Shown: positions 1-64,000 of the stretch, one piece after another
Numbering within the stretch: position 1 is the first letter of the stretch
Layout: the number at the start of each line of letters is the position of its first letter
Assembly (NCBI RefSeq): GCF_003258365.1
Contig: NZ_QHKM01000008.1
Coordinates: 1-64,000, forward strand
Source: Hymenobacter edaphi
Lineage (GTDB): Bacteria > Bacteroidota > Bacteroidia > Cytophagales > Hymenobacteraceae
Direction of reading: 5' to 3'
Length of the DNA: 64,000 nt
Notes under the pieces: generated by a model
Database searches by the model: none
The model's input: the letters and a program-made list of their open reading frames with translations, nothing else
Told to the model about the DNA's origin: nothing
Made by a program: the position numbers and the translations under genes

Positions 1-106
1 GTAGAACGGACGGGGGATGCTCATGTTTGCCGGGCTCGGCTGGCCCCAGGCCTCTAATCCATCTTACTCCCGTCCGTTGCGTCGTGGTCTAAGTTTAAGC
101 ATCCGC

Positions 107-364
107 TCAAACATAGGAGGCTCTAAGCTTAGATACTATTTTCTTAGAAGGATGCGGAAAGCTCAACGAGTCATAAATGCCGATTGTGTCTTGCTTGGTA
201 ATTGAATTGTGTGAAGTGGGTTTCGTTATTTGGCCAAAAACTGACGCCAGTAAGCTGGCTTCTTGCTGTTTATAATATCTCGAATCAGGAAGGTGATGCG
301 GCAAAGGATGGGAGCAGCCTAAACAGTAAAAGCCCAGCACTAAGAGTAACGCGAATAATTTCAT
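107..364 (-). CDS. Small putative lipoprotein, function unknown
   Basis: 85 aa. The N terminus has a basic residue, a hydrophobic stretch and a Gly-Cys lipobox (LGC at residues 15-17), so it is probably exported and lipid-anchored. The mature part is about 68 residues with no recognised domain. The region is clearly less GC-rich than the rest of the window. An AGCCTTTG sequence lies 6 nt upstream of the start, too close for certainty as a promoter. The supporting evidence is only the signal peptide and the open frame, so this may not be a real gene. Confidence 0.45.
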   Translation of the reverse strand: MKLFALLLVLGFYCLGCSHPLPHHLPDSRYYKQQEASLLASVFGQITKPTSHNSITKQDTIGIYDSLSFPHPSKKIVSKLRASYV

Positions 365-420
365 CAGATGATCAAAGGCTCGTTGCAGAATAGCCCAATC
401 TAACCAGCAAAAACAAAAAA

Positions 421-444
421 GCCGCCCCGGTCACCCGGGGCGGC
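421..444 (-). terminator. Rho-independent terminator of pruA
   Basis: Perfect 10-bp GC-rich stem (GCCGCCCCGG and its complement) with a 4-nt TCAC loop, flanked by six A on the left and five T on the right. It sits 27 nt past the pruA stop and could work in both directions. Confidence 0.9.
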
Positions 445-471
445 TTTTTGTTTCTAACCGTCAGCGGCCGA

Positions 472-2136
472 TTACAGGCCTTTGTCGCGGTTCAGGTCTT
501 CGGCCGGGGCGCTGCCCAGGAAGGGGTAACGGTAGTCCACGGGCGGCACGAAGGTTTCCTTGATGGTGCGCGGCGACACCCAGCGCAGCAGGTTCAGGAT
601 GGAGCCGGCCTTGTCGTTGGTGCCGGAGGCGCGGGCCCCGCCGAAGGGCTGCTGGCCCACCACGGCGCCGGTGGGCTTGTCGTTGATGTAGAAGTTGCCG
701 GCCGCGTGCACCAGCTTCTTGGTGGCCAGGTCCACGGCGTAGCGGTCCTTGGCGAAGATGGCACCGGTGAGGGCGTAGGGCGAGGTGCCGTCCACCAGCT
801 CCAGCGTCTTCTCGAACTGCTGCGAGTCGTACACGTGCAGCGTCAGCACCGGGCCGAACAGCTCCTCGCACATGGTCACGTACTGCGGGTCCTGGGCCAC
901 CAGCACGGTCGGCTCGATGAAGTAGCCTTTCGACTTGTCGTAGCCGCCGCCGGCCAGGATTTCCACGCCCTCGTCGTTCTTGGCATTGTCGAGGTACTTG
1001 GCCAGCTTATCGAACGACTTCTCGTCGATAACCGCGTTGATGAAGTTCGAGAAGTCCTCCACGTCGCCCATCTTGAACGATTTCAAGTCTTCCACCAGGT
1101 AGCGGCGCACGTCGTCCCAGAGGTTCGACGGGATGTAGGCGCGCGAGGCGGCCGAGCACTTCTGGCCCTGGAACTCGAAGGCGCCGCGGCTGATGGCGGT
1201 GGCTACCTCCTTGGCGTTGGCCGAGTGGTGGGCCAGGATGAAGTCCTTGCCGCCGGTTTCGCCCACCACGCGGGGGTAGGAGCGGTACTTCGACACGTTC
1301 TCCCCGATGGTTTTCCAGATGCCGTTGAACACCCCGGTGGAGCCGGTGAAGTGGATGCCGGCGAAGTCGCGGTGCTTGAAGATGACTTCCCCGGCGGTGG
1401 GGCCGTCCACGAACACCAGGTTGATGACGCCGTCGGGCACGCCGGCTTCCTGGAACAGCTCCATCAGCACCTGGGCCGAGTAGATCTGGGTGTTGGCGGG
1501 CTTCCACACCACCACGTTGCCCATCATGGCCGGGGCGGCGGGCAGGTTGGCGGCAATGGAGGTGAAGTTGAACGGCGTCAGCGCGAACACGAAGCCTTCC
1601 AGCGGGCGGTGCTCCAAGCGGTTCCACATGCCGGGCGCCGACTCGGGCTGCTGCTGGTAGATCTGCTGCATGAAGTGCACGTTGAACCGGAAGAAGTCGA
1701 TCAGCTCGCAGGCCGCGTCGATTTCGGCCTGGAACGCGTTCTTGCTCTGGCCCAGCATGGTGGCCGCGTTCAGCTTGGCGCGGTAGGGGCCGGCCAGCAG
1801 CTCGGCGGCTTTCAGGAAGATGGCGGCGCGCTCCTCCCAGGCCAGCTCCGCCCAGCGCGGCCGGGCGGCCAGGGCCGCGTCGATGGCCTGCTGCACGTGC
1901 TCGGCCGAGCCGAGGTGGAACTGGCCGAGGGTGTGCTGGTGGTCGTGGGGCGGGCTGATGCGCTGCACGTTGCCGGTGCGCACCTCCTGGCCACCGATGT
2001 ACATCGGAATGTCGCGCTCCTGGCTTTTGAGCGTCTTGAGCATGGCTTGCAGCTCGGCGCGCTCCGGGGAGCCGGGTGCGTAGCCCTTCACGGGCTCGTT
2101 CTTGGGGGCGGGGACGTTGAAAAAGCCGTTGGCCAT
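472..2136 (-). CDS. pruA: L-glutamate gamma-semialdehyde (P5C) dehydrogenase
   Basis: 554 aa. NAD-dependent aldehyde dehydrogenase that oxidises glutamate semialdehyde/1-pyrroline-5-carboxylate to glutamate, the second step of proline catabolism. The catalytic cysteine is C327 in QGQKCSAASR, and the conserved glutamate lies in VVGETGGKD. The length fits the stand-alone P5CDH subfamily, not the bifunctional PutA. The start at MANGFFNVP is chosen because the 16 in-frame codons upstream encode low-complexity Pro/Ser; a TACCTTTG promoter element lies 45 nt upstream. No proline dehydrogenase gene is next to it. The divergent neighbour encodes a SIMPL lipoprotein. Confidence 0.95.
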   Translation of the reverse strand: MANGFFNVPAPKNEPVKGYAPGSPERAELQAMLKTLKSQERDIPMYIGGQEVRTGNVQRISPPHDHQHTLGQFHLGSAEHVQQAIDAALAARPRWAELAWEERAAIFLKAAELLAGPYRAKLNAATMLGQSKNAFQAEIDAACELIDFFRFNVHFMQQIYQQQPESAPGMWNRLEHRPLEGFVFALTPFNFTSIAANLPAAPAMMGNVVVWKPANTQIYSAQVLMELFQEAGVPDGVINLVFVDGPTAGEVIFKHRDFAGIHFTGSTGVFNGIWKTIGENVSKYRSYPRVVGETGGKDFILAHHSANAKEVATAISRGAFEFQGQKCSAASRAYIPSNLWDDVRRYLVEDLKSFKMGDVEDFSNFINAVIDEKSFDKLAKYLDNAKNDEGVEILAGGGYDKSKGYFIEPTVLVAQDPQYVTMCEELFGPVLTLHVYDSQQFEKTLELVDGTSPYALTGAIFAKDRYAVDLATKKLVHAAGNFYINDKPTGAVVGQQPFGGARASGTNDKAGSILNLLRWVSPRTIKETFVPPVDYRYPFLGSAPAEDLNRDKGL

Positions 2137-2181
2137 AGCGGGGAATGTCAGGGGGCTTGGTGAAGGCGGGGATTGAGCGGG

Positions 2182-2189
2182 CAAAGGTA
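2182..2189 (-). promoter_or_regulatory. Bacteroidota -7 promoter element for pruA
   Basis: TACCTTTG on the minus strand, an exact match to TAnnTTTG, 45 nt before the pruA start. The following 5' leader shares a 16-bp block (2170-2185) with the region upstream of the OmpA gene starting at 52926. Confidence 0.6.
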
Positions 2190-2242
2190 AGATTTACACT
2201 CGGCCGAGCCGAAGCGGAGTATTGCTCACCCGAAGGATTCCG

Positions 2243-2249
2243 TACTTTG
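2243..2249 (+). promoter_or_regulatory. Probable -7 element for the SIMPL gene
   Basis: TACTTTG, close to TAnnTTTG but one base short in the spacer, 22 nt before the start codon at 2272. It is divergent from the pruA promoter. Confidence 0.45.
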
Positions 2250-2271
2250 CGCTGCTACCCTGCTTCCCCTT

Positions 2272-3006
2272 ATGCGCCGACTTGCTCCCGCTTTCGTGTT
2301 GTCGGCCCTGGCCGCTTGCACCACCGTTCAGCCGCTGCCGCAGTCAGCGGTTCCGGTCAGTCGGACCATTACGGTGTCGGGCTACGGGGAGGTCGTCACT
2401 TACCCGGACCTGGCGGAAATTACGGTCGATGTGTCGTTTGCCAAGCCGAAGCTGAAAGAGGCCACGGCTGAAACGCAGGCGGTAGTCGAGCAGGTAATTA
2501 CGGCCTCGCTGCCTTTTGTGCGCTCCAAACAGGATGTGCGGGCAAGCTTCGTGTCGACCAGCAAAGAGTACGCCTACGAAAAAGACAGGCAGGTGCTGAA
2601 AGGCTTCTCCGCCACCCAATCGTTGACCATCAAGCTAACCAACCTGAACCAACTTGAAGCGTACATCGAAACCCTCCTCGAAACGCGCATCAACGGTATC
2701 CGCAACCTAAGCTACGCCCATTCCAAAGGCGACAGTTTGCAGCTGGAAGCTCAAACCATAGCCCTGCGCAATGCCCTGGCTACCGCCGACAAGATGTGCC
2801 GGACCGTTGGCGCCAAGCGCGGGCAAGTGTTGCAGATATCCGAACAGTCGACCAACAGCAGCGGCTCGATGGATTCGCCCTGGGGCGAAGGCCAGTCCGT
2901 GAACATGGGGCTGTACGGCAAGGGCATGGGCGGCCGTAGCTTCAAGCTGACGCCGGAGCTGATGCACTTTCGCGGCGGCGTGCAGGCCACCATTGAAATT
3001 CAGTAA
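2272..3006 (+). CDS. SIMPL-domain (DUF541) lipoprotein
   Basis: 244 aa. Short signal peptide ending in a lipobox (LAAC), then the SIMPL/DUF541 fold: TITVSGYGEV near the mature N terminus followed by alternating beta strands and helices. Family members are periplasmic or surface-exposed with poorly defined roles (oxidative-stress or signalling links are reported for some). It stands alone, divergent from pruA and convergent with the HAD gene, with only 6 nt between the stops. Confidence 0.85.
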   Translation: MRRLAPAFVLSALAACTTVQPLPQSAVPVSRTITVSGYGEVVTYPDLAEITVDVSFAKPKLKEATAETQAVVEQVITASLPFVRSKQDVRASFVSTSKEYAYEKDRQVLKGFSATQSLTIKLTNLNQLEAYIETLLETRINGIRNLSYAHSKGDSLQLEAQTIALRNALATADKMCRTVGAKRGQVLQISEQSTNSSGSMDSPWGEGQSVNMGLYGKGMGGRSFKLTPELMHFRGGVQATIEIQ

Positions 3007-3012
3007 AAGCAG

Positions 3013-3705
3013 CTACAAAAAGCCTTTCAACTCGCTCAAACAGCTGATTTCGTAGGTCACCTCGGCTGAGTGGCGGCGCTGGGCGGGGTTGAAGTACACT
3101 TGGTCGATGCCCGCGTTGTAGGCGCCCAGCACGTCGCATTCCAGGTTGTCGCCAATCATCAGGCTTTCCCGGGCGGTGGTGCCGGCGCGCTCCAGGGCGT
3201 GCTCGAAAATGCGGCGGTCGGGCTTCAGGCAGCCGCTGGACTCGGAGGTGACGACTTCCTGGAAATAATCGGTGAGCTGCGAGGAGGCCAGCTTGATGTG
3301 CTGCACGTCCTGGAAGCCGTTGGTAATCAGGTGCAGCGTGTACTTGCCCTGCAGGTAATCCAGCACCTCGTGGCAGTACGGAAATACGGCCGACTTCAGC
3401 GGCAGAATATCCGTGAACTGGGCCGAAATCTGCGCCGGAACCTCCGCTTCGGGCACGCCCAGCTTGTGCAGGCTGCGCACGAACCGAATGTCGCGCAGCT
3501 CTTGCTGGCTGATCTTATTGGCCTGGTACATGCGCCACAAGGCGTGATTCACTTCGCTGTAGCGGGCAATGAATTCTTCGACCGGGAAGCCGTAGCGGGC
3601 GAAATCGTGCAGCGCATAAAGGTGGCGCAGGGTTTCGTCGGCGTTTTTCTCGAAGTCCCAGAGCGTGTGGTCGAGGTCGAAGAAGAGGTGGCGGTAGGTT
3701 TTCAA
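3013..3705 (-). CDS. yjjG: YjjG-family HAD nucleotidase
   Basis: 230 aa. HAD-superfamily phosphatase of the non-canonical pyrimidine nucleotidase (YjjG) type, which dephosphorylates nucleoside monophosphates in the cytoplasm. The nucleophile motif is FFDLDHT (D10 and D12), the motif III lysine lies in GCLKPDRRIF, and motif IV is MIGDNLECDV. Length is normal for the family. The gene is preceded by a short AT-rich stretch (3706-3735) that may hold its promoter. Substrate assignment is by family resemblance only. Confidence 0.85.
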   Translation of the reverse strand: MKTYRHLFFDLDHTLWDFEKNADETLRHLYALHDFARYGFPVEEFIARYSEVNHALWRMYQANKISQQELRDIRFVRSLHKLGVPEAEVPAQISAQFTDILPLKSAVFPYCHEVLDYLQGKYTLHLITNGFQDVQHIKLASSQLTDYFQEVVTSESSGCLKPDRRIFEHALERAGTTARESLMIGDNLECDVLGAYNAGIDQVYFNPAQRRHSAEVTYEISCLSELKGFL

Positions 3706-3751
3706 TTAAAAATCGAGAATTGAAAATTAAAAATTCTTCGGGCTGGTGGGG

Positions 3752-4072
3752 TTACGGCTCGATTTGCAACCGCTTCACCGGCTGATTGTTGCCCAGCTGC
3801 TGGGCCACGAGGTCGGCGGCGTCCTTGGGCTGCACGTCGCCGTACCAGATGCCCTCGGGATACACTACCAGGGCGGCGCCGGGGCCTTTCTTGCAGTGCT
3901 TGCACACGTCGAGGCAGCCCACGGTCTGCACCCGGTTTTTGCGCTTTTTGCCGCCGAGCAGCAGGCTTTTCAAGTCCTGCTTTTTCAGCTCTTTCTTGAT
4001 GGCCTTGGCCACGTCTTTGCCAACCTCGCTTTTCTGGTTGGTGCAGATGAACAAGTGGTGCTGGTAGGTCAT
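3752..4072 (-). CDS. Thioredoxin-like [2Fe-2S] ferredoxin
   Basis: 106 aa. Small cytoplasmic protein of the (2Fe-2S) ferredoxin/thioredoxin-like family. Four cysteines are visible at 10, 53, 57 and 60, the expected cluster ligands, and the tail IWYGDVQPKDAADLV is typical of the family. The start is 3 nt beyond the stop of the upstream arsR-type gene, so the two are almost certainly co-transcribed. The redox partner is unknown. Confidence 0.85.
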   Translation of the reverse strand: MTYQHHLFICTNQKSEVGKDVAKAIKKELKKQDLKSLLLGGKKRKNRVQTVGCLDVCKHCKKGPGAALVVYPEGIWYGDVQPKDAADLVAQQLGNNQPVKRLQIEP

Positions 4073-4075
4073 GGG

Positions 4076-4471
4076 TCAGGGGCGCGGCGTGCCGGTCCAG
4101 TGGCGGTTTTGCAGCTTATACGCGGCCAGCTCCCGGTTCGACCAGAGCGTCTGGTAGGTTTTCTGGTCTTTCACGAGTTGCTGGTCGCGCTCCATGTAGC
4201 CGAGCTGTTGCTGCAGCAGCTCGGCGTATTCGTCCTTGATGAAGTAGAACATCCAGTTGTCGAGCCGGCGAAAATTCACCAGACCTGCATTTTTCAGGGC
4301 GGATAATTGCCGGGAGACTTTCGTCTGGGTGAAATCCAGCACCTGCTCCAGGTCGGAAATGCACATTTCCTGGTTGCGCCAGAGCAAATGCAGGATTCTC
4401 ACCCGCGACTCGTCGCCCAAGGCTTTATATAAGCCGAGGCCGAATGCAACGGAAAAGTGTTTGAGACGCAT
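4076..4471 (-). CDS. ArsR-family winged-helix regulator
   Basis: 131 aa. MRLKHFSVAFGLGLYKALGDESRVRIL is the classic ArsR N-terminal helix pair, and FTQTKVSRQLSALKNAGLV is the recognition helix-turn-helix, followed by the wing. No CxC-type metal site is visible near the DNA-binding helix, so it may sense something other than arsenic or cadmium. The start is placed at the conserved MRLKHFS; longer in-frame starts add only Arg-rich non-conserved sequence. It is co-transcribed with the ferredoxin (3-nt gap). A TACCTTCG element lies 44 nt upstream. Confidence 0.85.
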   Translation of the reverse strand: MRLKHFSVAFGLGLYKALGDESRVRILHLLWRNQEMCISDLEQVLDFTQTKVSRQLSALKNAGLVNFRRLDNWMFYFIKDEYAELLQQQLGYMERDQQLVKDQKTYQTLWSNRELAAYKLQNRHWTGTPRP

Positions 4472-4515
4472 CTTTTGACCAGCCGCCGGGTTATGTAGCC
4501 GGCGGCCCCTGGCCA

Positions 4516-4523
4516 CGAAGGTA
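4516..4523 (-). promoter_or_regulatory. Probable -7 element for the arsR-ferredoxin operon
   Basis: TACCTTCG on the minus strand, one mismatch to TAnnTTTG, 44 nt before the start codon. Confidence 0.45.
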
Positions 4524-4557
4524 CGCCAGGGCCACCCGAAGCCCCGCGAAAGCGCCC

Positions 4558-4565
4558 TATCTTTG
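4558..4565 (+). promoter_or_regulatory. -7 promoter element for the gene at 4587
   Basis: TATCTTTG, a perfect TAnnTTTG, 21 nt before the start codon. It supports the start at 4587 over an in-frame ATG at 4563, which lies inside the element. Confidence 0.65.
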
Positions 4566-4586
4566 CTTATCCTGCAAACCGCTGAC

Positions 4587-5264
4587 ATGCCCCTGATTGC
4601 CCGTTTTCATTCCCTGTTGTTGTCGTTGCTGCTCGTGCTGGCCGCCGCGCTGCTGCCCGCCCGCAGTGCCCGGGCGCAGGGCCAGCGGCAGGTCGTCCAG
4701 TTTTCCGGCATCATCGCCACCGGCGACTCCTTGCTGGGCGTGCCCGGCGCCGCCGTATTCGTGCCCAAAGCCGGCCGCGGCACCAGCACCAATGCCTACG
4801 GCTACTTTTCCATCCCCGTGCTGGCCGGCGACTCCATCGTCATTCGCAGCCTGGGCTACCGCAACCAGTACGTGGTCATTCCGCCCGACTACCCGCGGCA
4901 GAGCTACTCGGTAATTGTGCAGCTCAAGGAAGACGCCACGGTGCTGCCCGAGGTGCGTATCTTTCCCTACGTGACCGAAAAGGACTTCAAGCGCGCCTTC
5001 CTGGCCCTGAAGCTGCCGCAGGAGCGCGGCACGGCCACCGCCGAAAACCTCAACGAGCAGATCATGCGGCGCATCTTTATGAACGCGCCCGTCACCAGCA
5101 TGGCCAACTACCGCCAGACCATGCAGATGCAGCAGCTCGACCAGCAGCGCAAGTACGGCACCGCCCCCAATCCCTACAGCAACAACCCGCTGCTGAACCC
5201 CTTCAGCTGGCTGCAGCTGATCAACCAGATCAAAAACGGCGACTTCAAGAAGAAGGACGAATAG
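4587..5264 (+). CDS. Secreted protein with carboxypeptidase-like regulatory domain
   Basis: 225 aa. Signal peptide through ARAQG, then a CarboxypepD_reg-like beta-sandwich of about 85 residues (FSGIIATGDSLLGVPGAAVF, TNAYGYFSIPV, VIRSLGYR), the fold also found at the N terminus of TonB-dependent receptors. The remainder is a helical region rich in Gln/Asn without a barrel. Such stand-alone proteins are common in Bacteroidota and usually uncharacterised. Periplasmic or outer-membrane associated by inference. Confidence 0.75.
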   Translation: MPLIARFHSLLLSLLLVLAAALLPARSARAQGQRQVVQFSGIIATGDSLLGVPGAAVFVPKAGRGTSTNAYGYFSIPVLAGDSIVIRSLGYRNQYVVIPPDYPRQSYSVIVQLKEDATVLPEVRIFPYVTEKDFKRAFLALKLPQERGTATAENLNEQIMRRIFMNAPVTSMANYRQTMQMQQLDQQRKYGTAPNPYSNNPLLNPFSWLQLINQIKNGDFKKKDE

Positions 5265-5283
5265 CGCGGCCGGCTCACCCCGC

Positions 5284-5327
5284 AGTCATTGCGAGCGAAC
5301 CGAAGGTCGACGTAGTCAGGCGAAGCC
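5284..5327 (+). repeat. Dispersed intergenic repeat, copy 1
   Basis: Shares GAGCGAACCG, AGGTCGACGTAGTCA and the leading GTCAT with copies at 35378-35419 (inverted) and 49299-49335. All copies are intergenic. Confidence 0.6.
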
Positions 5328-5380
5328 CGCGCCGGAAGGCCTAGCCAATCTTTCTTCCAGTTAGGAGAAACGCTACAAGA

Positions 5381-5421
5381 AGCACCGCCCGAAACCAGTA
5401 TCTGTGGTTTCGGGCGGTGCT
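5381..5421 (+). terminator. Terminator-like hairpin
   Basis: 17-bp perfect stem beginning AGCACCGCCCGAAACCA with a 7-nt loop, followed by GTTTTGG. It lies 116 nt past the stop of the gene ending at 5264. Confidence 0.7.
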
Positions 5422-5653
5422 GTTTTGGTTACTGCCAGTGGAACCGTTGGGCTGCCAGAGGAAGGATTGGCGACGCCTGCCGGCGGGTGCTTTGGCTACG
5501 CCCCGCAACGACAACCCCCCAAACCCTACGGTGAGCCTCCTTGTTGTAAAGAGTGGTGCGTAACCAGCCGCGCGGTTTCTCGGTAAAGCCTGACCAGGCC
5601 GCCATGTGCCACCGCGGGTCTATCTGGGCCCGCCTAAATATCAGGTTTGCCCT

Positions 5654-7030
5654 ATGGACACGAACCTTCCCAAATCGGCGCACCCGCGCCTGGTTATCAT
5701 CGGCTGCGGCTTTGCCGGCCTGCGCCTGGCGCAGGCGCTCAAGCACGACCCGGTGCAAATCGTGGTCATCGACCGCCACAACTACCACAACTTCCAGCCC
5801 CTGCTCTACCAGGTGGCCACCGGCGCCCTGGAGGCCGACAGCATTGCCTACCCGATCCGCAAGATCTTCGCCGGGCAGAAAAACTTCTTTTTCCGCCTCG
5901 CCGACGTGGAGCAGGTGAACCCCGACACCAAAACGGTGCACACCAACATCGGCGACATCGGCTACGACTACCTGGTCATTGCCACCGGTTCGCTCACCAA
6001 CTTCTTCGGTATCGAGAGCGTCGAGCGGAATGCCATGCAGATCAAGAGCATTCCGAATGCCCTGAACCTGCGCAGCTACATCTTCCAGAACTTCGAGAAG
6101 GCGCTGCTCAAGGACGACCCCGAGCAGCGGCAGGCCCTGCTCAACATCGTGGTGGTGGGCGGCGGCCCGACGGGCGTGGAAATCAGCGGCTCACTGGCCG
6201 AAATGCGCCGCACGGTGCTACCCAAGGACTACCCCGAGCTGGACCTCTCGCAGATGAAAATCATCCTGGTGGAGGCCGGGCCGGCGCTGCTCGGGCCGAT
6301 GTCGAAACAGTCGCAGGACGACGCGCTGGGCTACCTGCAGAAGCTGGGCGTGGAAGTGCGCCTGAACACCGGCATCAAGCGCTTCGAGGACTGCCGCGCC
6401 TACTACTCCGACACCGAGTTCATCCCGACGGAAAACCTGATCTGGGCGGCCGGTGTGAACGGGGCCGCCCTGCCGGGCCTGCCCGAGGCCACCGTCACGC
6501 GCAACAAGCGCATCAACGTGAACCGCTGGAACGAGGTGGAGGGCCTGCCGGGCGTCTTCGCCATCGGCGACGTGGCCAACATGGTGACCGAGGACATGCC
6601 CAAGGGGCTGCCCATGCTGGCCCCGGTGGCCCAGCAGCAGGCCGACCACCTGGCCCACAACCTGCGCCGCCTCGCCAAGGGCCAGCCGCCCGAGCCGTTC
6701 AACTACCTCAACAAGGGCGTCATGGCCATCGTGGCCCGCAACAAGGCCGTGGTTGATTTGCCCAAAAACGTGCATTTCAACGGCTTCTTCGGCTGGCTGA
6801 CCTGGCTGTTCGTGCACCTGATGACGCTGGTGGGCTTCCGCAACAAGGTGGTGGCCTTCATCGACTGGGCCTTCAGCTACTGGAACTCCGACAAGGCCCT
6901 GCGCCTGATCATCCGCCCCTTCAACCGCCGCGACATGAAGGACGACAAGGGCAAGCGCGCCGCCGAGCACCAGACCGCCACGCCCCAGTACAACCCCACG
7001 CCGCCCGCCATCCAGACGCCCGCGGCCTGA
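5654..7030 (+). CDS. ndh: Type II NADH dehydrogenase (NDH-2)
   Basis: 458 aa. Single-subunit, non-proton-pumping NADH:quinone oxidoreductase that feeds electrons from NADH to the quinone pool. An FAD-binding GxGxxG is at residues 17-22 (GCGFAG), and the NADH-binding VVVGGGPTGVE at about 166-176. NFQPLLYQVATGALEADSIA is characteristic of NDH-2. The C-terminal amphipathic/hydrophobic part (GFFGWLTWLFVHLMTLVGF) anchors it to the membrane, and a Pro-rich tail follows. The start at MDTNLPK is preferred over one 16 codons upstream. A TTTG lies 4 nt before the ATG, so the mRNA could be nearly leaderless. Confidence 0.9.
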   Translation: MDTNLPKSAHPRLVIIGCGFAGLRLAQALKHDPVQIVVIDRHNYHNFQPLLYQVATGALEADSIAYPIRKIFAGQKNFFFRLADVEQVNPDTKTVHTNIGDIGYDYLVIATGSLTNFFGIESVERNAMQIKSIPNALNLRSYIFQNFEKALLKDDPEQRQALLNIVVVGGGPTGVEISGSLAEMRRTVLPKDYPELDLSQMKIILVEAGPALLGPMSKQSQDDALGYLQKLGVEVRLNTGIKRFEDCRAYYSDTEFIPTENLIWAAGVNGAALPGLPEATVTRNKRINVNRWNEVEGLPGVFAIGDVANMVTEDMPKGLPMLAPVAQQQADHLAHNLRRLAKGQPPEPFNYLNKGVMAIVARNKAVVDLPKNVHFNGFFGWLTWLFVHLMTLVGFRNKVVAFIDWAFSYWNSDKALRLIIRPFNRRDMKDDKGKRAAEHQTATPQYNPTPPAIQTPAA

Positions 7031-7106
7031 TAGCAAGTGGTAAACTCCTGAAGTGACCCGCTTTATTCGGGCAAGTGTTCCTGGCACTTGCGCACACCCG
7101 ACAAAA

Positions 7107-7148
7107 CACAGCAAGGCCCGCCAGCGAATGTTGGCGGGCCTTGCTGTG
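7107..7148. terminator. Bidirectional terminator hairpin
   Basis: 17-bp perfect stem (CACAGCAAGGCCCGCCA and its complement) with an 8-nt loop, between the convergent ndh gene and the lipoprotein gene. Confidence 0.75.
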
Positions 7149-7161
7149 TGAAAGCCGACGC

Positions 7162-7590
7162 TTAATTGGGCGCTGCGGGCGACTTCTCAGCGCAGGCTGT
7201 GGCCGAGACATTGCTCAGCGTGTACTTGGTCATGCCCGAGGGCGCGTCGTTGGCCAGGCACTGCAGCTCGGGGCCCGTGCCACCCCGCGTCAGGTTGAAG
7301 TACAGCTTGGTGCCTTGCTGCGTGAGGGCGCCCAGCTCGGTATAAGTGGACACGACGTGCTGGTAGGTTTTGACGCCGGTGCCGTCGAAGTCGAACTGAA
7401 TCGTCTGGCCTTCCTGGGAGTTGTGGAGCTGGATGAGCGTGCCGGCCATGCAGGTCTGGCGCAGCACCGTGCCGCTCACGCAGACCGGGGGGCACGTCGG
7501 CTCTACCGGTTCAATGCAGGTTATCAGGTTGCAGCTGCTGGTGAGCAGCGACAGGGCAGCCAGCGGCGCCCACAGCAAGGGTGTTTTCAT
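7162..7590 (-). CDS. Hypothetical Cys-rich lipoprotein
   Basis: 142 aa. Signal peptide with lipobox LLTSSC, start chosen at MKTPLLWAPLAALSLL. The mature part has several cysteines that could form disulfides in the periplasm and a C-terminal beta-rich part. No family recognised. Confidence 0.75.
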   Translation of the reverse strand: MKTPLLWAPLAALSLLTSSCNLITCIEPVEPTCPPVCVSGTVLRQTCMAGTLIQLHNSQEGQTIQFDFDGTGVKTYQHVVSTYTELGALTQQGTKLYFNLTRGGTGPELQCLANDAPSGMTKYTLSNVSATACAEKSPAAPN

Positions 7591-7727
7591 TGGAATAAGC
7601 AGGTTGGTGAGGATGTAGCTCAAGGAGCTGCTACCCACCCGCTTTCGTTGCACCTATCACATAAAAATGTGAAACGCCGCGGGGCCCCGACGTTTTGCCC
7701 AGACCCCGCGGCGCTACCCCGCCCCGG

Positions 7728-8102
7728 CTACAGCGCGTACTCGGCCAGGGCGCGGCTGATGTCGAGGATGTTCTGGTCGTTGCGGAAGGTCTTGCTGATG
7801 GGCTCGGCCGCCCCGCGAATCCAGATTTTCAGCTCCGCGTCGAGGTCGAAGTGGCCGGTGGTTTCGGTGCTGAACCGCTCGATGCTGCGGTAGGGCACGC
7901 TCAGGTATTCCTTCTTCTTGCCCGTCACGCCCTGCTTGTCGAGCAGGATCAGGCGCTTGTTGGTGAAAATAATCTGGTCGCGCAGGATGGCGTAGGCCTT
8001 TTCCACCCGCTCGTCGGAGGCCAGCAGGCGCTCCAGGTCCTGCTGAATTTCCTGCGCGTCGTGTTCGGAAGCGTTGCCGAGAAGGCCGTCGAAAATGCTC
8101 AT
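7728..8102 (-). CDS. Bacterial PH-domain protein
   Basis: 124 aa. No signal peptide. A short helical N terminus precedes a bacterial PH-like fold: AILRDQIIFTNKRLILLDKQG and KKEYLSVPYRSIERFSTET are the diagnostic strands of the bPH family, and a C-terminal helix closes the barrel. Cytoplasmic; role unknown. It follows the HEAT-repeat gene by 59 nt on the same strand and could be co-transcribed with it. Confidence 0.85.
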   Translation of the reverse strand: MSIFDGLLGNASEHDAQEIQQDLERLLASDERVEKAYAILRDQIIFTNKRLILLDKQGVTGKKKEYLSVPYRSIERFSTETTGHFDLDAELKIWIRGAAEPISKTFRNDQNILDISRALAEYAL

Positions 8103-8161
8103 GGGGTTGGGGAATGGATGATGAGGCTGGTAAGCTACGGGATAGTGCTGGCAGAAGGCCC

Positions 8162-8695
8162 TTACACGCCCTCAAAAAGCTCATCCAGCACTTCGTCCAG
8201 GTAGTCAATGCCCAACGAAACCACGGCTTCGGACGGATTGGCTTTGACCAACTGCCAGTGATGCTGAATGCTGATTTTTTGCGCTAGCGTGACGTTAAAC
8301 GCCTGTTCTTGTAAAGCAACATTGGCCGTGAATGATGCTTCGGCGCCGTGATAGAAGATAATCAGCATGATTTCCTCCAGCAAGTCAGCGCAGTCGAACT
8401 GCAACAGCGCGTACACGATGGAGCCGTTGTTGTCCACGTGTTCCGGCTTGAAGATGGCCCGGAGCAGCGCGGGCACCGCTTGTGGGTTACCAATATCGGC
8501 TAGGCCATAAGCGGCCTGATTGCGCAGCAACGCATTGGGGTGCTCCAAAAGGCTCAAGTAGAAGGCTACTACTTCAGAACTGCCTAGGGCCGTGAGTTGC
8601 TGGAAGGCCGAACGAGCAATGGGCCAATCCTCCACAAAAACCAAGGCTTGTAATGGCGCGACAGAGCTAGACGGCATCAGGATAGTATTACTCAA
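8162..8695 (-). CDS. HEAT-repeat protein
   Basis: 177 aa, cytoplasmic, all-helical. At least one clear HEAT unit is visible (HPNALLRNQAAYGLADIGNPQAVPALLRAI), with weaker helical pairs on both sides. Such proteins are scaffold or binding modules; the partner is unknown. Its start is 18 nt downstream of the terminator of the M1 peptidase gene. Confidence 0.75.
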   Translation of the reverse strand: MSNTILMPSSSVAPLQALVFVEDWPIARSAFQQLTALGSSEVVAFYLSLLEHPNALLRNQAAYGLADIGNPQAVPALLRAIFKPEHVDNNGSIVYALLQFDCADLLEEIMLIIFYHGAEASFTANVALQEQAFNVTLAQKISIQHHWQLVKANPSEAVVSLGIDYLDEVLDELFEGV

Positions 8696-8713
8696 TCAGC
8701 TTCACGACAAAGA

Positions 8714-8746
8714 AAACAGCCGGACCCGCTGCGGGCCCGGCTGTTT
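8714..8746 (-). terminator. Terminator of the M1 peptidase gene
   Basis: 16-bp stem with one mismatch (AAACAGCCGG arm) and a tiny loop, A-rich on the left side so that the minus-strand transcript ends in U. Confidence 0.7.
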
Positions 8747-8774
8747 CAAAACTAACCGAAAAGGCGAAGCCGAA

Positions 8775-11144
8775 CTACCGCCCGCCGCCGGTGCTGCCAC
8801 CGCCCTGCTGCGGCTGCTGCGACGAGACGTTGCGCTGCTGCATGGGGTTGGGCGTGGCCTGCTGCTGCTGCTGAAACAGCTCGAAGCGCGAGGGCGCCAG
8901 CTTGCGCGGGAAGCCGTTGTTGGAAAGGTCCGTGTCGGCCGTCTGCAGGTAAGGGTCGAGGGTGAAGGAGGCCACCGGCTTTTCGGTCACGAACACCTTG
9001 GTCACCTCGGCGTTGTTGCGGCGCCAGATTTCGGCCGGGATGTTCACCACTTCCTGCGTGCCGTCGTTGTAGGTCATCTGCACCACCACCGGCATCACCA
9101 GGCCGCCCAGGTTCCGCAGGTTCACCTGGTAGAAGTTCAGGCCCTTTTTCAGGGTTTCCTGCTGCTCGGGCGAGAGCGTGGCCACGTACTTCTGGTACTT
9201 GGCCTGGTCGGCCGCCGACACGGCCAGCGCGTCGTAGCCGTTGTAGAAGTCCTTCAGCTCGGGGCGCTCATCCACCAGCGTTTTGGGAATGTCCTGCAGG
9301 TTGCGCTGCTGCGAGAGGCTCTGCGGAGCGGCGTTTAGCTCCTCGCGGCGGCGGGCGTTTTCCACCTCCGGGTTTTTCGAGTCCACCTTGTACCAGCTCA
9401 CGCCCTCGATGCTCAGATCCGTGTGCTCGGTGCCGTAGAACCAGCCGCGCCAGAACCAGTCGAGGTCGACGCCCGAGGCGTCTTCCATGGTGCGGAAGAA
9501 GTCGGCGGGGGTGGGGTGCTTGTAGGCCCAGCGCTGGGCGTAGGTCTTAAAGGCGTAGTCAAACAGCTCGCGGCCCATCACCGTCTCGCGCAGGATGTTC
9601 AGCGCGGTGGCGGGCTTGCCGTAGGCGTTGTTGCCCAGCTGCAGCACCGATTCCGAGTTGGTCATAATCGGGTTCTGCAGCTTCGGGTCCATGACCATGT
9701 AGGGCACAATCTGGCTGGGCTCGCCGCGGCGCGAGGGGTAGCCCCGTTCCCATTCCTGCTCGGCCAGGTACTGGCAGAAGGTGTTCAGGCCCTCGTCCAT
9801 CCACGTCCACTGCCGCTCGTCGGAGTTGACAATCATGGGGAAGAAGTTGTGGCCTACTTCGTGAATCACCACCGAAATCAGCCCGTACTTGGTGGCCGCC
9901 GAGTAGGTGCCGTCCTTCTCCGGGCGGTAGCCGTTGAAGCAGAGCATGGGGTACTCCATGCCGCCGATGGAGCCGTGCACCGAAATGGCCACCGGGTACT
10001 GGTAGGGCACGGTGCGCTTGGAGTAGGAGCGGATGGTGTGCGCCACCGACTGCGTGCTGTACTGGCCCCACAGCGGGTTGGCTTCCTTGGGGTAGTACGA
10101 CATGGCCAGCACCGGCTTGCCCTCCACGCTCAGCCCCATGGCGTCCCAGATAAACTTCCGGGACGAGGCCCAGGCAAAGTCGCGCACGTTCTTGGCCGCG
10201 TACACCCAGGTTTTGGTGCCCTTGGCACGGCCCTGCTCGGCCTTGGTCGCCTCGTCCTGCGTCACGATGACGACGGGTTTGGCGGCCGTTCGGGCCTGGG
10301 CGAGGCGCTGGCGCTGCGTGCCCGTGAGCACCTGCTCGGCGTTCTGCAGCGTGCCGGTGGCGCCCACCACGTGGTCGGCCGGGGCGGTGATGCTCACGCG
10401 GTAGTCGCCGAAGGGCAGCGTGAACTCGCCGCCGCCCAGGAACTGCTTGTGCTGCCAGCCGTTCACGTCGTCGTAGACGGCCATGCGCGGGTAAAACTGG
10501 GCAATTTCGTAGAGGTAGTTTTTGTCCTCGGGGAAGAACTCGTAGCCCGAGCGGCCGCCCAGCTTTTTCTGGTCGTTCACCGTGTAGTGCCACTTCACCG
10601 TGAAGGTCACGGCCTGCTTGGGGGCCAGCGGCCGGGGCAGGTCCACCCGCATCATGGTGTAGTTGACGGTGTGGGGCAGCTGGCCCGACGCGCCCTTCAG
10701 GCGGATGTCGTCAATCTTGAACGAGCCGTCGAAGCCGCTGCGCTGAATGTACTCCAGGGCCCCGAACGACATCCGGTCGCGCAGCTCGGCGGTCTGCGTC
10801 AGCGCCGTCATCGAGTTCGGCGCGTAGATGTTCGCGTCGAGCTGCAGCCAGAGGTAGCTGAGCTTGTCGGGCGAGAGGTTGGTGTAGGTGATGTCCTCCG
10901 AGCCGGTGATGCTCTGGTTGTCGTCGTTGAGCGTGACGCGGATGTTGTAGTCGGCGCGCTGCTGCCAGTAGTCCCGGCCGGGGGCGCCGGAAGCGGTGCG
11001 GAAGGTGTTGGGCGTGGGCAGCTCCGTGCCGAGCTGGGCAAATTTGTCGGTGCCGGAGTGCATCGGCATCGTTGGCTGCTGCGCCAGCGCCGGAGCGGCT
11101 AGCACGGCCCCCAGGCCGGCGGCGAGAAGTAAGCGGAAACGCAT
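8775..11144 (-). CDS. M1-family zinc metallopeptidase, exported
   Basis: 789 aa. Signal peptide ending ALAQ, then an aminopeptidase-N-like beta domain and a gluzincin catalytic domain. The zinc motif is H428-E-V-G-H432, with the third ligand E451 exactly 19 residues after H432 in WMDEG, as in M1 enzymes. The C-terminal end is a low-complexity Gln/Gly tail without a recognisable sorting domain. Likely periplasmic peptide hydrolysis. A TATCTTGC promoter element is 28 nt upstream. Confidence 0.92.
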   Translation of the reverse strand: MRFRLLLAAGLGAVLAAPALAQQPTMPMHSGTDKFAQLGTELPTPNTFRTASGAPGRDYWQQRADYNIRVTLNDDNQSITGSEDITYTNLSPDKLSYLWLQLDANIYAPNSMTALTQTAELRDRMSFGALEYIQRSGFDGSFKIDDIRLKGASGQLPHTVNYTMMRVDLPRPLAPKQAVTFTVKWHYTVNDQKKLGGRSGYEFFPEDKNYLYEIAQFYPRMAVYDDVNGWQHKQFLGGGEFTLPFGDYRVSITAPADHVVGATGTLQNAEQVLTGTQRQRLAQARTAAKPVVIVTQDEATKAEQGRAKGTKTWVYAAKNVRDFAWASSRKFIWDAMGLSVEGKPVLAMSYYPKEANPLWGQYSTQSVAHTIRSYSKRTVPYQYPVAISVHGSIGGMEYPMLCFNGYRPEKDGTYSAATKYGLISVVIHEVGHNFFPMIVNSDERQWTWMDEGLNTFCQYLAEQEWERGYPSRRGEPSQIVPYMVMDPKLQNPIMTNSESVLQLGNNAYGKPATALNILRETVMGRELFDYAFKTYAQRWAYKHPTPADFFRTMEDASGVDLDWFWRGWFYGTEHTDLSIEGVSWYKVDSKNPEVENARRREELNAAPQSLSQQRNLQDIPKTLVDERPELKDFYNGYDALAVSAADQAKYQKYVATLSPEQQETLKKGLNFYQVNLRNLGGLVMPVVVQMTYNDGTQEVVNIPAEIWRRNNAEVTKVFVTEKPVASFTLDPYLQTADTDLSNNGFPRKLAPSRFELFQQQQQATPNPMQQRNVSSQQPQQGGGSTGGGR

Positions 11145-11172
11145 ACGGTGGAAAAAGGGCGAAAAGGAATCA

Positions 11173-11180
11173 GCAAGATA
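11173..11180 (-). promoter_or_regulatory. -7 element for the M1 peptidase gene
   Basis: TATCTTGC on the minus strand, 28 nt before the start codon; one mismatch to TAnnTTTG and identical to elements at 13937 and 48618. Confidence 0.55.
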
Positions 11181-11427
11181 ATACGCCGCCCGGCAACGCG
11201 CGGGGAAGCCCCCACTGGCCGGGCATCTTGGCGGAAGCCAAGGACGCCGGTAACGTGCCAGGGCTGCGCGGCGCCACTGGGTAAAGGGACGCCGCCGCGA
11301 AAAGGTGCCGGTGCCGGCCGCAAAATCCGCGCGGCGGCACCGCGTAACGTGTTCGGCTGCTGGGCTGTAACAGAATAACTTTTATGTTCTATATTCACTG
11401 TATCGGGTTCTTTTTTCATCCTATCCT

Positions 11428-13188
11428 ATGCGTACACTCCTACCTACCGACCTTGCCCGGGCGGGCGCCGTGGCCACTGCGCTGCTGCTGGGCCCCGCGG
11501 CCCTGGCGCAGGGGCCCGTCGTGGTCAGCACCTTGCCGGCCCGCCACGCCCCCAGCGCCCCACCCACGACCGGCGTGGGCATCACCTTCTCGCAGGTCAT
11601 CAGCGCCGCCTCGGCCGTCGGCGTGCGCGTGTTTGGCAGCCAGCGCGGCGGCCTGCGGGCCGGCAGCGTCGGCGGTGGGGGCACCAGCACCATTCAGGTG
11701 CAGCCCCAGCAGGCATTTGCGCCCGGCGAGGAGGTGAGCGTGACGGTGCCGGCCACGGTGCAGGGCACGAATGGCGCGGCGGCGACGCCCTACGTGTACC
11801 GCTTCACGGCCGCCGCCGGGCCGGGCACGGGCCGCTTTGGCGGCACGGCCAACCCGACGGCAAACGGCTACTACCGCAGCATACGGCTGGCCGACTACAA
11901 CCAGGATGGTAACCTCGACCTGCTAACGCTGGACGCGCAGGGCCAAAGCGTTATCCTGAGCCCCGGCGACGGGCGCGGCAACTTCGGCAACGCCGGCAGC
12001 CCGGCCTACGTCACCGTTGGCACCAACCCCGACTACCTCGTGCCGGCCGACATGAACAACGACGGCAAGCTGGACGTGGTAGTGACCTGCAGCGGCGGCG
12101 TGAACCGGGCCATCGTGGTGCGCCTGGGCGACGGGGCGGGCGGCTTCGCCAACACCCAGACCACCTCGGCCCTCCCGACGGCCACGCCGGCCATCGGTCT
12201 GGCGGTGGCTGACATCAACGGCGACGGCAACCTGGACGTGCTGACCACCAACGGGGCCTATACCCCGACCACCGCGGGGCGCACCGTGAGCGTGCGCCTG
12301 GGCGACGGAACCGGCAACCTGCTCGGCACCACGGACCTGCCCATCGGCCCGAACAACTGCTCCCTGGCCGTAGCCGACGTCAACAACGACGGCCAGCTGG
12401 ACCTGGTGCTGGCCGACCTCGTGCAAAACACGCTGCAGGTGCGTCTGGGCAATGGCAGCGGCGACTTCGCGCCGGCGGGCGCGCCCGTTGCCGTGGGCGG
12501 CCGGCCGACCAGCCTGGTGCTGAGCGACCTGAACCACGACGGGCTGCTGGACGTGGCCACCGCCAACGCGGCCGACAACACCGTCAGCCTGAGCCTGGGC
12601 ACCGGTACCGGCCGCTTCGCGGCCGCCACCACGCTGCCCCTGACGGCGGGCCGCACGCCGGTGAAGATGCTGGCGGCCGACGTGGACGGCGACGCGGACC
12701 TGGACCTGCTGGTGGCCAACAGCGGCAACACCGCGCCCTTCGTTGCCGACGTCGTCAACGTGTTGATCAACGACGGCACGGGCAGCTTCACCGCGGCGCC
12801 CGGCGTGAGCATCGAACGGGGGCCGGTCGAGCTGGCCGTGGGCGACCTGAACAACGACGGCGCCCTGGACCTGGTCACGGGCAACGTGTTCAACTTCACC
12901 ATGAGCATCCGCCTGAATCAGCGCGTGCTGGGCGCGCACGCGGAGCAGCCGGCGCTGGCGGTGGCCGCCTACCCCAATCCCGCCCACGACGAACTGACCC
13001 TGGAGCTGCCAGCGGCGGCCGGCGCAGCAGCGGTGCAGCTGCTGAACGCGCTGGGCCAGTCGGTGCGCGCCTACGCCCCGGCCGCCGGGCGCCGCACGCT
13101 GGCGCTGGCCGGGCTGCCCGCCGGGGTATACGCCGTGCGCGTGACGGGCCCGGCCGGCACCGCCGTTCGCCGGATCGTGGTGCGCTGA
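11428..13188 (+). CDS. FG-GAP/VCBS repeat T9SS cargo protein
   Basis: 586 aa. Signal peptide (cleavage near ALAQ), then an SbsA-like Ig domain (about residues 30-130), then about seven FG-GAP/VCBS units with calcium-loop signatures such as DYNQDGNLD, DMNNDGKLD, DINGDGNLD and DLNNDGALD that should form a beta-propeller. It ends in a T9SS type A sorting domain (AAYPNPAHDELTLELP to RRIVVR). Secreted and cell-surface attached. The 283-bp upstream region has no other gene. Confidence 0.9.
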   Translation: MRTLLPTDLARAGAVATALLLGPAALAQGPVVVSTLPARHAPSAPPTTGVGITFSQVISAASAVGVRVFGSQRGGLRAGSVGGGGTSTIQVQPQQAFAPGEEVSVTVPATVQGTNGAAATPYVYRFTAAAGPGTGRFGGTANPTANGYYRSIRLADYNQDGNLDLLTLDAQGQSVILSPGDGRGNFGNAGSPAYVTVGTNPDYLVPADMNNDGKLDVVVTCSGGVNRAIVVRLGDGAGGFANTQTTSALPTATPAIGLAVADINGDGNLDVLTTNGAYTPTTAGRTVSVRLGDGTGNLLGTTDLPIGPNNCSLAVADVNNDGQLDLVLADLVQNTLQVRLGNGSGDFAPAGAPVAVGGRPTSLVLSDLNHDGLLDVATANAADNTVSLSLGTGTGRFAAATTLPLTAGRTPVKMLAADVDGDADLDLLVANSGNTAPFVADVVNVLINDGTGSFTAAPGVSIERGPVELAVGDLNNDGALDLVTGNVFNFTMSIRLNQRVLGAHAEQPALAVAAYPNPAHDELTLELPAAAGAAAVQLLNALGQSVRAYAPAAGRRTLALAGLPAGVYAVRVTGPAGTAVRRIVVR

Positions 13189-13201
13189 GGATAACCCCAA
13201 C

Positions 13202-13244
13202 GGCCCCGGCCGGAGCGCCGACGCTGGCGGCCCCGGCTGGGGCC
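13202..13244. terminator. GC-rich terminator hairpin
   Basis: Imperfect stem of GGCCCCgGCCGG against CCGGCtGGGGCC followed by ATTTTC, between convergent genes. Confidence 0.55.
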
Positions 13245-13256
13245 ATTTTCAGCGCG

Positions 13257-13871
13257 TCAGGCGCCCGTAAGCTGGTTCAGCAGCAGCACGGCGGCAATGC
13301 CGCCGGCCGCGCCGCTGACCACCAGCAGCCAGTCGCGGCGCGGGGTGCCCAGGCCGCGCAGCACCAGAAAGCCCACGAGCAGAATCAGCCCCACGATGAG
13401 CAGCTGGCCGATTTCGACGCCTACGTTGAAGCTCAGCAGCTCCAGCACCGGGCGGCTTTGCTGGCCCAGCAGCTCGCGCAGGTAGTTGGAGAAGCCCAGG
13501 CCGTGGATCAGCCCGAAGCCGGCCGCCAGCGCGTTGGTCGGCGCCCACAGCACCGACTCGGGCCGGCGCCGGGGTGGGCGGCTCAAGCCGGCGCGCCCGG
13601 CCTGGCGCAGGTTGGCCGCGCAGGTCAGCAGGATGGTCACCGGAATCAGGGCCTCGATGACGGCCGGCGGGAACTGCACGACGCCCAGCGTGGCCAGCGC
13701 CAGCGTGAGCGAGTGGCCCAGCGTGAAACTGGTGACCAGCGCCACCACGCGGCGCCAGTCGCCGAGCACGTAGGGGGCGCACAGGGCCAGCAGAAACACG
13801 AGGTGGTCGTAGGCCTGCAGGTTGAAGATGTGGAAGAAGCCGAGCTGGAGGTAGGTCTGAAACACCGACAT
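13257..13871 (-). CDS. HupE/UreJ-like membrane protein
   Basis: 204 aa with about six hydrophobic segments. HIFNLQAYDHLVFLLALCAPY, SFTLGHSLTLALATLG and GLIHGLGFSNYL are signatures of the HupE/UreJ_2 family, whose conserved His residues suggest metal (nickel-type) handling. No hydrogenase or urease genes are nearby, so the substrate is open. A TAGCTTTG element (13876-13883) ends just 4 nt before the start codon, suggesting a near-leaderless transcript or a coincidence. Confidence 0.85.
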   Translation of the reverse strand: MSVFQTYLQLGFFHIFNLQAYDHLVFLLALCAPYVLGDWRRVVALVTSFTLGHSLTLALATLGVVQFPPAVIEALIPVTILLTCAANLRQAGRAGLSRPPRRRPESVLWAPTNALAAGFGLIHGLGFSNYLRELLGQQSRPVLELLSFNVGVEIGQLLIVGLILLVGFLVLRGLGTPRRDWLLVVSGAAGGIAAVLLLNQLTGA

Positions 13872-13936
13872 GCCGCAAAGCTAGTTCCGCCCCCGGTATC
13901 GGCCGGCGGCGCGCATCGGCAAGTGGCCCGGCCGCG

Positions 13937-13944
13937 TATCTTGC
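13937..13944 (+). promoter_or_regulatory. -7 element for the gene at 13968
   Basis: TATCTTGC, 23 nt before the start codon. Confidence 0.5.
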
Positions 13945-13967
13945 GCTGATAACCTGCCCGCCCACCT

Positions 13968-14390
13968 ATGCGCAAGCAACTCTTCGTGACCGGAGTCCTG
14001 CTGCTGGCCGCCCTCGGCGCCCGCGCCCAGGATACGCCCGTGCTGCCCGCCGTGCCCCAGCCCCCGCCCGACCCCACGCTCGTCAACCCCGCTACCGACT
14101 CGGCTCAGGCCGTGCGCAACCTCTTTCGCAAGCGCCGCAACGGCGGCACGGCCTACACCAGCGTGGGCGGACTGGTGCTGGCCACCGGCGTGCTGGCCGG
14201 CCCCTTTTCCCTGGGCGCCCCCGAATCCGTGGCCATATCGGTGCCGTTTCTGGCGGTGGGCGTGGGCAAGCTGGTGCGCTTCGGCCACAAAAAGGAAAAC
14301 GCCATCATCAAGCAGTACCAGGCCGGCAAGCCGCTGCCGGCGGCGGTGCGCAAGCGGCTCCGCCAGGAGCACTTCGAGCCGGCCCGGTAA
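13968..14390 (+). CDS. Small exported membrane protein, paralogue 1 of 3
   Basis: 140 aa. Signal peptide (GARAQ), a Pro-rich stretch, then a conserved DSAQAVRNLF motif, two hydrophobic segments (SVGGLVLATGVLAG and VAISVPFLAVGVG), and a basic tail YQAGKPLPAAVRKRLR ending EHFEPAR. The same order occurs in the genes at 18400 and 19064. The family is not recognised. It is convergent with the large pectinesterase gene, sharing one terminator. Confidence 0.8.
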   Translation: MRKQLFVTGVLLLAALGARAQDTPVLPAVPQPPPDPTLVNPATDSAQAVRNLFRKRRNGGTAYTSVGGLVLATGVLAGPFSLGAPESVAISVPFLAVGVGKLVRFGHKKENAIIKQYQAGKPLPAAVRKRLRQEHFEPAR

Positions 14391-14408
14391 AACAAGATTG
14401 CACATACA

Positions 14409-14441
14409 AAAAGCCCCGCCGGCACTGCCGACGGGGCTTTT
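14409..14441. terminator. Bidirectional terminator
   Basis: AAAAGCCCCG...CGGGGCTTTT stem (10 bp) around a 13-nt loop, between the stop codons of convergent genes; nearly the same sequence occurs at 22347-22381. Confidence 0.85.
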
Positions 14442-14461
14442 CTGGTTTCCGGCCGGGCCGC

Positions 14462-17400
14462 TTACTCGCGCACCACGCGGCGTAGGTCAGCGCCGCCGTC
14501 GGTGCGCACGCGCAGCAGGTACACGCCGGCGGGCTGGGCCGTCAGGTCCACCGTCACGGTGCGCTGGCCGGGAGCCACGGCCTGCTCGCGCACCACCTGG
14601 CCCAGGGCGTTGAGCACCGTCAGGTGAGCCGCCTTGGCGTAGCCGCTCAGCTCCAGCGTCAGGCGGCCGTCGTGGGTCGGGTTCGGGAACACGCTCAGCG
14701 AGGAGCCGGCCAGCGGCTTGCCGGCGGCCGTTACGGTGAGGCCGGTCGAGGCCAGCGAGGCGCAGCCGCCGGTGCCGGTTACCACCACGGTGTAGGCACC
14801 GGGGTTGGCCGTGCCGTTGGCCGTGTAGGTCTGGCCGGTGGCGCCGCTGATGATAACCCCGTTGAGGTACCACTGGTTGCCGGTAGCGGCCGAGCTGGTC
14901 AGGATGGCCGTGCCGGGCGTGGTGTACTGCACCGTCACCGTCGGCTGGGCCGGGCGCGGGCTGATGGCAACCGTGGCCGTACTCGTCACGGCGGCGCAGC
15001 CGCCGGCCGCCGCTACCGTGTTGGTCACGGTGTAGGTGCCCGCCGTCGAAGCCGTCAGGTTGATGGCGCCCGTCGTGGCGTTCAGGCTCAAGCCCGTGGT
15101 CGAGGTGAACGTGCCGGCCGTAGCGCCCGCGCCGAGGGTGGCGTTGAGGGTGCCCGGGGAGCCGGCGCAGAGGAAGCCCGCCACCACGTAGCCAAACGAG
15201 GCGGTAGCCGGGGCGGTAATCGTGACCTGCGCGGTGCTGGTGGCAGCGGCGCAGCCCCCGGCGGCGGCCACGGTGTTGGTTACCGTGTAGGTGCCCGGGG
15301 TCGAGGTCGAGGGCGTGATGGCGCCGGTGGTGGCGTTAATCGTCAGGCCGGTGGTCGAGCTGAACGTGCCGGCCGTGGCGCCAGTTGTCAGCGTCGGAGC
15401 GGCGGCGGCCGTAGCCGAGGTGCAGAACGAGGTGGCGGCGTAGCTGAAGCCCGCCGCCGCCGGAGCCGTGATGGTCACGGTGGTCGTGCTGTTGCAGGTG
15501 CCCGAGGCAGCGTAGGTCACGGTGTAGGTGCCGGGCGTCGAAGCCGTCAGGTTGATGGCGCCCGTCGTGGCGTTCAGGCTCAGGCCGGTGGTCGAGGTGA
15601 ACGTGCCGCCCGTAGTGCCCGTGACGGTGGGAGCGGGGTTGGTGCCCGACTGGCAGAAGGCGCTGGCCGCGTAGCTGAAGGCCGCGTTGCAGGCCGCCGG
15701 GGTCAGGTCCTGGCCGGTCACGTACACGTTCTTGAGCATGGCGTAGCGGCCGGCGCTGGTGCTGCCGCAGCTGTAGTAGAGGCGGAACGTGAGCGTCTGG
15801 CCGGCCGTCAGCGTCACGCCGGCGGCGCCGGCGAAGGAGAGGCGGTAGGTGTTGCTGGGGCCGGCCGTCTGGTTGGCCAGCAAAATGGGGGTGGCGAAGG
15901 CGCCGTTGGCCGTGCTCTGCAGCCCGCCCGCCGGCCCGCGCCCGCCGATAACGTCGGCCGAGTCGGAGGCAAAGCCCGAGCGCGACCAGACCACCGCCAG
16001 CTTGGTGTTGCTGCTGGTGTTGTAGAAGGCCGTGGTGAGGACCAGCGAGTCGAGGCGGATGGTTTTGCCGGCCGCCGCCGTCACCGTGAACTGCTCCGCG
16101 AAGCGGCGGTTCAGGTTGCCGCCCGGGCCGCCCACGGCCGTGCCCCACGACCCGTCGCCGTTGGCCGTCGTGCCGAAGGCCTGGCCGAACACGTTGGAAT
16201 ACGCCCGGATGGCTGGCACGGTCGTGCCGTTCGATCCGTAGAAATTGCGCAGCGTCGGGGTGCTGGCTGTCACGGCGGGCACGCGCACGGCGGTGCTGTC
16301 TTGGTTGCCGGCTTTCAGCGGCCACCACTGCAGCGGGGCCGATACCGGGGCGGTGGTCGTCACGGCGTTGCCCGTCACGGCCACCGTCTGGGCCGCAGCG
16401 CCGGGGCTGGCGTGGCCGATGGTGCCGGCGTAAGCCCCGGCCGCGCTGGCGTTCAGCCGTACGCTGATGGTCATGTTAGCCAAGGTGTTGGCCGTGGGCG
16501 TCAGCACCAGGGGCGCGGCGCTGGTGTACCAGTTGGTGCCGCCGTTGGCCGATACCTCGTAGCCCGCCGGCGGAGTTACCGTCACGTTGCCGGTCAGGTT
16601 CACGCCGCCGAGGGTGTAGCTCTGGGTGGCCGAGGGGCCGCCGGCGTACTGCGTAAACGCGCCCAGGGTGCCCGTCACGCTGATGGTCTGCACGCTCGAT
16701 ACCTGAATGGTTTCGGTGGTGTGCGTGGCCGCGCCGGCCTTGGAGGCGCGCAGGTAGTAGTAGTACGCCGTGCCGGAGGCCGGCAGCGCGTCGGTGGTCG
16801 AGAAGTTGATGGTCGAGTCGTTCGGCGCCGTCACCTCGTAGATCTTGCTGAAGGTGGTGTTGTCGGCGGAGCGGAACAGCTCGTACTTGATCTGGCTCAG
16901 GGCCCAGCTGATGTTCCAGCTCAGGGTGGCCTGCGAGGCGCCCTTCACGGCGCGGAAGTTCGACACGGCAATGTCCGGGGCGGCGCCGGTGCAGAAGCCG
17001 GTGGCCACCGCGCACGGGTCCCAGGTGCCGAACAGGCTGGCGCGGCTGTAGGCGGCCGTGTCGGCGGCCGTCAGCTGCTGCGACCAGCTCGCGCGCTGGG
17101 CGGTGGGCACCAGCGTGCCCGCGTAGTACTTGCTGCGGAACTCGGCGTAGGTAATCAGGCTGGTGTTGGTGCCCGCGTCCCAGGTGGTCCAGCCGGCCGG
17201 CTGCAGCAGGCCCGCGCCCACCGTGCTGTTGATAAACACGGTTTTGTTGTTGGCCAGCGGCGACGAGCCGGTGGAGTTCTGCCACGGGCGGCCCAGGAAA
17301 TACAGCGTGCCGCCGGTGTTGGCCGGCAGCTTGGTTTTCTTGAACACGTAGCCGTAGGCCTGGCCCGGGGGCGTGTTGGCAGCGGTGATAAACGAGCTGC

Positions 17401-18052
17401 CGGCCGCGGTACGCGCCTTGGCGTACACCACGCAGTTCTCGAACAGCGCTACCGACGAGCCGAAGATGAAGTCCACGTTGCCGTCGATGTAGCAGTCCTT
17501 GAAGTAGTGGCGCGGCGTGCCGTTGCCCTTGGTGTAAAGCGTGTCCTGGTTGCCGAGGAAGCGGCAGTTCTTGAACGCGGCGCGGTCGGCATTCAGCAGC
17601 ACGGCCACGGCCTGCGTGCCGTCGCCGTAGGAGTTTTCAAAGGTGATGTTCAGGGCCGAAAAATCGTCGGCATTCACCGCAAAGCTGGCCGAGTTCTGGG
17701 TGCCCACCGTGCCGCCGCCCGGCAGCGCGTTGCTGGCCCCGTCGTCGTAGGTCAGGATGGTATTGGCCACGCTCTCGCCCACCAGCTGCAGGAAGGGCTT
17801 GTTGGCGGGCACGCTGATTTTCTCCTTGTAGCGGCCGTTTTTGATGAAGATGGAGTAGACCGCGGTGCGGCCCGTCGGGGCGGCGTTGATGGCGGCCTGC
17901 ACCGTGGTATAGTTGCCGCTGCCGTCCTTGGCCACCGTCACGTCGTAGGCCAGCAGCCGGGAGCTGAGGCCCGAGAGTAGCAGCAGACACAAAGTCAGCC
18001 AGGACCAGCGCAGGGCCGTGGTCGGCCTGGGCAGGGTAGAGGTTTGGAGCAT
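14462..18052 (-). CDS. Giant multidomain pectinesterase (CE8), T9SS cargo
   Basis: 1196 aa. Removes methyl esters from pectin outside the cell. Signal peptide (about 1-35); CE8 beta-helix (about 36-345) with QD at 169-170, GNVDFIFG (catalytic Asp 194) and LGRPW (Arg 255). Then a fibronectin-III-like domain, an Ig-like domain (about 460-560), a beta-sandwich that may bind carbohydrate (about 570-780), three Ig-like repeats of about 80 residues (about 785-1035) and a T9SS type A sorting domain (SVFPNPTHDG to RRVVRE). It shares CE8, Fn3 and beta-sandwich parts with the gene at 55096, which lacks the three repeats. A pectin-gene operator candidate is 82 nt upstream. Confidence 0.95.
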   Translation of the reverse strand: MLQTSTLPRPTTALRWSWLTLCLLLLSGLSSRLLAYDVTVAKDGSGNYTTVQAAINAAPTGRTAVYSIFIKNGRYKEKISVPANKPFLQLVGESVANTILTYDDGASNALPGGGTVGTQNSASFAVNADDFSALNITFENSYGDGTQAVAVLLNADRAAFKNCRFLGNQDTLYTKGNGTPRHYFKDCYIDGNVDFIFGSSVALFENCVVYAKARTAAGSSFITAANTPPGQAYGYVFKKTKLPANTGGTLYFLGRPWQNSTGSSPLANNKTVFINSTVGAGLLQPAGWTTWDAGTNTSLITYAEFRSKYYAGTLVPTAQRASWSQQLTAADTAAYSRASLFGTWDPCAVATGFCTGAAPDIAVSNFRAVKGASQATLSWNISWALSQIKYELFRSADNTTFSKIYEVTAPNDSTINFSTTDALPASGTAYYYYLRASKAGAATHTTETIQVSSVQTISVTGTLGAFTQYAGGPSATQSYTLGGVNLTGNVTVTPPAGYEVSANGGTNWYTSAAPLVLTPTANTLANMTISVRLNASAAGAYAGTIGHASPGAAAQTVAVTGNAVTTTAPVSAPLQWWPLKAGNQDSTAVRVPAVTASTPTLRNFYGSNGTTVPAIRAYSNVFGQAFGTTANGDGSWGTAVGGPGGNLNRRFAEQFTVTAAAGKTIRLDSLVLTTAFYNTSSNTKLAVVWSRSGFASDSADVIGGRGPAGGLQSTANGAFATPILLANQTAGPSNTYRLSFAGAAGVTLTAGQTLTFRLYYSCGSTSAGRYAMLKNVYVTGQDLTPAACNAAFSYAASAFCQSGTNPAPTVTGTTGGTFTSTTGLSLNATTGAINLTASTPGTYTVTYAASGTCNSTTTVTITAPAAAGFSYAATSFCTSATAAAAPTLTTGATAGTFSSTTGLTINATTGAITPSTSTPGTYTVTNTVAAAGGCAAATSTAQVTITAPATASFGYVVAGFLCAGSPGTLNATLGAGATAGTFTSTTGLSLNATTGAINLTASTAGTYTVTNTVAAAGGCAAVTSTATVAISPRPAQPTVTVQYTTPGTAILTSSAATGNQWYLNGVIISGATGQTYTANGTANPGAYTVVVTGTGGCASLASTGLTVTAAGKPLAGSSLSVFPNPTHDGRLTLELSGYAKAAHLTVLNALGQVVREQAVAPGQRTVTVDLTAQPAGVYLLRVRTDGGADLRRVVRE
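14950..15690 (-). repeat. Three in-frame Ig-like repeats inside the pectinesterase
   Basis: Each unit is about 240-250 bp and encodes a form of GTFTSTTGLSLNATTGAI plus TPGTYTVTNTVAAAGGCAA. Units 1 and 3 share about 48 identical bases (15044-15092 and 15537-15584), so they arose by recent duplication or gene conversion. Confidence 0.8.
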
Positions 18053-18126
18053 GCAGAATGCGGGTTAGGGTGAGAATCAACTGAATATTAGCCTCCCGCA
18101 ACCCGCATTCAGCGCGGCCCGCCAAG

Positions 18127-18163
18127 CCTTTATTTGCGCAATCGATGTCGGGAACGTTGCCGG
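18127..18163 (-). promoter_or_regulatory. Shared pectin-gene operator candidate, site A
   Basis: 37-bp sequence whose core (18135-18154) fits TGYGCAATCGWTRYCGGGAA on the plus strand. The core ends 82 nt before the pectinesterase start. The same sequence in the same orientation relative to its gene lies upstream of the pectate lyase (34336-34372) and the second pectinesterase (54983-55019). Its CGTT...AACG-like half sites resemble LacI-type operators (inference). Confidence 0.7.
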
Positions 18164-18352
18164 AACAACCCCGTTCCGCGTCGGCGTGGGTGAGTGCTTA
18201 CTCTTCCTCTCCCAAACGTTGCCGGACGCCGAAGCGCGAGCTGGCCCAGCCCCGCCGCTGATTCCGGCCGGCAGCCCCGCCGCCCCGGGGCAGATCCGGC
18301 TCAGGGCCAGGCACGGTGGCCCGGGGCGCCGCCCAAAACGGGCCCGCAACCC

Positions 18353-18360
18353 AACCTTTG
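18353..18360 (+). promoter_or_regulatory. -7 element for the gene at 18400
   Basis: AACCTTTG, one mismatch to TAnnTTTG, 39 nt before the start codon. Confidence 0.4.
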
Positions 18361-18399
18361 GGCCGGCAACGGACTCCTGACCGTAAATCACCCCTGCCG

Positions 18400-18864
18400 A
18401 TGCGCGTGAGCTACCCCCGATTCCCCCGCTTGCTTAGTCCGTTACTGATCATGTTGCTGTTCATCTGCAGCCGCCCGCCCGAGGCCGCCGCGCAGCACCG
18501 CCCACTGCTACCGGCCGCCGGGCGCGGCCACACCCTCGAAGACACCGTGCAGGCCGTGCGCCGGCTGTTCAACGGCCACGACGCGGCCAGCACGTCCGGC
18601 TTGGCCGTCGGCGTGGGCGGGCTCAGCGTCATCGGCGTGGGCGCGCTCATGCCCGCGCCCTTCGGCAACCCCGGCCTCCGGGGCAATTTCATTGCCACCG
18701 GTGCCCTGGCTACCGGCGTCGGGGCGGGGCTGTCGTTGCGGCGCATGCTGCGCTTCAGCCCCAAGCACCGCGACGAAGTGCTGGCCGCCTACCAGCAGGG
18801 CGAGCCGCTGCCGCCCTACGTGCGCCGCCGCCTGCGGCCCGAGCATTTTCAGCCCGGCCGGTAG
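18400..18864 (+). CDS. Small exported membrane protein, paralogue 2 of 3
   Basis: 154 aa from MRVSYPRFPRLL; the longer frame upstream is not supported by a signal peptide. Signal peptide to AAAQ, then DTVQAVRRLF, two hydrophobic segments (GLAVGVGGLSVIGVGAL and FIATGALATGVGAGL), then YQQGEPLPPYVRRRLRPEHF and a short end. It matches paralogue 1 from the DxxxAV motif to the C terminus. Divergent from the pectinesterase. Confidence 0.78.
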   Translation: MRVSYPRFPRLLSPLLIMLLFICSRPPEAAAQHRPLLPAAGRGHTLEDTVQAVRRLFNGHDAASTSGLAVGVGGLSVIGVGALMPAPFGNPGLRGNFIATGALATGVGAGLSLRRMLRFSPKHRDEVLAAYQQGEPLPPYVRRRLRPEHFQPGR

Positions 18865-19033
18865 CGCCCCGGGGCCGCGCGGCGGCCCAGCCAATAGCTG
18901 CCCGAATCAGACTTCGTGCAGCTGCGCCTAAATGGCCAAACAGCGGCCCTGGGGCTCCAAGGTGGGTAGCGGCTGGCCGCGGGGCTGACATCCTGCCCTG
19001 GGCCTGGCCAGCCAGCGGCTTGGCTGCGGGCGC

Positions 19034-19041
19034 TATCTTCC
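19034..19041 (+). promoter_or_regulatory. -7 element for the gene at 19064
   Basis: TATCTTCC, 22 nt before the start codon. Confidence 0.4.
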
Positions 19042-19063
19042 GGGCACACAGTTACGCTATTCC

Positions 19064-19513
19064 ATGAAACTCTATCTACTCCTGGCGGGGCTGCTGGCGT
19101 CGGGGCTGGCCAGCCGCGCCCAGACGCCCGCGCCGGCCGCTGCCCAGGCCGCCGCGCCCACTCCGCAGCTCGCCCCCCGGGCCGATACCGTTGCGGCCCT
19201 GCACCGGCTGTTTGCCCGCCGGCGTCGCCAGTTCCTGGTTATCGGCGCCGGCGGCGCCGCGCTGAGCATCGGTAGCAGCATTGTCTGGAGCCGGGTGGCC
19301 GTGGAAACGAGGACCGGGGGCAGCATTATCAGACCGCTGTTTCCGCCCGAGACTTACCCCATCATCGGGGTCAGCGTCGGCATCGGCTTTGGGATTGTGG
19401 GGGCGGCGCTGGCCGGCGACTTCGGCCCCCGGCGCGAGGCCGAAACGGTGCGGCGCTACGAGGCTGGCCACCCGCTGTCGGCCGCCCTGCGCCGCCGCCT
19501 GAGGCTGCGCTGA
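19064..19513 (+). CDS. Small exported membrane protein, paralogue 3 of 3
   Basis: 149 aa. Signal peptide (ASRAQ), an Ala/Pro-rich linker, DTVAALHRLFARRRR, two hydrophobic segments (FLVIGAGGAALSIGSSIVW and IIGVSVGIGFGIVGAAL) and a tail YEAGHPLSAALRRRLRLR. It is the most diverged of the three and lacks the EHF end. It lies 199 bp after paralogue 2 with its own promoter-like element. Confidence 0.75.
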   Translation: MKLYLLLAGLLASGLASRAQTPAPAAAQAAAPTPQLAPRADTVAALHRLFARRRRQFLVIGAGGAALSIGSSIVWSRVAVETRTGGSIIRPLFPPETYPIIGVSVGIGFGIVGAALAGDFGPRREAETVRRYEAGHPLSAALRRRLRLR

Positions 19514-19602
19514 CGCGCCCCGGCCCGCCCCACAAGCACCTGCGCGCCCGCCGTCACCGCCCGGGCCCGGTGGGGAAGGCGACGTTGTCCTGCGCGCGCA
19601 AA

Positions 19603-19651
19603 GACCAGCCCCGCCGCGGCCAACCAGTGGTCAGTCGCGGCGGGGCTGGTC
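19603..19651. terminator. Long GC-rich hairpin between convergent genes
   Basis: 16-bp perfect stem GACCAGCCCCGCCGCG with a 17-nt loop, 90 nt after paralogue 3 and 54 nt before the stop of the next gene. There is only a weak T-run. Confidence 0.55.
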
Positions 19652-19705
19652 GGCAAGCGGCGAAATGCCGGCGCGGCGGCCGGGTAGCCGGCGCCCGGCC
19701 GGCCG

Positions 19706-20713
19706 CTAGAAGCGGGTCTTGACGATGGCGAAGCGCGGCGCGGTGGGCTGGTAGGGGTAGAGCACGTAGGCGTCGTTGCTGCGGCGCGTGATGGTGGTGG
19801 GGCTGACCGCGCCGGTGACAAAGGAGCCGGTGGCAGCGGCCGTGGCCCAGCCATCGGTGCTGCCGAGGCGGTACACGGTGCCCTGGCTGCCGGCCACCAC
19901 CAGCAGCGTCTGGTTGTCGGACAGCAGCAGGCCGTCGGCCCCGGCCAGGTTTTGCGTCGTGGTGACGCGGGTGAAGCCGGCCGGGTTGCTCAGCGGCACC
20001 TTGAAGAGGCTGCCGTCGCTGGTTTTGGCCACCAGCAGGTAGCCGTCGGGGTGGTACACGATGCCGTTCAGGCCGAAAGTGGTGCTGCTCAGCTGCGCGT
20101 TATCGAGCAGGACGGTGGCGTTGCCCTGCAGATCCAGCTTGTAGATAACCGGGGCGAAGCTGTCGGTGATGTAGGCGTTGCCCTGCGCATCGACGGCAAT
20201 GTCGTTGGCGAAGTGCTGCGAGTAGGCAGCGGCTTTGCTGCCCAGGTCGGTGTAGGCGAGCAGGTTGCCGGTGGTGGCGTTGAAGACGGCCACGGCTGCC
20301 AATTTGCGCTGCGTGGCGGGCGAGGTGCGGGCGGGGTTGAAGTTGTTGTCGGCCACGGCGGCCAGCACGCGGTTGCGGCCCGCGTCGAGGTGCAGCCCGA
20401 TGGTCGAAATCAGCCGCGCGTCGTCGGCCAGGGCGGTGTAGGTGCTGTCGTCCTTCACCGTGATGATGCGGCCCTCGCGGCGGGAGCTAACGATAAAGCG
20501 CTGGTTGGCGGCGTCCCACTGAATGCCTTCGGGGTGCGAGGCCGCCAGCGGCACCGTGATTTTGTCGGGCGTGGCGGGTATTTCCACCGGGTCGTCGTCG
20601 TCGTTGGAGCAGCCGGGCAGCAGCGCCAGCAGCGGCAGCAGCACGACGAGCAGGCGCAGCAAGCGGGGCAAAGAAGGGGCAGCGGGCAGCTGGGGTAAAA
20701 ACGGGTGTTGCAT
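19706..20713 (-). CDS. SMP-30/NHL-like beta-propeller lipoprotein
   Basis: 335 aa. Signal peptide with lipobox LLPGC followed by an acidic SNDDDD tether, then repeated strands such as SHPEGIQWDAANQRFIVSS, NDIAVDAQGNAYITDS and GLNGIVYHPDGYLLVAK, typical of SMP-30/gluconolactonase-like propellers. No clear catalytic metal site was traced, so binding rather than catalysis is equally possible. Outer-membrane or surface lipoprotein by inference. Confidence 0.82.
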   Translation of the reverse strand: MQHPFLPQLPAAPSLPRLLRLLVVLLPLLALLPGCSNDDDDPVEIPATPDKITVPLAASHPEGIQWDAANQRFIVSSRREGRIITVKDDSTYTALADDARLISTIGLHLDAGRNRVLAAVADNNFNPARTSPATQRKLAAVAVFNATTGNLLAYTDLGSKAAAYSQHFANDIAVDAQGNAYITDSFAPVIYKLDLQGNATVLLDNAQLSSTTFGLNGIVYHPDGYLLVAKTSDGSLFKVPLSNPAGFTRVTTTQNLAGADGLLLSDNQTLLVVAGSQGTVYRLGSTDGWATAAATGSFVTGAVSPTTITRRSNDAYVLYPYQPTAPRFAIVKTRF

Positions 20714-20807
20714 AAATGCGGCGTTTGGAGTCAGGGTATTAATCTGCTGACTATACGCTCATTGGCCGCATTCGGTCGGGCTGCCTGCACGCGCTGCCAA
20801 AACAAGC

Positions 20808-20845
20808 GGCCTGGTGGCCCGCCTCCAATGGCGGGCCGCCAGGCC
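20808..20845 (-). terminator. Terminator of the broken gene at 20866
   Basis: 16-bp stem GGCCTGGtGGCCCGCC with one wobble pair and a 6-nt loop; the minus strand continues into GCTTGTTTTGG. Confidence 0.65.
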
Positions 20846-20865
20846 GGCAGCGGCGGCAAGCGGGG

Positions 20866-21180
20866 CTAGGGCTTGCGGAAAATCAGCGTGCTGTAGCTGT
20901 CGGTCTGGTCGCCGCCGGTAAAGCTGCCCTGCAGCCCGTAGCCCTGGGCAAAGAGCTTGTCGAAGAGCACCTGCAGCTGCCTGGCGTTGTACTCCTGGCT
21001 TTTCTTGCCCGCCACAGTTTCGATTTTGCCGGGGCCGTAGGTGATAATGGCCTGGTTCCAGCCGCCGGATTCGCGCCCCCGCACTACGGCCGTGTTGCCC
21101 GAAGTGGTTTAGGCCTGGGCGGGTGGGCTGCCCCACAGGCTGAGCGCGGCCAGGCCGCAGGCAAGAAGAAGCTTTTTCAT
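20866..21180 (-). pseudogene. Small secreted protein with in-frame stop after signal peptide
   Basis: The frame starts MKKLLLACGLAALSLWGSPP AQA, a good signal peptide, and codon 24 (21109-21111) is TAA. The same frame then continues TTSGNTAVVRGRESGGWNQA through to FRKP for 80 more codons. A single C-to-T change from CAA would restore a 104-aa exported protein with a normal AQAQ-type cleavage site. The mature part (FDKLFAQGYGLQGSFTGG) looks like a small DUF4177-like domain. It is either a true nonsense mutation or a sequencing error. An internal start at MRGRESG would give a 72-aa protein without export signal. Confidence 0.75.
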
Positions 21181-21268
21181 GGCAGAAGCGGGGACCAGGG
21201 TGGGCGCTACCCCGGGTAAAAAGTCCGCCAGCGCAGCCGCGCGACGCAATGACTTCCGGCCGGTCGGC

Positions 21269-22063
21269 TCACGCCCCGGGCCCCTGGGGCAGGCCGAGCA
21301 GGTACAGCTTCCGGGCCTTGCCTCCCAGCAGGCCGGTTTCCCAGGTGTAGTCGGCTGCCTGCAGGCCTTCGAGCAAGGTCCTCATGTCGTCCAGCGTGTA
21401 GGTGCGGGCGTTGGAAACGGCGCCGTCCCAGGCAAAGCACAGGGGAATAACCGGCAGCACGTAGGTGAAGAACAGCTGCCGGATGGTGAGGGGCCGGACG
21501 AAGGGCGTGAGCAGCAGCGCCAGCAGGAAATTCGGCAGCAAAGCCACCCACCACAGGCCGATGGGGAAGCTGTTGTCGCTGATTTCGTACACGCAGATCG
21601 GCTGGCGCTGCTGCTGAGCGTCTTGCAGGATGCCCCGGGCCACGGCCGGGCGCATGTGGTGCAGGCTGCAGATCATGGTGCGCACCCCGCGCAGCTCCAC
21701 GTCCACGCGCGTGGCGTCGACGGCGTGGGTTTGGTAGCGCAGGGCCGGGTCGTCCCCTGCGTTGATGGCCGCGGCCAGTTCCCGGTTGGGGTACAGGTCC
21801 GTCATGGTCAGCCGCAGGTGGCCGCGGCCGGGCTGGGCTTTCAGGGTTTGGTACACCTCCAGCATCGGCCCGCCGCTGCCCGAGCACAGGTCCACGATGG
21901 TGGCGGTATCGGTGTGGGCCAGGGCCCGGCGTAGCAGTTCCTCCAGGTGAGCAGACGAGCCCAGGAGCCGGTGCATGACCACAATCAGCCGCGTCAGGCC
22001 GGTGCGCAGCCCGTGGGGAAACCAGGCAAAGTCCTCGAACTCAAACAGGTGAATGCGTTTCAT
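21269..22063 (-). CDS. Class I SAM-dependent methyltransferase-like protein
   Basis: 264 aa from MKRIHLFEFEDFAWFP. Motif I, ATIVDLCSGSGGPMLEVYQTL, is a Rossmann SAM-binding loop, and LTMTDLYPNRELA is the next strand with its acidic ribose ligand. A hydrophobic stretch (GLWWVALLPNFLLALLLTPF plus LFFTYVLPVIPLCFAW) near residue 180-220 suggests membrane association, as in proteins acting on lipids or quinones. The substrate is unknown. Confidence 0.78.
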   Translation of the reverse strand: MKRIHLFEFEDFAWFPHGLRTGLTRLIVVMHRLLGSSAHLEELLRRALAHTDTATIVDLCSGSGGPMLEVYQTLKAQPGRGHLRLTMTDLYPNRELAAAINAGDDPALRYQTHAVDATRVDVELRGVRTMICSLHHMRPAVARGILQDAQQQRQPICVYEISDNSFPIGLWWVALLPNFLLALLLTPFVRPLTIRQLFFTYVLPVIPLCFAWDGAVSNARTYTLDDMRTLLEGLQAADYTWETGLLGGKARKLYLLGLPQGPGA

Positions 22064-22346
22064 CGTGGCGGGCCGCTTGCGAAGACGGATTTGCGGGGGC
22101 AACCTACAAAAGCATACTCGTTATGGCATAGTGAATTATATATGTTTTTTGGCGGGTAAAAGACCGCACCCGCACGGTGGCGCCGGAGCATTGGCGCTGA
22201 GAACAGCCGTGGCATCGGTACCGCTGTCGGGCAAGCTGTCAACTCCACCTTCCCGCGGAAACGCCCGGTACGGCGCTTACGCGTACCACTTGCCAGGGCG
22301 CGGGCCATTCAGCTTTTTGAGCCCACGGCTAGGCCGTGCTCATCAA
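22064..22346. other. Intergenic region, mostly unexplained
   Basis: Starts with an AT-rich stretch (22108-22160) that may hold the methyltransferase promoter. At 22312-22350 a CTTTTTGA...TCAAAAAG plus CACGGC...GCCGTG stem overlaps the left arm of the clpB terminator, so the two hairpins would exclude each other. No gene seen. Confidence 0.4.
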
Positions 22347-22381
22347 AAAGGCCCCGCCGGCAAGCTGCCGACGGGGCCTTT
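22347..22381 (-). terminator. Terminator of clpB
   Basis: AAAGGCCCCG...CGGGGCCTTT stem of 10 bp with a 15-nt inner part, A-rich to the left so that the minus-strand RNA ends CUUUUUGAU. Confidence 0.8.
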
Positions 22382-22401
22382 CCCATAAATCAAGCTCCTG
22401 C

Positions 22402-25014
22402 TTACTCCACGGCCGGCATTTCCACGTTCACGAAGCGAATCTGCCCGTCCTGCAGTTCGGCTTCCACCACGGCGTCCTTCGAGACTTTGCCCGAGAGGAT
22501 TTCCTTGGACAGCTCGTTCAGAATCAGCCGCTGCAGCACGCGCTTCAAGGGGCGGGCACCGAAGGTCGGGTCGAAGCCCTGCTCGCCGAGGAAGTCGAGC
22601 ACCTCGTCGGTGGCTTCCAGGCGGATGCCGGCTTCTTCCAGCCGCTGCTGGATCTGCCGGAACTGGATGTCGACGATTTTGCGGATTTCCTTGCGCTTGA
22701 GCGGCTGGAACATCACGATTTCGTCGATGCGGTTCAGGAACTCGGGGCGCATGTGCTGCTTGAGGCGGTCCACCACTTCCTCGCGGGTGCGGTCCACCAC
22801 CTCGTCGTGGTTGTACTCGTTCAGCTCCTTGAAGTTCCGCTGAATGATGTCGGCCCCGGTGTTGGAGGTCATGATGATGATGGTGTTCTTGAAGTTCGCC
22901 ACCCGGCCCTTGTTGTCGGTGAGGCGGCCGTCGTCGAGCACTTGCAGCAGGATGTTGAACACGTCCGGGTGGGCCTTCTCGATTTCGTCGAGCAGAATTA
23001 CCGAATAGGGCTTGCGGCGCACCGCCTCGGTGAGCTGCCCGCCTTCGTCGTAGCCCACGTAGCCGGGAGGCGCCCCGATCAGGCGCGACACGGCGTGGCG
23101 CTCCTGGTACTCCGACATGTCGATGCGCACCATCGCGTTGTCGTCGTTGAACAGGTACTCGGCCAGGGCCTTGGCCAGCTCCGTCTTGCCGACGCCGGTG
23201 GTGCCCAGGAAGATAAACGAGCCGATGGGCCGCTTGGGGTCCTGCAGGCCGGCGCGGGAGCGGCGCACGGCGTCGCTGATGGCCATAATGGCTTCCGACT
23301 GGCCGGCCACGCGCTTGCCCAGCTCGGCTTCCAGGTTCAGCAGCTTCTCGCGGTCCGACTGCAGCATCTTGCTCACCGGAATGCCGGTCCATTTGGCTAC
23401 CACTTCAGCAATGTCCTCGTGGGTCACCACTTCCTGCAGCATCGAGCCGCCGTCCTTGTTGGCGTTGGCCTGGTCCTGCAGCTCTTTCAGCTTGGCTTCG
23501 GCTTCCTGAATCTTGCCGTAGCGCAGCTCGGCCACGCGGCCGTAGTCGCCCTGGCGCTCGGCCTGCTCGGCTTCCATCTTAAACCGCTCGATGGCCTCTT
23601 TCTGCTCCTGGATGTCGTTGAGCACGTTTTTCTCCGACTCCCAGCGGGCTTTCAGCGAGTCGCGCTTGTCACCCAGCTCGGCCAGCTCCTTGTTGAGCAC
23701 GGCTTCGCGGTCCTTGTTGTCCTCGCGGCGGATGGCCTCGCGCTCAATCTCCAGCTGCATGATGCGGCGCTGCACCTCGTCCAATTCCACGGGCATGGAG
23801 TTCAGCTCGATGCGCAGCTTGGCGGCGGCTTCGTCCATCAGGTCAATGGCTTTGTCGGGCAGAAACCGGTCGGTGATGTAGCGGCTCGACAGCTCCACGG
23901 CGCTGATGACGGCGTCATCGGTAATGCGCACGCCGTGGTGCAGCTCGTACTTCTCCTTGATGCCGCGCATGATGCTGATGGCGTCCTCGATGGTCGGCTC
24001 GTCCACCGTCACGGCCTGGAAACGGCGCTCCAGGGCCTTGTCCTTCTCGATGTACTTCTGGTACTCCTTGAGGGTGGTGGCGCCGATGGCGTGCAGCTCG
24101 CCCCGCGCCAGGGCGGGCTTGAGCAGGTTGGCCGCATCCATGGCGCCCTCGCCGCCCGCGCCGGCCCCGATCAGGGTGTGCATCTCGTCGATGAACAGGA
24201 TGATCTGGCCCTCGGCGTCGGTGACTTCCTTGATGACGGACTTGAGGCGCTCCTCGAACTCGCCCTTGTACTTGGCGCCGGCGATGAGCAGGCCCATGTC
24301 GAGCGACATGATGGTTTTGTCCTTCAGGTTCTCGGGCACGTCGCCGGCCACGATGCGCTGGGCCAGGCCCTCCACGATGGCGGTTTTGCCCACGCCCGGC
24401 TCGCCGAGCAGCACGGGGTTGTTCTTGGTGCGGCGGCTCAGGATCTGGAGCACGCGGCGGATTTCCTCGTCGCGGCCGATAACCGGGTCCATCTTGCCGG
24501 TGCGCACCTGCTCGTTGAGGTTGCGGGCGTAGCGGTTCAGGCTCTGGTACTGGTCCTCGGCCGACTGCGAGGTGACCTTGCGGCCCCCGCGCAGCTCCTG
24601 GATGGCGGCTTTCAGGTCCTTGAGGTTGAAGCCCGTGTCCTTGAGCAGGGAGGCCACGCTGTCCTTGCCGTCGACCAGGGCCAGCAACAGGTGCTCCACG
24701 GAGATGAATTCGTCGCCGAACTCCTTGAGGAAGCCGTTGGCGCGCTGCACGGCGGCGGCGGCTTCGTTGGCGAGGTAGGGCGAACCGCCGCTTACCTTGG
24801 GGTAGCCATTGACAATGGCATCCAGGCGCGGGGTGAGGATGTTCAGGTTGACGCCGAGCTTCTTGGCCAGAAACCCGGTCACGTTTTCATCCACCTGAAA
24901 GATGCCTTTCAGGAGGTGGCCCGTCTCGATGGCCTGCTGCTGGAGGCCGCCGGCAATTTCGGTGGCCTTCTGCACGGCCTCCTGGGCCTTGATGGTGAAG
25001 TTGTTGAAGTTCAT
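22402..25014 (-). CDS. clpB: ATP-dependent disaggregase ClpB
   Basis: 870 aa. Hexameric Hsp100 chaperone that pulls apart aggregates with DnaK. N-domain with paired Clp repeats (about 1-145); AAA1 with Walker A GEPGVGKT and Walker B ILFIDEMH; a long coiled-coil middle domain (about 400-525; [21 protein letters not shown] region); AAA2 with Walker A GTTGVGKT and Walker [16 protein letters not shown]-terminal D2-small domain with [13 protein letters not shown]. The start at [15 protein letters not shown] is the conserved N terminus. No heat-shock operator was recognised upstream. Confidence 0.97.
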
Positions 25015-25153
25015 AACGCTAAGTCTCGTTCGGGTGCTTTGGTCTAAAGCTGATACGGGCTTAGCAAAGGATGGGCTAAAGGGAATATTCGGACTTTTTG
25101 TCCGGTTTTGAGACTTTGACGGATGTTGTTTATGTAGTTTTGGCAGAAACTCG

Positions 25154-25231
25154 CAAATAAGTGGGTATATATGCAACGAAAGGGCCTAGTACCAACTAGG
25201 TCCTTTCGTTGCATATATACCCACTTATTTG
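25154..25231. repeat. 78-bp near-perfect palindrome (37-bp stem)
   Basis: The left arm starting CAAATAAGTGGGTATATATG pairs with the right arm over 37 positions, with a single G-T wobble (25184/25201) and a 4-nt ACCA loop. It lies between the CBS-HEPN gene and clpB, 140 nt upstream of the clpB start. It has no U-run, so it does not look like a normal terminator; an RNA copy would be a long double-stranded hairpin. Confidence 0.85.
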
Positions 25232-25256
25232 AGATTTATTGCCTTGTTATTCAGGG

Positions 25257-25316
25257 TTTCCTCTAACTAGATATTAAAATTAATTGAATTAAATTTTAAT
25301 ATCTAGTTAGAGGAAA
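25257..25316 (-). repeat. Second palindrome overlapping the CBS-HEPN stop codon
   Basis: 25-bp perfect stem (TTTCCTCTAACTAGATATTA plus AAATT) with a 10-nt A/T loop. The TAG stop (25303-25305) and the last three sense codons form part of one arm. Together with the palindrome at 25154 it could end transcription or protect the mRNA 3' end. Confidence 0.8.
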
Positions 25317-26562
25317 ATTTTAGGTTGTTGGGTTTGTGTATCTTCTTTTTAGCAAGAATGACTTTTTCCTTTGATAAATTAACCCATAGTACTCGCCAGT
25401 TTTCTGGTAGTAACTGCTGCAGCGGCGACTGTATATCAGAGCTTCCCATCCACCAAGTGGTATGTTCTCTGGCTGCTTTTGGCAAAGGGTTTTTTATAAT
25501 TTTTTCCACTCCTATGAATGTAAGGTTGCGTACTGGGTGTTTGTCGCTGGCAAGTAAGTATTCTACCAATGGAGCATACTTATTGTCAATAGTTTCATCT
25601 TGCTCCTTTTCTAAATGAAAATCATTGTTCGTGTCTTCGAAAGTATTATTGTTTTGTTGATTATCGTCTGATGTTAGATCCTGGTGACTAGAATTAGGTA
25701 AGGGTTGGTGAGATTTATACCAGTCTGCGCAATATCTGAGCTGGTCTCTCTCTATTGATGATATGTCACCTCTGAAGTGGACTAATTTGTTCCGAGTTTC
25801 TCGTACAGATTCCATCATTTCGTGCCAAGCTTCCCGAGGAACACGAAATACTGTTCTGAGTTTTTTCCATGCTTTTTCTTGCATGGCTAATTGGATATAT
25901 TCTGCTAAGGTTAAATCATCAAACCGGCGTTTCTCTTTGTCACTTGGGAAATGTTTGTCAACAATTGAATCTATTGTTTCTTGGGTTGGAGTAATGTTCT
26001 CTGATTTGCAAAGGTGCTTGAGAGAGGCTACGCTCTTCTTTCTCATTCCATCCCAAGAATTTCCTAGACTAGCTACGGCTTCTTGCAAGGCAGTACTCTC
26101 TTCCTCTATTGAGCTATATGTGTTTCTTATATGCGCTTTTAAAGTGCTTTCGATATCTTCAACTAATACGATATCTTCCGCTCTTCCTCTGAAATATTGT
26201 GTTGTGTCATAGTCGGTGATAATGCCTATTAATTTCCGGCCGCCATCAACTATTAATACAGCGGACGATTTTAATAGAAAGTCTAGTAAGTATAAGAGGT
26301 CTTCGTCGACTGGAAACGTGGGCGCCTTTATTACTGCGTCAATAACATGTAAGTCTCTGACTTTTGTGCCTAGGTTTAATAAGGCTCTTGCAATAGAATC
26401 AGTAGTTACAATTCCTGTTGGCCTACCGTCTTCATCCAGCACAGGTAATTGGCTGAAGTCGTTTTTTAGCATAAGTGATAATGCTTCGGTTAGCGAGTTT
26501 TCTGGAGAAACAGTTACCGGGGTCGACTTTGTCTGGAGTAGATGTTTAGCAGGTAAGGGCAT
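25303..26562 (-). CDS. CBS-pair / HEPN-like / DUF7662-like fusion protein
   Basis: 419 aa, no signal peptide. Residues 5-65 and 70-135 form two CBS motifs (SQLPVLDEDGRPTGIVTTD; AVLIVDGGRKLIGIITDYD), a nucleotide-binding sensor pair. Residues about 160-285 are helical, with RFDDLTLAEYIQLAMQ and VRETRNKLVHFRGD resembling the Swt1/RiboL-type HEPN fold, including an R257-x4-H262 motif typical of HEPN ribonucleases. A polar Asn/Asp/Gln linker (290-328) leads to a C-terminal module with LTFIGVEKII and LPKAAREHTTWW, like DUF7662. The gene is far more AT-rich than its neighbours. Possible nucleotide-controlled RNase with a stress or antiviral role (inference). Confidence 0.8.
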   Translation of the reverse strand: MPLPAKHLLQTKSTPVTVSPENSLTEALSLMLKNDFSQLPVLDEDGRPTGIVTTDSIARALLNLGTKVRDLHVIDAVIKAPTFPVDEDLLYLLDFLLKSSAVLIVDGGRKLIGIITDYDTTQYFRGRAEDIVLVEDIESTLKAHIRNTYSSIEEESTALQEAVASLGNSWDGMRKKSVASLKHLCKSENITPTQETIDSIVDKHFPSDKEKRRFDDLTLAEYIQLAMQEKAWKKLRTVFRVPREAWHEMMESVRETRNKLVHFRGDISSIERDQLRYCADWYKSHQPLPNSSHQDLTSDDNQQNNNTFEDTNNDFHLEKEQDETIDNKYAPLVEYLLASDKHPVRNLTFIGVEKIIKNPLPKAAREHTTWWMGSSDIQSPLQQLLPENWRVLWVNLSKEKVILAKKKIHKPNNLKFSSN

Positions 26563-26621
26563 GGCGGTTTGAGTTATGTCTGCAGAGTTTATGACTAAGA
26601 GAGGTGTTATTGATGTGGCCG

Positions 26622-27314
26622 TTACCCCAGCTTCCCCAGCGTCTCCGAGCTGCTTTTCTGCTTGCCCGGCCGGTCGATGATGAGGCGGGCGGCTTGGATG
26701 CGCTGGTAGAACGCGGGGTGGGAGCGGGCGTACTTGCGTAGGCTGCGGTCGAGGCGGTCTTCGAGCAGGGTGGCCAGGTCGGAGAATTTGGCTTTGATGG
26801 CGAGGCGGGCGGCTTTGCCTTCGCTGATTTGCTGGCGCGGGTCGTTTTTGCTGCCGTTGAAGGCGGTGAGGACGTCTTGCAACTCCTGCAGGCGCTCCTG
26901 GGTCAGGCCGTACTCTTCGAGGGGCTGGGCGTGCTTGGTGGCGAGGTCGAGCAGGTGCTGGGCTACGTCGGTGAGGGCGGTGGCGCGCAGGCGGGCGAGG
27001 GTGCCGTAGCTGTGGTTGGCGGCGGCTTGCAGGCTGCGGTCCTGCTGGTCGGTGGCGTAGGCGTACAGGTCGCCGGCAATTTCGCCGGCGCTGGTGGCGA
27101 GCAGCTCGCGGCGGTCGGTCTTGGCGGCGGTTTTGCCTTTGACGGGGCGCAGGGTTTGCTGGCGCAGCGGGGCGAGGTCGTCGGTGAGCTGCTGCAGCTC
27201 CGTCAGCGCGCGTTGGAAGGCTTTGTCCTGCTGGTAAGGGGTGGTGTCGTGCCCGAGGGCGAGCAGCACGTTTTGGGCGGCGGTGAGCCGGTTGTCTTGT
27301 TTGGCGGTAAGCAT
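26622..27314 (-). CDS. Orphan helical protein, function unknown
   Basis: 230 aa from MLTAKQDNRLTAAQNVLLALG; the frame stays open upstream for 140 more codons, but that part is low-complexity and runs through a non-coding-looking repeat. Predicted all-helical, charged and cytoplasmic, with repeated helix pairs (LQQLTDDLAPLRQQT, LEEYGLTQERLQELQDVL, LLEDRLDRSLRKYARSHPAFY). It resembles hypothetical proteins I associate with Hymenobacter. A 21-bp-period repeat lies 143 nt upstream. Confidence 0.75.
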   Translation of the reverse strand: MLTAKQDNRLTAAQNVLLALGHDTTPYQQDKAFQRALTELQQLTDDLAPLRQQTLRPVKGKTAAKTDRRELLATSAGEIAGDLYAYATDQQDRSLQAAANHSYGTLARLRATALTDVAQHLLDLATKHAQPLEEYGLTQERLQELQDVLTAFNGSKNDPRQQISEGKAARLAIKAKFSDLATLLEDRLDRSLRKYARSHPAFYQRIQAARLIIDRPGKQKSSSETLGKLG

Positions 27315-27457
27315 GCAGGAATGCGGGTATGGGGTGAAACTGGGAATCAGACGACGCGAATAGGTGTGCGCAGGGGTAGCATAGGAGCGAAGCTCAAGAA
27401 TAGGAATATCCGGGTGAATTGTGGTAATACTCAGGGTGAAAAATGTGTAACCCAGCT
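27315..27457. other. Leader between orphan gene and repeat array
   Basis: Moderately AT-rich, presumably holds the promoter of the gene at 27314. No TAnnTTTG match was found. Confidence 0.35.
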
Positions 27458-27690
27458 TGCGACGACTGAAACATAGCTTGCGACGACCGGGGCCAGGTTT
27501 GCGACGACTGCGGCCGGCCTGCGAAGACCTGAAACCAGGTTGCGGACACTCGGAACTGGTATGCGGAGGGGCGTGACCAGGCTGCGAAGCCCCGAGGCCG
27601 GGCTTGCAACGGCTGCGGCCGGTATGCAGGCGCTTGGGGCCAGGCTTGCGACGTTTGGGGCCGGGCTTGCGGTGGTTAAGACCGGGGCGA
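27458..27690. repeat. Degenerate 21-bp tandem repeat array, locus 1
   Basis: About eleven units with spacing 20-22 bp (mean 21), consensus close to TTGCGACGACTGGGGCCAGG. The conserved TGCGA/TGCGG step recurs at about 27459, 27480, 27501, 27521, 27542, 27563, 27584, 27606, 27626, 27648 and 27669. Single-base indels break any one reading frame, arguing against a coding repeat. Confidence 0.75.
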
Positions 27691-27783
27691 AGCTTTTGCT
27701 GCGTCGGCCCGGGAGGCGGCTGACGCCTGAGCATGGTTTTTCCCTGCGGAGCGGGGCGCTTCGGTGGGGGCCTCGCTAAGTCC

Positions 27784-27791
27784 TATCTTGA
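27784..27791 (+). promoter_or_regulatory. -7 element for the gene at 27821
   Basis: TATCTTGA, one mismatch to TAnnTTTG, 29 nt before the chosen start. Confidence 0.5.
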
Positions 27792-27820
27792 GCCATTCCT
27801 CAATCATTCGGCTATTGTTC

Positions 27821-29818
27821 ATGTCTGCTTATTCACGTAGGGCGGGGCTGCTGCTCCTGGTTTGGCTGGGCGTCGGGCTGCTGTCGGCGGCGGCCAACCA
27901 CCTGATGGGCGGCGAGCTGACGTACCGCTACCTCGGCGCGCTGGGGGCCACCGCAACGCCCCACCGTTACGAGCTTACGGCGCGCATCTACTCCGACAGC
28001 CTGGCGCTACCCGCCGGCAGCCCGGTGCTGCCGATTACCCTTTACGCGAAGAGTGCCGGGCGCCCCATTCTGTTGTCGGTATCGGTGCCGCGGCTGCGCT
28101 CCAGCCTGCTGCCGCCATCGGTAGCGGGCGGATGCACGCCGGGCGGGTGGGAGGTGACCCTGACGCAGTACGTGACCGTCGTGGACCTGCCCGCCGTGGC
28201 CGAGGGCTACGCGGCGGCGGCGACGCTGAGCTACCGCTCGGGCCTGGCGCAAAACCTGGCCACTCCCGAGCGGCAGCTGATGAGCCTGACCGCGGATCTG
28301 GCGCCAGGCGGGCTGCCCAATGCCTCGCCGGTTTTTGCGGACCGCGCCACCGTGCAGATCTGCCTGGGCGACACCAGCGTGGTGCTCAACAACGCCTACG
28401 ACGCCGACGGCGACCGGCTCAGCTACCGGCTGGGCACGCCCACCGGATCGGTGACGTCCCTCAGCACCCAGCCCGTGGCCTACGCCGCGGGCTACAGCGC
28501 CGCTACGCCCTTCGGAGCTTCGGGCTACGCCGCCATCGAGGCCCGCACGGGGGTGGCGCGCTACCGCAGCCAGCGCCAGGGAAACTTTGCGCTGGCGCTG
28601 GACGTGAGCGAGTACCGGGTGGTGAACGGGCAGGAAGTGCTGCTGGGCACCACCCGGCGCGACATCCTGGTACTGGTGGCGCCGTGTACGGGCCCGGTCA
28701 ATGCGCCCCCGGTCTTGACCACCACCCCGGCCCGGCGCGACTTTCAGGTGCTGCCCGGCCAGACGCTGAACGTCGCCCTCACGGCCACCGACCCGGAAGC
28801 CCAACCCCTGCGCATGACGGTGAGCAGCGTGCTGCTTGACGGGCCGGGCCTCGTCGACGCCGCGGTGAACGGGCAGCCCGGCAACGGCAGCCCCGCGGCC
28901 CCGGTGGGCCGGGTACTGCTGAGCGGCCCCGGCCCCGTGACCGGTAGCTTTCAGCTGCGGGCCAGCTGCGCGCAGGCGCGGCCCGAGCCCTACGACGTGG
29001 TGGTGACCGTGGACGATGGCGGCTGCAGCCGCCACCTGAGCGCCCTGGTGCTGCGCATCACCGTGCTGGAGCCGCCGGCGCCGGGGCGCATCGTGGGCGA
29101 CTCGGTGGTGTGCGCCGACAGCGACGTGCGCTACGCCGTGGCGGGGCCCGCGGCGAGCAGCTACCAGTGGACGGTGACCGGCGGGCAGATTCAGGGCGTC
29201 TCGACAGGGAGCACCGTGCTGGTGCGCTGGCCCGGCGGCGGGGGCACCGGCACGGTGGCGGCGCGCGCTACGCTCGGCCCCGATTGCCGCACGGCCGCCG
29301 CCCTGCGCCCGGTGGTTATCGAGCCCCGCCTCGCCATTGCGGGGCCGGCGGTGTATTGCCGCACCGCCAATACCGGGCTGCGCTACCAGGTTGGCGGTCC
29401 GCCGGCGCGCTACCAATGGAGCATCAGCGGCGGGCGCATCGTGAGCGGGCAGGCCACCAGCGAGGTGACCGTGGACGTGGCGCCCGGCGCCGGTGCCACC
29501 CTGCGGGTAGTACATCCGGACTTTGCCGGGTGCGGCGGCGACACGTTCCGGATCGGCGAGGACAACACCTGCCTGTACTTCTACAACATTATCACGCCCA
29601 ACGGCGACGGGCAGAACGACACATTCGTCATCGAAAACGTGGAGCGTCATCCCCACACGGCGCTGACTTTGTACTCCCGCTGGGGCCAGCTGCTGTATCA
29701 GTCGGCCGATTACCGCAACACCTACGACGGGGAAGGCGCCGGGGCCGGCGTGTACTACTACCACTGCCGCCTGGCCGACGGCACGGTGTACAAGGGCTGG
29801 CTGGAAATCGTGCGCTAG
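27821..29818 (+). CDS. T9SS cargo with gliding-motility CHU_C-type tail
   Basis: 665 aa from MSAYSRRAGLLLLVWLG; the longer frame starts before the -7 element. Signal peptide, then ANHLMGGELTYRYLG, the usual opening of this secreted family, a large beta-rich region with a cadherin-like DADGDRLSYRL segment, two PKD/Ig-like domains (SYQWTVTGGQIQG; RYQWSISGGRIVS) and a C-terminal gliding-motility-associated domain (about 580-665) with NIITPNGDGQNDTF and YNRWG-like LYSRWGQLLYQS. This tail type is attached to the surface or released through T9SS. Ligand unknown. Confidence 0.88.
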   Translation: MSAYSRRAGLLLLVWLGVGLLSAAANHLMGGELTYRYLGALGATATPHRYELTARIYSDSLALPAGSPVLPITLYAKSAGRPILLSVSVPRLRSSLLPPSVAGGCTPGGWEVTLTQYVTVVDLPAVAEGYAAAATLSYRSGLAQNLATPERQLMSLTADLAPGGLPNASPVFADRATVQICLGDTSVVLNNAYDADGDRLSYRLGTPTGSVTSLSTQPVAYAAGYSAATPFGASGYAAIEARTGVARYRSQRQGNFALALDVSEYRVVNGQEVLLGTTRRDILVLVAPCTGPVNAPPVLTTTPARRDFQVLPGQTLNVALTATDPEAQPLRMTVSSVLLDGPGLVDAAVNGQPGNGSPAAPVGRVLLSGPGPVTGSFQLRASCAQARPEPYDVVVTVDDGGCSRHLSALVLRITVLEPPAPGRIVGDSVVCADSDVRYAVAGPAASSYQWTVTGGQIQGVSTGSTVLVRWPGGGGTGTVAARATLGPDCRTAAALRPVVIEPRLAIAGPAVYCRTANTGLRYQVGGPPARYQWSISGGRIVSGQATSEVTVDVAPGAGATLRVVHPDFAGCGGDTFRIGEDNTCLYFYNIITPNGDGQNDTFVIENVERHPHTALTLYSRWGQLLYQSADYRNTYDGEGAGAGVYYYHCRLADGTVYKGWLEIVR

Positions 29819-29846
29819 CCCTGCTCGCCACGCGGCGGCGCGCACC

Positions 29847-30425
29847 TCAGCGGCTGCCGGCGGCGTGGTGGGGGTGGGGCAGGCCCTGCAGCAGGGCCTC
29901 GGCGTGGGCGGCGTGGCGGGCCACGACGGTTTGCATGCGGCCCAGCCACTGCCGGTACTCGGCGTCCCGGGCGCTATCGGCAGCCAGGCCGAACAGGCGC
30001 ACGGCTTGGCGGTGGTCGGCCACCATCATCCGGGCGTAGTAGGCGTCGAGCTGCGGGGCGGGCAGCTGGCGCAGGCTGTCGATTTTCTGGCGGTAGGCCA
30101 GCAGGGTGGTATCGGGCGGCACCATGCCCTTGCGGCGCATCAGGGCGCGGTACTCAGCGTTGATGGCGCTGTGCTCCGTCACCATCTGGGCGGCGTAGGC
30201 CCGCACGGCGGGGCGGGTGGCGCGCTCGGCGGCTACCTGGCCCGCTTCCACTTCAAAGATGCCCGCGCAGCCGGCCATCGGCATGAAAAAGCAGCCGAAG
30301 GCATCGAGCGTGCAGGTGGTGGGCGGCGCGGTGGTGGCTGATTGCTCGGGGCGCGCGGCCGGCTGGCAGGCCCCAAGGGTGAGCAGCAGCAAAGCCGGCA
30401 GCGGCCGGAGGCGGGGAGTGGGCAT
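29847..30425 (-). CDS. DUF4142 lipoprotein
   Basis: 192 aa from MPTPRLRPLPALLLLTLG, lipobox LGAC. The mature part is a four-helix bundle of the DUF4142 (ferritin-like) type: GIFEVEAGQVAAERATRPAV, AAQMVTEHSAINAEY and YARMMVADHRQAVRLF. Periplasmic or outer-membrane; function unknown in the family. Convergent with the CHU_C gene, with 28 nt between the stops. Confidence 0.85.
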   Translation of the reverse strand: MPTPRLRPLPALLLLTLGACQPAARPEQSATTAPPTTCTLDAFGCFFMPMAGCAGIFEVEAGQVAAERATRPAVRAYAAQMVTEHSAINAEYRALMRRKGMVPPDTTLLAYRQKIDSLRQLPAPQLDAYYARMMVADHRQAVRLFGLAADSARDAEYRQWLGRMQTVVARHAAHAEALLQGLPHPHHAAGSR

Positions 30426-30555
30426 GGTGCAGACGAGGAAAACCGACCGGATGGCCCGCGGCCGGGCAGTCAATATATTATTCCGCCTATACTTAGGCAA
30501 GAGCGGTACCGCAACTGCGTGAATCATTCGGCGCCGGCGGGGCGCCGGAAGCCGG

Positions 30556-30563
30556 TACCTTTG
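30556..30563 (+). promoter_or_regulatory. -7 element for the HPP gene
   Basis: TACCTTTG, perfect TAnnTTTG, 55 nt before the start codon at 30619. Confidence 0.55.
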
Positions 30564-30618
30564 TCCGCCAGTAAGCAGGGCGGCAGTTGCCCGAACCCCG
30601 GGCGGAACCTACAGGAAT

Positions 30619-31218
30619 ATGCGACAACGACTGCGGCGGCAAGCGCGCCGGGTACGGGTGATAGTTTACCAGGAAACGCTGTTCGACTGGCAGGAGCATT
30701 TGTGGACGTTTGTGGGCGCCTTCGCGGGCATCGGCCTGATCGGGCTGCTGAACCGCGAGCTGCTGGGCCCGGCCGATACCCTGCTGCTGGTGGGCTCGTT
30801 CGGCGCGTCGTCGGTGCTGATTTACGGCGTCATTAACAGCCCGCTGGCCCAGCCGCGCAACCTGCTCGGCGGGCACGTGCTCGGGGCCCTGGTGGGCGTG
30901 ACGGCGCAGCAGTGGCTGGGCACGGAGCAGTGGCTGGCCGCGGCGCTGGCGGTGGCCGCCTCCATCGTGCTGATGCAGATAACCAAAACCCTGCACCCGC
31001 CCGGCGGGGCCACTGCGCTGATTGCGGTGGTGGGCTCGGGGCGCATCCGGGAGCTGGGCTACTGGTACGTGCTGCTGCCGGTGCTGCTGGGCGCCCTGCT
31101 ATTGCTGGCCGTGGCGCTGGTGGTCAACAACCTGCCCGGCACGCGCCGCTACCCCGCCAACCCGCACTGGTACCGGGTGTGGCAGCGCTACCGCCGCCCC
31201 AAGCCGCCGACGGTCTAG
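30619..31218 (+). CDS. HPP-family integral membrane protein
   Basis: 199 aa with about four or five transmembrane segments and a basic N terminus. The family motif LHPPGGATALIAV is present, preceded by SFGASSVLIYGVINSPLAQPRNLLGGHVLGA. HPP proteins are linked to nitrite or anion transport in some organisms, but most, like this one, have no assigned substrate. A very basic C terminus (HWYRVWQRYRRPKPP) faces the cytoplasm by the positive-inside rule. Confidence 0.9.
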   Translation: MRQRLRRQARRVRVIVYQETLFDWQEHLWTFVGAFAGIGLIGLLNRELLGPADTLLLVGSFGASSVLIYGVINSPLAQPRNLLGGHVLGALVGVTAQQWLGTEQWLAAALAVAASIVLMQITKTLHPPGGATALIAVVGSGRIRELGYWYVLLPVLLGALLLLAVALVVNNLPGTRRYPANPHWYRVWQRYRRPKPPTV

Positions 31219-31334
31219 CGCTGGTGCGCCGGCAGCCAGGAACGCCTTGCCGCACCCCGCGCCCAAAACGCGGCGGCTGCGCGGGCGCCGCATTAAGCGG
31301 GAAGCTCCGGGCGGTGGTCGTCGCCGCCGATTCC

Positions 31335-31342
31335 TACCTTGT
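31335..31342 (+). promoter_or_regulatory. Probable -7 element for the Clp N-domain gene
   Basis: TACCTTGT, two mismatches to TAnnTTTG, 18 nt before the start codon. Confidence 0.35.
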
Positions 31343-31360
31343 CGTCTTTCCCTCAACCGC

Positions 31361-31834
31361 ATGTGGAACCCGTTTCGGCGCCGACAGCTGGGCCCGGCTG
31401 ATTTGTCGGACAACCTGCGCGCCATCATTGCCCGCAGCCGCGAGGAAGCCATCCGGCTCGACAACGACTTCGTGCACCCGGTGCACCTGCTGCTGGCCGT
31501 GCTGGCCGATGAAAGCAGCAGCCTGTACCGGGTGCTGCAAGCCACGGGCACGGAGCTGGCGGCCCTGCGGCGCGACCTGGAAAACAGCCTGAAGGGGCGG
31601 CGCACCACCCAGCGCGGCGTGACGGTGCGCGGGTCGCTGCCGCTGACCACCGAGCTGGAAGACGCCCTGCGCCGCGCGTTTCGCCTCTCGTTTGCGCTGG
31701 GTGCCCGGCAGGTAGAGGCCGCACACCTGGCCCTGGGCATGCTGGAGGCTCCCGAATCGTCGGGCGCGGGCGTGTTGCGCGGGCTGGGCATCGAAGCCGC
31801 GGACCTGGCCGGAGCAGCGTCGGCCGGTTCTTAG
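31361..31834 (+). CDS. Free-standing Clp N-domain protein
   Basis: 157 aa. Two Clp_N (ClpR) repeats and nothing else: SDNLRAIIARSREEAIRLDNDFVHPVHLLLAVL and TELEDALRRAFRLSFALGARQVEAAHLALGMLEAP. There is no AAA+ module, so it cannot be a chaperone itself. Stand-alone copies may bind substrates or partners for ClpC/ClpA-type unfoldases, or act in DNA-damage or stress responses, but this is unproven. ClpB, encoded 6 kb away, has the same domain type. Confidence 0.85.
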   Translation: MWNPFRRRQLGPADLSDNLRAIIARSREEAIRLDNDFVHPVHLLLAVLADESSSLYRVLQATGTELAALRRDLENSLKGRRTTQRGVTVRGSLPLTTELEDALRRAFRLSFALGARQVEAAHLALGMLEAPESSGAGVLRGLGIEAADLAGAASAGS

Positions 31835-31847
31835 GGCCGGGGCCGCG

Positions 31848-32417
31848 CTACTGCCCGGAGGCCGGCGGGGCCAGCTGCCGGAGCAGGCTGTAGAGCATGT
31901 GGTAGACCTCGCGCAGCTGCTCGGGCTCGTCCAGCGCGTCGTCTTTGGAGAAAACCAGGTGCAGGGGCGCGGCCGGGTCGTGGGAGGCGGGGGCGAGGGT
32001 CAGGCGGCACTCCTGGTAGCGCAGCAGCGTCGGACGCACGTCGGGCGTGTCGAGCAGCAGGCGGCGCAGGGCCTCGGCGTCGTTGGTGGTGATGATAAAG
32101 GCCTCGTCCAGCGCCGGCTCGCCCAGCTCCACGTCGGTCATACCCAGCAGCTTGCCCAGCTCGTGCAGCCAGTCCTGCTCGTGCAGGGCAAAGCGCAGCG
32201 GCGTGGCGCCGGGCACCGGCGCGGTGAAGGTGGTGCGGGCAAAGCCGCCCTCGAAGCCGCCGCCCAGGTCGATGTCGATGGCCAGGTGGATAAGGTAGCC
32301 GGCCTGCACCAGCTCGGCCGCGTACTCATACAGGTCCGGTTCCTGGCGGATATCGGCGGCCACCTGCTGCCAGAGGGCTTCTTCGGTAGCGGCGGTAAAC
32401 GTGTGGCGGGGCGGCAT
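31848..32417 (-). CDS. Hypothetical cytoplasmic protein
   Basis: 189 aa, acidic, no signal peptide or membrane segment. It has mixed alpha/beta predicted strands (YLIHLAIDIDLGGGFEGGFARTTFTA) and a long C-terminal helix (EPEQLREVYHMLYSLLRQL). No family recognised. It converges on the Clp N-domain gene with 13 nt between the stops. Confidence 0.75.
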   Translation of the reverse strand: MPPRHTFTAATEEALWQQVAADIRQEPDLYEYAAELVQAGYLIHLAIDIDLGGGFEGGFARTTFTAPVPGATPLRFALHEQDWLHELGKLLGMTDVELGEPALDEAFIITTNDAEALRRLLLDTPDVRPTLLRYQECRLTLAPASHDPAAPLHLVFSKDDALDEPEQLREVYHMLYSLLRQLAPPASGQ

Positions 32418-32664
32418 GGCGGGGGCGGATTGCGGTAGACGAAAGCGGTACCGGCTGACTTACTGCATTCCTGGCGGCGGGGTTGTGGCCCGTCGCGGGC
32501 GGGAGTGGCCGGCGCCGGGCCTCCCGCGGTAGTGGCCTGCAGGTGCGGGCCGGGCGTTGGCGGGGCCGCGGCCGGGTGGCTCCGCAGGAGCGGCGTAGAA
32601 CGGCTGGGTTATAATGTTAAAAATCGTATATTTAATAAGAGCATTTCACTGCAAGACAACTGTT

Positions 32665-32805
32665 ATGGAAACGCAACCCAAAAAGTACCGGGGCTTCGGC
32701 GTGCTGCGCGGCGGCGTGCCGTGGTGGTTCTACGTGGTATTGCTGGTCGGCTTCTACCTGTTCGGGTGGGTGCTGCGCATGCTGGGCGTGATTCCGGCGC
32801 ACTAG
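32665..32805 (+). CDS. 46-residue single-span membrane protein
   Basis: METQPKKYRGFGVLRGG is followed by one transmembrane helix (WWFYVVLLVGFYLFGWVLRML). An AT-rich leader with TATATTTA lies about 30 nt upstream and could be its promoter; a terminator follows at 32844. Small, but signal, leader and terminator support a real gene. Function unknown. Confidence 0.65.
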   Translation: METQPKKYRGFGVLRGGVPWWFYVVLLVGFYLFGWVLRMLGVIPAH

Positions 32806-32843
32806 CGCCCGGAGCGGGCGTCGCCCCGAGGGCCACCCCCCAC

Positions 32844-32898
32844 GCGCCACGGCCCCGGCGCTGGCAGCCCCAGACTGCCGGCGCCGGGGCCGTGGCGC
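32844..32898. terminator. 24-bp bidirectional hairpin
   Basis: Arms GCGCCACGGCCCCGGCGC plus TGGCAG pair with the right side around a 7-nt loop; CAAAAG follows on the right. It sits between the small membrane gene and the pectate lyase stop. Confidence 0.75.
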
Positions 32899-32908
32899 GC
32901 AAAAGCGG

Positions 32909-34192
32909 CTACTGCACCAGCAGCGGGCGCGTGACGGTGCCGGTGGCTGTGCGCACGGTGTAGAGGTAGGCCCCAGCCGGCAGCGGGCCCAGCGGGTACT
33001 CGATGCGGTGCGTGCCGGCGCCGAGCACCCGGCCCGCGGGCAGCACCTCGGCCACCCGGCGGCCGGCCGCGGTCAGCAGCGTGATGCTCACCGGCTGGGG
33101 CTGGTCCAGCGTCAGCTCAAAGGTGGTGCGGTCGTGGCTGGGGTTGGGGTAGGCCCCGAGGCGCAGGGCGGTGGGCGTGCGGGCGGCCGTCACGGTGCCC
33201 AGCTTGCCGATGCCCGCGCCGGCCAGCACCACGGCGGGCACGTCGGCGGCCGTGTTCAGCACGCCGCTGTAGACGTACGGCACGGTGGCGGTGCAGGCCC
33301 CGAGCGCGTAGGTGTCGCTGGAGTACTGGAACGCGGTGCCGTTGGTGAGCAGGTTGCCCGAGATGTCGCCGAAGCCCACCACCGCGCTGTAGGCCGACAC
33401 GTAGGGGTTCTTGACGTTGTCGAAGTAGTTGTTCTCGATTTTCAGGCAGGCGCCCACCCGCGAGTTGATGGCCGTGGAGGCAATGTTGCGGTAGTAGTTG
33501 TTGAACACGTGCCCGGTGCCGCCCCGAAACAGCGGCAGGCGGGAGTTGATGTTCTCGAAGCGGTTGTGGTGGTAGGTGATTTTGCGGTCGAATGTGTCCG
33601 ATTCGGTGTAGCCGCTCAGGCTGGCCTTCCACGCATCGTGCAGGTAGTTCCACGAAAACGTGAGGTACTCGCAGTCGTCCTTGGCGTCGAGCAGGCCGTC
33701 GTAGTCGTCGACGCCCACGCCCTGGTACTGGTTGTACAGCTCGCAGTGGTCCACCCAGATGTGGTTGGCCGGGCCCTCGATGCCGATGCAGTCCTTGGGT
33801 CCCAGCAGCACGTGGTGCACCTTGAGGTTCTGGATGATGATATTGGAGGCGCGGCGCACGTACAGCCCGATGCCGTCGAATTCGCCGCTGGTGCCCACCC
33901 CGATGATGGAAATGTTGTTGCGGTCCTTGATTTCGATTTTGTCGTAGGTCGACGGCGTATTGGCCGGGGTGATGACGCCGTTGACGTAGATGGTGAGCGG
34001 GGCGTTGCTGGTGTTGGCGCGAATGGCGGCCATCAGCGCCGTGCCGGTGCTCACCGTCACGCTGGCGCCGCCCGCGCCGCCGGTAGTGCCGGTGGTCAGG
34101 GCGGCGTTGCCGTAGAGGCCGAACACGGGCGTCTGGGCCTGGGCTGCGGTCAGGGCCAGCAGGCCCAGCATCGTGAGTAAGGGTTTCTTCAT
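32909..34192 (-). CDS. Pectate lyase (PL1), T9SS cargo
   Basis: 427 aa. Cleaves demethylated polygalacturonate by beta-elimination outside the cell. Signal peptide ending AQAQ, then a right-handed beta-helix with the PL1 signature IWVDHCEL (145-152), calcium-site region DGLLDAKDDCEYLTFSWNYLHDAWK and YHHNRFENINSRLPLFRGG with the catalytic-region Arg 218. After about residue 345 comes a T9SS type A sorting domain (GAYPNPSHDRTTFEL to TRPLLVQ). It would act after the pectinesterases, with which it shares an upstream operator candidate (core 151 nt before the start). Confidence 0.95.
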   Translation of the reverse strand: MKKPLLTMLGLLALTAAQAQTPVFGLYGNAALTTGTTGGAGGASVTVSTGTALMAAIRANTSNAPLTIYVNGVITPANTPSTYDKIEIKDRNNISIIGVGTSGEFDGIGLYVRRASNIIIQNLKVHHVLLGPKDCIGIEGPANHIWVDHCELYNQYQGVGVDDYDGLLDAKDDCEYLTFSWNYLHDAWKASLSGYTESDTFDRKITYHHNRFENINSRLPLFRGGTGHVFNNYYRNIASTAINSRVGACLKIENNYFDNVKNPYVSAYSAVVGFGDISGNLLTNGTAFQYSSDTYALGACTATVPYVYSGVLNTAADVPAVVLAGAGIGKLGTVTAARTPTALRLGAYPNPSHDRTTFELTLDQPQPVSITLLTAAGRRVAEVLPAGRVLGAGTHRIEYPLGPLPAGAYLYTVRTATGTVTRPLLVQ

Positions 34193-34335
34193 AGTGGGAA
34201 TGAGCGGGAACGAATGGGGCGAGGGTGGGCGCCGCGCCCGGTTGCCAAAGCAAATGGCTTAGAGCGGCTTAGGCGCGGGCGGGCTGCGGCCAGTGAATAT
34301 GGCAATTGCCCTATGGCTACGCCCGGGTTTGGTGG

Positions 34336-34372
34336 TATTTATCTGTGCAATCGATATCGGGAACGATGCCAA
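34336..34372 (-). promoter_or_regulatory. Shared pectin-gene operator candidate, site B
   Basis: 37 bp matching sites A and C; core 34344-34363. It lies between the pectate lyase and a divergent DUF72 gene starting 83 nt away on the other side, so it could act on either. Confidence 0.7.
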
Positions 34373-34446
34373 GGCACCGTCGGGCGGCGGCCCTGCGTAT
34401 GCTGCAGGGCCGCCGCCGGCCACCTCGCGGCGCGGGCCGCTTCGTC

Positions 34447-35187
34447 ATGCCTGCTCGTTATTACCTCGGCTGCTCCGGCTTCAGCTTCCGCGACTGGAAG
34501 GGCGTGTTCTACCCGCCCGAGCTGCCGCCGCGCAAGTGGTTCGCGTATTACTGCACGCAGTTCGACGCCTTGGAGCTGAACGTGACCTTCTACCGCATGC
34601 CCGAGCTGAGCGCCTTCGAGGGCTGGTACCAGCAAAGCCCGGCGCACTTCCGCTTCGCGGTGAAGGCCCCGCGGCAGGTGACGCACTACAAGAAGTTCGG
34701 GCCCGAGGCCGCGCCCATCCTCGCCGATTTCTACGGCACGGTGCAGGAAGGCCTGCGCGACAAGCTCGGGCCGGTGCTCTTTCAGCTGCCGCCCAAAGCG
34801 GCCTACACGCCCGAGCTGCTCGAACGCATCCTGGGGCAGCTCGACCCGGCGTTTCAGAACGTGCTGGAGTTTCGCCACCCGAGCTGGTGGGACGGGGAAG
34901 TGTTCCGGGAACTAGGGCGTCACGGCATCAGCTTCTGCGGCCAGAGCCACCCGCTGCCCCTGCCCGACGAGGTCATTGCCAACGCGCCGCTGCTCTACTA
35001 CCGCCTGCACGGCGTGCCGGAGCTCTACAAATCCAGCTACTCACCCCAGTTTCTGCAGCGCCTGGCCGATGACATCCGGGCCGCGCCCGGCGTGCGCGAG
35101 GCCTACGTGTTCTTCAACAACGGCGTCGGCGGGGTGGGGGCGCTGAACGCACGGGAAATGATTGAGCTGATGCCGCAACAGGAATGA
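34447..35187 (+). CDS. DUF72 protein, paralogue 1
   Basis: 246 aa from MPARYYLGCSGFSFRDW; the frame upstream is not conserved. TIM-barrel-like DUF72/YecE family: GVFYPPELPPRKWFAYY, LELNVTFYRMP, FAVKAPRQVTHYKKF, LGPVLFQLPPKAAYTPE, VLEFRHPSWW, FCGQSHP and a C-terminal YVFFNNG. The biochemical role of the family is not established. A second copy lies at 36565 beyond a PfkB gene on the opposite strand. Confidence 0.88.
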   Translation: MPARYYLGCSGFSFRDWKGVFYPPELPPRKWFAYYCTQFDALELNVTFYRMPELSAFEGWYQQSPAHFRFAVKAPRQVTHYKKFGPEAAPILADFYGTVQEGLRDKLGPVLFQLPPKAAYTPELLERILGQLDPAFQNVLEFRHPSWWDGEVFRELGRHGISFCGQSHPLPLPDEVIANAPLLYYRLHGVPELYKSSYSPQFLQRLADDIRAAPGVREAYVFFNNGVGGVGALNAREMIELMPQQE

Positions 35188-35439
35188 CGAGGGGAAGGGG
35201 CCTCATCCTGGGGCGCAGCCAAAGGGCCTTTCCCGCGCCCTGCACCAACCAAGAAGCGCAGCCGCCAACGCCCAATCGTCCGGGCAATGGTGGCTGCGCT
35301 TAGTAGTTGGCGGCGTTTGCCGAAAGAAGGTCTGCTCTTTGTTGACAGCGGCGGTGCAGGGTTTGAGGAAGGTTCTTGACTACCTCGACCTCCGGTTCGC
35401 TCTGCTCAGGATGACGTTCTTTTTCATGCACTCATCCAC
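35188..35439. other. Intergenic region with hairpin and dispersed repeat
   Basis: A 10-bp stem AAGCGCAGCC...GGCTGCGCTT (35254-35301) and the inverted copy of the dispersed repeat (35378-35419). No gene. Confidence 0.5.
35378..35419 (-). repeat. Dispersed intergenic repeat, copy 2 (inverted)
   Basis: Reverse complement begins GAACGTCATCCTGAGC and continues through AGCGAACCGGAGG and a GTAGTC end, matching the copies at 49299 and 5284. Confidence 0.65.
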
Positions 35440-36393
35440 TTATGCCGCTGCCCGGCTCTGGGGCATGGTGTCGATAAGCCACTGGTAGAGCTTGTCGACG
35501 TCGGCTTTCTTGAACAGCTCGGTGCCGGGGTTCATGGTGGCGGCGGTGCCGCAGGCCACGCCCAGGCGGGCGGCCTCGCGCACCGGCTGGCCCTGGGCCA
35601 GGGCGTGCACCAGGCCGGCCACCATACTGTCGCCGGCGCCCACGGTGCTGCGCTTTTTCACGGCCGGGGCCGGAATGTGGTCCACCAGGTCGCGGGTGAC
35701 GACGCAGGCGCCCTGCGGCCCCAATGACGCCACCACGATTTCGCAGCGGCCCTCGCCGATCAGGCCCCGGGCAGCCTCGGCCAGGGCCGCGCTGTTCAGC
35801 TCCGGCACGCCGGCCAGCTTGCTCAGCTCGCCCACGTTGGGCTTGATCAGGTACACGCCCGCCTCGATGACGCGCTGCAGGGCCGGGCCGGAGGTATCGG
35901 CCACTACCTTGGCCCCGATGGAGTGCGCCCAGCGCACGATGTCGACCAGAAACGCGGGCTCGACGCCGGGCGGCAGGCTGCCGCTCACCACCAGGTAATC
36001 GGGCGCGGGCTGGGCCTGCAGGGCGCGCAGCACCTGCTGCTGCTCGTCGGCCGTGAGCGGGGTGCCGGGCATGCCGAAGCGGTACTGCTGCCCGGCCGAG
36101 CTGTCGACCACGATAAAGTTTTCGCGCGTCCAGCCGGCGGCGGGCACGGCCGCGGGCTCCAGGCCTTCCGCGCGCAGCAGCTCCTGCAGCCGGTCGCCGG
36201 TGGGGCCGCCGGCCGGAAACACCGCCGTGGAGGCCGAGCCCAGCCGCAGGAGGGCCCGCGACACGTTGATGCCCCCGCCGCCGGGCTCGTACTTGGGCGC
36301 CTCGCAGTGCAGTTTCTGGTCGGGCACAATCTTGTCGACGGCGGTGCTCTTGTCCACGGTCGGGTTCAGGGTCAGGGTGACGATGCGTTTCAT
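35440..36393 (-). CDS. pfkB: PfkB-family phosphofructokinase
   Basis: 317 aa. Ribokinase-fold sugar kinase of the 1-phosphofructokinase/tagatose-6-phosphate kinase/Pfk-2 group, phosphorylating a sugar phosphate with ATP. MKRIVTLTLNPTVDKST is the family N terminus, YEPGGGGINVSRALLRLG the sugar-binding loop, and STVGAGDSMVAGL the anion hole with the catalytic Asp. The start at MKRIVTL is preferred; the antisense frame upstream covers the second DUF72 gene and is not real. No sugar transporter is adjacent, so Pfk-2 activity on fructose-6-phosphate is the likeliest role. Confidence 0.88.
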   Translation of the reverse strand: MKRIVTLTLNPTVDKSTAVDKIVPDQKLHCEAPKYEPGGGGINVSRALLRLGSASTAVFPAGGPTGDRLQELLRAEGLEPAAVPAAGWTRENFIVVDSSAGQQYRFGMPGTPLTADEQQQVLRALQAQPAPDYLVVSGSLPPGVEPAFLVDIVRWAHSIGAKVVADTSGPALQRVIEAGVYLIKPNVGELSKLAGVPELNSAALAEAARGLIGEGRCEIVVASLGPQGACVVTRDLVDHIPAPAVKKRSTVGAGDSMVAGLVHALAQGQPVREAARLGVACGTAATMNPGTELFKKADVDKLYQWLIDTMPQSRAAA

Positions 36394-36564
36394 AGGAAGC
36401 CGGCGAGAAAGGGTCGGTTCGTTGCTTACCCGCGGGGGCGGGAAAGGGTTGTGCCCGAGGACAGCGGGCGGGCGCTGGCCCCGGGGCGGCGGGCGCGTTG
36501 AAGCCCCGCGGCGGCCGGGCGCGTACAAGAGGGCTAGCCGCGCCCCGTCAAGCCTCCGCCCCTT

Positions 36565-37287
36565 ATGCCTACTTACCACATCGGCTGCTCCGGCTACCAC
36601 TACCGCCACTGGCGCGGGCGTTTTTACCCCGACAAGCTGCCCGTGCGGCGCTGGTTTGAGTTCTACAGTCAGCACTTCGGCACCTTGGAGCTGAACGTGA
36701 CCTTTTACCGCTTCCCGCAGCTGAGCGTTCTGCAGAACTGGCACGCCGCCAGCCCGCCCGAGTACCTGTTCGCGGTGAAGGCGCCGCGGCTGATAACGCA
36801 CTACAAGCAGTTTCACGACGTGGGCGCGCTGCTGACGGATTTCTACGACACGGTGCAGCAGGGCCTGCAGGAAAAGCTCGGGCCGGTGCTGTTTCAGCTG
36901 CCGCCGCGGGCCGCCTACTCGCCCGAGCGGTTCGCGCGCATCCTCGACGCGCTTCATCCGGGCTTCACCAACGTGCTCGAATTTCGCCATCCCAGCTGGT
37001 GGCAGGAGCCGGTGTACGCGGCGCTGCGCGAGCGGGGCGTCACGTTTTGCGGGCAGAGCCATCCGGCCCTGCCCGACGCGCTGATTGCCACCGCTCCCAC
37101 GGTGTATTACCGGCTGCACGGCGTGCCCCAGCTGTACCAGTCGCCCTACGACGAGGCGTTTCTGCGGGGCGTAAAAACGGCGGCTGATGCAGCCCCGGGC
37201 GCCCGACAGGTGTTTGTGTACTTCAATAACGACATCGACGCTTCGGCCAGTCACAACGCCCGGCAGATGCAGGCATTGGTGAGTTAG
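36565..37287 (+). CDS. DUF72 protein, paralogue 2
   Basis: 240 aa, same motif order as the gene at 34447 (IGCSGYHYRHW, LELNVTFYRFP, FAVKAPRLITHYKQF, LGPVLFQLPPRAAYSPE, VLEFRHPSWW, FCGQSHP, VFVYFNND). The two share long identical stretches, so they are duplicates, now separated by the oppositely oriented pfkB. Confidence 0.88.
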   Translation: MPTYHIGCSGYHYRHWRGRFYPDKLPVRRWFEFYSQHFGTLELNVTFYRFPQLSVLQNWHAASPPEYLFAVKAPRLITHYKQFHDVGALLTDFYDTVQQGLQEKLGPVLFQLPPRAAYSPERFARILDALHPGFTNVLEFRHPSWWQEPVYAALRERGVTFCGQSHPALPDALIATAPTVYYRLHGVPQLYQSPYDEAFLRGVKTAADAAPGARQVFVYFNNDIDASASHNARQMQALVS

Positions 37288-37695
37288 CAGCGCGTCAATG
37301 CTCATTTTGCCTGGGTTTGTCAGCCGCAGGAAGGGTCAGGCAATTGTGTGATTTTTATAGTCATTGGTTTGATTCGTTTTACCAATGCGGGTACGGCTGA
37401 CGGACCTTTGTACTTCGAGCTTTGCCCGGCCAACCGCGGGGCGGCCACCTGGCTGCCGGTGGCGGCCGGGGCCCGCAACCGGCGGGCCGGGTATAACCTT
37501 TTGCGACTTGCCCTGTTTAACAGGGCCTACCACCCACCCACTGAGTACCTGCTGATTCCTGCTTCGCCCGGCTGCCGGCCGGGGAGTTGGGCGCAGCGTT
37601 GGGGCCGGGCCAGCCGGGCCTTGCCCCGCGGGCTGTTGCCGGTACTTCTGCGCCACTCCAACACAGCATTTTGCGCCTTTCTGCGCCCGAGCTAC
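37288..37695 (+). other. Long leader before the efflux operon
   Basis: 408 bp. An in-frame extension of the TolC-like gene runs through it, but its sequence has no signal peptide or domain. It probably carries the operon promoter; GACCTTTG (near 37402) and a CATTTTG about 23 nt before the tolC-like start are weak candidates. No regulator gene is present. Confidence 0.4.
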
Positions 37696-39054
37696 ATGCG
37701 CTACTTTTCCCGGGCGGCCCGCGCCGCCGGTATTCTAAGCGGCCTGCTGCTGGCATTTAGCCCGCCCGCAGCCCGCGCCCAGACTCAGCCCGCCGCGCCC
37801 GGCGGCATCCTCACCCTGGAGCAGTGTCTGCAGGTGGCCCTGCAAAACCAGCCCGCCGTGCGTCAGGCCCGCCTCGACGAGGAAACCAACGAGGCCAGCA
37901 TCCGCATCGGGCTGGCCGGCTGGCTGCCGCAGGTGGCGCTGAACGGCACCGCCCAGCACTACTTCCAGCTGCCCTACTCGGTTATTCCCATCGACGGGGT
38001 GAACACGCCGCGGCAGTTCGGGCTGCGCAACCAGTCCACCATCGGGCTGGGAGCCACGCAGACGCTCTACAACAACGACCTGAGCCTGGCCCGGCGCAGC
38101 GCGGGGCCCTCGCGGCAGTTCTACCAGCAGAACTCCACGGGCGTGCGCATCGACGTGGTGGCCGACGTGAGCAAGGCCTTCTACGACGTGCTGCTCTCCC
38201 AGCGTCAGCTCGACGTGCTCAGCGAGGACATCGTGCGGCTGCAGCGCAGCCTGCAGGACGCCCGGGCCCGCTACGACGCCGGCATCGTCGACAAAATCGA
38301 CTACAAGCAGGCCGAAATCCTGCTCAACAACTCCCGGGTGGCCCGCAAGCAGGCCCAGGAAAGCATCAAGGCCAAGTCGGCCTACCTGAAGGAGCTGATG
38401 GGCCTGAGCGCCCCGCAGCCACTCACGCTGCAGTACGACACGGTGCGGCTGATGCGCGACGCGGCCGTGGACACGGCCGTGGCCCTGGACCCGGTGAACC
38501 GCATCGAGTTTCAGCAGCTGCAAACCCAGAAAGCCCTGCAGAGCGCCCAGATTCGCTATTACCAGTACGGCTGGCTACCCTCGGTGGGCGCCTTCGGCAA
38601 CTACAACACGGCCTTTCTGAGCAACGAGCTGAGCACCCTCTACAGCCAGCGCCTGCCCAACTCCTATGCTGGCGTGCAGTTTTCGCTGCCCATCTTCACC
38701 GGCACGCGCCGCCTGCAGAACCTGCGCCGCGAGCGGCTCACCGACCAGCGCATCGACCAGGATATTCTGGCCACCCGCAACCGCATCAACACCGAGTTTG
38801 AACAGGCTTTGGCGGCCTACAAGGGCAACTACGCCGACTACCTGACGGGCCAGCAGAACCTGGCCCTCTCCAAGGAAGTGTACAACGTGGTGCAGCTGCA
38901 GTACCGCGAGGGCATCAAGACCTACCTCGACGTCATCGTGGCCCAAACCACGCTGCGCACGGCCCAGCTGAACTACTACCAGGCGCTGTTTCAGGTGCTG
39001 AGCAGCAAGGTGGACCTGCTGCGCGCGCAAGGCACGCTGCCGACTCAGTACTGA
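37696..39054 (+). CDS. TolC-family outer-membrane efflux channel
   Basis: 452 aa from MRYFSRAARAAGILSG, which gives a clean signal peptide (AARAQ). Two OEP repeats of alternating helices and beta strands: LTLEQCLQVALQNQPAVRQARL starts the first, and EYNVVQLQYREGIKTYLDVIVAQ-like sequence ends the second. It forms the trimeric outer-membrane duct for the RND pump encoded downstream, in the order channel, adaptor, pump. Confidence 0.93.
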   Translation: MRYFSRAARAAGILSGLLLAFSPPAARAQTQPAAPGGILTLEQCLQVALQNQPAVRQARLDEETNEASIRIGLAGWLPQVALNGTAQHYFQLPYSVIPIDGVNTPRQFGLRNQSTIGLGATQTLYNNDLSLARRSAGPSRQFYQQNSTGVRIDVVADVSKAFYDVLLSQRQLDVLSEDIVRLQRSLQDARARYDAGIVDKIDYKQAEILLNNSRVARKQAQESIKAKSAYLKELMGLSAPQPLTLQYDTVRLMRDAAVDTAVALDPVNRIEFQQLQTQKALQSAQIRYYQYGWLPSVGAFGNYNTAFLSNELSTLYSQRLPNSYAGVQFSLPIFTGTRRLQNLRRERLTDQRIDQDILATRNRINTEFEQALAAYKGNYADYLTGQQNLALSKEVYNVVQLQYREGIKTYLDVIVAQTTLRTAQLNYYQALFQVLSSKVDLLRAQGTLPTQY

Positions 39055-39070
39055 TTTTGAGCCTATCCGA

Positions 39071-39184
39071 GCGTCATGTCGAGCGCAGCCGAGACATCTC
39101 GCAGGCTGACTCCGGATAGCCACTTCTGTTCAACGAGAGAATTACTATCGAGCGAGATTCCTCGACTTCGCTCGGAATGACGCG
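39071..39184. repeat. Palindromic intergenic repeat inside the efflux operon
   Basis: About 114 bp: GCGTCATGTCGAGCGCAGCC on the left and its imperfect complement (CTTCGCTCGGAATGACGC) on the right, with ATCTCGC...GCGAGAT inside. It fills the gap between the channel and adaptor genes and is related in sequence to the dispersed CGTCAT repeats. Confidence 0.65.
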
Positions 39185-39218
39185 CTAGAGGATCGAATCC
39201 GACGCTTCTACCCCCAAC

Positions 39219-40367
39219 ATGAATAAATCCCTTCTTGCCCTGGCTTACGCCGCCGGCCTGTTGGCCTTCACCGGCTGCGGCAGCAAAGAGGCCGACAAGC
39301 CCGCCGGCCCGCCGCCCGCCACGCCCGTTACGCTGGTGGCCGCCCGCACCACCGACGCCGTGTACTACGACGAGTACCCCGCCCGCGTGGTGGCCCTCAA
39401 CAACGTGGAGCTGCGCAGCCAGGTGGCGGGCTTCATCACCGGCATTTACTTCAAGGAGGGCGAAGTGGTGCCCAAGGGCAAGACGCTCTACGAAATCGAC
39501 CGGCGCAAGTACCAGGCGGCCTACCAGCAGGCCCTGGCCGGGCTGCGCAGCACCCAGGCCACCGTGCAAAACGCCAAGGTGAACCTGGACCGCTACCAGC
39601 GCCTGGCCCAGCAGGATGCCATTGCCCTGCAGATTGTGGACAACGCCCGTACGGCCTACGCCACCGCCCAGAGCCAGGTGGCCGCGGCCGAAGCCAGCGT
39701 GGCCGCCGCCCGTACCGATTTGAGCTACTCGCTGATTACGGCGCCGTTTACCGGCCGCATCGGCATTTCGCAGGTGCGGCTGGGCTCCCAGGTGAGCCCC
39801 GGCAGCACCCTGCTGAACACCATCAGCGGCGAGGACCCGATGGGCGTAGACTTCGTGGTGCCCGAGGCCGACCTGAGCCGCTTTGCCGAGCTGCAGGGCA
39901 AGACGGGCGGCCGCGCCGACTCCACTTTCCGGCTGGAGCTGCCCGACGGTACGCGCTACGCCCAGCCGGGCAAGATCCTGGCCATCGACCGGGGCATCGA
40001 CCAGCAGACCGGCACCGCCCAGGTGCGCGTGCAGTTCTCGAACCCCGACCGCAAGCTGAAGGACGGCATGAGCTCGGTGCTGCGCGTGCTCAACCGCACC
40101 TCGGGCCGCCGCGTCGTCATTCCCTTCAAGGCCGTGACCGAGCAGATGGGCGAAAACTTCGTCTTCGTGGCCGGTGACAGCAGCAAGGCCGTGCAGCGCA
40201 AGGTGCAGCTCGGGCCCCGCCTGCGCGACCAGATTGTGATTCTCGACGGCATCAAGGACGGCGACCAGGTCGTCACCGAGGGCCTGAACCGCCTGCGCGA
40301 CGGCGGCCAGATTCAGACCGGCGCCGCTCCCGCCGCCGGAGCGCCCACGGCCGCCGCGGGCAAGTAA
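39219..40367 (+). CDS. RND periplasmic adaptor lipoprotein
   Basis: 382 aa. Lipobox FTGC after a 19-residue signal. Membrane-fusion protein layout: lipoyl half-motifs (VELRSQVAGFITGIYFKEGEVVPKGKTLYEID and LSYSLITAPFTGRIGISQVRLGSQV) flank a helical hairpin (about 95-165), then beta-barrel and membrane-proximal domains. It links the inner-membrane pump to the TolC-like channel. Confidence 0.93.
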   Translation: MNKSLLALAYAAGLLAFTGCGSKEADKPAGPPPATPVTLVAARTTDAVYYDEYPARVVALNNVELRSQVAGFITGIYFKEGEVVPKGKTLYEIDRRKYQAAYQQALAGLRSTQATVQNAKVNLDRYQRLAQQDAIALQIVDNARTAYATAQSQVAAAEASVAAARTDLSYSLITAPFTGRIGISQVRLGSQVSPGSTLLNTISGEDPMGVDFVVPEADLSRFAELQGKTGGRADSTFRLELPDGTRYAQPGKILAIDRGIDQQTGTAQVRVQFSNPDRKLKDGMSSVLRVLNRTSGRRVVIPFKAVTEQMGENFVFVAGDSSKAVQRKVQLGPRLRDQIVILDGIKDGDQVVTEGLNRLRDGGQIQTGAAPAAGAPTAAAGK

Positions 40368-40373
40368 CAGCAC

Positions 40374-40400
40374 GTCATGCTTCGCTGCGCTCTGCATGAC
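40374..40400. repeat. Small palindrome GTCATGC...GCATGAC
   Basis: Starts 6 nt after the adaptor stop; related to the GTCAT dispersed repeats. Could modulate expression of the pump relative to the adaptor. Confidence 0.45.
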
Positions 40401-40474
40401 AAACGGCCCGACCACCGTCGACCTAGCATAACCAAGCATTCATCTGACGAAACCAACCCCCATAATCGTCAGGC

Positions 40475-40499
40475 TCCCCCTCTCCCCTTGGAGAGGGGG
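40475..40499. repeat. CCCCCTCTCC hairpin upstream of the pump gene
   Basis: CCCCCTCTCC pairs with GGAGAGGGGG around a short CTT-type loop, 17 nt before the pump ATG, and could affect its translation. A similar but weaker CCCTCTCC/GAGGGG hairpin occurs near 43770 after the pump gene. Confidence 0.5.
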
Positions 40500-40516
40500 C
40501 CGGGGGGTGAGGCAAT

Positions 40517-43500
40517 ATGATTGCAGAAACCTTTATTCGGCGCCCCGTCACGGCCATCGTTATTTCGTTGGTCATCGTGCTGGTGGGGGTGCTGGCCATC
40601 CTGAACCTGCCCGTGGGGCAGTACCCGGAAATCACGCCGCCCACGGTATCGGTGTCGGGCAACTACATCGGGGCCGACGCGCAGACGGTGGAGCAGACCG
40701 TAGCCACGCCCGTGGAAGTGCAGGTCAACGGCACGCCCGGCATGACTTACCTGCAGAGCAACAGCACCAGCAACGGGCAGATGAGCATGACGGTGAACTT
40801 CGAGGTGGGCACCAACATCAACATCGCCGCCCTCGACGTGCAAAACCGCGTGGGCATTGCCCTGCCCACGCTGCCCCAGGAAGTGCAGCGCCTGGGCCTG
40901 ACGGTGCGCAAGCGCAACCCCAGCATTCTGATGCTGGTGGCCCTGTACGCGCCGAAGGGCACCCACAACACCACCTTCCTCGACAACTACGCCAACGTCT
41001 TCATCAAGGACGCGCTGCTGCGCACCAAGGGCGTGGGCGACATCGTGAGCCGGGCCGACGACTTCTCGATGCGCGTGTGGCTGAACCCCGACAAACTCTC
41101 GCAGCTCGGGGTGACGGCCCAGGACGTGACGGCCGCCATTCAGGAGCAGAACGCGCAGATTGCGGCCGGCTCCATCGGCGCGCCGCCGGCCCAGACGGGG
41201 CAGACCTTTGAGTACATCGTGTTCGTGAAGGGCCGTCTGACCTCGACGGCTGAATTCGGCGACATCGTGGTGAAAACCCGGCCCGAGGACGGCTCGGTGG
41301 TGTATCTGCGCGACGTGGCCCGGCTGGAGCTGGGCAAGTTCAACTACGCCTCCAACTCCTTCGTCGACGGCAAGCGGGCCTCCTACCTGCTGGTGTACCA
41401 GGCCCCCGGCGCCAACGCGCTGGAAACTTTCGAGAACGTGAACAAGACGATGGAGGACCTCAAGAAGAGCTTCCCCGCCGACCTGGACTACGTGGTGCCC
41501 TTCGAGGCCGCGTCGGTGGTGAAGGTGTCCATCAACGAGGTGCTGCACACGCTCATCGAGGCGCTGGTGCTGGTGGTCATCGTGGTGTACCTGTTCCTGC
41601 AAAGCTGGCGCAGCACGCTCATTCCGGTGCTGGCCATTCCGGTGTCCATCGTGGGCACGTTCCTCTTCTTTATCCCGCTGGGCTTCACCATCAACACGCT
41701 CACCATGTTCGGCTTCGTGCTGGCCATCGGTATCGTGGTCGACGACGCCATTGTGGTGGTGGAGGCCGTGGAGCATAACATGAACGAGCGGGGCCTCTCG
41801 CCGCTGGAGGCCACGCTGGCGGCCATGCGCGAAATTTCGGCCCCGGTTATTGCCATTGCCCTGATTCTGGCCGCCGTGTTCGTGCCGGTGGGCTTTATTC
41901 CGGGCATCACCGGGCGCCTCTATCAGCAGTTTGCCATTACCATTGCCATTTCGGTGCTGATTTCGGCCTTCGTGGCCCTCTCGCTCACCCCGGCCCTGTG
42001 CGTGCTGCTGCTCAAGCCCCACAAGCGCGACGAAAGCTCCAAGGGCCTCGACAAGTTCTTCTTCAAGTTCAACAGCTGGTTTGACCGCGTGACGGGCAAG
42101 TACGGCAACGGCGTGCAGCGCGGCATCAAACACTCGCGCCTGGTGGTCATCATCCTGCTGTGCATCGTGGCGGGCACCGGGCTGCTGTTCCGCAGCAAGC
42201 CCTCAGGCTTTATCCCGACCGAGGACGAAGGCCGCCTGATCGTGACCTTCAACCTGCCCGAAGCGGCCTCGACGGAGCGCACCGTGAGCACGCTGCACGA
42301 GATTATGAAGGAGATGAGCCAGATCAAGGGCATCCGGCACTACGCCGGCCTGGGCGGCCTGAACGCGGTGAACTTCTCCTCCAAGTCCAACAGCGGCACG
42401 GTGTTCTGCCAGCTGCAGCCCTGGGAGGAGCGCAAGGACAAGGAGCTGCAGCTGCAGGGCCTCATTGCCACCGTGCAGCAGCGCCTGAGCCGCCTCAAGG
42501 AAGCCAACATCGTGGTCATCTCGCCCCCGGCCATTCCGGGCCTGGGCAACACCGGCGGCTTCAGCTTCGTGCTGCAGGAGCGCGAGGCCGGCGGCGACAT
42601 CAAGAACTTCGACGCCACGCTGCAGAAGTTTATGGGCGCGCTGCGCCAGCGCAAGGAGCTGGCCGGGCCGTTCTCGTTCTTCACCGCCAACACCCCCGGC
42701 TACCAGCTCACCATCGACCGCGAAAAAGCCAAGAAGCTGGGCGTGTCCATCTCGGATATCGGCACGGCGCTGCGCACCTACCTGGGCTCGGCCTACGTGA
42801 ACGACTTCACCATGTACGGCCGCAACTTCCGCGTCGTCACCCAGGCCGATTCGGCCTACCGCGGCGACATCAGCAACCTGGGCCAGTACTTCGTGCGCAG
42901 CAACCAGGGCGCCATGGTGCCGCTGAGCACGCTCACCAGCTACCAGCGCAGCGAGTCGGCCCCGCTCATCTCGCACTACAACCTGTTCCGCTCGGCCGAA
43001 ATCAACGGCAACGCCGCCCCGGGCTACTCCTCGGGCGACGCCATCAAGGCCCTGCAGGAAACGGCCGCCGAAAACCTGCCCCAGGGCTACGGCTACGAGT
43101 TTTCGGGCCTCTCGCGGGAGGAACTGCTGGCCGGCGGGCAAACGGTGTACATCTTCGCCCTCTCGCTGATTTTCGTGTTCCTGTTCCTGGCCGCCCTCTA
43201 CGAAAGCTGGTCGGTGCCCTTCTCGGTGCTGCTGGCCGTGCCGCTGGGCGCCTTCGGGGCCATCCTGGCCTTGTTCTTCCTGCCCAAGCTCACCAACAAC
43301 GTCTACGCCCAGATTGGCCTGATTACGCTGATTGGTTTGTCGGCCAAAAACGCCATTCTGATCATCGAATTTGCCAAGGAGCGGGTGGATAAGGGCATGC
43401 CGCTGGTCGACGCCACGCTGGAGGCCGTGCGCCTGCGCCTGCGCCCCATCGTGATGACCTCGCTGGCCTTTATCCTGGGCGTGCTGCCGCTGGTATTTGC

Positions 43501-43750
43501 CTCCGGCGCCGGCGCGCAGAGCCGGCAGACCATCGGCTGGACGGTGCTCGGCGGCATGCTCTCGGCCACCTTGCTGGCCATCTTTATCGTGCCGGTGCTC
43601 TACGTCATCATCACCCGCCTGGCCTACGGCAAGAAGAAGCTGGCCGAGCTGGAAGCCAACTATGAGCCCGATGAGGAGCACGGCGGCCCCCACCACGACG
43701 GCGACGAGCCGGCTGGGGAGGGCAGCCATCCGGCCCCGCAGCCGGCGTAG
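40517..43750 (+). CDS. RND multidrug efflux pump (HAE1/AcrB type)
   Basis: 1077 aa, the full length of the family. Twelve transmembrane segments with two large periplasmic loops. The N terminus is FIRRPVTAIVISLVIVLVGV, followed by LPVGQYPEITPPTVSVSGNY. The transmembrane proton-relay region has the expected GIVVDDAIVVVEAVE with two adjacent Asp. The C terminus has IGLITLIGLSAKNAILIIEFA and ends in an acidic/His/Pro tail. Proton-driven export of drugs or other hydrophobic compounds through the adaptor and channel encoded upstream. Confidence 0.96.
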   Translation: MIAETFIRRPVTAIVISLVIVLVGVLAILNLPVGQYPEITPPTVSVSGNYIGADAQTVEQTVATPVEVQVNGTPGMTYLQSNSTSNGQMSMTVNFEVGTNINIAALDVQNRVGIALPTLPQEVQRLGLTVRKRNPSILMLVALYAPKGTHNTTFLDNYANVFIKDALLRTKGVGDIVSRADDFSMRVWLNPDKLSQLGVTAQDVTAAIQEQNAQIAAGSIGAPPAQTGQTFEYIVFVKGRLTSTAEFGDIVVKTRPEDGSVVYLRDVARLELGKFNYASNSFVDGKRASYLLVYQAPGANALETFENVNKTMEDLKKSFPADLDYVVPFEAASVVKVSINEVLHTLIEALVLVVIVVYLFLQSWRSTLIPVLAIPVSIVGTFLFFIPLGFTINTLTMFGFVLAIGIVVDDAIVVVEAVEHNMNERGLSPLEATLAAMREISAPVIAIALILAAVFVPVGFIPGITGRLYQQFAITIAISVLISAFVALSLTPALCVLLLKPHKRDESSKGLDKFFFKFNSWFDRVTGKYGNGVQRGIKHSRLVVIILLCIVAGTGLLFRSKPSGFIPTEDEGRLIVTFNLPEAASTERTVSTLHEIMKEMSQIKGIRHYAGLGGLNAVNFSSKSNSGTVFCQLQPWEERKDKELQLQGLIATVQQRLSRLKEANIVVISPPAIPGLGNTGGFSFVLQEREAGGDIKNFDATLQKFMGALRQRKELAGPFSFFTANTPGYQLTIDREKAKKLGVSISDIGTALRTYLGSAYVNDFTMYGRNFRVVTQADSAYRGDISNLGQYFVRSNQGAMVPLSTLTSYQRSESAPLISHYNLFRSAEINGNAAPGYSSGDAIKALQETAAENLPQGYGYEFSGLSREELLAGGQTVYIFALSLIFVFLFLAALYESWSVPFSVLLAVPLGAFGAILALFFLPKLTNNVYAQIGLITLIGLSAKNAILIIEFAKERVDKGMPLVDATLEAVRLRLRPIVMTSLAFILGVLPLVFASGAGAQSRQTIGWTVLGGMLSATLLAIFIVPVLYVIITRLAYGKKKLAELEANYEPDEEHGGPHHDGDEPAGEGSHPAPQPA

Positions 43751-43799
43751 AACCCTTCCGCCGCGTTTCCCTCTCCGAAGAGGGGAGCCACCCCACCAC

Positions 43800-43843
43800 G
43801 ACAGCGGGGCTGCCAACTACTTGGCGGCCCCGCTGTCTTTTTT
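43800..43843 (+). terminator. Rho-independent terminator of the efflux operon
   Basis: GACAGCGGGGC..GCCAA stem with a 4-nt loop and a run of six T. It lies 50 nt after the pump stop. Confidence 0.9.
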
Positions 43844-44069
43844 CGGCCCTTGGGGCCAGCCCGGCCGCCGCGGCTACCCCCTCTCCGAAACCAGACGGGG
43901 CTGGGCCGGCGCGCCCGAGGGGGCGGGGACTTGCGCAAGCCGCCTTTTATCCTAATATTTCGCCCCTTACCCCGCTCTATCCGCCTGGCCCTGGCCCCCT
44001 TACACACCGTTAGTCTTCCCGCCCCGGCCGCCTGTCTTTTCTCCCATTCTTACCCCGTACCCGCCAACT
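43844..44069. other. Leader of the gene at 44070
   Basis: GC-rich with one AT-rich patch near 43948-43962 (CTAATATTTCG) that could carry a promoter. Nothing else recognised. Confidence 0.35.
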
Positions 44070-44549
44070 ATGGCCAACCAATTCAACCAGGACGTGACGG
44101 CCGCCAAGCTGCAAAAAGTCCAGGCCGCCCTCGACGTTATCAAAACCGAGCTGGGCCCGCTGCTCATCTCCCTGACCCCGGACGAGCGGAAATCCATGCT
44201 GCGCATGGGCGACAAAACCGTGGCCTTCGTGCAGAAGACCACCGACTACGCCACCACCAACCCCGGCTTCGTGCCCGCCTTCGTCAGTCTCGACGAGCTG
44301 AAGCAGGACGCCGCCGGCCTGGCCGCGCTGGCCCCCATCCTGCGGCAGCTGGAGCAGCTCAGCCTCGACACCGACTCCACCCTGATGGTGGCCGGCTCGG
44401 AGGCCTACACCAATGCCCTGACCATTTACAACTACATCAAGTTTCAGGCGAACAATCACCAGCAGGGCGCCCAGGCGGCTTTCGATGACCTGAAGTCGCG
44501 CTTCGCGGCCCAGGGACAGCGCAAAGCCAAGCCCAGCGCGGCGAAGTAG
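44070..44549 (+). CDS. Orphan helical protein abutting a repeat array
   Basis: 159 aa, no signal peptide, all-helical prediction (AAKLQKVQAALDVIKTELGPLL; TPDERKSMLRMGDKTVAFVQKTTDYA; ALTIYNYIKFQANN) with a basic tail (QRKAKPSAAK). It resembles a hypothetical family seen in Bacteroidota; function unknown. Its stop codon (44547-44549) is inside the first unit of an exact 21-bp repeat array. Confidence 0.82.
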   Translation: MANQFNQDVTAAKLQKVQAALDVIKTELGPLLISLTPDERKSMLRMGDKTVAFVQKTTDYATTNPGFVPAFVSLDELKQDAAGLAALAPILRQLEQLSLDTDSTLMVAGSEAYTNALTIYNYIKFQANNHQQGAQAAFDDLKSRFAAQGQRKAKPSAAK

Positions 44550-44776
44550 CCGGTTCGGCTACCGCAGTAGCCGCAACCACGACCCGAGTTGCCCGTTCGG
44601 CGGCTCGGGTCGTTTTTATGGGTATAGCAGTGGCCAAAGCAGCTACCGGAGTAGCCGCCGCGGGTACCCGCGTGGCCCCGGTGGCTACTCCGGTACCGGA
44701 CGAAGCCAGTGCGGTAGCCACTGCGGCTACTCCGGTAGCTGTCGAGGGTACCGGAGTGGGGTCTGACCCCACTCGA
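44546..44776 (+). repeat. Exact 21-bp-period tandem array, locus 2 (11 units)
   Basis: Eleven units start at 44546, 44567, 44588, 44609, 44630, 44651, 44672, 44693, 44714, 44735 and 44756, all exactly 21 bp with no indel. Most begin GTAGCC, GTGGCC or GTAC and contain GGCTAC or GGGTACC, so each is itself a small palindrome. One plus-strand frame is open through the array, reading as heptads like VAPVATP, VATAATP and VAVEGTG, but it is offset by one base from the upstream gene. Units 2-4 also form that gene's terminator. Confidence 0.85.
44580..44617 (+). terminator. Terminator formed from repeat units
   Basis: CGACCCGAG...CTCGGGTCG stem followed by five T, 31 nt after the stop at 44549, built within array units 2-4. 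Confidence 0.8.
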
Positions 44777-44850
44777 GCAACAACTGGGAGCGGCCGGGCA
44801 GGCCTGGTGGTAGTGGCCGCTCTACGGAATTAACGCATCATCCAAGCACT

Positions 44851-44894
44851 AAAAAGCCCGGCCGCGCCCCCCGAAGCGGGAGTGGCGGCCGGGC
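44851..44894 (-). terminator. Terminator of the gene at 44915
   Basis: GCCCGGCCGC stem (44856-44865 with 44885-44894), loop 19 nt, with AAAAA on the left giving a U-run on the minus strand. Confidence 0.75.
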
Positions 44895-44914
44895 CGGCGC
44901 GGAAGCCAAGGCGC

Positions 44915-46234
44915 TTACTCTACTTCCGTCACGGTGTACGTCACGCGCACCGTCAGCAGGGCCAGCACGCCGCTGCGGTTGGCCTGGTACTCCACGAAAT
45001 AGGCGTGGTTGGCGTCGGTGGTCAACGACACGGGGCCGGTGCCGCGCACCACCACGCTGTTGCCCTGGGGCACCGTCACCCAGCCCGTGCTGGGCGCGTC
45101 GGCGTTGGCCTGGCCCACGTTGCCGGCCAGGCCCACCACCCGGGCCTGGGTGGTGACGGCAGTGCTGTTGTCGCCGTCGAACACGGTTATTTCCAGGTTG
45201 GTGAGGGTGGCACCCGCGGGCAGCTTCAGGGGGGCCAGCAGGGTGCCCTGGCCGCTGCCCGTGAGCGTGGTGCCGACCGGCACGGGGCCGCTGCCGAACA
45301 GGATGACCGCCTGCGACACGGTGGGGTCGTTGGAGCTAAAGGCGCCCACCCCCAGGGTCTGCACGCGCGTCTGGGCGGCGGTGTAGCCGTAGCTGCCGGC
45401 CAGCTGCAGGTCGCCGTCCGGGGTCAGGGTCATCAGGGTGCTGGCCACCGCGGAGCTGGCGCCGTAGCGCACCCACTGAAACCGCTTGTTGGCAATATCA
45501 GGCACCCCGAAGGTCAGCGCGTTGGGCTCCATGAACAGGCCCCAGCGCCCGAGGCCCTGGTAGATGCCGGAGGTAAAGGCGTCCCAGCCGCGGGTGACGA
45601 GGGGCCGGTCGGCGGCGGCCAGCACCACGCCCAGCGGCCCGTCGGCGGCGATGTTGCCGGCCACGTGCAGCTGCTGCTGCGGGTCGGGGCGCCCGATGCC
45701 CACGCGGCCGGCGTTGTTCCACGTCAGCACCGACTGGCGCGTGCCGCTGGTGCTGGTGCCCAGCACGCCGCTGCCGTTGCCGTAGAGTACCGGTCCGTCC
45801 ACGTTCTGGCCCAGCCAGCTCTTGGCGCTGCTGCCGTTGCCGTACCAGCCCAGGCCGTGGTTGGTATCGGTGGCGGCACGCAGGCGCAGGTCGTAGTCGT
45901 TGAGGCCCAGGTTCTGGGTGGCTTGGTGGTTGCCCAGGTTGTCGCCCGACCTGGTTTTGTCGGGGATGTAGACCCAGGCCCCGCCCACGGCGTACCAGAA
46001 GCCCTTGCGGCCGTCGGTCTGAAACACCATCAGCCCGTCGGGCGGGGTGCCGATGCCGGCGCGGCTGGCCGAGTCCATGCGCGGAATGAGCAGGCCCTTG
46101 CCGGTGGCCTGGATGTCGAGGGCCGCCTTGGGGTCGGGGGCGGTAGTGCCGATGCCCACCCCGGCGCCGGGCGTCTGGGCGTGAGCGGCCAGGCCCAGAA
46201 GCAGGGCGGGCAGCGCAAAGTAGAGCTGTTTCAT
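44915..46234 (-). CDS. Secreted tail-fibre-like repeat protein
   Basis: 439 aa. Signal peptide (AHAQ), then TPGAGVGIGTTAPDPKAALDIQATGKGLLIPRMDSASRAGI, a start typical of a Bacteroidota secreted family related to phage tail-fibre modules. Further units repeat GRVGIGRPDPQQQLHVAGNI. The C-terminal 130 residues form a beta-rich domain. No T9SS tail and no chaperone-type intramolecular peptidase is recognisable. Probably surface-exposed; a perfect TATCTTTG promoter element lies 23 nt upstream. Confidence 0.8.
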   Translation of the reverse strand: MKQLYFALPALLLGLAAHAQTPGAGVGIGTTAPDPKAALDIQATGKGLLIPRMDSASRAGIGTPPDGLMVFQTDGRKGFWYAVGGAWVYIPDKTRSGDNLGNHQATQNLGLNDYDLRLRAATDTNHGLGWYGNGSSAKSWLGQNVDGPVLYGNGSGVLGTSTSGTRQSVLTWNNAGRVGIGRPDPQQQLHVAGNIAADGPLGVVLAAADRPLVTRGWDAFTSGIYQGLGRWGLFMEPNALTFGVPDIANKRFQWVRYGASSAVASTLMTLTPDGDLQLAGSYGYTAAQTRVQTLGVGAFSSNDPTVSQAVILFGSGPVPVGTTLTGSGQGTLLAPLKLPAGATLTNLEITVFDGDNSTAVTTQARVVGLAGNVGQANADAPSTGWVTVPQGNSVVVRGTGPVSLTTDANHAYFVEYQANRSGVLALLTVRVTYTVTEVE

Positions 46235-46257
46235 CGCGGAGCAGGGTGTTGGAGCCC

Positions 46258-46265
46258 CAAAGATA
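46258..46265 (-). promoter_or_regulatory. -7 element for the gene at 46234
   Basis: TATCTTTG on the minus strand, 23 nt before the start codon. Confidence 0.6.
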
Positions 46266-46570
46266 GGGGCGGCACAACGTGGGGCCAGGGCCCCTCAGCG
46301 CCAGGACGAGGGGCCACCGGGCCGCGCGGCGGCGCGGGCAATAGTTGCACTGAGAATATGACGGATATCAGTCACAGAACGATAGATATCAAGCCGGGCA
46401 AGCGTCTTTGGCCGTCGCAAAAACGTATGCAGGGAGGAAAAGAGGGAGCGTAGCGCCGAGTGGGCGCTGGGGAGAAAGAGCACCATCAGCTGTTGCCGCG
46501 CATTGAAGGCGCCGCTTGCAAGCAAGCGGCTACAAGAAGCAAGCGGCCGGGCATCCCGGCCTTTATTCTT
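46266..46570. other. Intergenic region before the antiporter gene
   Basis: About 300 bp with no gene. It contains a GCCGCTT...AAGCGGC stem (46511-46530) and a tight GGCCGGG-CAT-CCCGGCC hairpin (46545-46561) followed by TTTATTCTT and, 10 nt after the hairpin, the antiporter ATG. The latter looks like a terminator placed in the leader and could attenuate the gene. Confidence 0.45.
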
Positions 46571-48595
46571 ATGTCTTCTTCCTCCGTTCTTTATGATTTA
46601 CTGGTCATCCTGCTGCTGTCGGTGGGCGTGACGCTGCTCTTCAACCGCATCAAGCTGCCCTCCATCATCGGCTTTCTGGTGACGGGCATGCTGGCCGGGC
46701 CCTACGCGCTGGCGCTGGTGAAGGCCCCGCACAAGGTCGACCACATTGCCGAGCTGGGCGTGATGCTGCTCATGTTCACCATCGGGCTGGAGTTTTCGGT
46801 GCGCAGCCTGATGCGCATCAAGCGGGCCGTGTTTCTGGGCGGCACGCTGCAGGTGGGCCTCACCGTGGGCGTGGTGGCGGTGCTGGCCATGGCGGCGGGC
46901 AGCGCCCCGGGCCCGGCCGTGTTCTGGGGCTTTCTGCTGGCGCTCAGCAGCACGGCCATCGTGCTCAAGCTCATGCAGGAGCACATGGAAGTGGAGTCCA
47001 TGCACGGGCAGATCGTGCTGGCCATCCTGATCTTCCAGGATTTGGTGGTGGTGCCCATGATGCTGCTGGTGCCCCTGCTCAGCGGGCAGGGCGGCGACTC
47101 TTCCTGGATGGCGCTGGGCATCATGCTCACCAAGATGCTGGTGGTGCTCACGCTGGTGGTGCTCGGCAGCCGCTACCTCATGCCGCGGCTGCTGCTGCTG
47201 GTGGTGCGCACCCGCAGCCGCGAGCTGTTTCTGCTCACCATCATCGGCACCTGCCTGGGCGTGGCCTGGCTGACGGAGCTGGCCGGCCTGTCGATGGCCC
47301 TGGGCGCCTTTTTGGCCGGGCTCATCATCTCCGAGTCGGAGTACAGCTACGAGGCGGTGAGCAACGTGCTCCCGTTCCGCGAGATATTCGCCAGCTTTTT
47401 CTTCGTGTCCATCGGCATGCTGTTCGACGTGCACGTGCTGCTGGAGCACCCCGGGCAGATTCTGCTCATCACCCTGGGCGTGATGGTGCTGAAGGCGCTG
47501 CTGACGCCGGCGGCCACCGCGTTCCTGTACATGCCGGTGCGCGAGGTGCTGCTGGCGGCGCTGGCGCTGTGCCAGGTGGGCGAGTTTTCCTTTGTGCTGT
47601 CGCGCGTGGGGGTGAAGGCTGGCCTGATTTCCGCCGATGAGTACCAGATTTTCCTGGCCATTTCGGTGCTTACCATGTGCTTCACCCCGCTGGTATCGAT
47701 GGTGGCCGAGCCGGCCGTGGCGTGGGTGATGGGCCGGCCGCTGCTGCAGCGCCTGGAGCAGCGCCTGCACCCCACCAAGACGCCCGCCCCGCTGCTGCCC
47801 CTGGCCACGCCCGAACCGCCGCTGGCCGACCACCTCATCGTGGTGGGCTACGGGCTCAACGGGCGCAATCTGGTGCGGGCGGCGCGGGCCATGAAGCTGC
47901 CCTACATCATCCTCGAAGCCGACGCCGATAAGGTGCACCGGGGCCTGAAGCGCGGGGAGCGAATCGTGTACGGCGACGTGACGCACGAGCACGTGCTGGA
48001 GCACCTGGGCGTGGCCCGGGCCCGGGTGGTGATGCTGGCCATTTCCGACCCGGCCGCCAGCCTGCGGGCCGTGGCCACCATCCGCCGCCTCAATCCCGAG
48101 GTGTGCATCGTGGTGCGCACCCTGTACCTGCACGAGCGGAAGCAGCTCTACCAGGTGGGCGCCACCGAGGTTATTTCGGAAGAACAGGAAACCTCGATGG
48201 AGGTGCTGGCCCACGTGCTGGCCCGCTTCCTGGTGCCGGTGTGCGAAATCGACCGGCTGATCGACGAGCTGCGCCACGGCAGCCACGCCATGCGGCGGCA
48301 CCGGGCGCTGGACCAGGCGGCCTGGTCGCGGCTGCACCTGCGCTTCGTCGAGTCGGAGCTGGCCACCGTGCCCGTGGAGGCCGACCCGGGGGCGCACTTC
48401 GTCGGCAAGAGCTGCCTGCATTCCGACGTGCAGGAGCGGTTCGGGCTGAGCGTGCTGGCCATCCGCCGCGACGGGCACCTGCTGGAGCCGCTCGGCCAGG
48501 ACACCCTCATCTGCCTCCACGACACGCTCTACGTGTTCGGCAAGCCCGAGCAGGTGACGCGCCTGGCCCACGAGGTGCAGCCGGCCGAGGTGTAG
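46571..48595 (+). CDS. KefB-type cation:proton antiporter with RCK domain
   Basis: 674 aa. CPA2 antiporter: 12-13 membrane spans (1-395) with the family motif GFLLALSSTAIVLKLM and LILIFQDL-like AILIFQDLVVVP. A TrkA_N/RCK nucleotide-binding domain (about 420-540, LIVVGYGLNGRNLVRAARAM) and a TrkA_C domain (about 585-665) follow. It exchanges K+ or Na+ for H+ across the inner membrane, gated by a nucleotide. There is no KefF-type partner; the next gene, 55 nt on, encodes a nitroreductase. Confidence 0.92.
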   Translation: MSSSSVLYDLLVILLLSVGVTLLFNRIKLPSIIGFLVTGMLAGPYALALVKAPHKVDHIAELGVMLLMFTIGLEFSVRSLMRIKRAVFLGGTLQVGLTVGVVAVLAMAAGSAPGPAVFWGFLLALSSTAIVLKLMQEHMEVESMHGQIVLAILIFQDLVVVPMMLLVPLLSGQGGDSSWMALGIMLTKMLVVLTLVVLGSRYLMPRLLLLVVRTRSRELFLLTIIGTCLGVAWLTELAGLSMALGAFLAGLIISESEYSYEAVSNVLPFREIFASFFFVSIGMLFDVHVLLEHPGQILLITLGVMVLKALLTPAATAFLYMPVREVLLAALALCQVGEFSFVLSRVGVKAGLISADEYQIFLAISVLTMCFTPLVSMVAEPAVAWVMGRPLLQRLEQRLHPTKTPAPLLPLATPEPPLADHLIVVGYGLNGRNLVRAARAMKLPYIILEADADKVHRGLKRGERIVYGDVTHEHVLEHLGVARARVVMLAISDPAASLRAVATIRRLNPEVCIVVRTLYLHERKQLYQVGATEVISEEQETSMEVLAHVLARFLVPVCEIDRLIDELRHGSHAMRRHRALDQAAWSRLHLRFVESELATVPVEADPGAHFVGKSCLHSDVQERFGLSVLAIRRDGHLLEPLGQDTLICLHDTLYVFGKPEQVTRLAHEVQPAEV

Positions 48596-48617
48596 GCGCC
48601 GGGCCGGGGCCGGGCGT

Positions 48618-48625
48618 TATCTTGC
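48618..48625 (+). promoter_or_regulatory. -7 element for the nitroreductase gene
   Basis: TATCTTGC, 25 nt before the start codon. Confidence 0.5.
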
Positions 48626-48650
48626 GGGCTCATTTCAGCTGCCCGTTGCC

Positions 48651-49247
48651 ATGTCCACCGACACCCCGCTGCCAACCCCCGAACAGTTCGACGCCCTCAT
48701 CCGCGCCCGGCGCAGCATTCAGCCCGTGCAGTTCGAGCCCGGCCGCGTCATTCCCGACACCATCATTGAGCGGATGCTGGAAAACGCCAACTGGGCGCCC
48801 ACGCATAAGCGCACCGAGCCCTGGCGCTTCGTGGTATTCAAGGGCGCGGGGCGGCAGCGGCTGGCCGAGTTTCAGGCGGCGCTGTACCGGCAGCAGGCCG
48901 GCGAGTTCGTCGACGAGAAGAAGGCGCAGAAGCTGGCGACCAATCCGCTGCTGGCCTCCCACGTCATTGCCATCGGCATGAAGCGCCACCACGTGCTGCC
49001 CGAAATCGAGGAAATCGAAGCCGTGGCCTGCGCCGTGCAGAACCTGCACCTGACGGCCGTGGCCAACGGCGTGGGCGGCTACTGGGGCTCGGGCGGCGTG
49101 ACCTACGCGGAAGAGGCCAAAGCCTTCTTCGGCCTCGGCCCCGAGGACAAGCTGCTCGGCTTCTTCTACCTCGGCTACGTGCAGCAGCAGCCCGGCCGCA
49201 ACCTGCGCAAGCCCATCGAAGAGAAGGTGAGCTGGGTCACGGAGTAA
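48651..49247 (+). CDS. Nitroreductase-family FMN protein
   Basis: 198 aa. IRARRSIQPVQFE carries the phosphate/FMN-binding Arg pair, ENANWAPTHKRTEPWRFVVF the next FMN contact, and YWGSGGVTYAEEAKAFFGLGPEDKLLGFFYLGY the C-terminal core. Reduces nitro compounds or quinones with NAD(P)H in the cytoplasm; the true substrate is unknown. It has its own promoter-like element although it follows the antiporter closely. Confidence 0.9.
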   Translation: MSTDTPLPTPEQFDALIRARRSIQPVQFEPGRVIPDTIIERMLENANWAPTHKRTEPWRFVVFKGAGRQRLAEFQAALYRQQAGEFVDEKKAQKLATNPLLASHVIAIGMKRHHVLPEIEEIEAVACAVQNLHLTAVANGVGGYWGSGGVTYAEEAKAFFGLGPEDKLLGFFYLGYVQQQPGRNLRKPIEEKVSWVTE

Positions 49248-49298
49248 GAGCGGGGAGTTATTAGGTGCGAGTGGTCGGTTGTCAGGCACAAATAAGCC

Positions 49299-49335
49299 CG
49301 TCATCCTGAGCAAAGCGAACCGCAGGACGACGTTC
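49299..49335 (+). repeat. Dispersed intergenic repeat, copy 3
   Basis: CGTCATCCTGAGCAAAGCGA followed by ACCGCAGGACGACGTTC; matches the copies at 35378-35419 and, more weakly, 5284-5327. Confidence 0.65.
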
Positions 49336-49358
49336 TGGCTTTCCACCACCACCACAAA

Positions 49359-49391
49359 AAAAGGCCCGCTGCACTGTGCAGCGGGCCTTTT
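49359..49391. terminator. Bidirectional terminator
   Basis: 15-bp perfect stem AAAAGGCCCGCTGCA with a 3-nt loop and A/T runs on both sides, between convergent genes. Confidence 0.92.
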
Positions 49392-49414
49392 TCAGTAAGC
49401 AAGCGGACTAGAAC

Positions 49415-50995
49415 CTAGCGACGCGGCGCGGGCTTGCGGGCGGGCGCTTTCTTGGCCGGGGCCTTTTTGGCCGGCGTGGCCTTGGCGGGCGTCGTCGGGA
49501 TGACGATGTCCGGCATGGTGGGCTCGGGGCCGTACTTCACTTCGGCCGTGTTCGGGTCGCCGGTGAGGAAGAGGTCGAAGTCCACGCGGCGGTTCAGGGC
49601 GCGGCCGGCGTCGGTGGCGTTGTCGGCAATGGGCTTGGTTTCGCCGTAGCCGCGGGCCTCGATGCGGGCGTCCGGAATGCCTTTGCTGAGCATGTACACG
49701 CGGGCCGAAGCGGCGCGGTCGTGCGAGAGGCGCAGGTTGTACGGGTCAGAGCCCTTGCTGTCGGTGTGGCCGGCAATGCTCAGGGTGTAGTCCGGGTACT
49801 CGTTCAGGATCTGCACGATGGCGTCGAGGGTCGGGTACGAGGAGGGCAGCAGTACGGCCTTGTTGAACTCGAAGTTGATGTACTTCGTGGCTTCCTGCAG
49901 GCGCTTCTTGGCCTCGGCCTTGATTTCGGGGCAGCCGCGGTTCGATGCGGGGCCCGGGCGGTCGGGGCAGCGGTCCTGGTAGTCGGGCACGCCGTCACCG
50001 TCGCGGTCGAGCGGGCAGCCCGAGGCATCCACCTGCACGCCGGCGGGCGTGTTCGGGCACTTGTCGTTCTGGTCGATGACGCCGTCGTTATCGGCATCCG
50101 GGCAGCCCTTCAGCTCGGGCTTGCCGGGCGTATCGGGGCAGGCGTCGTCCTTGTCGGCCACGCCGTCGTTGTCGCGGTCGGGGCAGCCCTGCAGCTCCGG
50201 CTTGCCGGCTTCGGTGGGGCACTGGTCCTGGTAGTCGGCCACGCCGTCCTTGTCGGTATCGATGGGGCAGCCGTTGGCATCCACCTGCACGCCGGCGGGC
50301 GTGCCGGGGCATTTGTCCTTGCGGTCGGGCACCTTGTCGCCGTCCTCGTCCTTGGCCTGGCCCAGGTTGAAGTTCAGGCCCACGGTGTGCTGCAGGAATT
50401 TGTCGTCCCAGCCGTTGTCGTCGCGGGCCTGGTCGCCGTCGAAGTTGGCGTAGTAGGGGGCGTGCTGGCCGGTCTGCACGAACAGGTTCACCGTTTCGCC
50501 GAGGCGGAAATTGAGGCCCGCGGCGGCAAACAGGTCGAAATAGCTTTTATCCTGGTCGATGCGCCCGCCGTTGTAGAAGCCTTCCCGCGAGGTGTACGTC
50601 CAGCCCGGGGCGGCCAGCAGGTAGGGCTGGATGAAGGCGTCTTCCTTGAGGGCCCAGCCGTTGTTGAGCTTGAATTTCAGGCCCAGGTTCACGTTCACCA
50701 GGTTGGTGGCGAAGTAGGTATTGGCGTTGCGGCTGCCCTTCAGCTCGCCGTAAAACGCCTGCAGGTTGGCGTCGAGGCCCTTGCCCAGGTACTGGTTGAT
50801 GGCCAGGCCCGGGGCGTAGCGGTTGCTGCTGAAGTTCCAGTAGTCGGAGCCGTAGTTGCCCTTGTACTGCAGCGCGCTGACGTTGAGCCCAATGCTGGTT
50901 TTGCGGTCAGCCGACTGGGCTTGGCTCAGAAGCGGAACGACGGCCAGCGCCAAAGGCAGCACCAGCAGTCGAGGGTTGGGAATAAGGTGTTTCAT
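49415..50995 (-). CDS. OmpA-family protein with TSP3 repeats, paralogue 1
   Basis: 526 aa. Signal peptide (LSQAQ), an N-terminal beta-barrel region (about 25-215), then five thrombospondin type 3 calcium loops (DEDGDKVPDRKDKCPGTP, DTDKDGVADYQDQCP and so on, about 220-355), an OmpA peptidoglycan-binding domain (YINFEFNKAVLLPSSYPTLDAI, SIAGHTDSKGSDPYNLRLSHDRA) and a Lys/Ala/Pro-rich tail. It ties the outer membrane to the cell wall. Start at MKHLIPNP. Confidence 0.93.
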   Translation of the reverse strand: MKHLIPNPRLLVLPLALAVVPLLSQAQSADRKTSIGLNVSALQYKGNYGSDYWNFSSNRYAPGLAINQYLGKGLDANLQAFYGELKGSRNANTYFATNLVNVNLGLKFKLNNGWALKEDAFIQPYLLAAPGWTYTSREGFYNGGRIDQDKSYFDLFAAAGLNFRLGETVNLFVQTGQHAPYYANFDGDQARDDNGWDDKFLQHTVGLNFNLGQAKDEDGDKVPDRKDKCPGTPAGVQVDANGCPIDTDKDGVADYQDQCPTEAGKPELQGCPDRDNDGVADKDDACPDTPGKPELKGCPDADNDGVIDQNDKCPNTPAGVQVDASGCPLDRDGDGVPDYQDRCPDRPGPASNRGCPEIKAEAKKRLQEATKYINFEFNKAVLLPSSYPTLDAIVQILNEYPDYTLSIAGHTDSKGSDPYNLRLSHDRAASARVYMLSKGIPDARIEARGYGETKPIADNATDAGRALNRRVDFDLFLTGDPNTAEVKYGPEPTMPDIVIPTTPAKATPAKKAPAKKAPARKPAPRR

Positions 50996-51106
50996 GAAGT
51001 GGCGGCATTCCGCGGGCAACATTACCCGCGGCGGAATGGCCTCGTATACCCCCGCCCTCGGCCGAAGGTTATGCCTGAGGCTCCGACTTCATCTACGCTT
51101 CATGCG

Positions 51107-51147
51107 CAGCAAAACGGCCGACCCGGTGAAGGTCGGCCGTTTTGCTG
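51107..51147 (-). terminator. Terminator of the second OmpA gene
   Basis: 17-bp perfect stem CAGCAAAACGGCCGACC with a short loop; the minus strand carries a T-rich end within the stem (TTTTGCTG). Confidence 0.75.
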
Positions 51148-51165
51148 TCAGTGCGAAACCCGTTT

Positions 51166-52926
51166 TCAGCGCTTGGGCGAAGCCTTTTGGGGCGTTGCCG
51201 CTGCTTTGGGTTTCGCTGCCGGCGCCTGGGCGGCCGGCGCTTTGGCCGGGGCCGGCTTGCGGGCAACGGGGCGCTTGGCCGGCGCTTTGGCGGCCGTTTT
51301 GCTGCGCGCGGCGGGCCGGGCCGGTGTCTTGCGGGCGGGCTTGGCGGGCTGGGCTTTGGCCGGGGCCGCGCTGGGCTCTTTGCCGTACTTCACCTCGGCC
51401 GCGTTCCGGTCGCCGGTCAGGAAGAGGTCGAATTCCACGCGGCGGTTTTTGGCGCGGCCGGCCTCGGTGGTGTTCGGCGCGATGGGGCGGGCGGGGCCGT
51501 AGCCGCGCAGCTGCAGACGCTCTTCGGCAATGCCCTGGCCCGCGAGGTAGCTGCGGGCGGCGGCGGCCCGCTCGCGCGAGAGGCGCTGGTTGAAGGCGGC
51601 CGGGCCCTTGCTGTCGGTGTGGCCGGCAATGCTGAGCGAGTAGTCGGGGTAGTCGCGCAGGATCTGGGCAATGCCCTCGAGGGTGGCGTGCGAGGTGGGC
51701 AGCAGCGCGGCGCGGTTCGGCTCGAAGCTGATAAAGCGGGTGGCTTCGCGCAGGCGCTTGCGGGTTTCGGCGCGTACAGTGGGGCAGCCCTTGTTGCCGG
51801 CCGGACCGGCGCTGGTCGGGCAGCGGTCGGCCGCGTCGGGCACCCCGTCGCCGTCGGTATCGGCCGTGGCCGAGGGGGCGGCGGGCGTCGGGGCGGGCGC
51901 GGGGGCTGGTTGCGCCGGGGCTGGCGCGGCCACGGGGCAGCCGCTGGGGTCTACCTGCGTGCCGGTGGGCGTGTCGGCGCACTTGTCTTCCGCGTCGGGC
52001 ACGCCGTCGTTGTCGGCGTCGGGGCAGCCCTGCAGCTCGGGTTTGCCGGCCACGTCGGGGCAGGCGTCGTCGCCGTCCGATACCCCGTCGCCGTCCTTGT
52101 CGGCGCAGCCCTTCAGTTCCGCGGTGCCGGCCTGGTCGGGGCACTGGTCCTGGAAGTCGGGCACGCCGTCCTGGTCGCTGTCGAGCGGGCAGCCGTGGTC
52201 ATCCACCAAAATGCCCGTCGGCGTGCCGGGGCAGCGGTCCTTGTTGTCGGATACGTCGTCGCCGTCCTCGTCGCGGGCCTGGCCCAGGTTGAAGGTCACC
52301 CCCACGGTGTGCTGCAGAAACCGGTCGTCCCACCGGTCCTTGTCGGCCGGCCGGTTCACGCCGTCGAGGTTGGCGTCGAGCGGCAGGTGCTGGCCGGTCT
52401 GCACGAAGAGGCCCACGCCCGGCCCGAGCCGGAAATTAAGGCCCGCTGCCCCGAATACGTCGAAGTAGCCCTGGTCGCGGTCGGAGCGGATGTTGTCGAC
52501 CCAGCCGATGCGGCTGGTGTACGTCCAGCCCCCGGCGGCCAGCAGGTAGGGCTGAATAAAGGCGGTTTCCTTGAGGGCCCAGCCGTTGTTGAGCTTGAAT
52601 TTCAGCCCCGCGTTGGCGTTGATGAGGGTGGTGTTGAAGCGCGTTCTGGCCAGGGCGTTGCTGCCGCTCAGCTCGCCGTAAAACAGCTGGGTGCTCAGGT
52701 CCAGGCCGCGGCCCAGGTACTGGTTGATGGCAATGCCGCCGGCGTACTTGCTGCGGTCGAATTTCCAGTAGTCGGAGCCGTAGTCGCCCTGGTACTGCAG
52801 GGCGCTGAGGTTGATGCCGAAGCTGGTGTGGCGCTCGGGCGTCTGGGCCTGGGCCGGGCGCGGCGCAGCCAGCAGGGCCAGCGGCAGGGCCAGCAGCCAA
52901 CGGTCAGAAAGTAAGGTGTGCTTCAT
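51166..52926 (-). CDS. OmpA-family protein with TSP3 repeats, paralogue 2
   Basis: 586 aa with the same architecture as its neighbour: signal peptide (PAQAQ), barrel, five or six TSP3 loops interrupted by an Ala/Pro linker (AAPAPAQPAPAPAPTP), OmpA domain (FISFEPNRAALLPTSHATLEGI, SIAGHTDSKGPAAFNQRLSRERA) and a longer Lys/Ala/Pro-rich basic tail of about 75 residues. The two barrels share long identical stretches (LKFKLNNGWALKE, IQPYLLAA, FLQHTVG). Tandem duplication, each copy with its own hairpin. Confidence 0.93.
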   Translation of the reverse strand: MKHTLLSDRWLLALPLALLAAPRPAQAQTPERHTSFGINLSALQYQGDYGSDYWKFDRSKYAGGIAINQYLGRGLDLSTQLFYGELSGSNALARTRFNTTLINANAGLKFKLNNGWALKETAFIQPYLLAAGGWTYTSRIGWVDNIRSDRDQGYFDVFGAAGLNFRLGPGVGLFVQTGQHLPLDANLDGVNRPADKDRWDDRFLQHTVGVTFNLGQARDEDGDDVSDNKDRCPGTPTGILVDDHGCPLDSDQDGVPDFQDQCPDQAGTAELKGCADKDGDGVSDGDDACPDVAGKPELQGCPDADNDGVPDAEDKCADTPTGTQVDPSGCPVAAPAPAQPAPAPAPTPAAPSATADTDGDGVPDAADRCPTSAGPAGNKGCPTVRAETRKRLREATRFISFEPNRAALLPTSHATLEGIAQILRDYPDYSLSIAGHTDSKGPAAFNQRLSRERAAAARSYLAGQGIAEERLQLRGYGPARPIAPNTTEAGRAKNRRVEFDLFLTGDRNAAEVKYGKEPSAAPAKAQPAKPARKTPARPAARSKTAAKAPAKRPVARKPAPAKAPAAQAPAAKPKAAATPQKASPKR

Positions 52927-52947
52927 CGGGGGCGCGGATTGAGCGGG

Positions 52948-52955
52948 CAAATTGA
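52948..52955 (-). promoter_or_regulatory. -7 element for the second OmpA gene
   Basis: TCAATTTG on the minus strand, one mismatch, 21 nt before the start; the bases between share the 16-mer GGATTGAGCGGGCAAA (52936-52951) with the pruA leader. Confidence 0.45.
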
Positions 52956-53154
52956 CCTTTAGCGGGGAATCCCCAAGTACCCGTCGGCCCGCCAAAAGTT
53001 GTCGTCGGGACGGGCGGGCGTCGGCATTGATAAACTAAACATACGCGCAAAAGCCCCGCTCGACCAAGCCCGCCGGCAACTTTGCCTGGGCACCCGGTGC
53101 GGCCGGCTGCCGCCGCGCCCGGTAATTGAAGTAGGAGGATACCAATAAAAACAC

Positions 53155-53188
53155 GCTGCCCCGCCCGGATATTTCCGGGCGGGGCAGC
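53155..53188 (-). terminator. Terminator of the osmC-like gene
   Basis: 15-bp perfect stem GCTGCCCCGCCCGGA with a TATT loop, followed on the minus strand by GTGTTTTTATT. Confidence 0.85.
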
Positions 53189-53206
53189 GCAAAAAAAACG
53201 GCGCAA

Positions 53207-53605
53207 TTATTCGGCCAGGGCCGTTTCGATGGGCACGCCCGCCGTCAGGGCCTTGTGCACCGGGCAGGCGTTGGCCACCTGCAGCAGGCGCTGCCGCTGC
53301 TCGGCCGTCAGCTCGCCCGCCAGCCGAATCTGCCGGCTGAGGTGGCGCACCACGTGGTCGGCGGTGGGCGCGAAGCTCACCTCGGTTTCGATGCGCTGCA
53401 ACGGCCAGCCCTTGCGGTCGGCGTACAGGCGCACGGTGATGCAGGTGCAGGCCGTGAGGGCGGCGGCCAGCAGCTCGCCGGGGCTGGGGCCCATGTTTTC
53501 GCCGCCGTTGGCCAGGGGCTCGTCGGCCAGCAGGGCGTGGCCGCTGTCGGTGGAGAGGTCCGTTACGTAATGGTCGAGGCCGAGGTGGCCGGTGATGGTA
53601 GGCAT
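53207..53605 (-). CDS. OsmC-family peroxide-reducing protein
   Basis: 132 aa. OsmC/Ohr fold with cysteines in LTACTCITVRLYADRKGW (C53, C55) and ANACPVHKAL (C114), the usual redox pair positions. GGENMGPSPGELLAAAL is the active-site helix entry. Cytoplasmic thiol-dependent reduction of organic hydroperoxides is the family role. It is followed upstream by the pirin gene on the same strand with 60 nt between. Confidence 0.9.
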   Translation of the reverse strand: MPTITGHLGLDHYVTDLSTDSGHALLADEPLANGGENMGPSPGELLAAALTACTCITVRLYADRKGWPLQRIETEVSFAPTADHVVRHLSRQIRLAGELTAEQRQRLLQVANACPVHKALTAGVPIETALAE

Positions 53606-53665
53606 GGCAGGCGCTGGTAGAAGGGTTCGGGCCAGGTAACCGCCGAAGCGGCCCGCGGGTTAGCG

Positions 53666-54382
53666 TCACCCCAGCATGGGCACTTCCATCAGCAGCAGCC
53701 GGGCGGCGCTGTCGGCCCGGATGGCGAGTTTGTCGGTTTCCCAGATGCCCAGCCCGTCGCGGCGGTGCAGGGCCTGCCCGTTGATGGTTACGTCGCCTTC
53801 GAGCACGAAGGCGTAGACGCCGTTGCCGGCTTTTTTCAGCTGGTACTCGGTGCCGAAGCCCGCGTCGAGCTGGCCGAGGTGAAACCACGCATCTTGGTGC
53901 AGCCACACGCCCTCGTCGTCGGCGTTGGGCGACAATACCTGCTGCAGGCGGTTGTGCTGGTCTTCGGCCCGGAAGGTCTGCTGGTCGTAGCGGGGCGCCA
54001 CGTTGCGCTTATTCGGAATCACCCAGATCTGCAGAAACTGCACTTCCTCGCCGGCGGAGTGGTTTTTCTCGCTGTGGGCCACCCCGGTGCCGGCGCTCAT
54101 CACCTGCACGTCGCCGGGCCGGATGACGGCCTTGTTGCCCATGTTATCCTGGTGCTCCAGCGCCCCCGCCAGGGCAATGGACACGATTTCCATGTTGTCG
54201 TGCGGGTGGCGGCCGAAGCCCATGCCGCCGGCCACGGTGTCGTCGTTGAGCACGCGCAGGGCCCCGAAGTGCATGCGCTGCGGCTCGTAGTAGCCGGCAA
54301 AGCTGAAGGTGTGGTAGGAGTTGAGCCAACCGTGGTTGGCGTGGCCGCGGGTAGCAGCCGGGTGCAAAACAGAACGTGCCAT
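53666..54382 (-). CDS. Pirin-family bicupin protein
   Basis: 238 aa from MARSVLHPAATRGHANHGWL. The N-terminal cupin has the metal motif GRHPHDNMEIVSIALAGALEHQDN and later VAHSEKNHS; the second cupin ends GIWETDKLAIRADSAARLLLMEVP. Some family members oxidise quercetin-like compounds or act as redox-sensing co-regulators. It is divergent from an HxlR regulator that may control it. Confidence 0.9.
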   Translation of the reverse strand: MARSVLHPAATRGHANHGWLNSYHTFSFAGYYEPQRMHFGALRVLNDDTVAGGMGFGRHPHDNMEIVSIALAGALEHQDNMGNKAVIRPGDVQVMSAGTGVAHSEKNHSAGEEVQFLQIWVIPNKRNVAPRYDQQTFRAEDQHNRLQQVLSPNADDEGVWLHQDAWFHLGQLDAGFGTEYQLKKAGNGVYAFVLEGDVTINGQALHRRDGLGIWETDKLAIRADSAARLLLMEVPMLG

Positions 54383-54408
54383 AACGAAAGGGCGGAATAA
54401 TGACGGTG

Positions 54409-54416
54409 CGAAGGTG
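54409..54416 (-). promoter_or_regulatory. Possible -7 element for the pirin gene
   Basis: CACCTTCG on the minus strand, 26 nt before the start; a second, CACCTTTG, is at 54459-54466. Confidence 0.35.
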
Positions 54417-54495
54417 CAAGCCTCAGGCAATCAGCCGTGTTGGCGCTGATTGGTCGTGCAAAGGTGCATGCCCGTACTATACTTTTGCAAGTAGT

Positions 54496-54507
54496 TACAT
54501 CGATGTA
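54496..54507. promoter_or_regulatory. Perfect 12-bp palindrome in the pirin/hxlR intergenic region
   Basis: TACATCGATGTA, within an AT-rich stretch just upstream of the hxlR -7 element; a plausible operator for the HxlR regulator. Confidence 0.4.
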
Positions 54508-54524
54508 TATCACTATACGTTCTG

Positions 54525-54532
54525 TAACTTTC
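54525..54532 (+). promoter_or_regulatory. -7 element for the hxlR-type gene
   Basis: TAACTTTC, one mismatch to TAnnTTTG, 18 nt before the start codon. Confidence 0.45.
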
Positions 54533-54550
54533 GCTTGGAATCAGCCCGTT

Positions 54551-54904
54551 ATGAAAGCAGAAAATCCAAAAAAACTTGCGGGTGGCTGCGCCTTCCGCCA
54601 AACGCTCGACGTGCTGGAGGGCAAATGGAAGTTTGCCATCATCCACAGCCTGCTGCAGCACGGCACCCTGCGCTTCAAGGCCCTGGAGCGCGACGTGGCG
54701 GGCATCACCCCGCGCATGCTCATCAAGGAGCTGAAGCTGCTCGAAAGCCACGGCATCCTCACGCGGCAGGCCTACGCCACCGTGCCGCCCACCGTCGAGT
54801 ACACGCTCACCGACTGCGGCCGCTCCCTCGGTCCCATCATCACGGCCATTGAGGACTGGGGCCTGCAGAACCAGGCGGTTATCAGCGGCGGCGTGGCAGG
54901 GTAA
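54551..54904 (+). CDS. HxlR-family regulator
   Basis: 117 aa from MKAENPKKLAGGCAFRQTLDVLEGKWKFAIIHSLL; GGC-x-F near the N terminus plus GKWKFAII is the HxlR signature, with a cysteine (residue 13 area) often used for redox or electrophile sensing. The winged helix continues GTLRFKALERDVAGITPRMLIKELKLLESHG. Divergent from the pirin gene, a pairing common for HxlR regulators and the redox genes they control. Confidence 0.9.
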   Translation: MKAENPKKLAGGCAFRQTLDVLEGKWKFAIIHSLLQHGTLRFKALERDVAGITPRMLIKELKLLESHGILTRQAYATVPPTVEYTLTDCGRSLGPIITAIEDWGLQNQAVISGGVAG

Positions 54905-54982
54905 GCCCGGCGGGGCCGTGGCGTTGTCCTGCTTCGGCCAGCAACCAAGGCATTGCGGGCGGAAGGCGGCTCGTCAGCTTGC

Positions 54983-55019
54983 TTGTCAACGTTCCCGGCA
55001 ACGATTGCACAAGTAAAGG
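54983..55019 (+). promoter_or_regulatory. Shared pectin-gene operator candidate, site C
   Basis: 37 bp, core 54992-55011, 84 nt before the start of the second pectinesterase, almost the same distance as site A (82). This copy has the best symmetry: CGTT-C-CCGG-C-AACG. Confidence 0.7.
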
Positions 55020-55095
55020 ATACGGCATAGCACTATTTGGGGCTCAGGCGGGCAGACATTGAAGAAAATTTCTTCCCGCCCTACTTCCTGCTTCT

Positions 55096-57708
55096 ATGCC
55101 AAACCTTTCCGCTTTGTACCGGCTGCGGCCGGGGCTGCTGGCGCATTTCGGGGCCCTGCTGAGCCTGAGCCTGCTCCTGCTGCTGAGCCTGGCCGCCCGC
55201 GCCCAAACCTATAACGCCGTCGTGGCCAAGGACGGCACGGGCGGCTTCACGACGGTGCAGGCGGCCATCAACGCCGCGCCTACCGGCCGCACCACGGTGT
55301 ACACCATTTTCATCAAGAACGGCAAGTACCGCGAAAAGGTCACCGTGCCGGCCAACAAGCCCTTTTTGCAGTTTATCGGGGAAAGCGTAGCCAACACCAT
55401 CCTCTCGTGGAACGACGCCAACACGCCCTCGTTTCCCGGCAACTCGTCCAGCTTTATCATCAACGCCTCGGACATCAGCGCGCTGAACATCACCTTCGAG
55501 AATACCTACGGCGACGCCCCGCAGGGCCTGGCCATGTACATTACCGGCGACCGGGTGGCCTTCAAGAACTGCCGCTTCCTGGGCGGGCAGGACACGATGC
55601 AGCTGAACTCGCAGGCCGGCAACCGCAGCTACTTCAAGGAGTGCTACATCGACGGCGTGGTCGACTTCATCTTTGGCGCCGGCCGGGGCGTGTTTGAGCA
55701 CTGCATCGTGTACCCGCGCACCCGGCGCGACGGCGGCAGCGGCGGCTACATCACGGCGGCCAATACCCAGCCGGGCCAGCCCTACGGCTTCGTGTTCCGC
55801 CACTGCATCATCCCCGAAAACCGGGGCACTACCACCTACACCCTGGGCCGCCCCTGGCAAAACGACCTGGGCTCGACGCCTACCGACCGCTCGCACACCA
55901 AAGTCGTGTGGCTGAACACCACCATGGGCAACTCCATTAAGCCCGTGGGCTGGCAGGTGTGGGACGCCGGCACCGTGACCAGCGTCATTCAGTACGCCGA
56001 GTACAACAGCCGGGACTTCAGCGGCAACCTGGTGAACATCAGCCAGCGCGTGCCCTGGTCGATTCAGCTCACCGACGCCGACACCGCGCTGTACACCCGG
56101 GCGGCCGTGCTCGGCAGCTGGAATCCCTGCACGGTGGTGCCAAACTTCTGCGGCCACCAGGCGCCCGACCTGGCCGTGTCGAATTTCTGGGCGGTGAAGG
56201 GCACCGCCACCGCGCCTTCCAACCTCACCTGGAACCTGAGCTGGCCCATTGCCGGCGTGCAGTACCAGCTGCTGCGCAGCGCCACGCGGCGCGGCCCCTA
56301 CACCCCGCTCTACACCACCACGTCGACGGTAGCCACCAACATCAACTTCGGCACGACGGACCCCGTTCCGGCCGCCGGCACTTCGTATTTCTACTACGTG
56401 CGGGCCTCGAAAGCGGGGCTGGCTACCCACGTCACCGATACGCTGCAGATTTCGAGCACACCCACCATCACCACCACCGGCACGTTGCAGGCTTTTCGGC
56501 AGGGCGGCGGGCAACCTTCGGCTGCGCAGAGCTTTCTGGTCGCGGGCGAAAACCTGACGGCCGGCCTGCTCATCACCCCGCCGGCCGGCTTTGAGGTATC
56601 GGCCAACGGCGGTACCACCTGGGCGGGCAGTGGCGCCCCGCTGACGCTGACCCCAAGCAGCACCGGCGGCGTGGCCAGCACCACCATCAGCGTGCGGCTG
56701 AACGCAACGGCTGTGGGCGCTTACGCCGGCAATATCACCCTCAGCAGCGCCGGCGCGGTCAGTCAGCTGGTGGCCCTGGCGGGGACCAGCCAGGCCGCCC
56801 CGCTGCCGCAGTCGGTGCCGCTGCTGTGGTGGCCGATGACGCGCAACAGCCAGGACAGCGCGGCCGTGCGTTCGGCCCGCCTGGTGGCCAGCGCGCCCAC
56901 GCTACGCAAGTTTCAGCTGTCCAACGGCTCGGTCACGGCCAGCATTCCGCCCTACTCTGCGCGCTACGGCCAGGCCTTCGCGCCCACGGCCGACGGCGGC
57001 TGGACGGTGGCCGTGGGCGGCCCCGGCGGCAACCTCAGCCGCACGTACTACGAGCAGTTCACCGTGCGCGGCACCGCCGGCAGCACCGTGCGCCTCGACT
57101 CGGTGTTGCTGGCCGCCTACGTCACCGGCTCGACCAGCAACACCAAGCTGGCGGTGGTCTGGTCGCGCAGCGGCTTCGCCGCCGATTCGGCCGATGTGAC
57201 CGGGGGGCGCGGCCCGGGCGGCCCCCTGCTGAGCACGGCCAATGGGGGCTTCACCACGCCCATCTTCACCACCAACAGCAACAGCAGCCCGTACCGGCTG
57301 GCCCTGGCCGGGGCCGCCGGCGTCACGCTGCAAGCGGGGCAGACGCTTAGCTTCCGGGTGTACTTCAGCTGCGGCTCCACCACGACGACCACCCGCTTTG
57401 CCACCCTGAAAAACGTGGTGGTGAAGGGCGAAGCCGGCGTGGTCAGCAGCAGCCGGGCCGCCCGCGCCCAGGTGCTGCAGGTGTATCCCAACCCGGCGGC
57501 TGAGCAGCTGACTGTGGCGCACCCGGCGGCTACCGGTGGGGCCGAAATTGCCCTGTACTCCCTGCTGGGCCAGCGCGTGGCCGTGGTGGCCTGCGCCGCG
57601 GGCAGCCACCTGACCCGGTTCAGCGTGGCCAGCCTTCCACGCGGGCAATACCTGCTGCGCTACAGCGGTCCGACCGGTCAGTTTACCACCCGCGTCAGCA
57701 AGCAATAG
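55096..57708 (+). CDS. Pectinesterase (CE8), T9SS cargo, second copy
   Basis: 870 aa. Signal peptide (ARAQ), CE8 beta-helix (about 36-345) with GGQDTM (D166), GVVDFIFG (D190) and LGRPW (R252), fibronectin-III-like domain, Ig-like domain, a beta-sandwich shared with the pectinesterase at 14462 (VAVGGPGGNLSRTYYEQFTV, LAVVWSRSGFAADSADV) and a T9SS type A tail (VYPNPAAEQLTVAHP to TTRVSKQ). Compared with the first copy it lacks the three extra Ig-like repeats. Demethylates pectin for the pectate lyase. Confidence 0.95.
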   Translation: MPNLSALYRLRPGLLAHFGALLSLSLLLLLSLAARAQTYNAVVAKDGTGGFTTVQAAINAAPTGRTTVYTIFIKNGKYREKVTVPANKPFLQFIGESVANTILSWNDANTPSFPGNSSSFIINASDISALNITFENTYGDAPQGLAMYITGDRVAFKNCRFLGGQDTMQLNSQAGNRSYFKECYIDGVVDFIFGAGRGVFEHCIVYPRTRRDGGSGGYITAANTQPGQPYGFVFRHCIIPENRGTTTYTLGRPWQNDLGSTPTDRSHTKVVWLNTTMGNSIKPVGWQVWDAGTVTSVIQYAEYNSRDFSGNLVNISQRVPWSIQLTDADTALYTRAAVLGSWNPCTVVPNFCGHQAPDLAVSNFWAVKGTATAPSNLTWNLSWPIAGVQYQLLRSATRRGPYTPLYTTTSTVATNINFGTTDPVPAAGTSYFYYVRASKAGLATHVTDTLQISSTPTITTTGTLQAFRQGGGQPSAAQSFLVAGENLTAGLLITPPAGFEVSANGGTTWAGSGAPLTLTPSSTGGVASTTISVRLNATAVGAYAGNITLSSAGAVSQLVALAGTSQAAPLPQSVPLLWWPMTRNSQDSAAVRSARLVASAPTLRKFQLSNGSVTASIPPYSARYGQAFAPTADGGWTVAVGGPGGNLSRTYYEQFTVRGTAGSTVRLDSVLLAAYVTGSTSNTKLAVVWSRSGFAADSADVTGGRGPGGPLLSTANGGFTTPIFTTNSNSSPYRLALAGAAGVTLQAGQTLSFRVYFSCGSTTTTTRFATLKNVVVKGEAGVVSSSRAARAQVLQVYPNPAAEQLTVAHPAATGGAEIALYSLLGQRVAVVACAAGSHLTRFSVASLPRGQYLLRYSGPTGQFTTRVSKQ

Positions 57709-57725
57709 CCGGTAGCCTGCCGACA

Positions 57726-57762
57726 AAAAAAGCCCCGCATCGAGTGGATGTGGGGCTTTTTT
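57726..57762. terminator. Bidirectional terminator
   Basis: 16-bp stem AAAAAAGCCCCGCATC with one G-T pair, 5-nt loop and A/T runs on both sides, between convergent genes. Confidence 0.92.
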
Positions 57763-57781
57763 GTTGCTGAGCTAAGCGCGC

Positions 57782-60214
57782 TTAGTTGGCCGCCGCCGTG
57801 GCCGGCGACTTCACGTACTTGTCGAGCCAGGCGTTCATTTCCCAGAGCATGTGCAGCACGTTTTCGCGGGCCGCGTAGCCGTGCGACTCGTAGGGCAGCA
57901 CCACGTAGCGGGCGGTGGCACCGTTGCCCTTCAGCGCGTTGTAGAACCGCTCGCTCTGAATCGGGAAGGTGCCCGAGTTGTTGTCCAGCTCGCCGTGGAT
58001 GAGCAGAATCGGCGTCTTGATCTTGTCGGCGTAGTTAAAGGGCGACATGGCGTTGTAGACCTCCGGGGCCTGCCAGTAGGTGCGCTCCTCGCCCTGGAAG
58101 CCGAAGGGCGTCAGGCTGCGGTTGTAGGCGCCGCTGCGGGCAATGCCGGCCTTGAACAGGCTGGAGTGGGCCAGCAGGTTGGCCGTCATAAAGGCCCCGT
58201 AGGAGTGGCCCATCACCGCCACGCGGCTCGGGTCCACCACGCCCAGGCGCTTGCCCTCGTCGATGGCGGCTTTGGCGCTGCTCACCAGCTGCTCCACGTA
58301 GGTGTCGTTGGGCTGCTTGTCGCCCTCGCCCACGATTGGAATGCTGGCGCCCTGCAGCACGGCGTAGCCCTGCGTCACCCAGAAAATGGGCGAGCCGTAG
58401 CCCACGCGCGTAAAGGCGTAGGGCGAGCCCGACACCTGTCCGGCGTTTTTCTTGTCCTTGAACTCCACCGGGTAGGCTTCCATCAAAGTGGGCAGCGGGC
58501 CGTCGGTGGCTTTGTAGTTCGGGGGCAGGTACAGGTTGGCCGTCAGCTCCACGCCGTCGGCGCGCTTGTAGCGCAGCACCTGCTTTTTGAAAGCGCCGCC
58601 GAAGGCCGCGTAGGGGTTGGCAAACTTGGTGAGGGGCGTGAGCTTGCCGCTCTTGTCGCGCAGGTAGTAGTTCGGGTTCTGGTCGATGGCCTCGCGGCGC
58701 GTAAGCAGGCGGTGCTTGTCGGCGTCGAGGATGGCCAGCGGCACTTCGTAGAACGGGGCTTCGGAGCGCCACCAGCGGGTGGCTTTCTTGGTGGCTAGGT
58801 CAAACTCGTCGACGAAGGGCCGGTCGCCCTCGGGCGAGGCTCCCTGGCCCAGGAAGTAGATGGTTTTGTTGGCCGCGTCGGTCAGCAGCACCGGTTTGCC
58901 CTGGGCGTTGCGGTGCGTGTAGGCCGTGCCCGGGCTGGCGTACTTGTCCTGCGACGAGCGTTCGAAGAGCACCTGCAGCGAGGGCAGCGCGCCCGGCGTC
59001 ACGCGCCAGGTCACTTCCTTGCGGTCGGCCCAGCGCGAGCCGTAGAGCAGCGCCACCGAGTTGTTGCCCCAGCTCACGCCGTCGTAGCGCAGGGGTAGGG
59101 CCGCAAATTCCTCGGGCGTGCCCATGAAGGGCGCCGTGAGGGTGAATACCTTGTCGCGGATGGCGGCTTCGGCCTTTGGGTCGCCGCCGTCCTGGGCTTC
59201 GGCCCAGAACAGGGAGGCGGGCACATCGGCGCGCCAGCCGTGCTCCCGCTGCCCGGTGGGCACCGCGTCGAAGGCCGTGGGCACTTCGTCGGCCAGGGGC
59301 AGGTCGGCCAGGGTTTTCAGCGGGTCGCCGGTGGCCACGTCGTACAGCTCCACTTTCAGCGGAAAGCTGCTCAGGGGCAGGGAGTAGGAGAAAGGCCGGT
59401 GGCGCGTCTTCACCAGCAGGTACTTGCCGTTGGGCGAGGGCACCGCCGACTGAATCAGGCCGGGCTGGCTGATGGGCTGCAGCTTGCCGTCGAGCGACAC
59501 CTTCACCATCTGCGAGGTGGCGTAGAAATCGAGCAGCCGCTCGTCGGTGGGGTTGCGCAGCAAGTCCTGGTAGGTGCGGGCGCCGGTTTTGCGGCCCACG
59601 TTTTCCTGCACGGCGGGCCCGGTGGGCGCGGCCGTGGTGCTCGGGGCCGCGCCGCGGCCCGCCACCAGCGCCCGCACGATGAGCGTCTGGTTGTCGGACA
59701 GCCACTCGAAGGGCGTGCCGAACACGGCGTTCAGCGACACGCCGGCCAGGCGCCGGGCCATAAAGTTGTTCAGATCCACCACCCACAGCTCGGTACGGCC
59801 CTCGGCCCCCGCGTTGTTGGCAATGCTGAGCGCGAGCTTGCTGTTGTCGGGCGACCAGACGGCGTCGCTGATCAGGGCCGGCTGCGGCAGGTTGAGCACG
59901 GCCATGTCCTTGCCGTCTTCGAGGCGGCGCAGCATCAGGCCGGTGGCGTAGCTCAGCCGGCTGGGCGCGTTCAGGCGCGGGTTGATGCGCAGGCCGGCCA
60001 GGCGCAGCTCGGGCTGGGCCAGCTCGGCCACCGTGGGCATGGCCTGCACCGCCAGCAGGGCCATCCACTTACCGTCCGACGAGAGGCTGATGCGCGGGGT
60101 GAGGGGCGCGTCCACGAGGTCGGTAATGGCTCTGGGGGGCGTGCGGTAGCCCACGTCTTGGGCGTGGGCCAGCGTGGAGAGGCTAAGCAGCCCCGCGAGT
60201 AGCAGTTGTTTCAT
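57782..60214 (-). CDS. S9-family prolyl-oligopeptidase-like serine peptidase
   Basis: 810 aa. Signal peptide (AHAQ), an N-terminal beta-propeller (about 40-560) and an alpha/beta-hydrolase domain. Catalytic triad by position: S671 in GHSYG, D744 in HGELDNNSG and H778 in ESHGY. The layout and length are closest to glutamyl-type S9D peptidases. Exported, probably periplasmic. A perfect TATCTTTG lies 37 nt upstream. Confidence 0.92.
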   Translation of the reverse strand: MKQLLLAGLLSLSTLAHAQDVGYRTPPRAITDLVDAPLTPRISLSSDGKWMALLAVQAMPTVAELAQPELRLAGLRINPRLNAPSRLSYATGLMLRRLEDGKDMAVLNLPQPALISDAVWSPDNSKLALSIANNAGAEGRTELWVVDLNNFMARRLAGVSLNAVFGTPFEWLSDNQTLIVRALVAGRGAAPSTTAAPTGPAVQENVGRKTGARTYQDLLRNPTDERLLDFYATSQMVKVSLDGKLQPISQPGLIQSAVPSPNGKYLLVKTRHRPFSYSLPLSSFPLKVELYDVATGDPLKTLADLPLADEVPTAFDAVPTGQREHGWRADVPASLFWAEAQDGGDPKAEAAIRDKVFTLTAPFMGTPEEFAALPLRYDGVSWGNNSVALLYGSRWADRKEVTWRVTPGALPSLQVLFERSSQDKYASPGTAYTHRNAQGKPVLLTDAANKTIYFLGQGASPEGDRPFVDEFDLATKKATRWWRSEAPFYEVPLAILDADKHRLLTRREAIDQNPNYYLRDKSGKLTPLTKFANPYAAFGGAFKKQVLRYKRADGVELTANLYLPPNYKATDGPLPTLMEAYPVEFKDKKNAGQVSGSPYAFTRVGYGSPIFWVTQGYAVLQGASIPIVGEGDKQPNDTYVEQLVSSAKAAIDEGKRLGVVDPSRVAVMGHSYGAFMTANLLAHSSLFKAGIARSGAYNRSLTPFGFQGEERTYWQAPEVYNAMSPFNYADKIKTPILLIHGELDNNSGTFPIQSERFYNALKGNGATARYVVLPYESHGYAARENVLHMLWEMNAWLDKYVKSPATAAAN

Positions 60215-60251
60215 GCTCGGAGAGTAGTCGGTAAAATAGAGAGCGGCACCA

Positions 60252-60259
60252 CAAAGATA
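60252..60259 (-). promoter_or_regulatory. -7 element for the S9 peptidase gene
   Basis: TATCTTTG on the minus strand, 37 nt before the start, in a markedly AT-rich leader (60230-60370). Confidence 0.6.
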
Positions 60260-60442
60260 CTAATCTTGTATCCAGCAATGATGCGGCTATTATTGTAAAA
60301 TAGTAATAATTGTTTGGCTAATTACTGTTCTGTAGAGGAGGTTAAAGCGGCTAAATAGCTTGACATTCAGCTGAAACCTGGTGGCTGGCAGCGGTATTAT
60401 GGTGTGGTTGGAATAGGATTTAGGCGGTGCCTGGCGGCGAGC

Positions 60443-61126
60443 TTACAGCCGTACGCCTAGCTTAAATCCAACCGGAAAGTACAAGCCCCGCGCGCCGTAA
60501 TCGAGCATGGAGGTGCGGTAGCGGCTTTCGGGCAGGGCCGAGCGGGAGCGGGTGTGGCGCCAGCCGATGCCCGCGTAGAAGTCCAGCATCAGCGGGCCCA
60601 GCTCCAACGGGCCCTGGTAGCCGGCCAGCGCACTAGCGCCGTAGCGGGTGATGGTTTCGGTGTACGGCAGCGGCGAATACACCAGAATGGGCAGCTCGTC
60701 GGGGCGGGTCTGTTCCACCCAACCGTACTCCTGAAAGTGCAGCCGGAACTGCTGCACGTGCGGCCCGGCCGCTAGGTAAAACCCCGACTGCGGCTGGGCG
60801 TCGGGGCCGGGAAAGTAGAGGCGGGGCAGCAGCTCGGCCCCGAAGCCGCGCACCCGCTCGCCCGGCTGCACCTCGCGCCGCACCGTGAGCCCCGTGACGG
60901 CGCCGCGGTACCACTGCGCCGTGAGGCCGAGGCTGGTGCGCGGGTGGGCCCGCCAGAGTTTTTCCGCCTCCAGGTGGTAGCCGCGGGCCAGGGGCTGAAA
61001 CACGTTGGCTTTCAGTACCCAGCCGGGCAGCTTCGGCGGCGGGGGCGTCTGGGCGTAGGCGGCGCTACCCAGCAGCAGCGCCCACGCACCCAGCGTGCGG
61101 CATCCGGTGGCAGCGGCCGCGCGCAT
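60443..61126 (-). CDS. Putative outer-membrane barrel protein
   Basis: 227 aa from MRAAAATGCRTLGAWALLLG. Signal peptide (AYAQ), then alternating amphipathic strands (RTSLGLTAQWYRGAVTGLTVRREV; SGFYLAAGPHVQQFRLHFQEYGW) ending in a strand with a terminal hydrophobic residue (FPVGFKLGVRL), typical of small Bacteroidota barrels. Its ATG overlaps the upstream stop as TGATG, so translation is probably coupled. Function unknown. Confidence 0.78.
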   Translation of the reverse strand: MRAAAATGCRTLGAWALLLGSAAYAQTPPPPKLPGWVLKANVFQPLARGYHLEAEKLWRAHPRTSLGLTAQWYRGAVTGLTVRREVQPGERVRGFGAELLPRLYFPGPDAQPQSGFYLAAGPHVQQFRLHFQEYGWVEQTRPDELPILVYSPLPYTETITRYGASALAGYQGPLELGPLMLDFYAGIGWRHTRSRSALPESRYRTSMLDYGARGLYFPVGFKLGVRL

Positions 61127-61899
61127 CAGGGGCGGGGAACAATGGGAATGACGCTCAGCACGCGCAGGCTGTGGCTGCCGGCGTCGTAGCGGCACTGGTA
61201 CAGCCCGGTTTTGCCGGTGAGCAGCAGGCCGGCCGGGGTGGGGGCCACATCGTAGGCATCCAGGGCAAAGGCGTCGAGCTGGGGCAGGGCCGGCGCCGTG
61301 CGTACGTCGAATACCTTCAGGCCCTCGTCGCACACAAACAACCGGGCCGAATCCGAATCCACCATCAGGCCGAAGGGGTGCGTCAGCGGGTAGGTGCGCA
61401 CCAGCGTCGGGCGGGCCGGGTCGTTCAGGTCGACGACCTGCAGCTGGTTGGGGCTGCTGCCGCAGGAGCGGTCCTGGCGCAGGGTCAGGTAGGCCCAGCG
61501 GCCGTCCACCACCAGCGGGTCGCAGCTGGCGGCGCGGGCGTAGTGGCCGACGGCCTGCGGCTGCAGCGGAAACGAGACGTCGAACAGATACATACCAGCC
61601 GGAGTGCCCACGAAGAGGTAACTGCCAGCAGGATAAATGGTTTCGATGTTCACGCCCAGCGCCACGGTTTGCGCCACGGTGGGCGTGGTGCTGCCGCCCG
61701 CGCCCAGGTCCAGGATCTGCAGCTGCTGCCCGTCGATGACGTACAGCGCGTTGCCGAGGGTGATAAACCGGGCCCGGGCCCCGGTCAGGCCGATATCGTT
61801 GACGGCCGGACTGAGGTCGGCGCTGGCGCAGCCGCTGAGCAGGCTCAGGGCCAGCAGGGCGGCCCGGCAGGTGCGGCCAAAGGAGGAGAAGTGCTGCAT
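61126..61899 (-). CDS. LVIVD-repeat lipoprotein, second in operon
   Basis: 257 aa from MQHFSSFGRTCRAALLALSLLSGC (lipobox LSGC). Propeller-like repeats such as ALYVIDGQQLQILDLG, LFVGTPAGMYLFDVSFP and QLQVVDLNDPARPTLVRTYP match the LVIVD family. Surface or periplasmic. It starts 7 nt after the previous gene and overlaps the next by 1 nt. Confidence 0.82.
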   Translation of the reverse strand: MQHFSSFGRTCRAALLALSLLSGCASADLSPAVNDIGLTGARARFITLGNALYVIDGQQLQILDLGAGGSTTPTVAQTVALGVNIETIYPAGSYLFVGTPAGMYLFDVSFPLQPQAVGHYARAASCDPLVVDGRWAYLTLRQDRSCGSSPNQLQVVDLNDPARPTLVRTYPLTHPFGLMVDSDSARLFVCDEGLKVFDVRTAPALPQLDAFALDAYDVAPTPAGLLLTGKTGLYQCRYDAGSHSLRVLSVIPIVPRP

Positions 61900-61906
61900 G
61901 GCGGCG

Positions 61907-62431
61907 TTACCGGATTTTTTGCCAGCCCACCACCACGGCGTCGGGCGGGCGGTTCTCGGCCCGGTAGCCGGGCTCGACGCTGGCCGTTTCGGGCAGGGGC
62001 AGCTCCGGAAATACGTTGCGCACCCGGCCGAGCACGCGGGCATTGGCCGGGTCGGTCAGGTCGATGGTTACCAGATCCACGGCGTTATCGGCGTAGAGCA
62101 CCGGGCCGCGCATGGCCACGCCGAGGCTGCCCGGAATGCGCAGAAACCCCACTTTGCGGGGGCGCGAGGGGTCCTGGTTGTCGATGATGTGAATGCCTTC
62201 GTACTGCTCGTTTACCAGCAGGTAGGCGCCGTGGCAGTAGGTTTTGCCGGGCGCCTGCACGTCGCGGGGGGGCAACAGGGCCACGGCCTGCTCCAGCGTG
62301 GCGCGGGTCATTAGCAGGGGGCGGTACACGGGCAGCGAATCGGCCACGGCCTTCGGGTCGTCCAACTGCGCGTAACAACCCGGCAGCACGGCCACGGCGC
62401 AAAAGGCCAGCAAAACGGAAAACTTGGACAT
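61907..62431 (-). CDS. LVIVD-repeat lipoprotein, first in operon
   Basis: 174 aa from MSKFSVLLAFCAVAVLPGC (lipobox LPGC). One clear repeat, LLVNEQYEGIHIIDNQDPSRPRKVGFLRIPG, and a second, VLYADNAVDLVTIDLTDPANARVLGRV. First of a three-gene operon with the next LVIVD protein and a barrel protein, suggesting one surface complex. Confidence 0.82.
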   Translation of the reverse strand: MSKFSVLLAFCAVAVLPGCYAQLDDPKAVADSLPVYRPLLMTRATLEQAVALLPPRDVQAPGKTYCHGAYLLVNEQYEGIHIIDNQDPSRPRKVGFLRIPGSLGVAMRGPVLYADNAVDLVTIDLTDPANARVLGRVRNVFPELPLPETASVEPGYRAENRPPDAVVVGWQKIR

Positions 62432-62576
62432 ATGGGAAGAAGCACGCCCGCGGCCACCGTGCCGTATCCGACGGCGGGCGAAGGCAGGAGCCGAAGCGGC
62501 CGGCAAACGTTGCAAGCCGGGCCCGGCCGGCTACAAAAATACGCAGCGCCGGCTACCGGTCCGGCCGGACAGTAAA

Positions 62577-62604
62577 AAGCCCCTCCGTACCGGCGGAGGG
62601 GCTT
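62577..62604 (-). terminator. Terminator of the serine hydrolase gene
   Basis: AAGCCCCTCCG stem, 11 bp, 6-nt loop; the minus strand continues TTTAC. It lies about 200 nt past the stop at 62808. Confidence 0.75.
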
Positions 62605-62807
62605 GCTCTTGCAACCTGATAAGTCACGAGTTGACTAGAAAGGCGGGGCGGTTTGCGGCGGCAAGACCGGTAGCGGAGTTACGGATGAGCGGTAGCGGAA
62701 CTGGTAGCGGCTTGATGTTGACAAAGTAACAGCGCCCCTGCGTGGTGGTCAATCCGTGGAGGCACGGGTTTTTACATGGGGCTAGCACGGATAAATATAG
62801 TATTATA
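62605..62807. other. Intergenic region with short GGTAGCGG repeats
   Basis: Three copies of GGTAGCGG (62669, 62691, 62703) and an AT-rich stretch at 62795-62820. No gene recognised. Confidence 0.4.
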
Positions 62808-64000
62808 CTAATGCATAATGTGACTGGTCTGAATGACTTTGCCCTGTCGGTCAATTAGTTGCAGGTAGTAGGGGCCAGTCGGCAAGTCGCGCAACGACAG
62901 CCCCTGGCCCGGCGCCTGGCCCTCGGCGTGGCGCACGGTGCGGCCGCGCGCGTCGAGCAGGCGCAGGCGCACGCGGCCCCAGGCGGCAGCCAGCGGCACG
63001 GTCAGCTCGTCGGCGGCCGGCACGGGGTAGGCGGCCAGCGGCGCCCGGCGGGCCGCCGGCGCGGCGGCGGTGGGGCGGCACTGCACGGCGGCCATCAGCC
63101 GGCGCCACAGCTCGGTATCGAACGAAGACAGCGCCAGGTGCGGCTGCCCGGCCGACTGCCCCAGGCGCACGACCACCAGCCCCAGGCTCGGCACTACGTA
63201 AATTTTCTGGTCGTTTTTGCCTAGGGCCATGATCATATCGGCCGGGGCGGTGGGCACCAGCGGGCCCGGCAACACCAGCTGCGACTGCGGCAGCTGGTAG
63301 CTGGGCTGCCCGTTGAGCCACCAGAGGTAGCCGTAGCTGCGGTTGAGCGGCTGCGCGGGCGTGGTCATCTGGCGGAAGTAGGCCGTGTCGCGGAGCACGG
63401 CGGTGCCGTTCCAGCGGCCGCGGGCCAGGATGAGCAGGCCGAAGCGGGCCGCGTCGCGCAGGCGGCTGTAGTACACGTCGCCCGCCCAGGCCCCGCCCAT
63501 GCCGATGACGCCCCCGATTTTCTGGTTGGTGTACTGGTTGATGCTCAGGCCCGCGGCGGCGGCCAGCAGGGGCTGCAGCTTGCGGTAAGGGCCGGTGTGG
63601 TAGGCCCAGCGCGAGCCGGCGTCGGCGCGGTAGAGCAGGCAGGCGGCCTGGGTGCTTTCGTTGTCGCAGGGCGCGGGCGGGGTGTCGTCGAGGCCCGTGG
63701 TCATGGTGAGCTGGTGCCGCACCGTGATGAGCCGCTCCTTGGCGGCCGGCGCCGCCGTCCAGCCCCGGCCCAGGAAGCGCGAGGCCGAATCGGTGAGGCT
63801 CAGCAGGCCGTCCTGCCGGGCGATGCCCACCAGCGTGGCGGTGAGCGACTTGCCGGCCGAGGCCCAGTACCAGAGCGAGTCGCGGGTGAAGGTGCCGTAG
63901 TACTGCTCCACCACCACGCGCCCGTCCTTGAGCACCATGAAGCCCTTGGTGTGCCGGCGGCCGAGGTAGGCCAGCAGGGTATCGAGCGGGGGCTGGCACC
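62808..64000 (-). CDS. Serine hydrolase (class C beta-lactamase fold) with T9SS tail, 5' end missing
   Basis: At least 397 aa in frame; the start is beyond the window. The reading frame continues upstream of the first in-frame ATG (63938) as LGRRHTKGFMVLKDGR, so that ATG is unlikely to be the start. The nucleophile motif SAGKS (S-x-x-K) follows YWA, and YHTGPYRKLQ and LWWLNGQPSY fit the beta-lactamase/DD-peptidase fold. It ends with a T9SS type A sorting domain (AAYPVPAADELTVPL to IQTSHIMH). Secreted esterase- or peptidase-like enzyme; substrate unknown. Confidence 0.88.
   Translation of the reverse strand, partial: CQPPLDTLLAYLGRRHTKGFMVLKDGRVVVEQYYGTFTRDSLWYWASAGKSLTATLVGIARQDGLLSLTDSASRFLGRGWTAAPAAKERLITVRHQLTMTTGLDDTPPAPCDNESTQAACLLYRADAGSRWAYHTGPYRKLQPLLAAAAGLSINQYTNQKIGGVIGMGGAWAGDVYYSRLRDAARFGLLILARGRWNGTAVLRDTAYFRQMTTPAQPLNRSYGYLWWLNGQPSYQLPQSQLVLPGPLVPTAPADMIMALGKNDQKIYVVPSLGLVVVRLGQSAGQPHLALSSFDTELWRRLMAAVQCRPTAAAPAARRAPLAAYPVPAADELTVPLAAAWGRVRLRLLDARGRTVRHAEGQAPGQGLSLRDLPTGPYYLQLIDRQGKVIQTSHIMH

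Follow-up and report, generated by a model that had tools for sequence, protein, structure and literature searches.

A shared 37-bp element upstream of pectin-degradation genes in Hymenobacter edaphi, a probable double-dyad operator of a LacI-family regulon

Three pectin-degradation genes scattered along a 64,000-nucleotide stretch of Hymenobacter edaphi DNA (the whole stretch analysed, here called the window) are preceded by one common sequence, which raises the question of what this sequence is and which protein reads it. Matches of approximately 37 bp are present at 18127-18163, 34336-34372 and 54983-55019, as the initial annotation stated, and its identification of the downstream genes as pectinesterase 1, a pectate lyase and pectinesterase 2 is upheld by domain search (Table 1). 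The site has the same orientation relative to the gene in all three cases, and the reported gaps from core to start codon (82, 151 and 84 nt respectively) were reproduced. A search of the window with TGYGCAATCGWTRYCGGGAACGWTG at up to three mismatches returned exactly these three copies, each with no mismatches and without a fourth, and 100 dinucleotide shuffles of the window gave no matches. A shorter 15-base part alone is not distinctive, with 14 window matches at three mismatches against 6.9 expected.

Table 1. Features of the window associated with the shared element
Feature	Position	Strand	Remarks
Operator 1 (two LacI-type dyads 12 bp apart and AAATAAA tail)	18125..18163	-	upstream of pectinesterase 1
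Operator 2	34334..34372	-	upstream of pectate lyase
Operator 3	54983..55021	+	upstream of pectinesterase 2
Pectinesterase 1, 1196 aa	14462..18052	-	PF01095 E 9.3e-59
Pectinesterase 1 T9SS sorting tail (Por_Secre_tail)		-	PF18962 E 6.9e-10
Pectate lyase, 427 aa	32909..34192	-	PF00544 E 4.7e-32
Pectinesterase 2, 870 aa	55096..57708	+	PF01095 E 7.5e-52
Pectinesterase 2 T9SS sorting tail		+	PF18962 E 3.5e-07
Candidate -7 element CTAATATTC of pectinesterase 1	18083..18091	-	column 73 of the site alignment; predicted
Weak candidate -7 element of pectate lyase	34295..34303	-	column 70, score 3.2; predicted
Candidate -7 element GAAAATTTC of pectinesterase 2	55064..55072	+	column 82; predicted

The whole genome contains 13 sites, the three window sites included, each with an E-value of at most 2.3e-8; the next match has an E-value of 0.9, and the reversed pattern returned no matches in the whole-genome search. 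Pectin or rhamnose genes lie downstream of 11 of the 13 sites, two of these targets being weakly PelZ-like, and the two sites without a clear pectin target precede an unknown secreted protein and a gene remnant. A GH28-GH88-lacI-kduD-SusC-SusD cluster on the same contig carries two more sites. The description of the targets as dispersed genes rather than a polysaccharide utilisation locus is therefore correct for the scattered genes, but the regulon also includes one such locus. The initial annotation had proposed a pectin or uronate regulon, to be checked by a genome-wide scan and by conservation in relatives; the further sites fall mostly on pectin or rhamnose genes, and related genomes retain the site next to the regulator gene and to pectin genes. 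Sites before pectin or uronate genes were found both genome-wide and in relatives, and the genome-wide tests favour a LacI-type regulator. These comparisons support the assignment of the window sites to a pectin regulon with a candidate LacI regulator.

The candidate is encoded by a LacI-family gene (G000:C42:90489-91508, minus strand) outside the window and 35.5 kb from site 3, with a probable TTG start codon. The suggestion that the regulator is unlinked is corrected by the location of this candidate on the same contig, inside the cluster with two sites. The related claim of no regulator nearby holds for LacI and GntR types among the eight window proteins scanned. Site 3, however, is immediately preceded by an HxlR-type gene (54437-54904), and the LacI gene is located 26.5 kb past the window end. 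The LacI gene is divergent from a kduD-like gene, with one site between them. Its product contains PF00356 (E 2.9e-12) and PF13377 (E 4.5e-36), the helix-turn-helix and periplasmic-binding-protein-like sensor expected of the LacI family, and its best relatives in the PDB are CcpA (E 8.9e-53) followed by PurR. This protein is likely to be the regulator of the sites, and linkage to kduD/kduI and the pectin genes suggests that its effector may be a sugar or a derivative of one.

Among 204 genomes of the family Hymenobacteraceae, 93 encode a LacI orthologue and all 93 carry sites, while 104 of the 111 genomes without the orthologue are also without sites and none has the gene only; this tally records presence in the genome, not adjacency of site to lacI. 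An E-value cut of 1e-90 was applied, and the orthologues reach 1e-101 or better. The closest matches after them are two second copies (G062 and G117; 1e-94), which pass the cut with no effect on the genome count, followed by matches at 1e-88 in exception genomes. Sites without an orthologue at this cut were found in 7 of the 204 genomes. The G049 exception is explained by broken frames beside a site and that of G014 perhaps by incompleteness (78% complete); G020, G051, G081, G089 and G090 are left unexplained. One family-wide site search used stricter filters (over 40 genomes). Co-occurrence of LacI gene and sites is confounded by common ancestry and a common pectin habit.

The double-dyad operator described below was found upstream of 61 of 80 named LacI orthologues from three Bacteroidota orders, down to 53% identity, with a value of 0.0 in the shuffled control for the 80 upstream regions; the other 19 have no such site within 350 bp. 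All 15 fetched loci that contain lacI, which were not a random choice, have the site immediately before this gene. In the 23-genome comparison, seven genomes were picked as having no seen site upstream of lacI, and matches there may belong to another regulator. By orthology, the candidate regulon would extend to relatives in Spirosoma, Dyadobacter, Pedobacter and Chitinophaga.

The likeness to LacI-type operators noted in the initial annotation applies to the half-sites, but the 37 bp comprise two overlapping dyads and an A/T tail rather than one operator. The CG centres of the two LacI-type dyads are 12 bp apart, giving four half-sites of the form G-W-T-n-n-C, and an AAATAAA tract follows on the gene side. 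Sites were aligned in 104 rows under 70% identical and 78 rows under 50% identical, each scoring 28 or more with the site matrix. G1, T3 and C6 are invariant in all four half-sites round both outer centres (104/104 rows), so that each outer centre has the CG dyad and conserved half-sites of a canonical LacI operator. The alignment loci were fetched for matching the model or lying near matches, and conservation of the operator is partly due to this selection; the columns downstream of it are free of matrix-score selection. A survey of LacI motifs reports, in the portion available, that 1251 of 1303 are even and nearly all are 16-22 nt (PMC4052901). The present element, with approximately 28 nt conserved, is not a single even palindrome of that length, and the conservation of four half-sites led to rejection of one canonical LacI operator. 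All 13 sites of this genome use the double form, in register with the promoter. A further double dyad lies at C42:106035, with uxaC on one side and a KDG-kinase-like gene on the other.

The distance between the operator and a candidate -7 box is fixed and helically phased, the operator centre being approximately 61 bp upstream of the box. A held-out matrix, learnt from the regulon itself, places the -7 element within 1 bp of the fixed offset in 62%, against 4.5% under a uniform expectation. Between operator and -7 box, A/T peaks recur about every 10.5 bp, a period that none of 1000 jittered sets attained. The signal is flat in 144 control regions, which led to rejection of generic A/T phasing of promoters as an explanation, although many of the control anchors may not be genuine -7 boxes. 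The operator-to-(-7) spacing is the same in 47 distant-taxon sites, and neither this spacing nor the helical phase is lost in distant orders or in the rows that share less than 50% identity. For this genome, a matrix that omitted its 8 of 78 rows, and in which orthologous promoters of close relatives may remain, gave best -7 matches at columns 70-72 for 8 of the 13 sites and at columns 82-84, about one turn farther, for three; the best match of one site falls nowhere near the common columns. The -7 element of pectinesterase 2 is about one helical turn farther from its operator than in most promoters. An upstream site at a fixed, phased distance from the predicted core promoter is the arrangement of a class-I-type promoter, and points towards activation from near -68 instead of repression by blocking.

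The 37-bp element is probably the operator of a pectin regulon under one LacI-family regulator that acts as a class-I-type activator. The LacI protein of the GH28-GH88 cluster would bind the double-dyad operator, and its effector would be a product of pectin breakdown such as 2-keto-3-deoxygluconate or another related uronate. Positioned near -68 on a fixed helix face, the protein would recruit RNA polymerase, and the A/T tract could serve as a landing site for the alpha-CTD. The secreted pectinesterases and lyases, the GH28/GH88 and SusC/SusD cluster, kduD and the rhamnose operon would be switched on jointly. The same regulator and operator could instead form a classical repressor system that blocks or loops from upstream until released by an inducer, the spacing being inherited promoter architecture. 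This is unlikely, as the operator does not overlap the core promoter and yet its spacing and phase are kept, and as a second spacing class exists about one turn farther away. Rather less doubtful, though still improbable, is that the element forms one stretched 24-28-bp palindrome with a single LacI dimer on the middle CG. That CG is invariant, and the site of a related genus forms an almost perfect palindrome of 28 bp; nevertheless, across the 104 rows base 3 varies round the middle centre and is fixed round the outer ones, and the length would depart from nearly all motifs in the accessible part of the survey (PMC4052901).

A different candidate regulator, the GntR/Peripla_BP_3 protein at C11:1774559-1775569, has a site of its own, which is also upstream in 5 of the 6 same-genus genomes having the protein. 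Of the 8 genomes of the genus, the 6 that have this protein are also the 6 that have sites. Despite this co-occurrence, the family-wide profile largely refutes the protein as regulator, a role that is now very improbable: 59 of 100 site-bearing family genomes have it and 41 do not, 25 genomes have it without sites, and it therefore does not occur wherever sites occur. It heads the rhamnose operon and is more plausibly a target. The idea that the element is a chance resemblance or a dispersed repeat that regulates nothing deserves almost no credence, given functionally coherent targets, sites placed upstream of genes, conservation of the element across orders, and the outcome of the reversed, shuffle, jittered-set and orthologue-shuffle controls.

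The activator proposal has known parallels. CcpA and Cra are LacI-family proteins that also activate, and at CRP class I promoters the site is upstream of the core promoter and both spacing and helical face matter. The Hymenobacter arrangement resembles these in the placement and phasing of the site, and differs in phylum and sigma consensus and in that activation here is a proposal from sequence. Among the KdgR proteins, that of Dickeya is an IclR-family repressor, and that of Bacillus belongs to the LacI family and represses a small operon; as with these, one regulator would oversee pectinases and uronate catabolism. Activation by Cra is mentioned in the survey text available (PMC4052901), which also describes overlapping LacI-family sites approximately 13 bp apart, such as those of GntR at E. 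coli gntKU, and a preferred short spacing that the 2014 authors found hard to square with structures. The present operator shares with the gntKU sites, as excerpted there, two overlapping LacI-type dyads, and differs in its 12-bp CG-centre spacing, its use of the double form at 13/13 sites and its promoter register.

In the part available of a Bacteroides study (PMC3878776), the LacI-family proteins KdgR (BT0487), UxaR (BT0824) and UxuR (BT1434) are listed for uronate monosaccharide pathways. The Hymenobacter candidate is likewise a LacI-family protein of the Bacteroidota linked to uronate catabolism; unlike them, as compared by description with operators and orthology aside, it has sites before genes for secreted depolymerases as well as before a SusC/SusD cluster, kduD and a rhamnose operon. 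It also contrasts with the pectin and rhamnogalacturonan loci, which the same excerpt assigns to hybrid two-component systems (PMC3878776). In the open PMC literature, as distinct from subscription journals and preprints, no regulon or operator of this form was recognised. For pectin breakdown in Hymenobacter, a candidate regulator can now be named together with its operator and targets. The system is also a clean natural case in which to ask how overlapping LacI dyads are bound, for instance by two interleaved dimers or through a 12-bp switch between registers. If the activator reading is true, operator-to-(-7) spacing could help to predict LacI-activated promoters in Bacteroidota. More tentatively, there may be a Bacteroidota class of LacI class-I-type activators with an obligate double operator, dyads 12 bp apart, promoter register set by 10.5-bp A/T phasing and a binding mode absent from solved complexes.

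Double dyads also precede other LacI genes. In a set of 54 LacI genes from seven genomes, which excludes this genome's own pectin regulator, 12 have an upstream dyad pair at spacing 12, and shuffles (10 per spacing) gave none. Related double dyads make cross-binding by LacI paralogues possible; seven of the 12 genes are not orthologues of the pectin regulator.

The three 37-bp sites that the initial annotation described as shared by genes in the window are real and precede two pectinesterase genes and one for a pectate lyase, and its statement that there is no further copy holds, these three sites alone matching in the window with up to three mismatches. An HxlR-type regulator gene (PF01638) is located immediately 5' of operator 3 and pectinesterase 2. 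When the search for matches before other pectin genes was taken to the whole Hymenobacter edaphi genome (6.04 Mb, 43 contigs, with the window at C42:1-64000), a degenerate pattern allowing up to three mismatches gave 13 sites, mostly before pectin or rhamnose genes and one of them beside a LacI gene; the reversed pattern gave 0 sites in the same genome at the same tolerance. A sequence-only model built from the 13 sites recovers the same 13 with E-values of at most 2.3e-8, and the next match in the genome has an E-value of 0.9. The reading of these genes as a pectin or uronate regulon is supported at its core and is extended to genes beyond the window.

Locations of the sites with their target genes, and of related features, in H. 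edaphi (C, contigs of the genome; L, fetched DNA loci)
Feature	Location	Strand
Operator 1, pectinesterase 1	window 18125..18163	-
Operator 2, pectate lyase	window 34334..34372	-
HxlR-type regulator gene	window 54437-54904	+
Operator 3, pectinesterase 2	window 54983..55021	+
Site target: GH28, then GH88	C42:86404	
Candidate LacI-family regulator gene	C42:90489-91508	-
Site target: KduD-like SDR, then SusC, SusD, another pectinesterase	C42:91635	
Double dyad between uxaC (PF02614) and a KDG-kinase-like PfkB gene	C42:106035-106058 (L417:1501-1524)	
Site targets: two proteins weakly like pectate lyase PelZ (NF041900), 6 kb apart	C21:360674, 366631 (L014:8814-10268 and 14713-16527)	+
Orphan promoter, full operator and -7 box	C21:528631 (L019:10628-10666)	-
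Site target: two GDSL esterases and a pectinesterase	C39:105687	
Site targets: two more pectate lyases	C36:452431, C11:1717500	
Site target: rhamnose operon (GntR-type regulator, L-rhamnose-isomerase-like protein, FGGY kinase, LutA/LutB-like proteins)	C11:1774350	
Site target: 330-aa protein with T9SS sorting tail, preceded by a strong site	C28:246959 (L022:8720-9712)	-

The first candidate regulator, the GntR-type protein, was rejected: among 204 Hymenobacteraceae genomes, sites occur in 100 and the protein in 84, with both in only 59. Eight genomes with sites and no GntR homologue were then used, from which 20 stretches were fetched and their predicted genes clustered with those of H. edaphi. 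One cluster of eight genes adjoins sites without being downstream of them; its neighbour is a kduD-like gene in six of the eight, and the four members that were scanned, including that of H. edaphi, are LacI-family proteins. Co-occurrence favours this LacI-family protein as the likely regulator. An orthologue (E-value of 1e-90 or better) is present in 93 of the 204 genomes, all 93 of which have sites, while 104 genomes have neither and none has the orthologue without sites. Sites without an orthologue at this cut-off are found in seven genomes. In G049 a site adjoins a lacI gene whose frames are broken, and the G014 assembly has a completeness of 78%; the other five (G020, G051, G081, G089, G090) remain as exceptions, with one to four sites and a best LacI relative of 39-44% identity, or none. 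The lacI frames are broken in the loci from G101, G100 and G049 (L181, L182 and L400 respectively), and in G100 and G101 kduI is also broken or short, perhaps through assembly error, with long-read indels a possibility. The effector of the regulator can be guessed from its linkage to kduD and kduI.

The motif is also retained in relatives. The site directly precedes lacI in all 15 lacI-containing loci among 16 fetched, the choice of which was non-random, and in a genus with a LacI of 50-56% identity it is a near-perfect 28-bp palindrome. Among the best 80 of 567 LacI relatives in named genomes (53-93% identical; Cytophagales, Chitinophagales and Sphingobacteriales among the lineages looked up), the closest are from H. 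gummosus (93%) and Solirubrum puertoriconensis (86%). The double dyad lies within 350 bp upstream of 61 of these 80 with up to two mismatches, and of 55 with none (block-shuffled control, 0.0). These loci encode homologues of SusC (37/80), SusD (30/80), KduD (23/80), KduI and GH88 (22/80 each), and GH28 and pectinesterase (15/80 each). A search of 23 of these genomes with the exact pattern returned 65 sites, compared with 8 when the pattern was reversed.

The element is best interpreted as a pair of LacI-type dyads spaced by 12 bp, because each of the four half-sites, followed away from its CG centre (columns 8|9 or 20|21), has G at base 1, T at base 3 and C at base 6 in all 104 non-redundant rows, whereas base 3 around the middle centre (14|15) is variable. 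Upstream of 54 LacI genes from seven genomes (no fewer than 11 of the 12 key bases, spacings 7 to 30), paired dyads occur at spacing 12 for 12 genes, at 18 for four that also have spacing 12, at 9 for one, and at no other spacing; shuffled sequences gave 0.0 pairs at spacing 12. Of these 12 genes, five encode orthologues of the candidate regulator and the remaining seven different LacI proteins. According to PMC4052901, LacI motifs span 16-22 nt and have a preferred overlap near 13 bp, which the authors of that study were unable to square with structures. The overlapping dyads may be occupied in two registers in turn, by one stretched dimer, or in some other double mode. The double dyad beside uxaC lacks the A/T tail and reaches an E-value of only 9.9 with the sequence-only model; it may be bound by the same LacI or by a paralogue in another mode. 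Three LacI genes of Runella zeae, Dyadobacter psychrophilus and H. edaphi (L330, L334, L351) have in common a different double dyad, which has ATCG/CGATA flanks and lies far upstream of the HTH start, at 271-287 bp; they form a second double-dyad LacI group.

Downstream of the site, in 78 rows less than 50% identical there, the A/T fraction has maxima near columns 34, 45, 55, 65, 76 and 88, while columns 73-78 contain an AAnTTT-like -7 element. Jittering the rows by at most 10 bp failed in all 1000 trials to reproduce the variance or the 10-11-bp power of the real alignment, and 144 regions outside the regulon, each aligned on its best -7 match, lack the phasing. In 62% of cases a held-out -7 matrix hits column 71 or a position no more than 1 bp from it, against 4.5% for a uniform distribution. 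For the 13 H. edaphi sites, scanned with a matrix from the rows of other genomes, the best matches lie at columns 70-72 (eight), 73 (one), 82-84 (three) and 45 (one). The predicted -7 box thus lies about 61 bp downstream of the operator centre. In 47 sites from distant taxa (31 non-redundant), TAGAATTG/TAGACTTG-type boxes at about columns 72-79 resemble the Bacteroidetes promoter consensus TAnnTTTG (PMC7366714). This position and helical phase of the operator would argue for activation, in which the adjacent A/T tract could be contacted by the alpha-CTD. Class I activation by CRP, and CcpA and Cra, are analogies for activation from an upstream site. The system is predicted to be a LacI regulon, and therefore of a known kind; its operator is unusual, and its layout is of the activator type. 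The whole account rests on sequence, and its main uncertainty is the sign of regulation, activation or repression.

Several target family names fall below curated NCBIfam cut-offs: the KduD-like protein scores 337.0 bits (cut-off 338.85), the L-rhamnose-isomerase-like protein 491.5 bits (cut-off 646.75) and the two PelZ-like proteins far under theirs. Neither PelZ-like protein carries an enzyme Pfam domain, and the two are possibly divergent pectate lyases. The 330-aa protein is a candidate new pectin-related secreted protein. The orphan promoter precedes just a 41-codon Tat-signal remnant in H. edaphi, where G002, a genome of the same genus, has a gene of the Gfo/Idh/MocA type with a Tat signal, and G006 a frame that resembles it.
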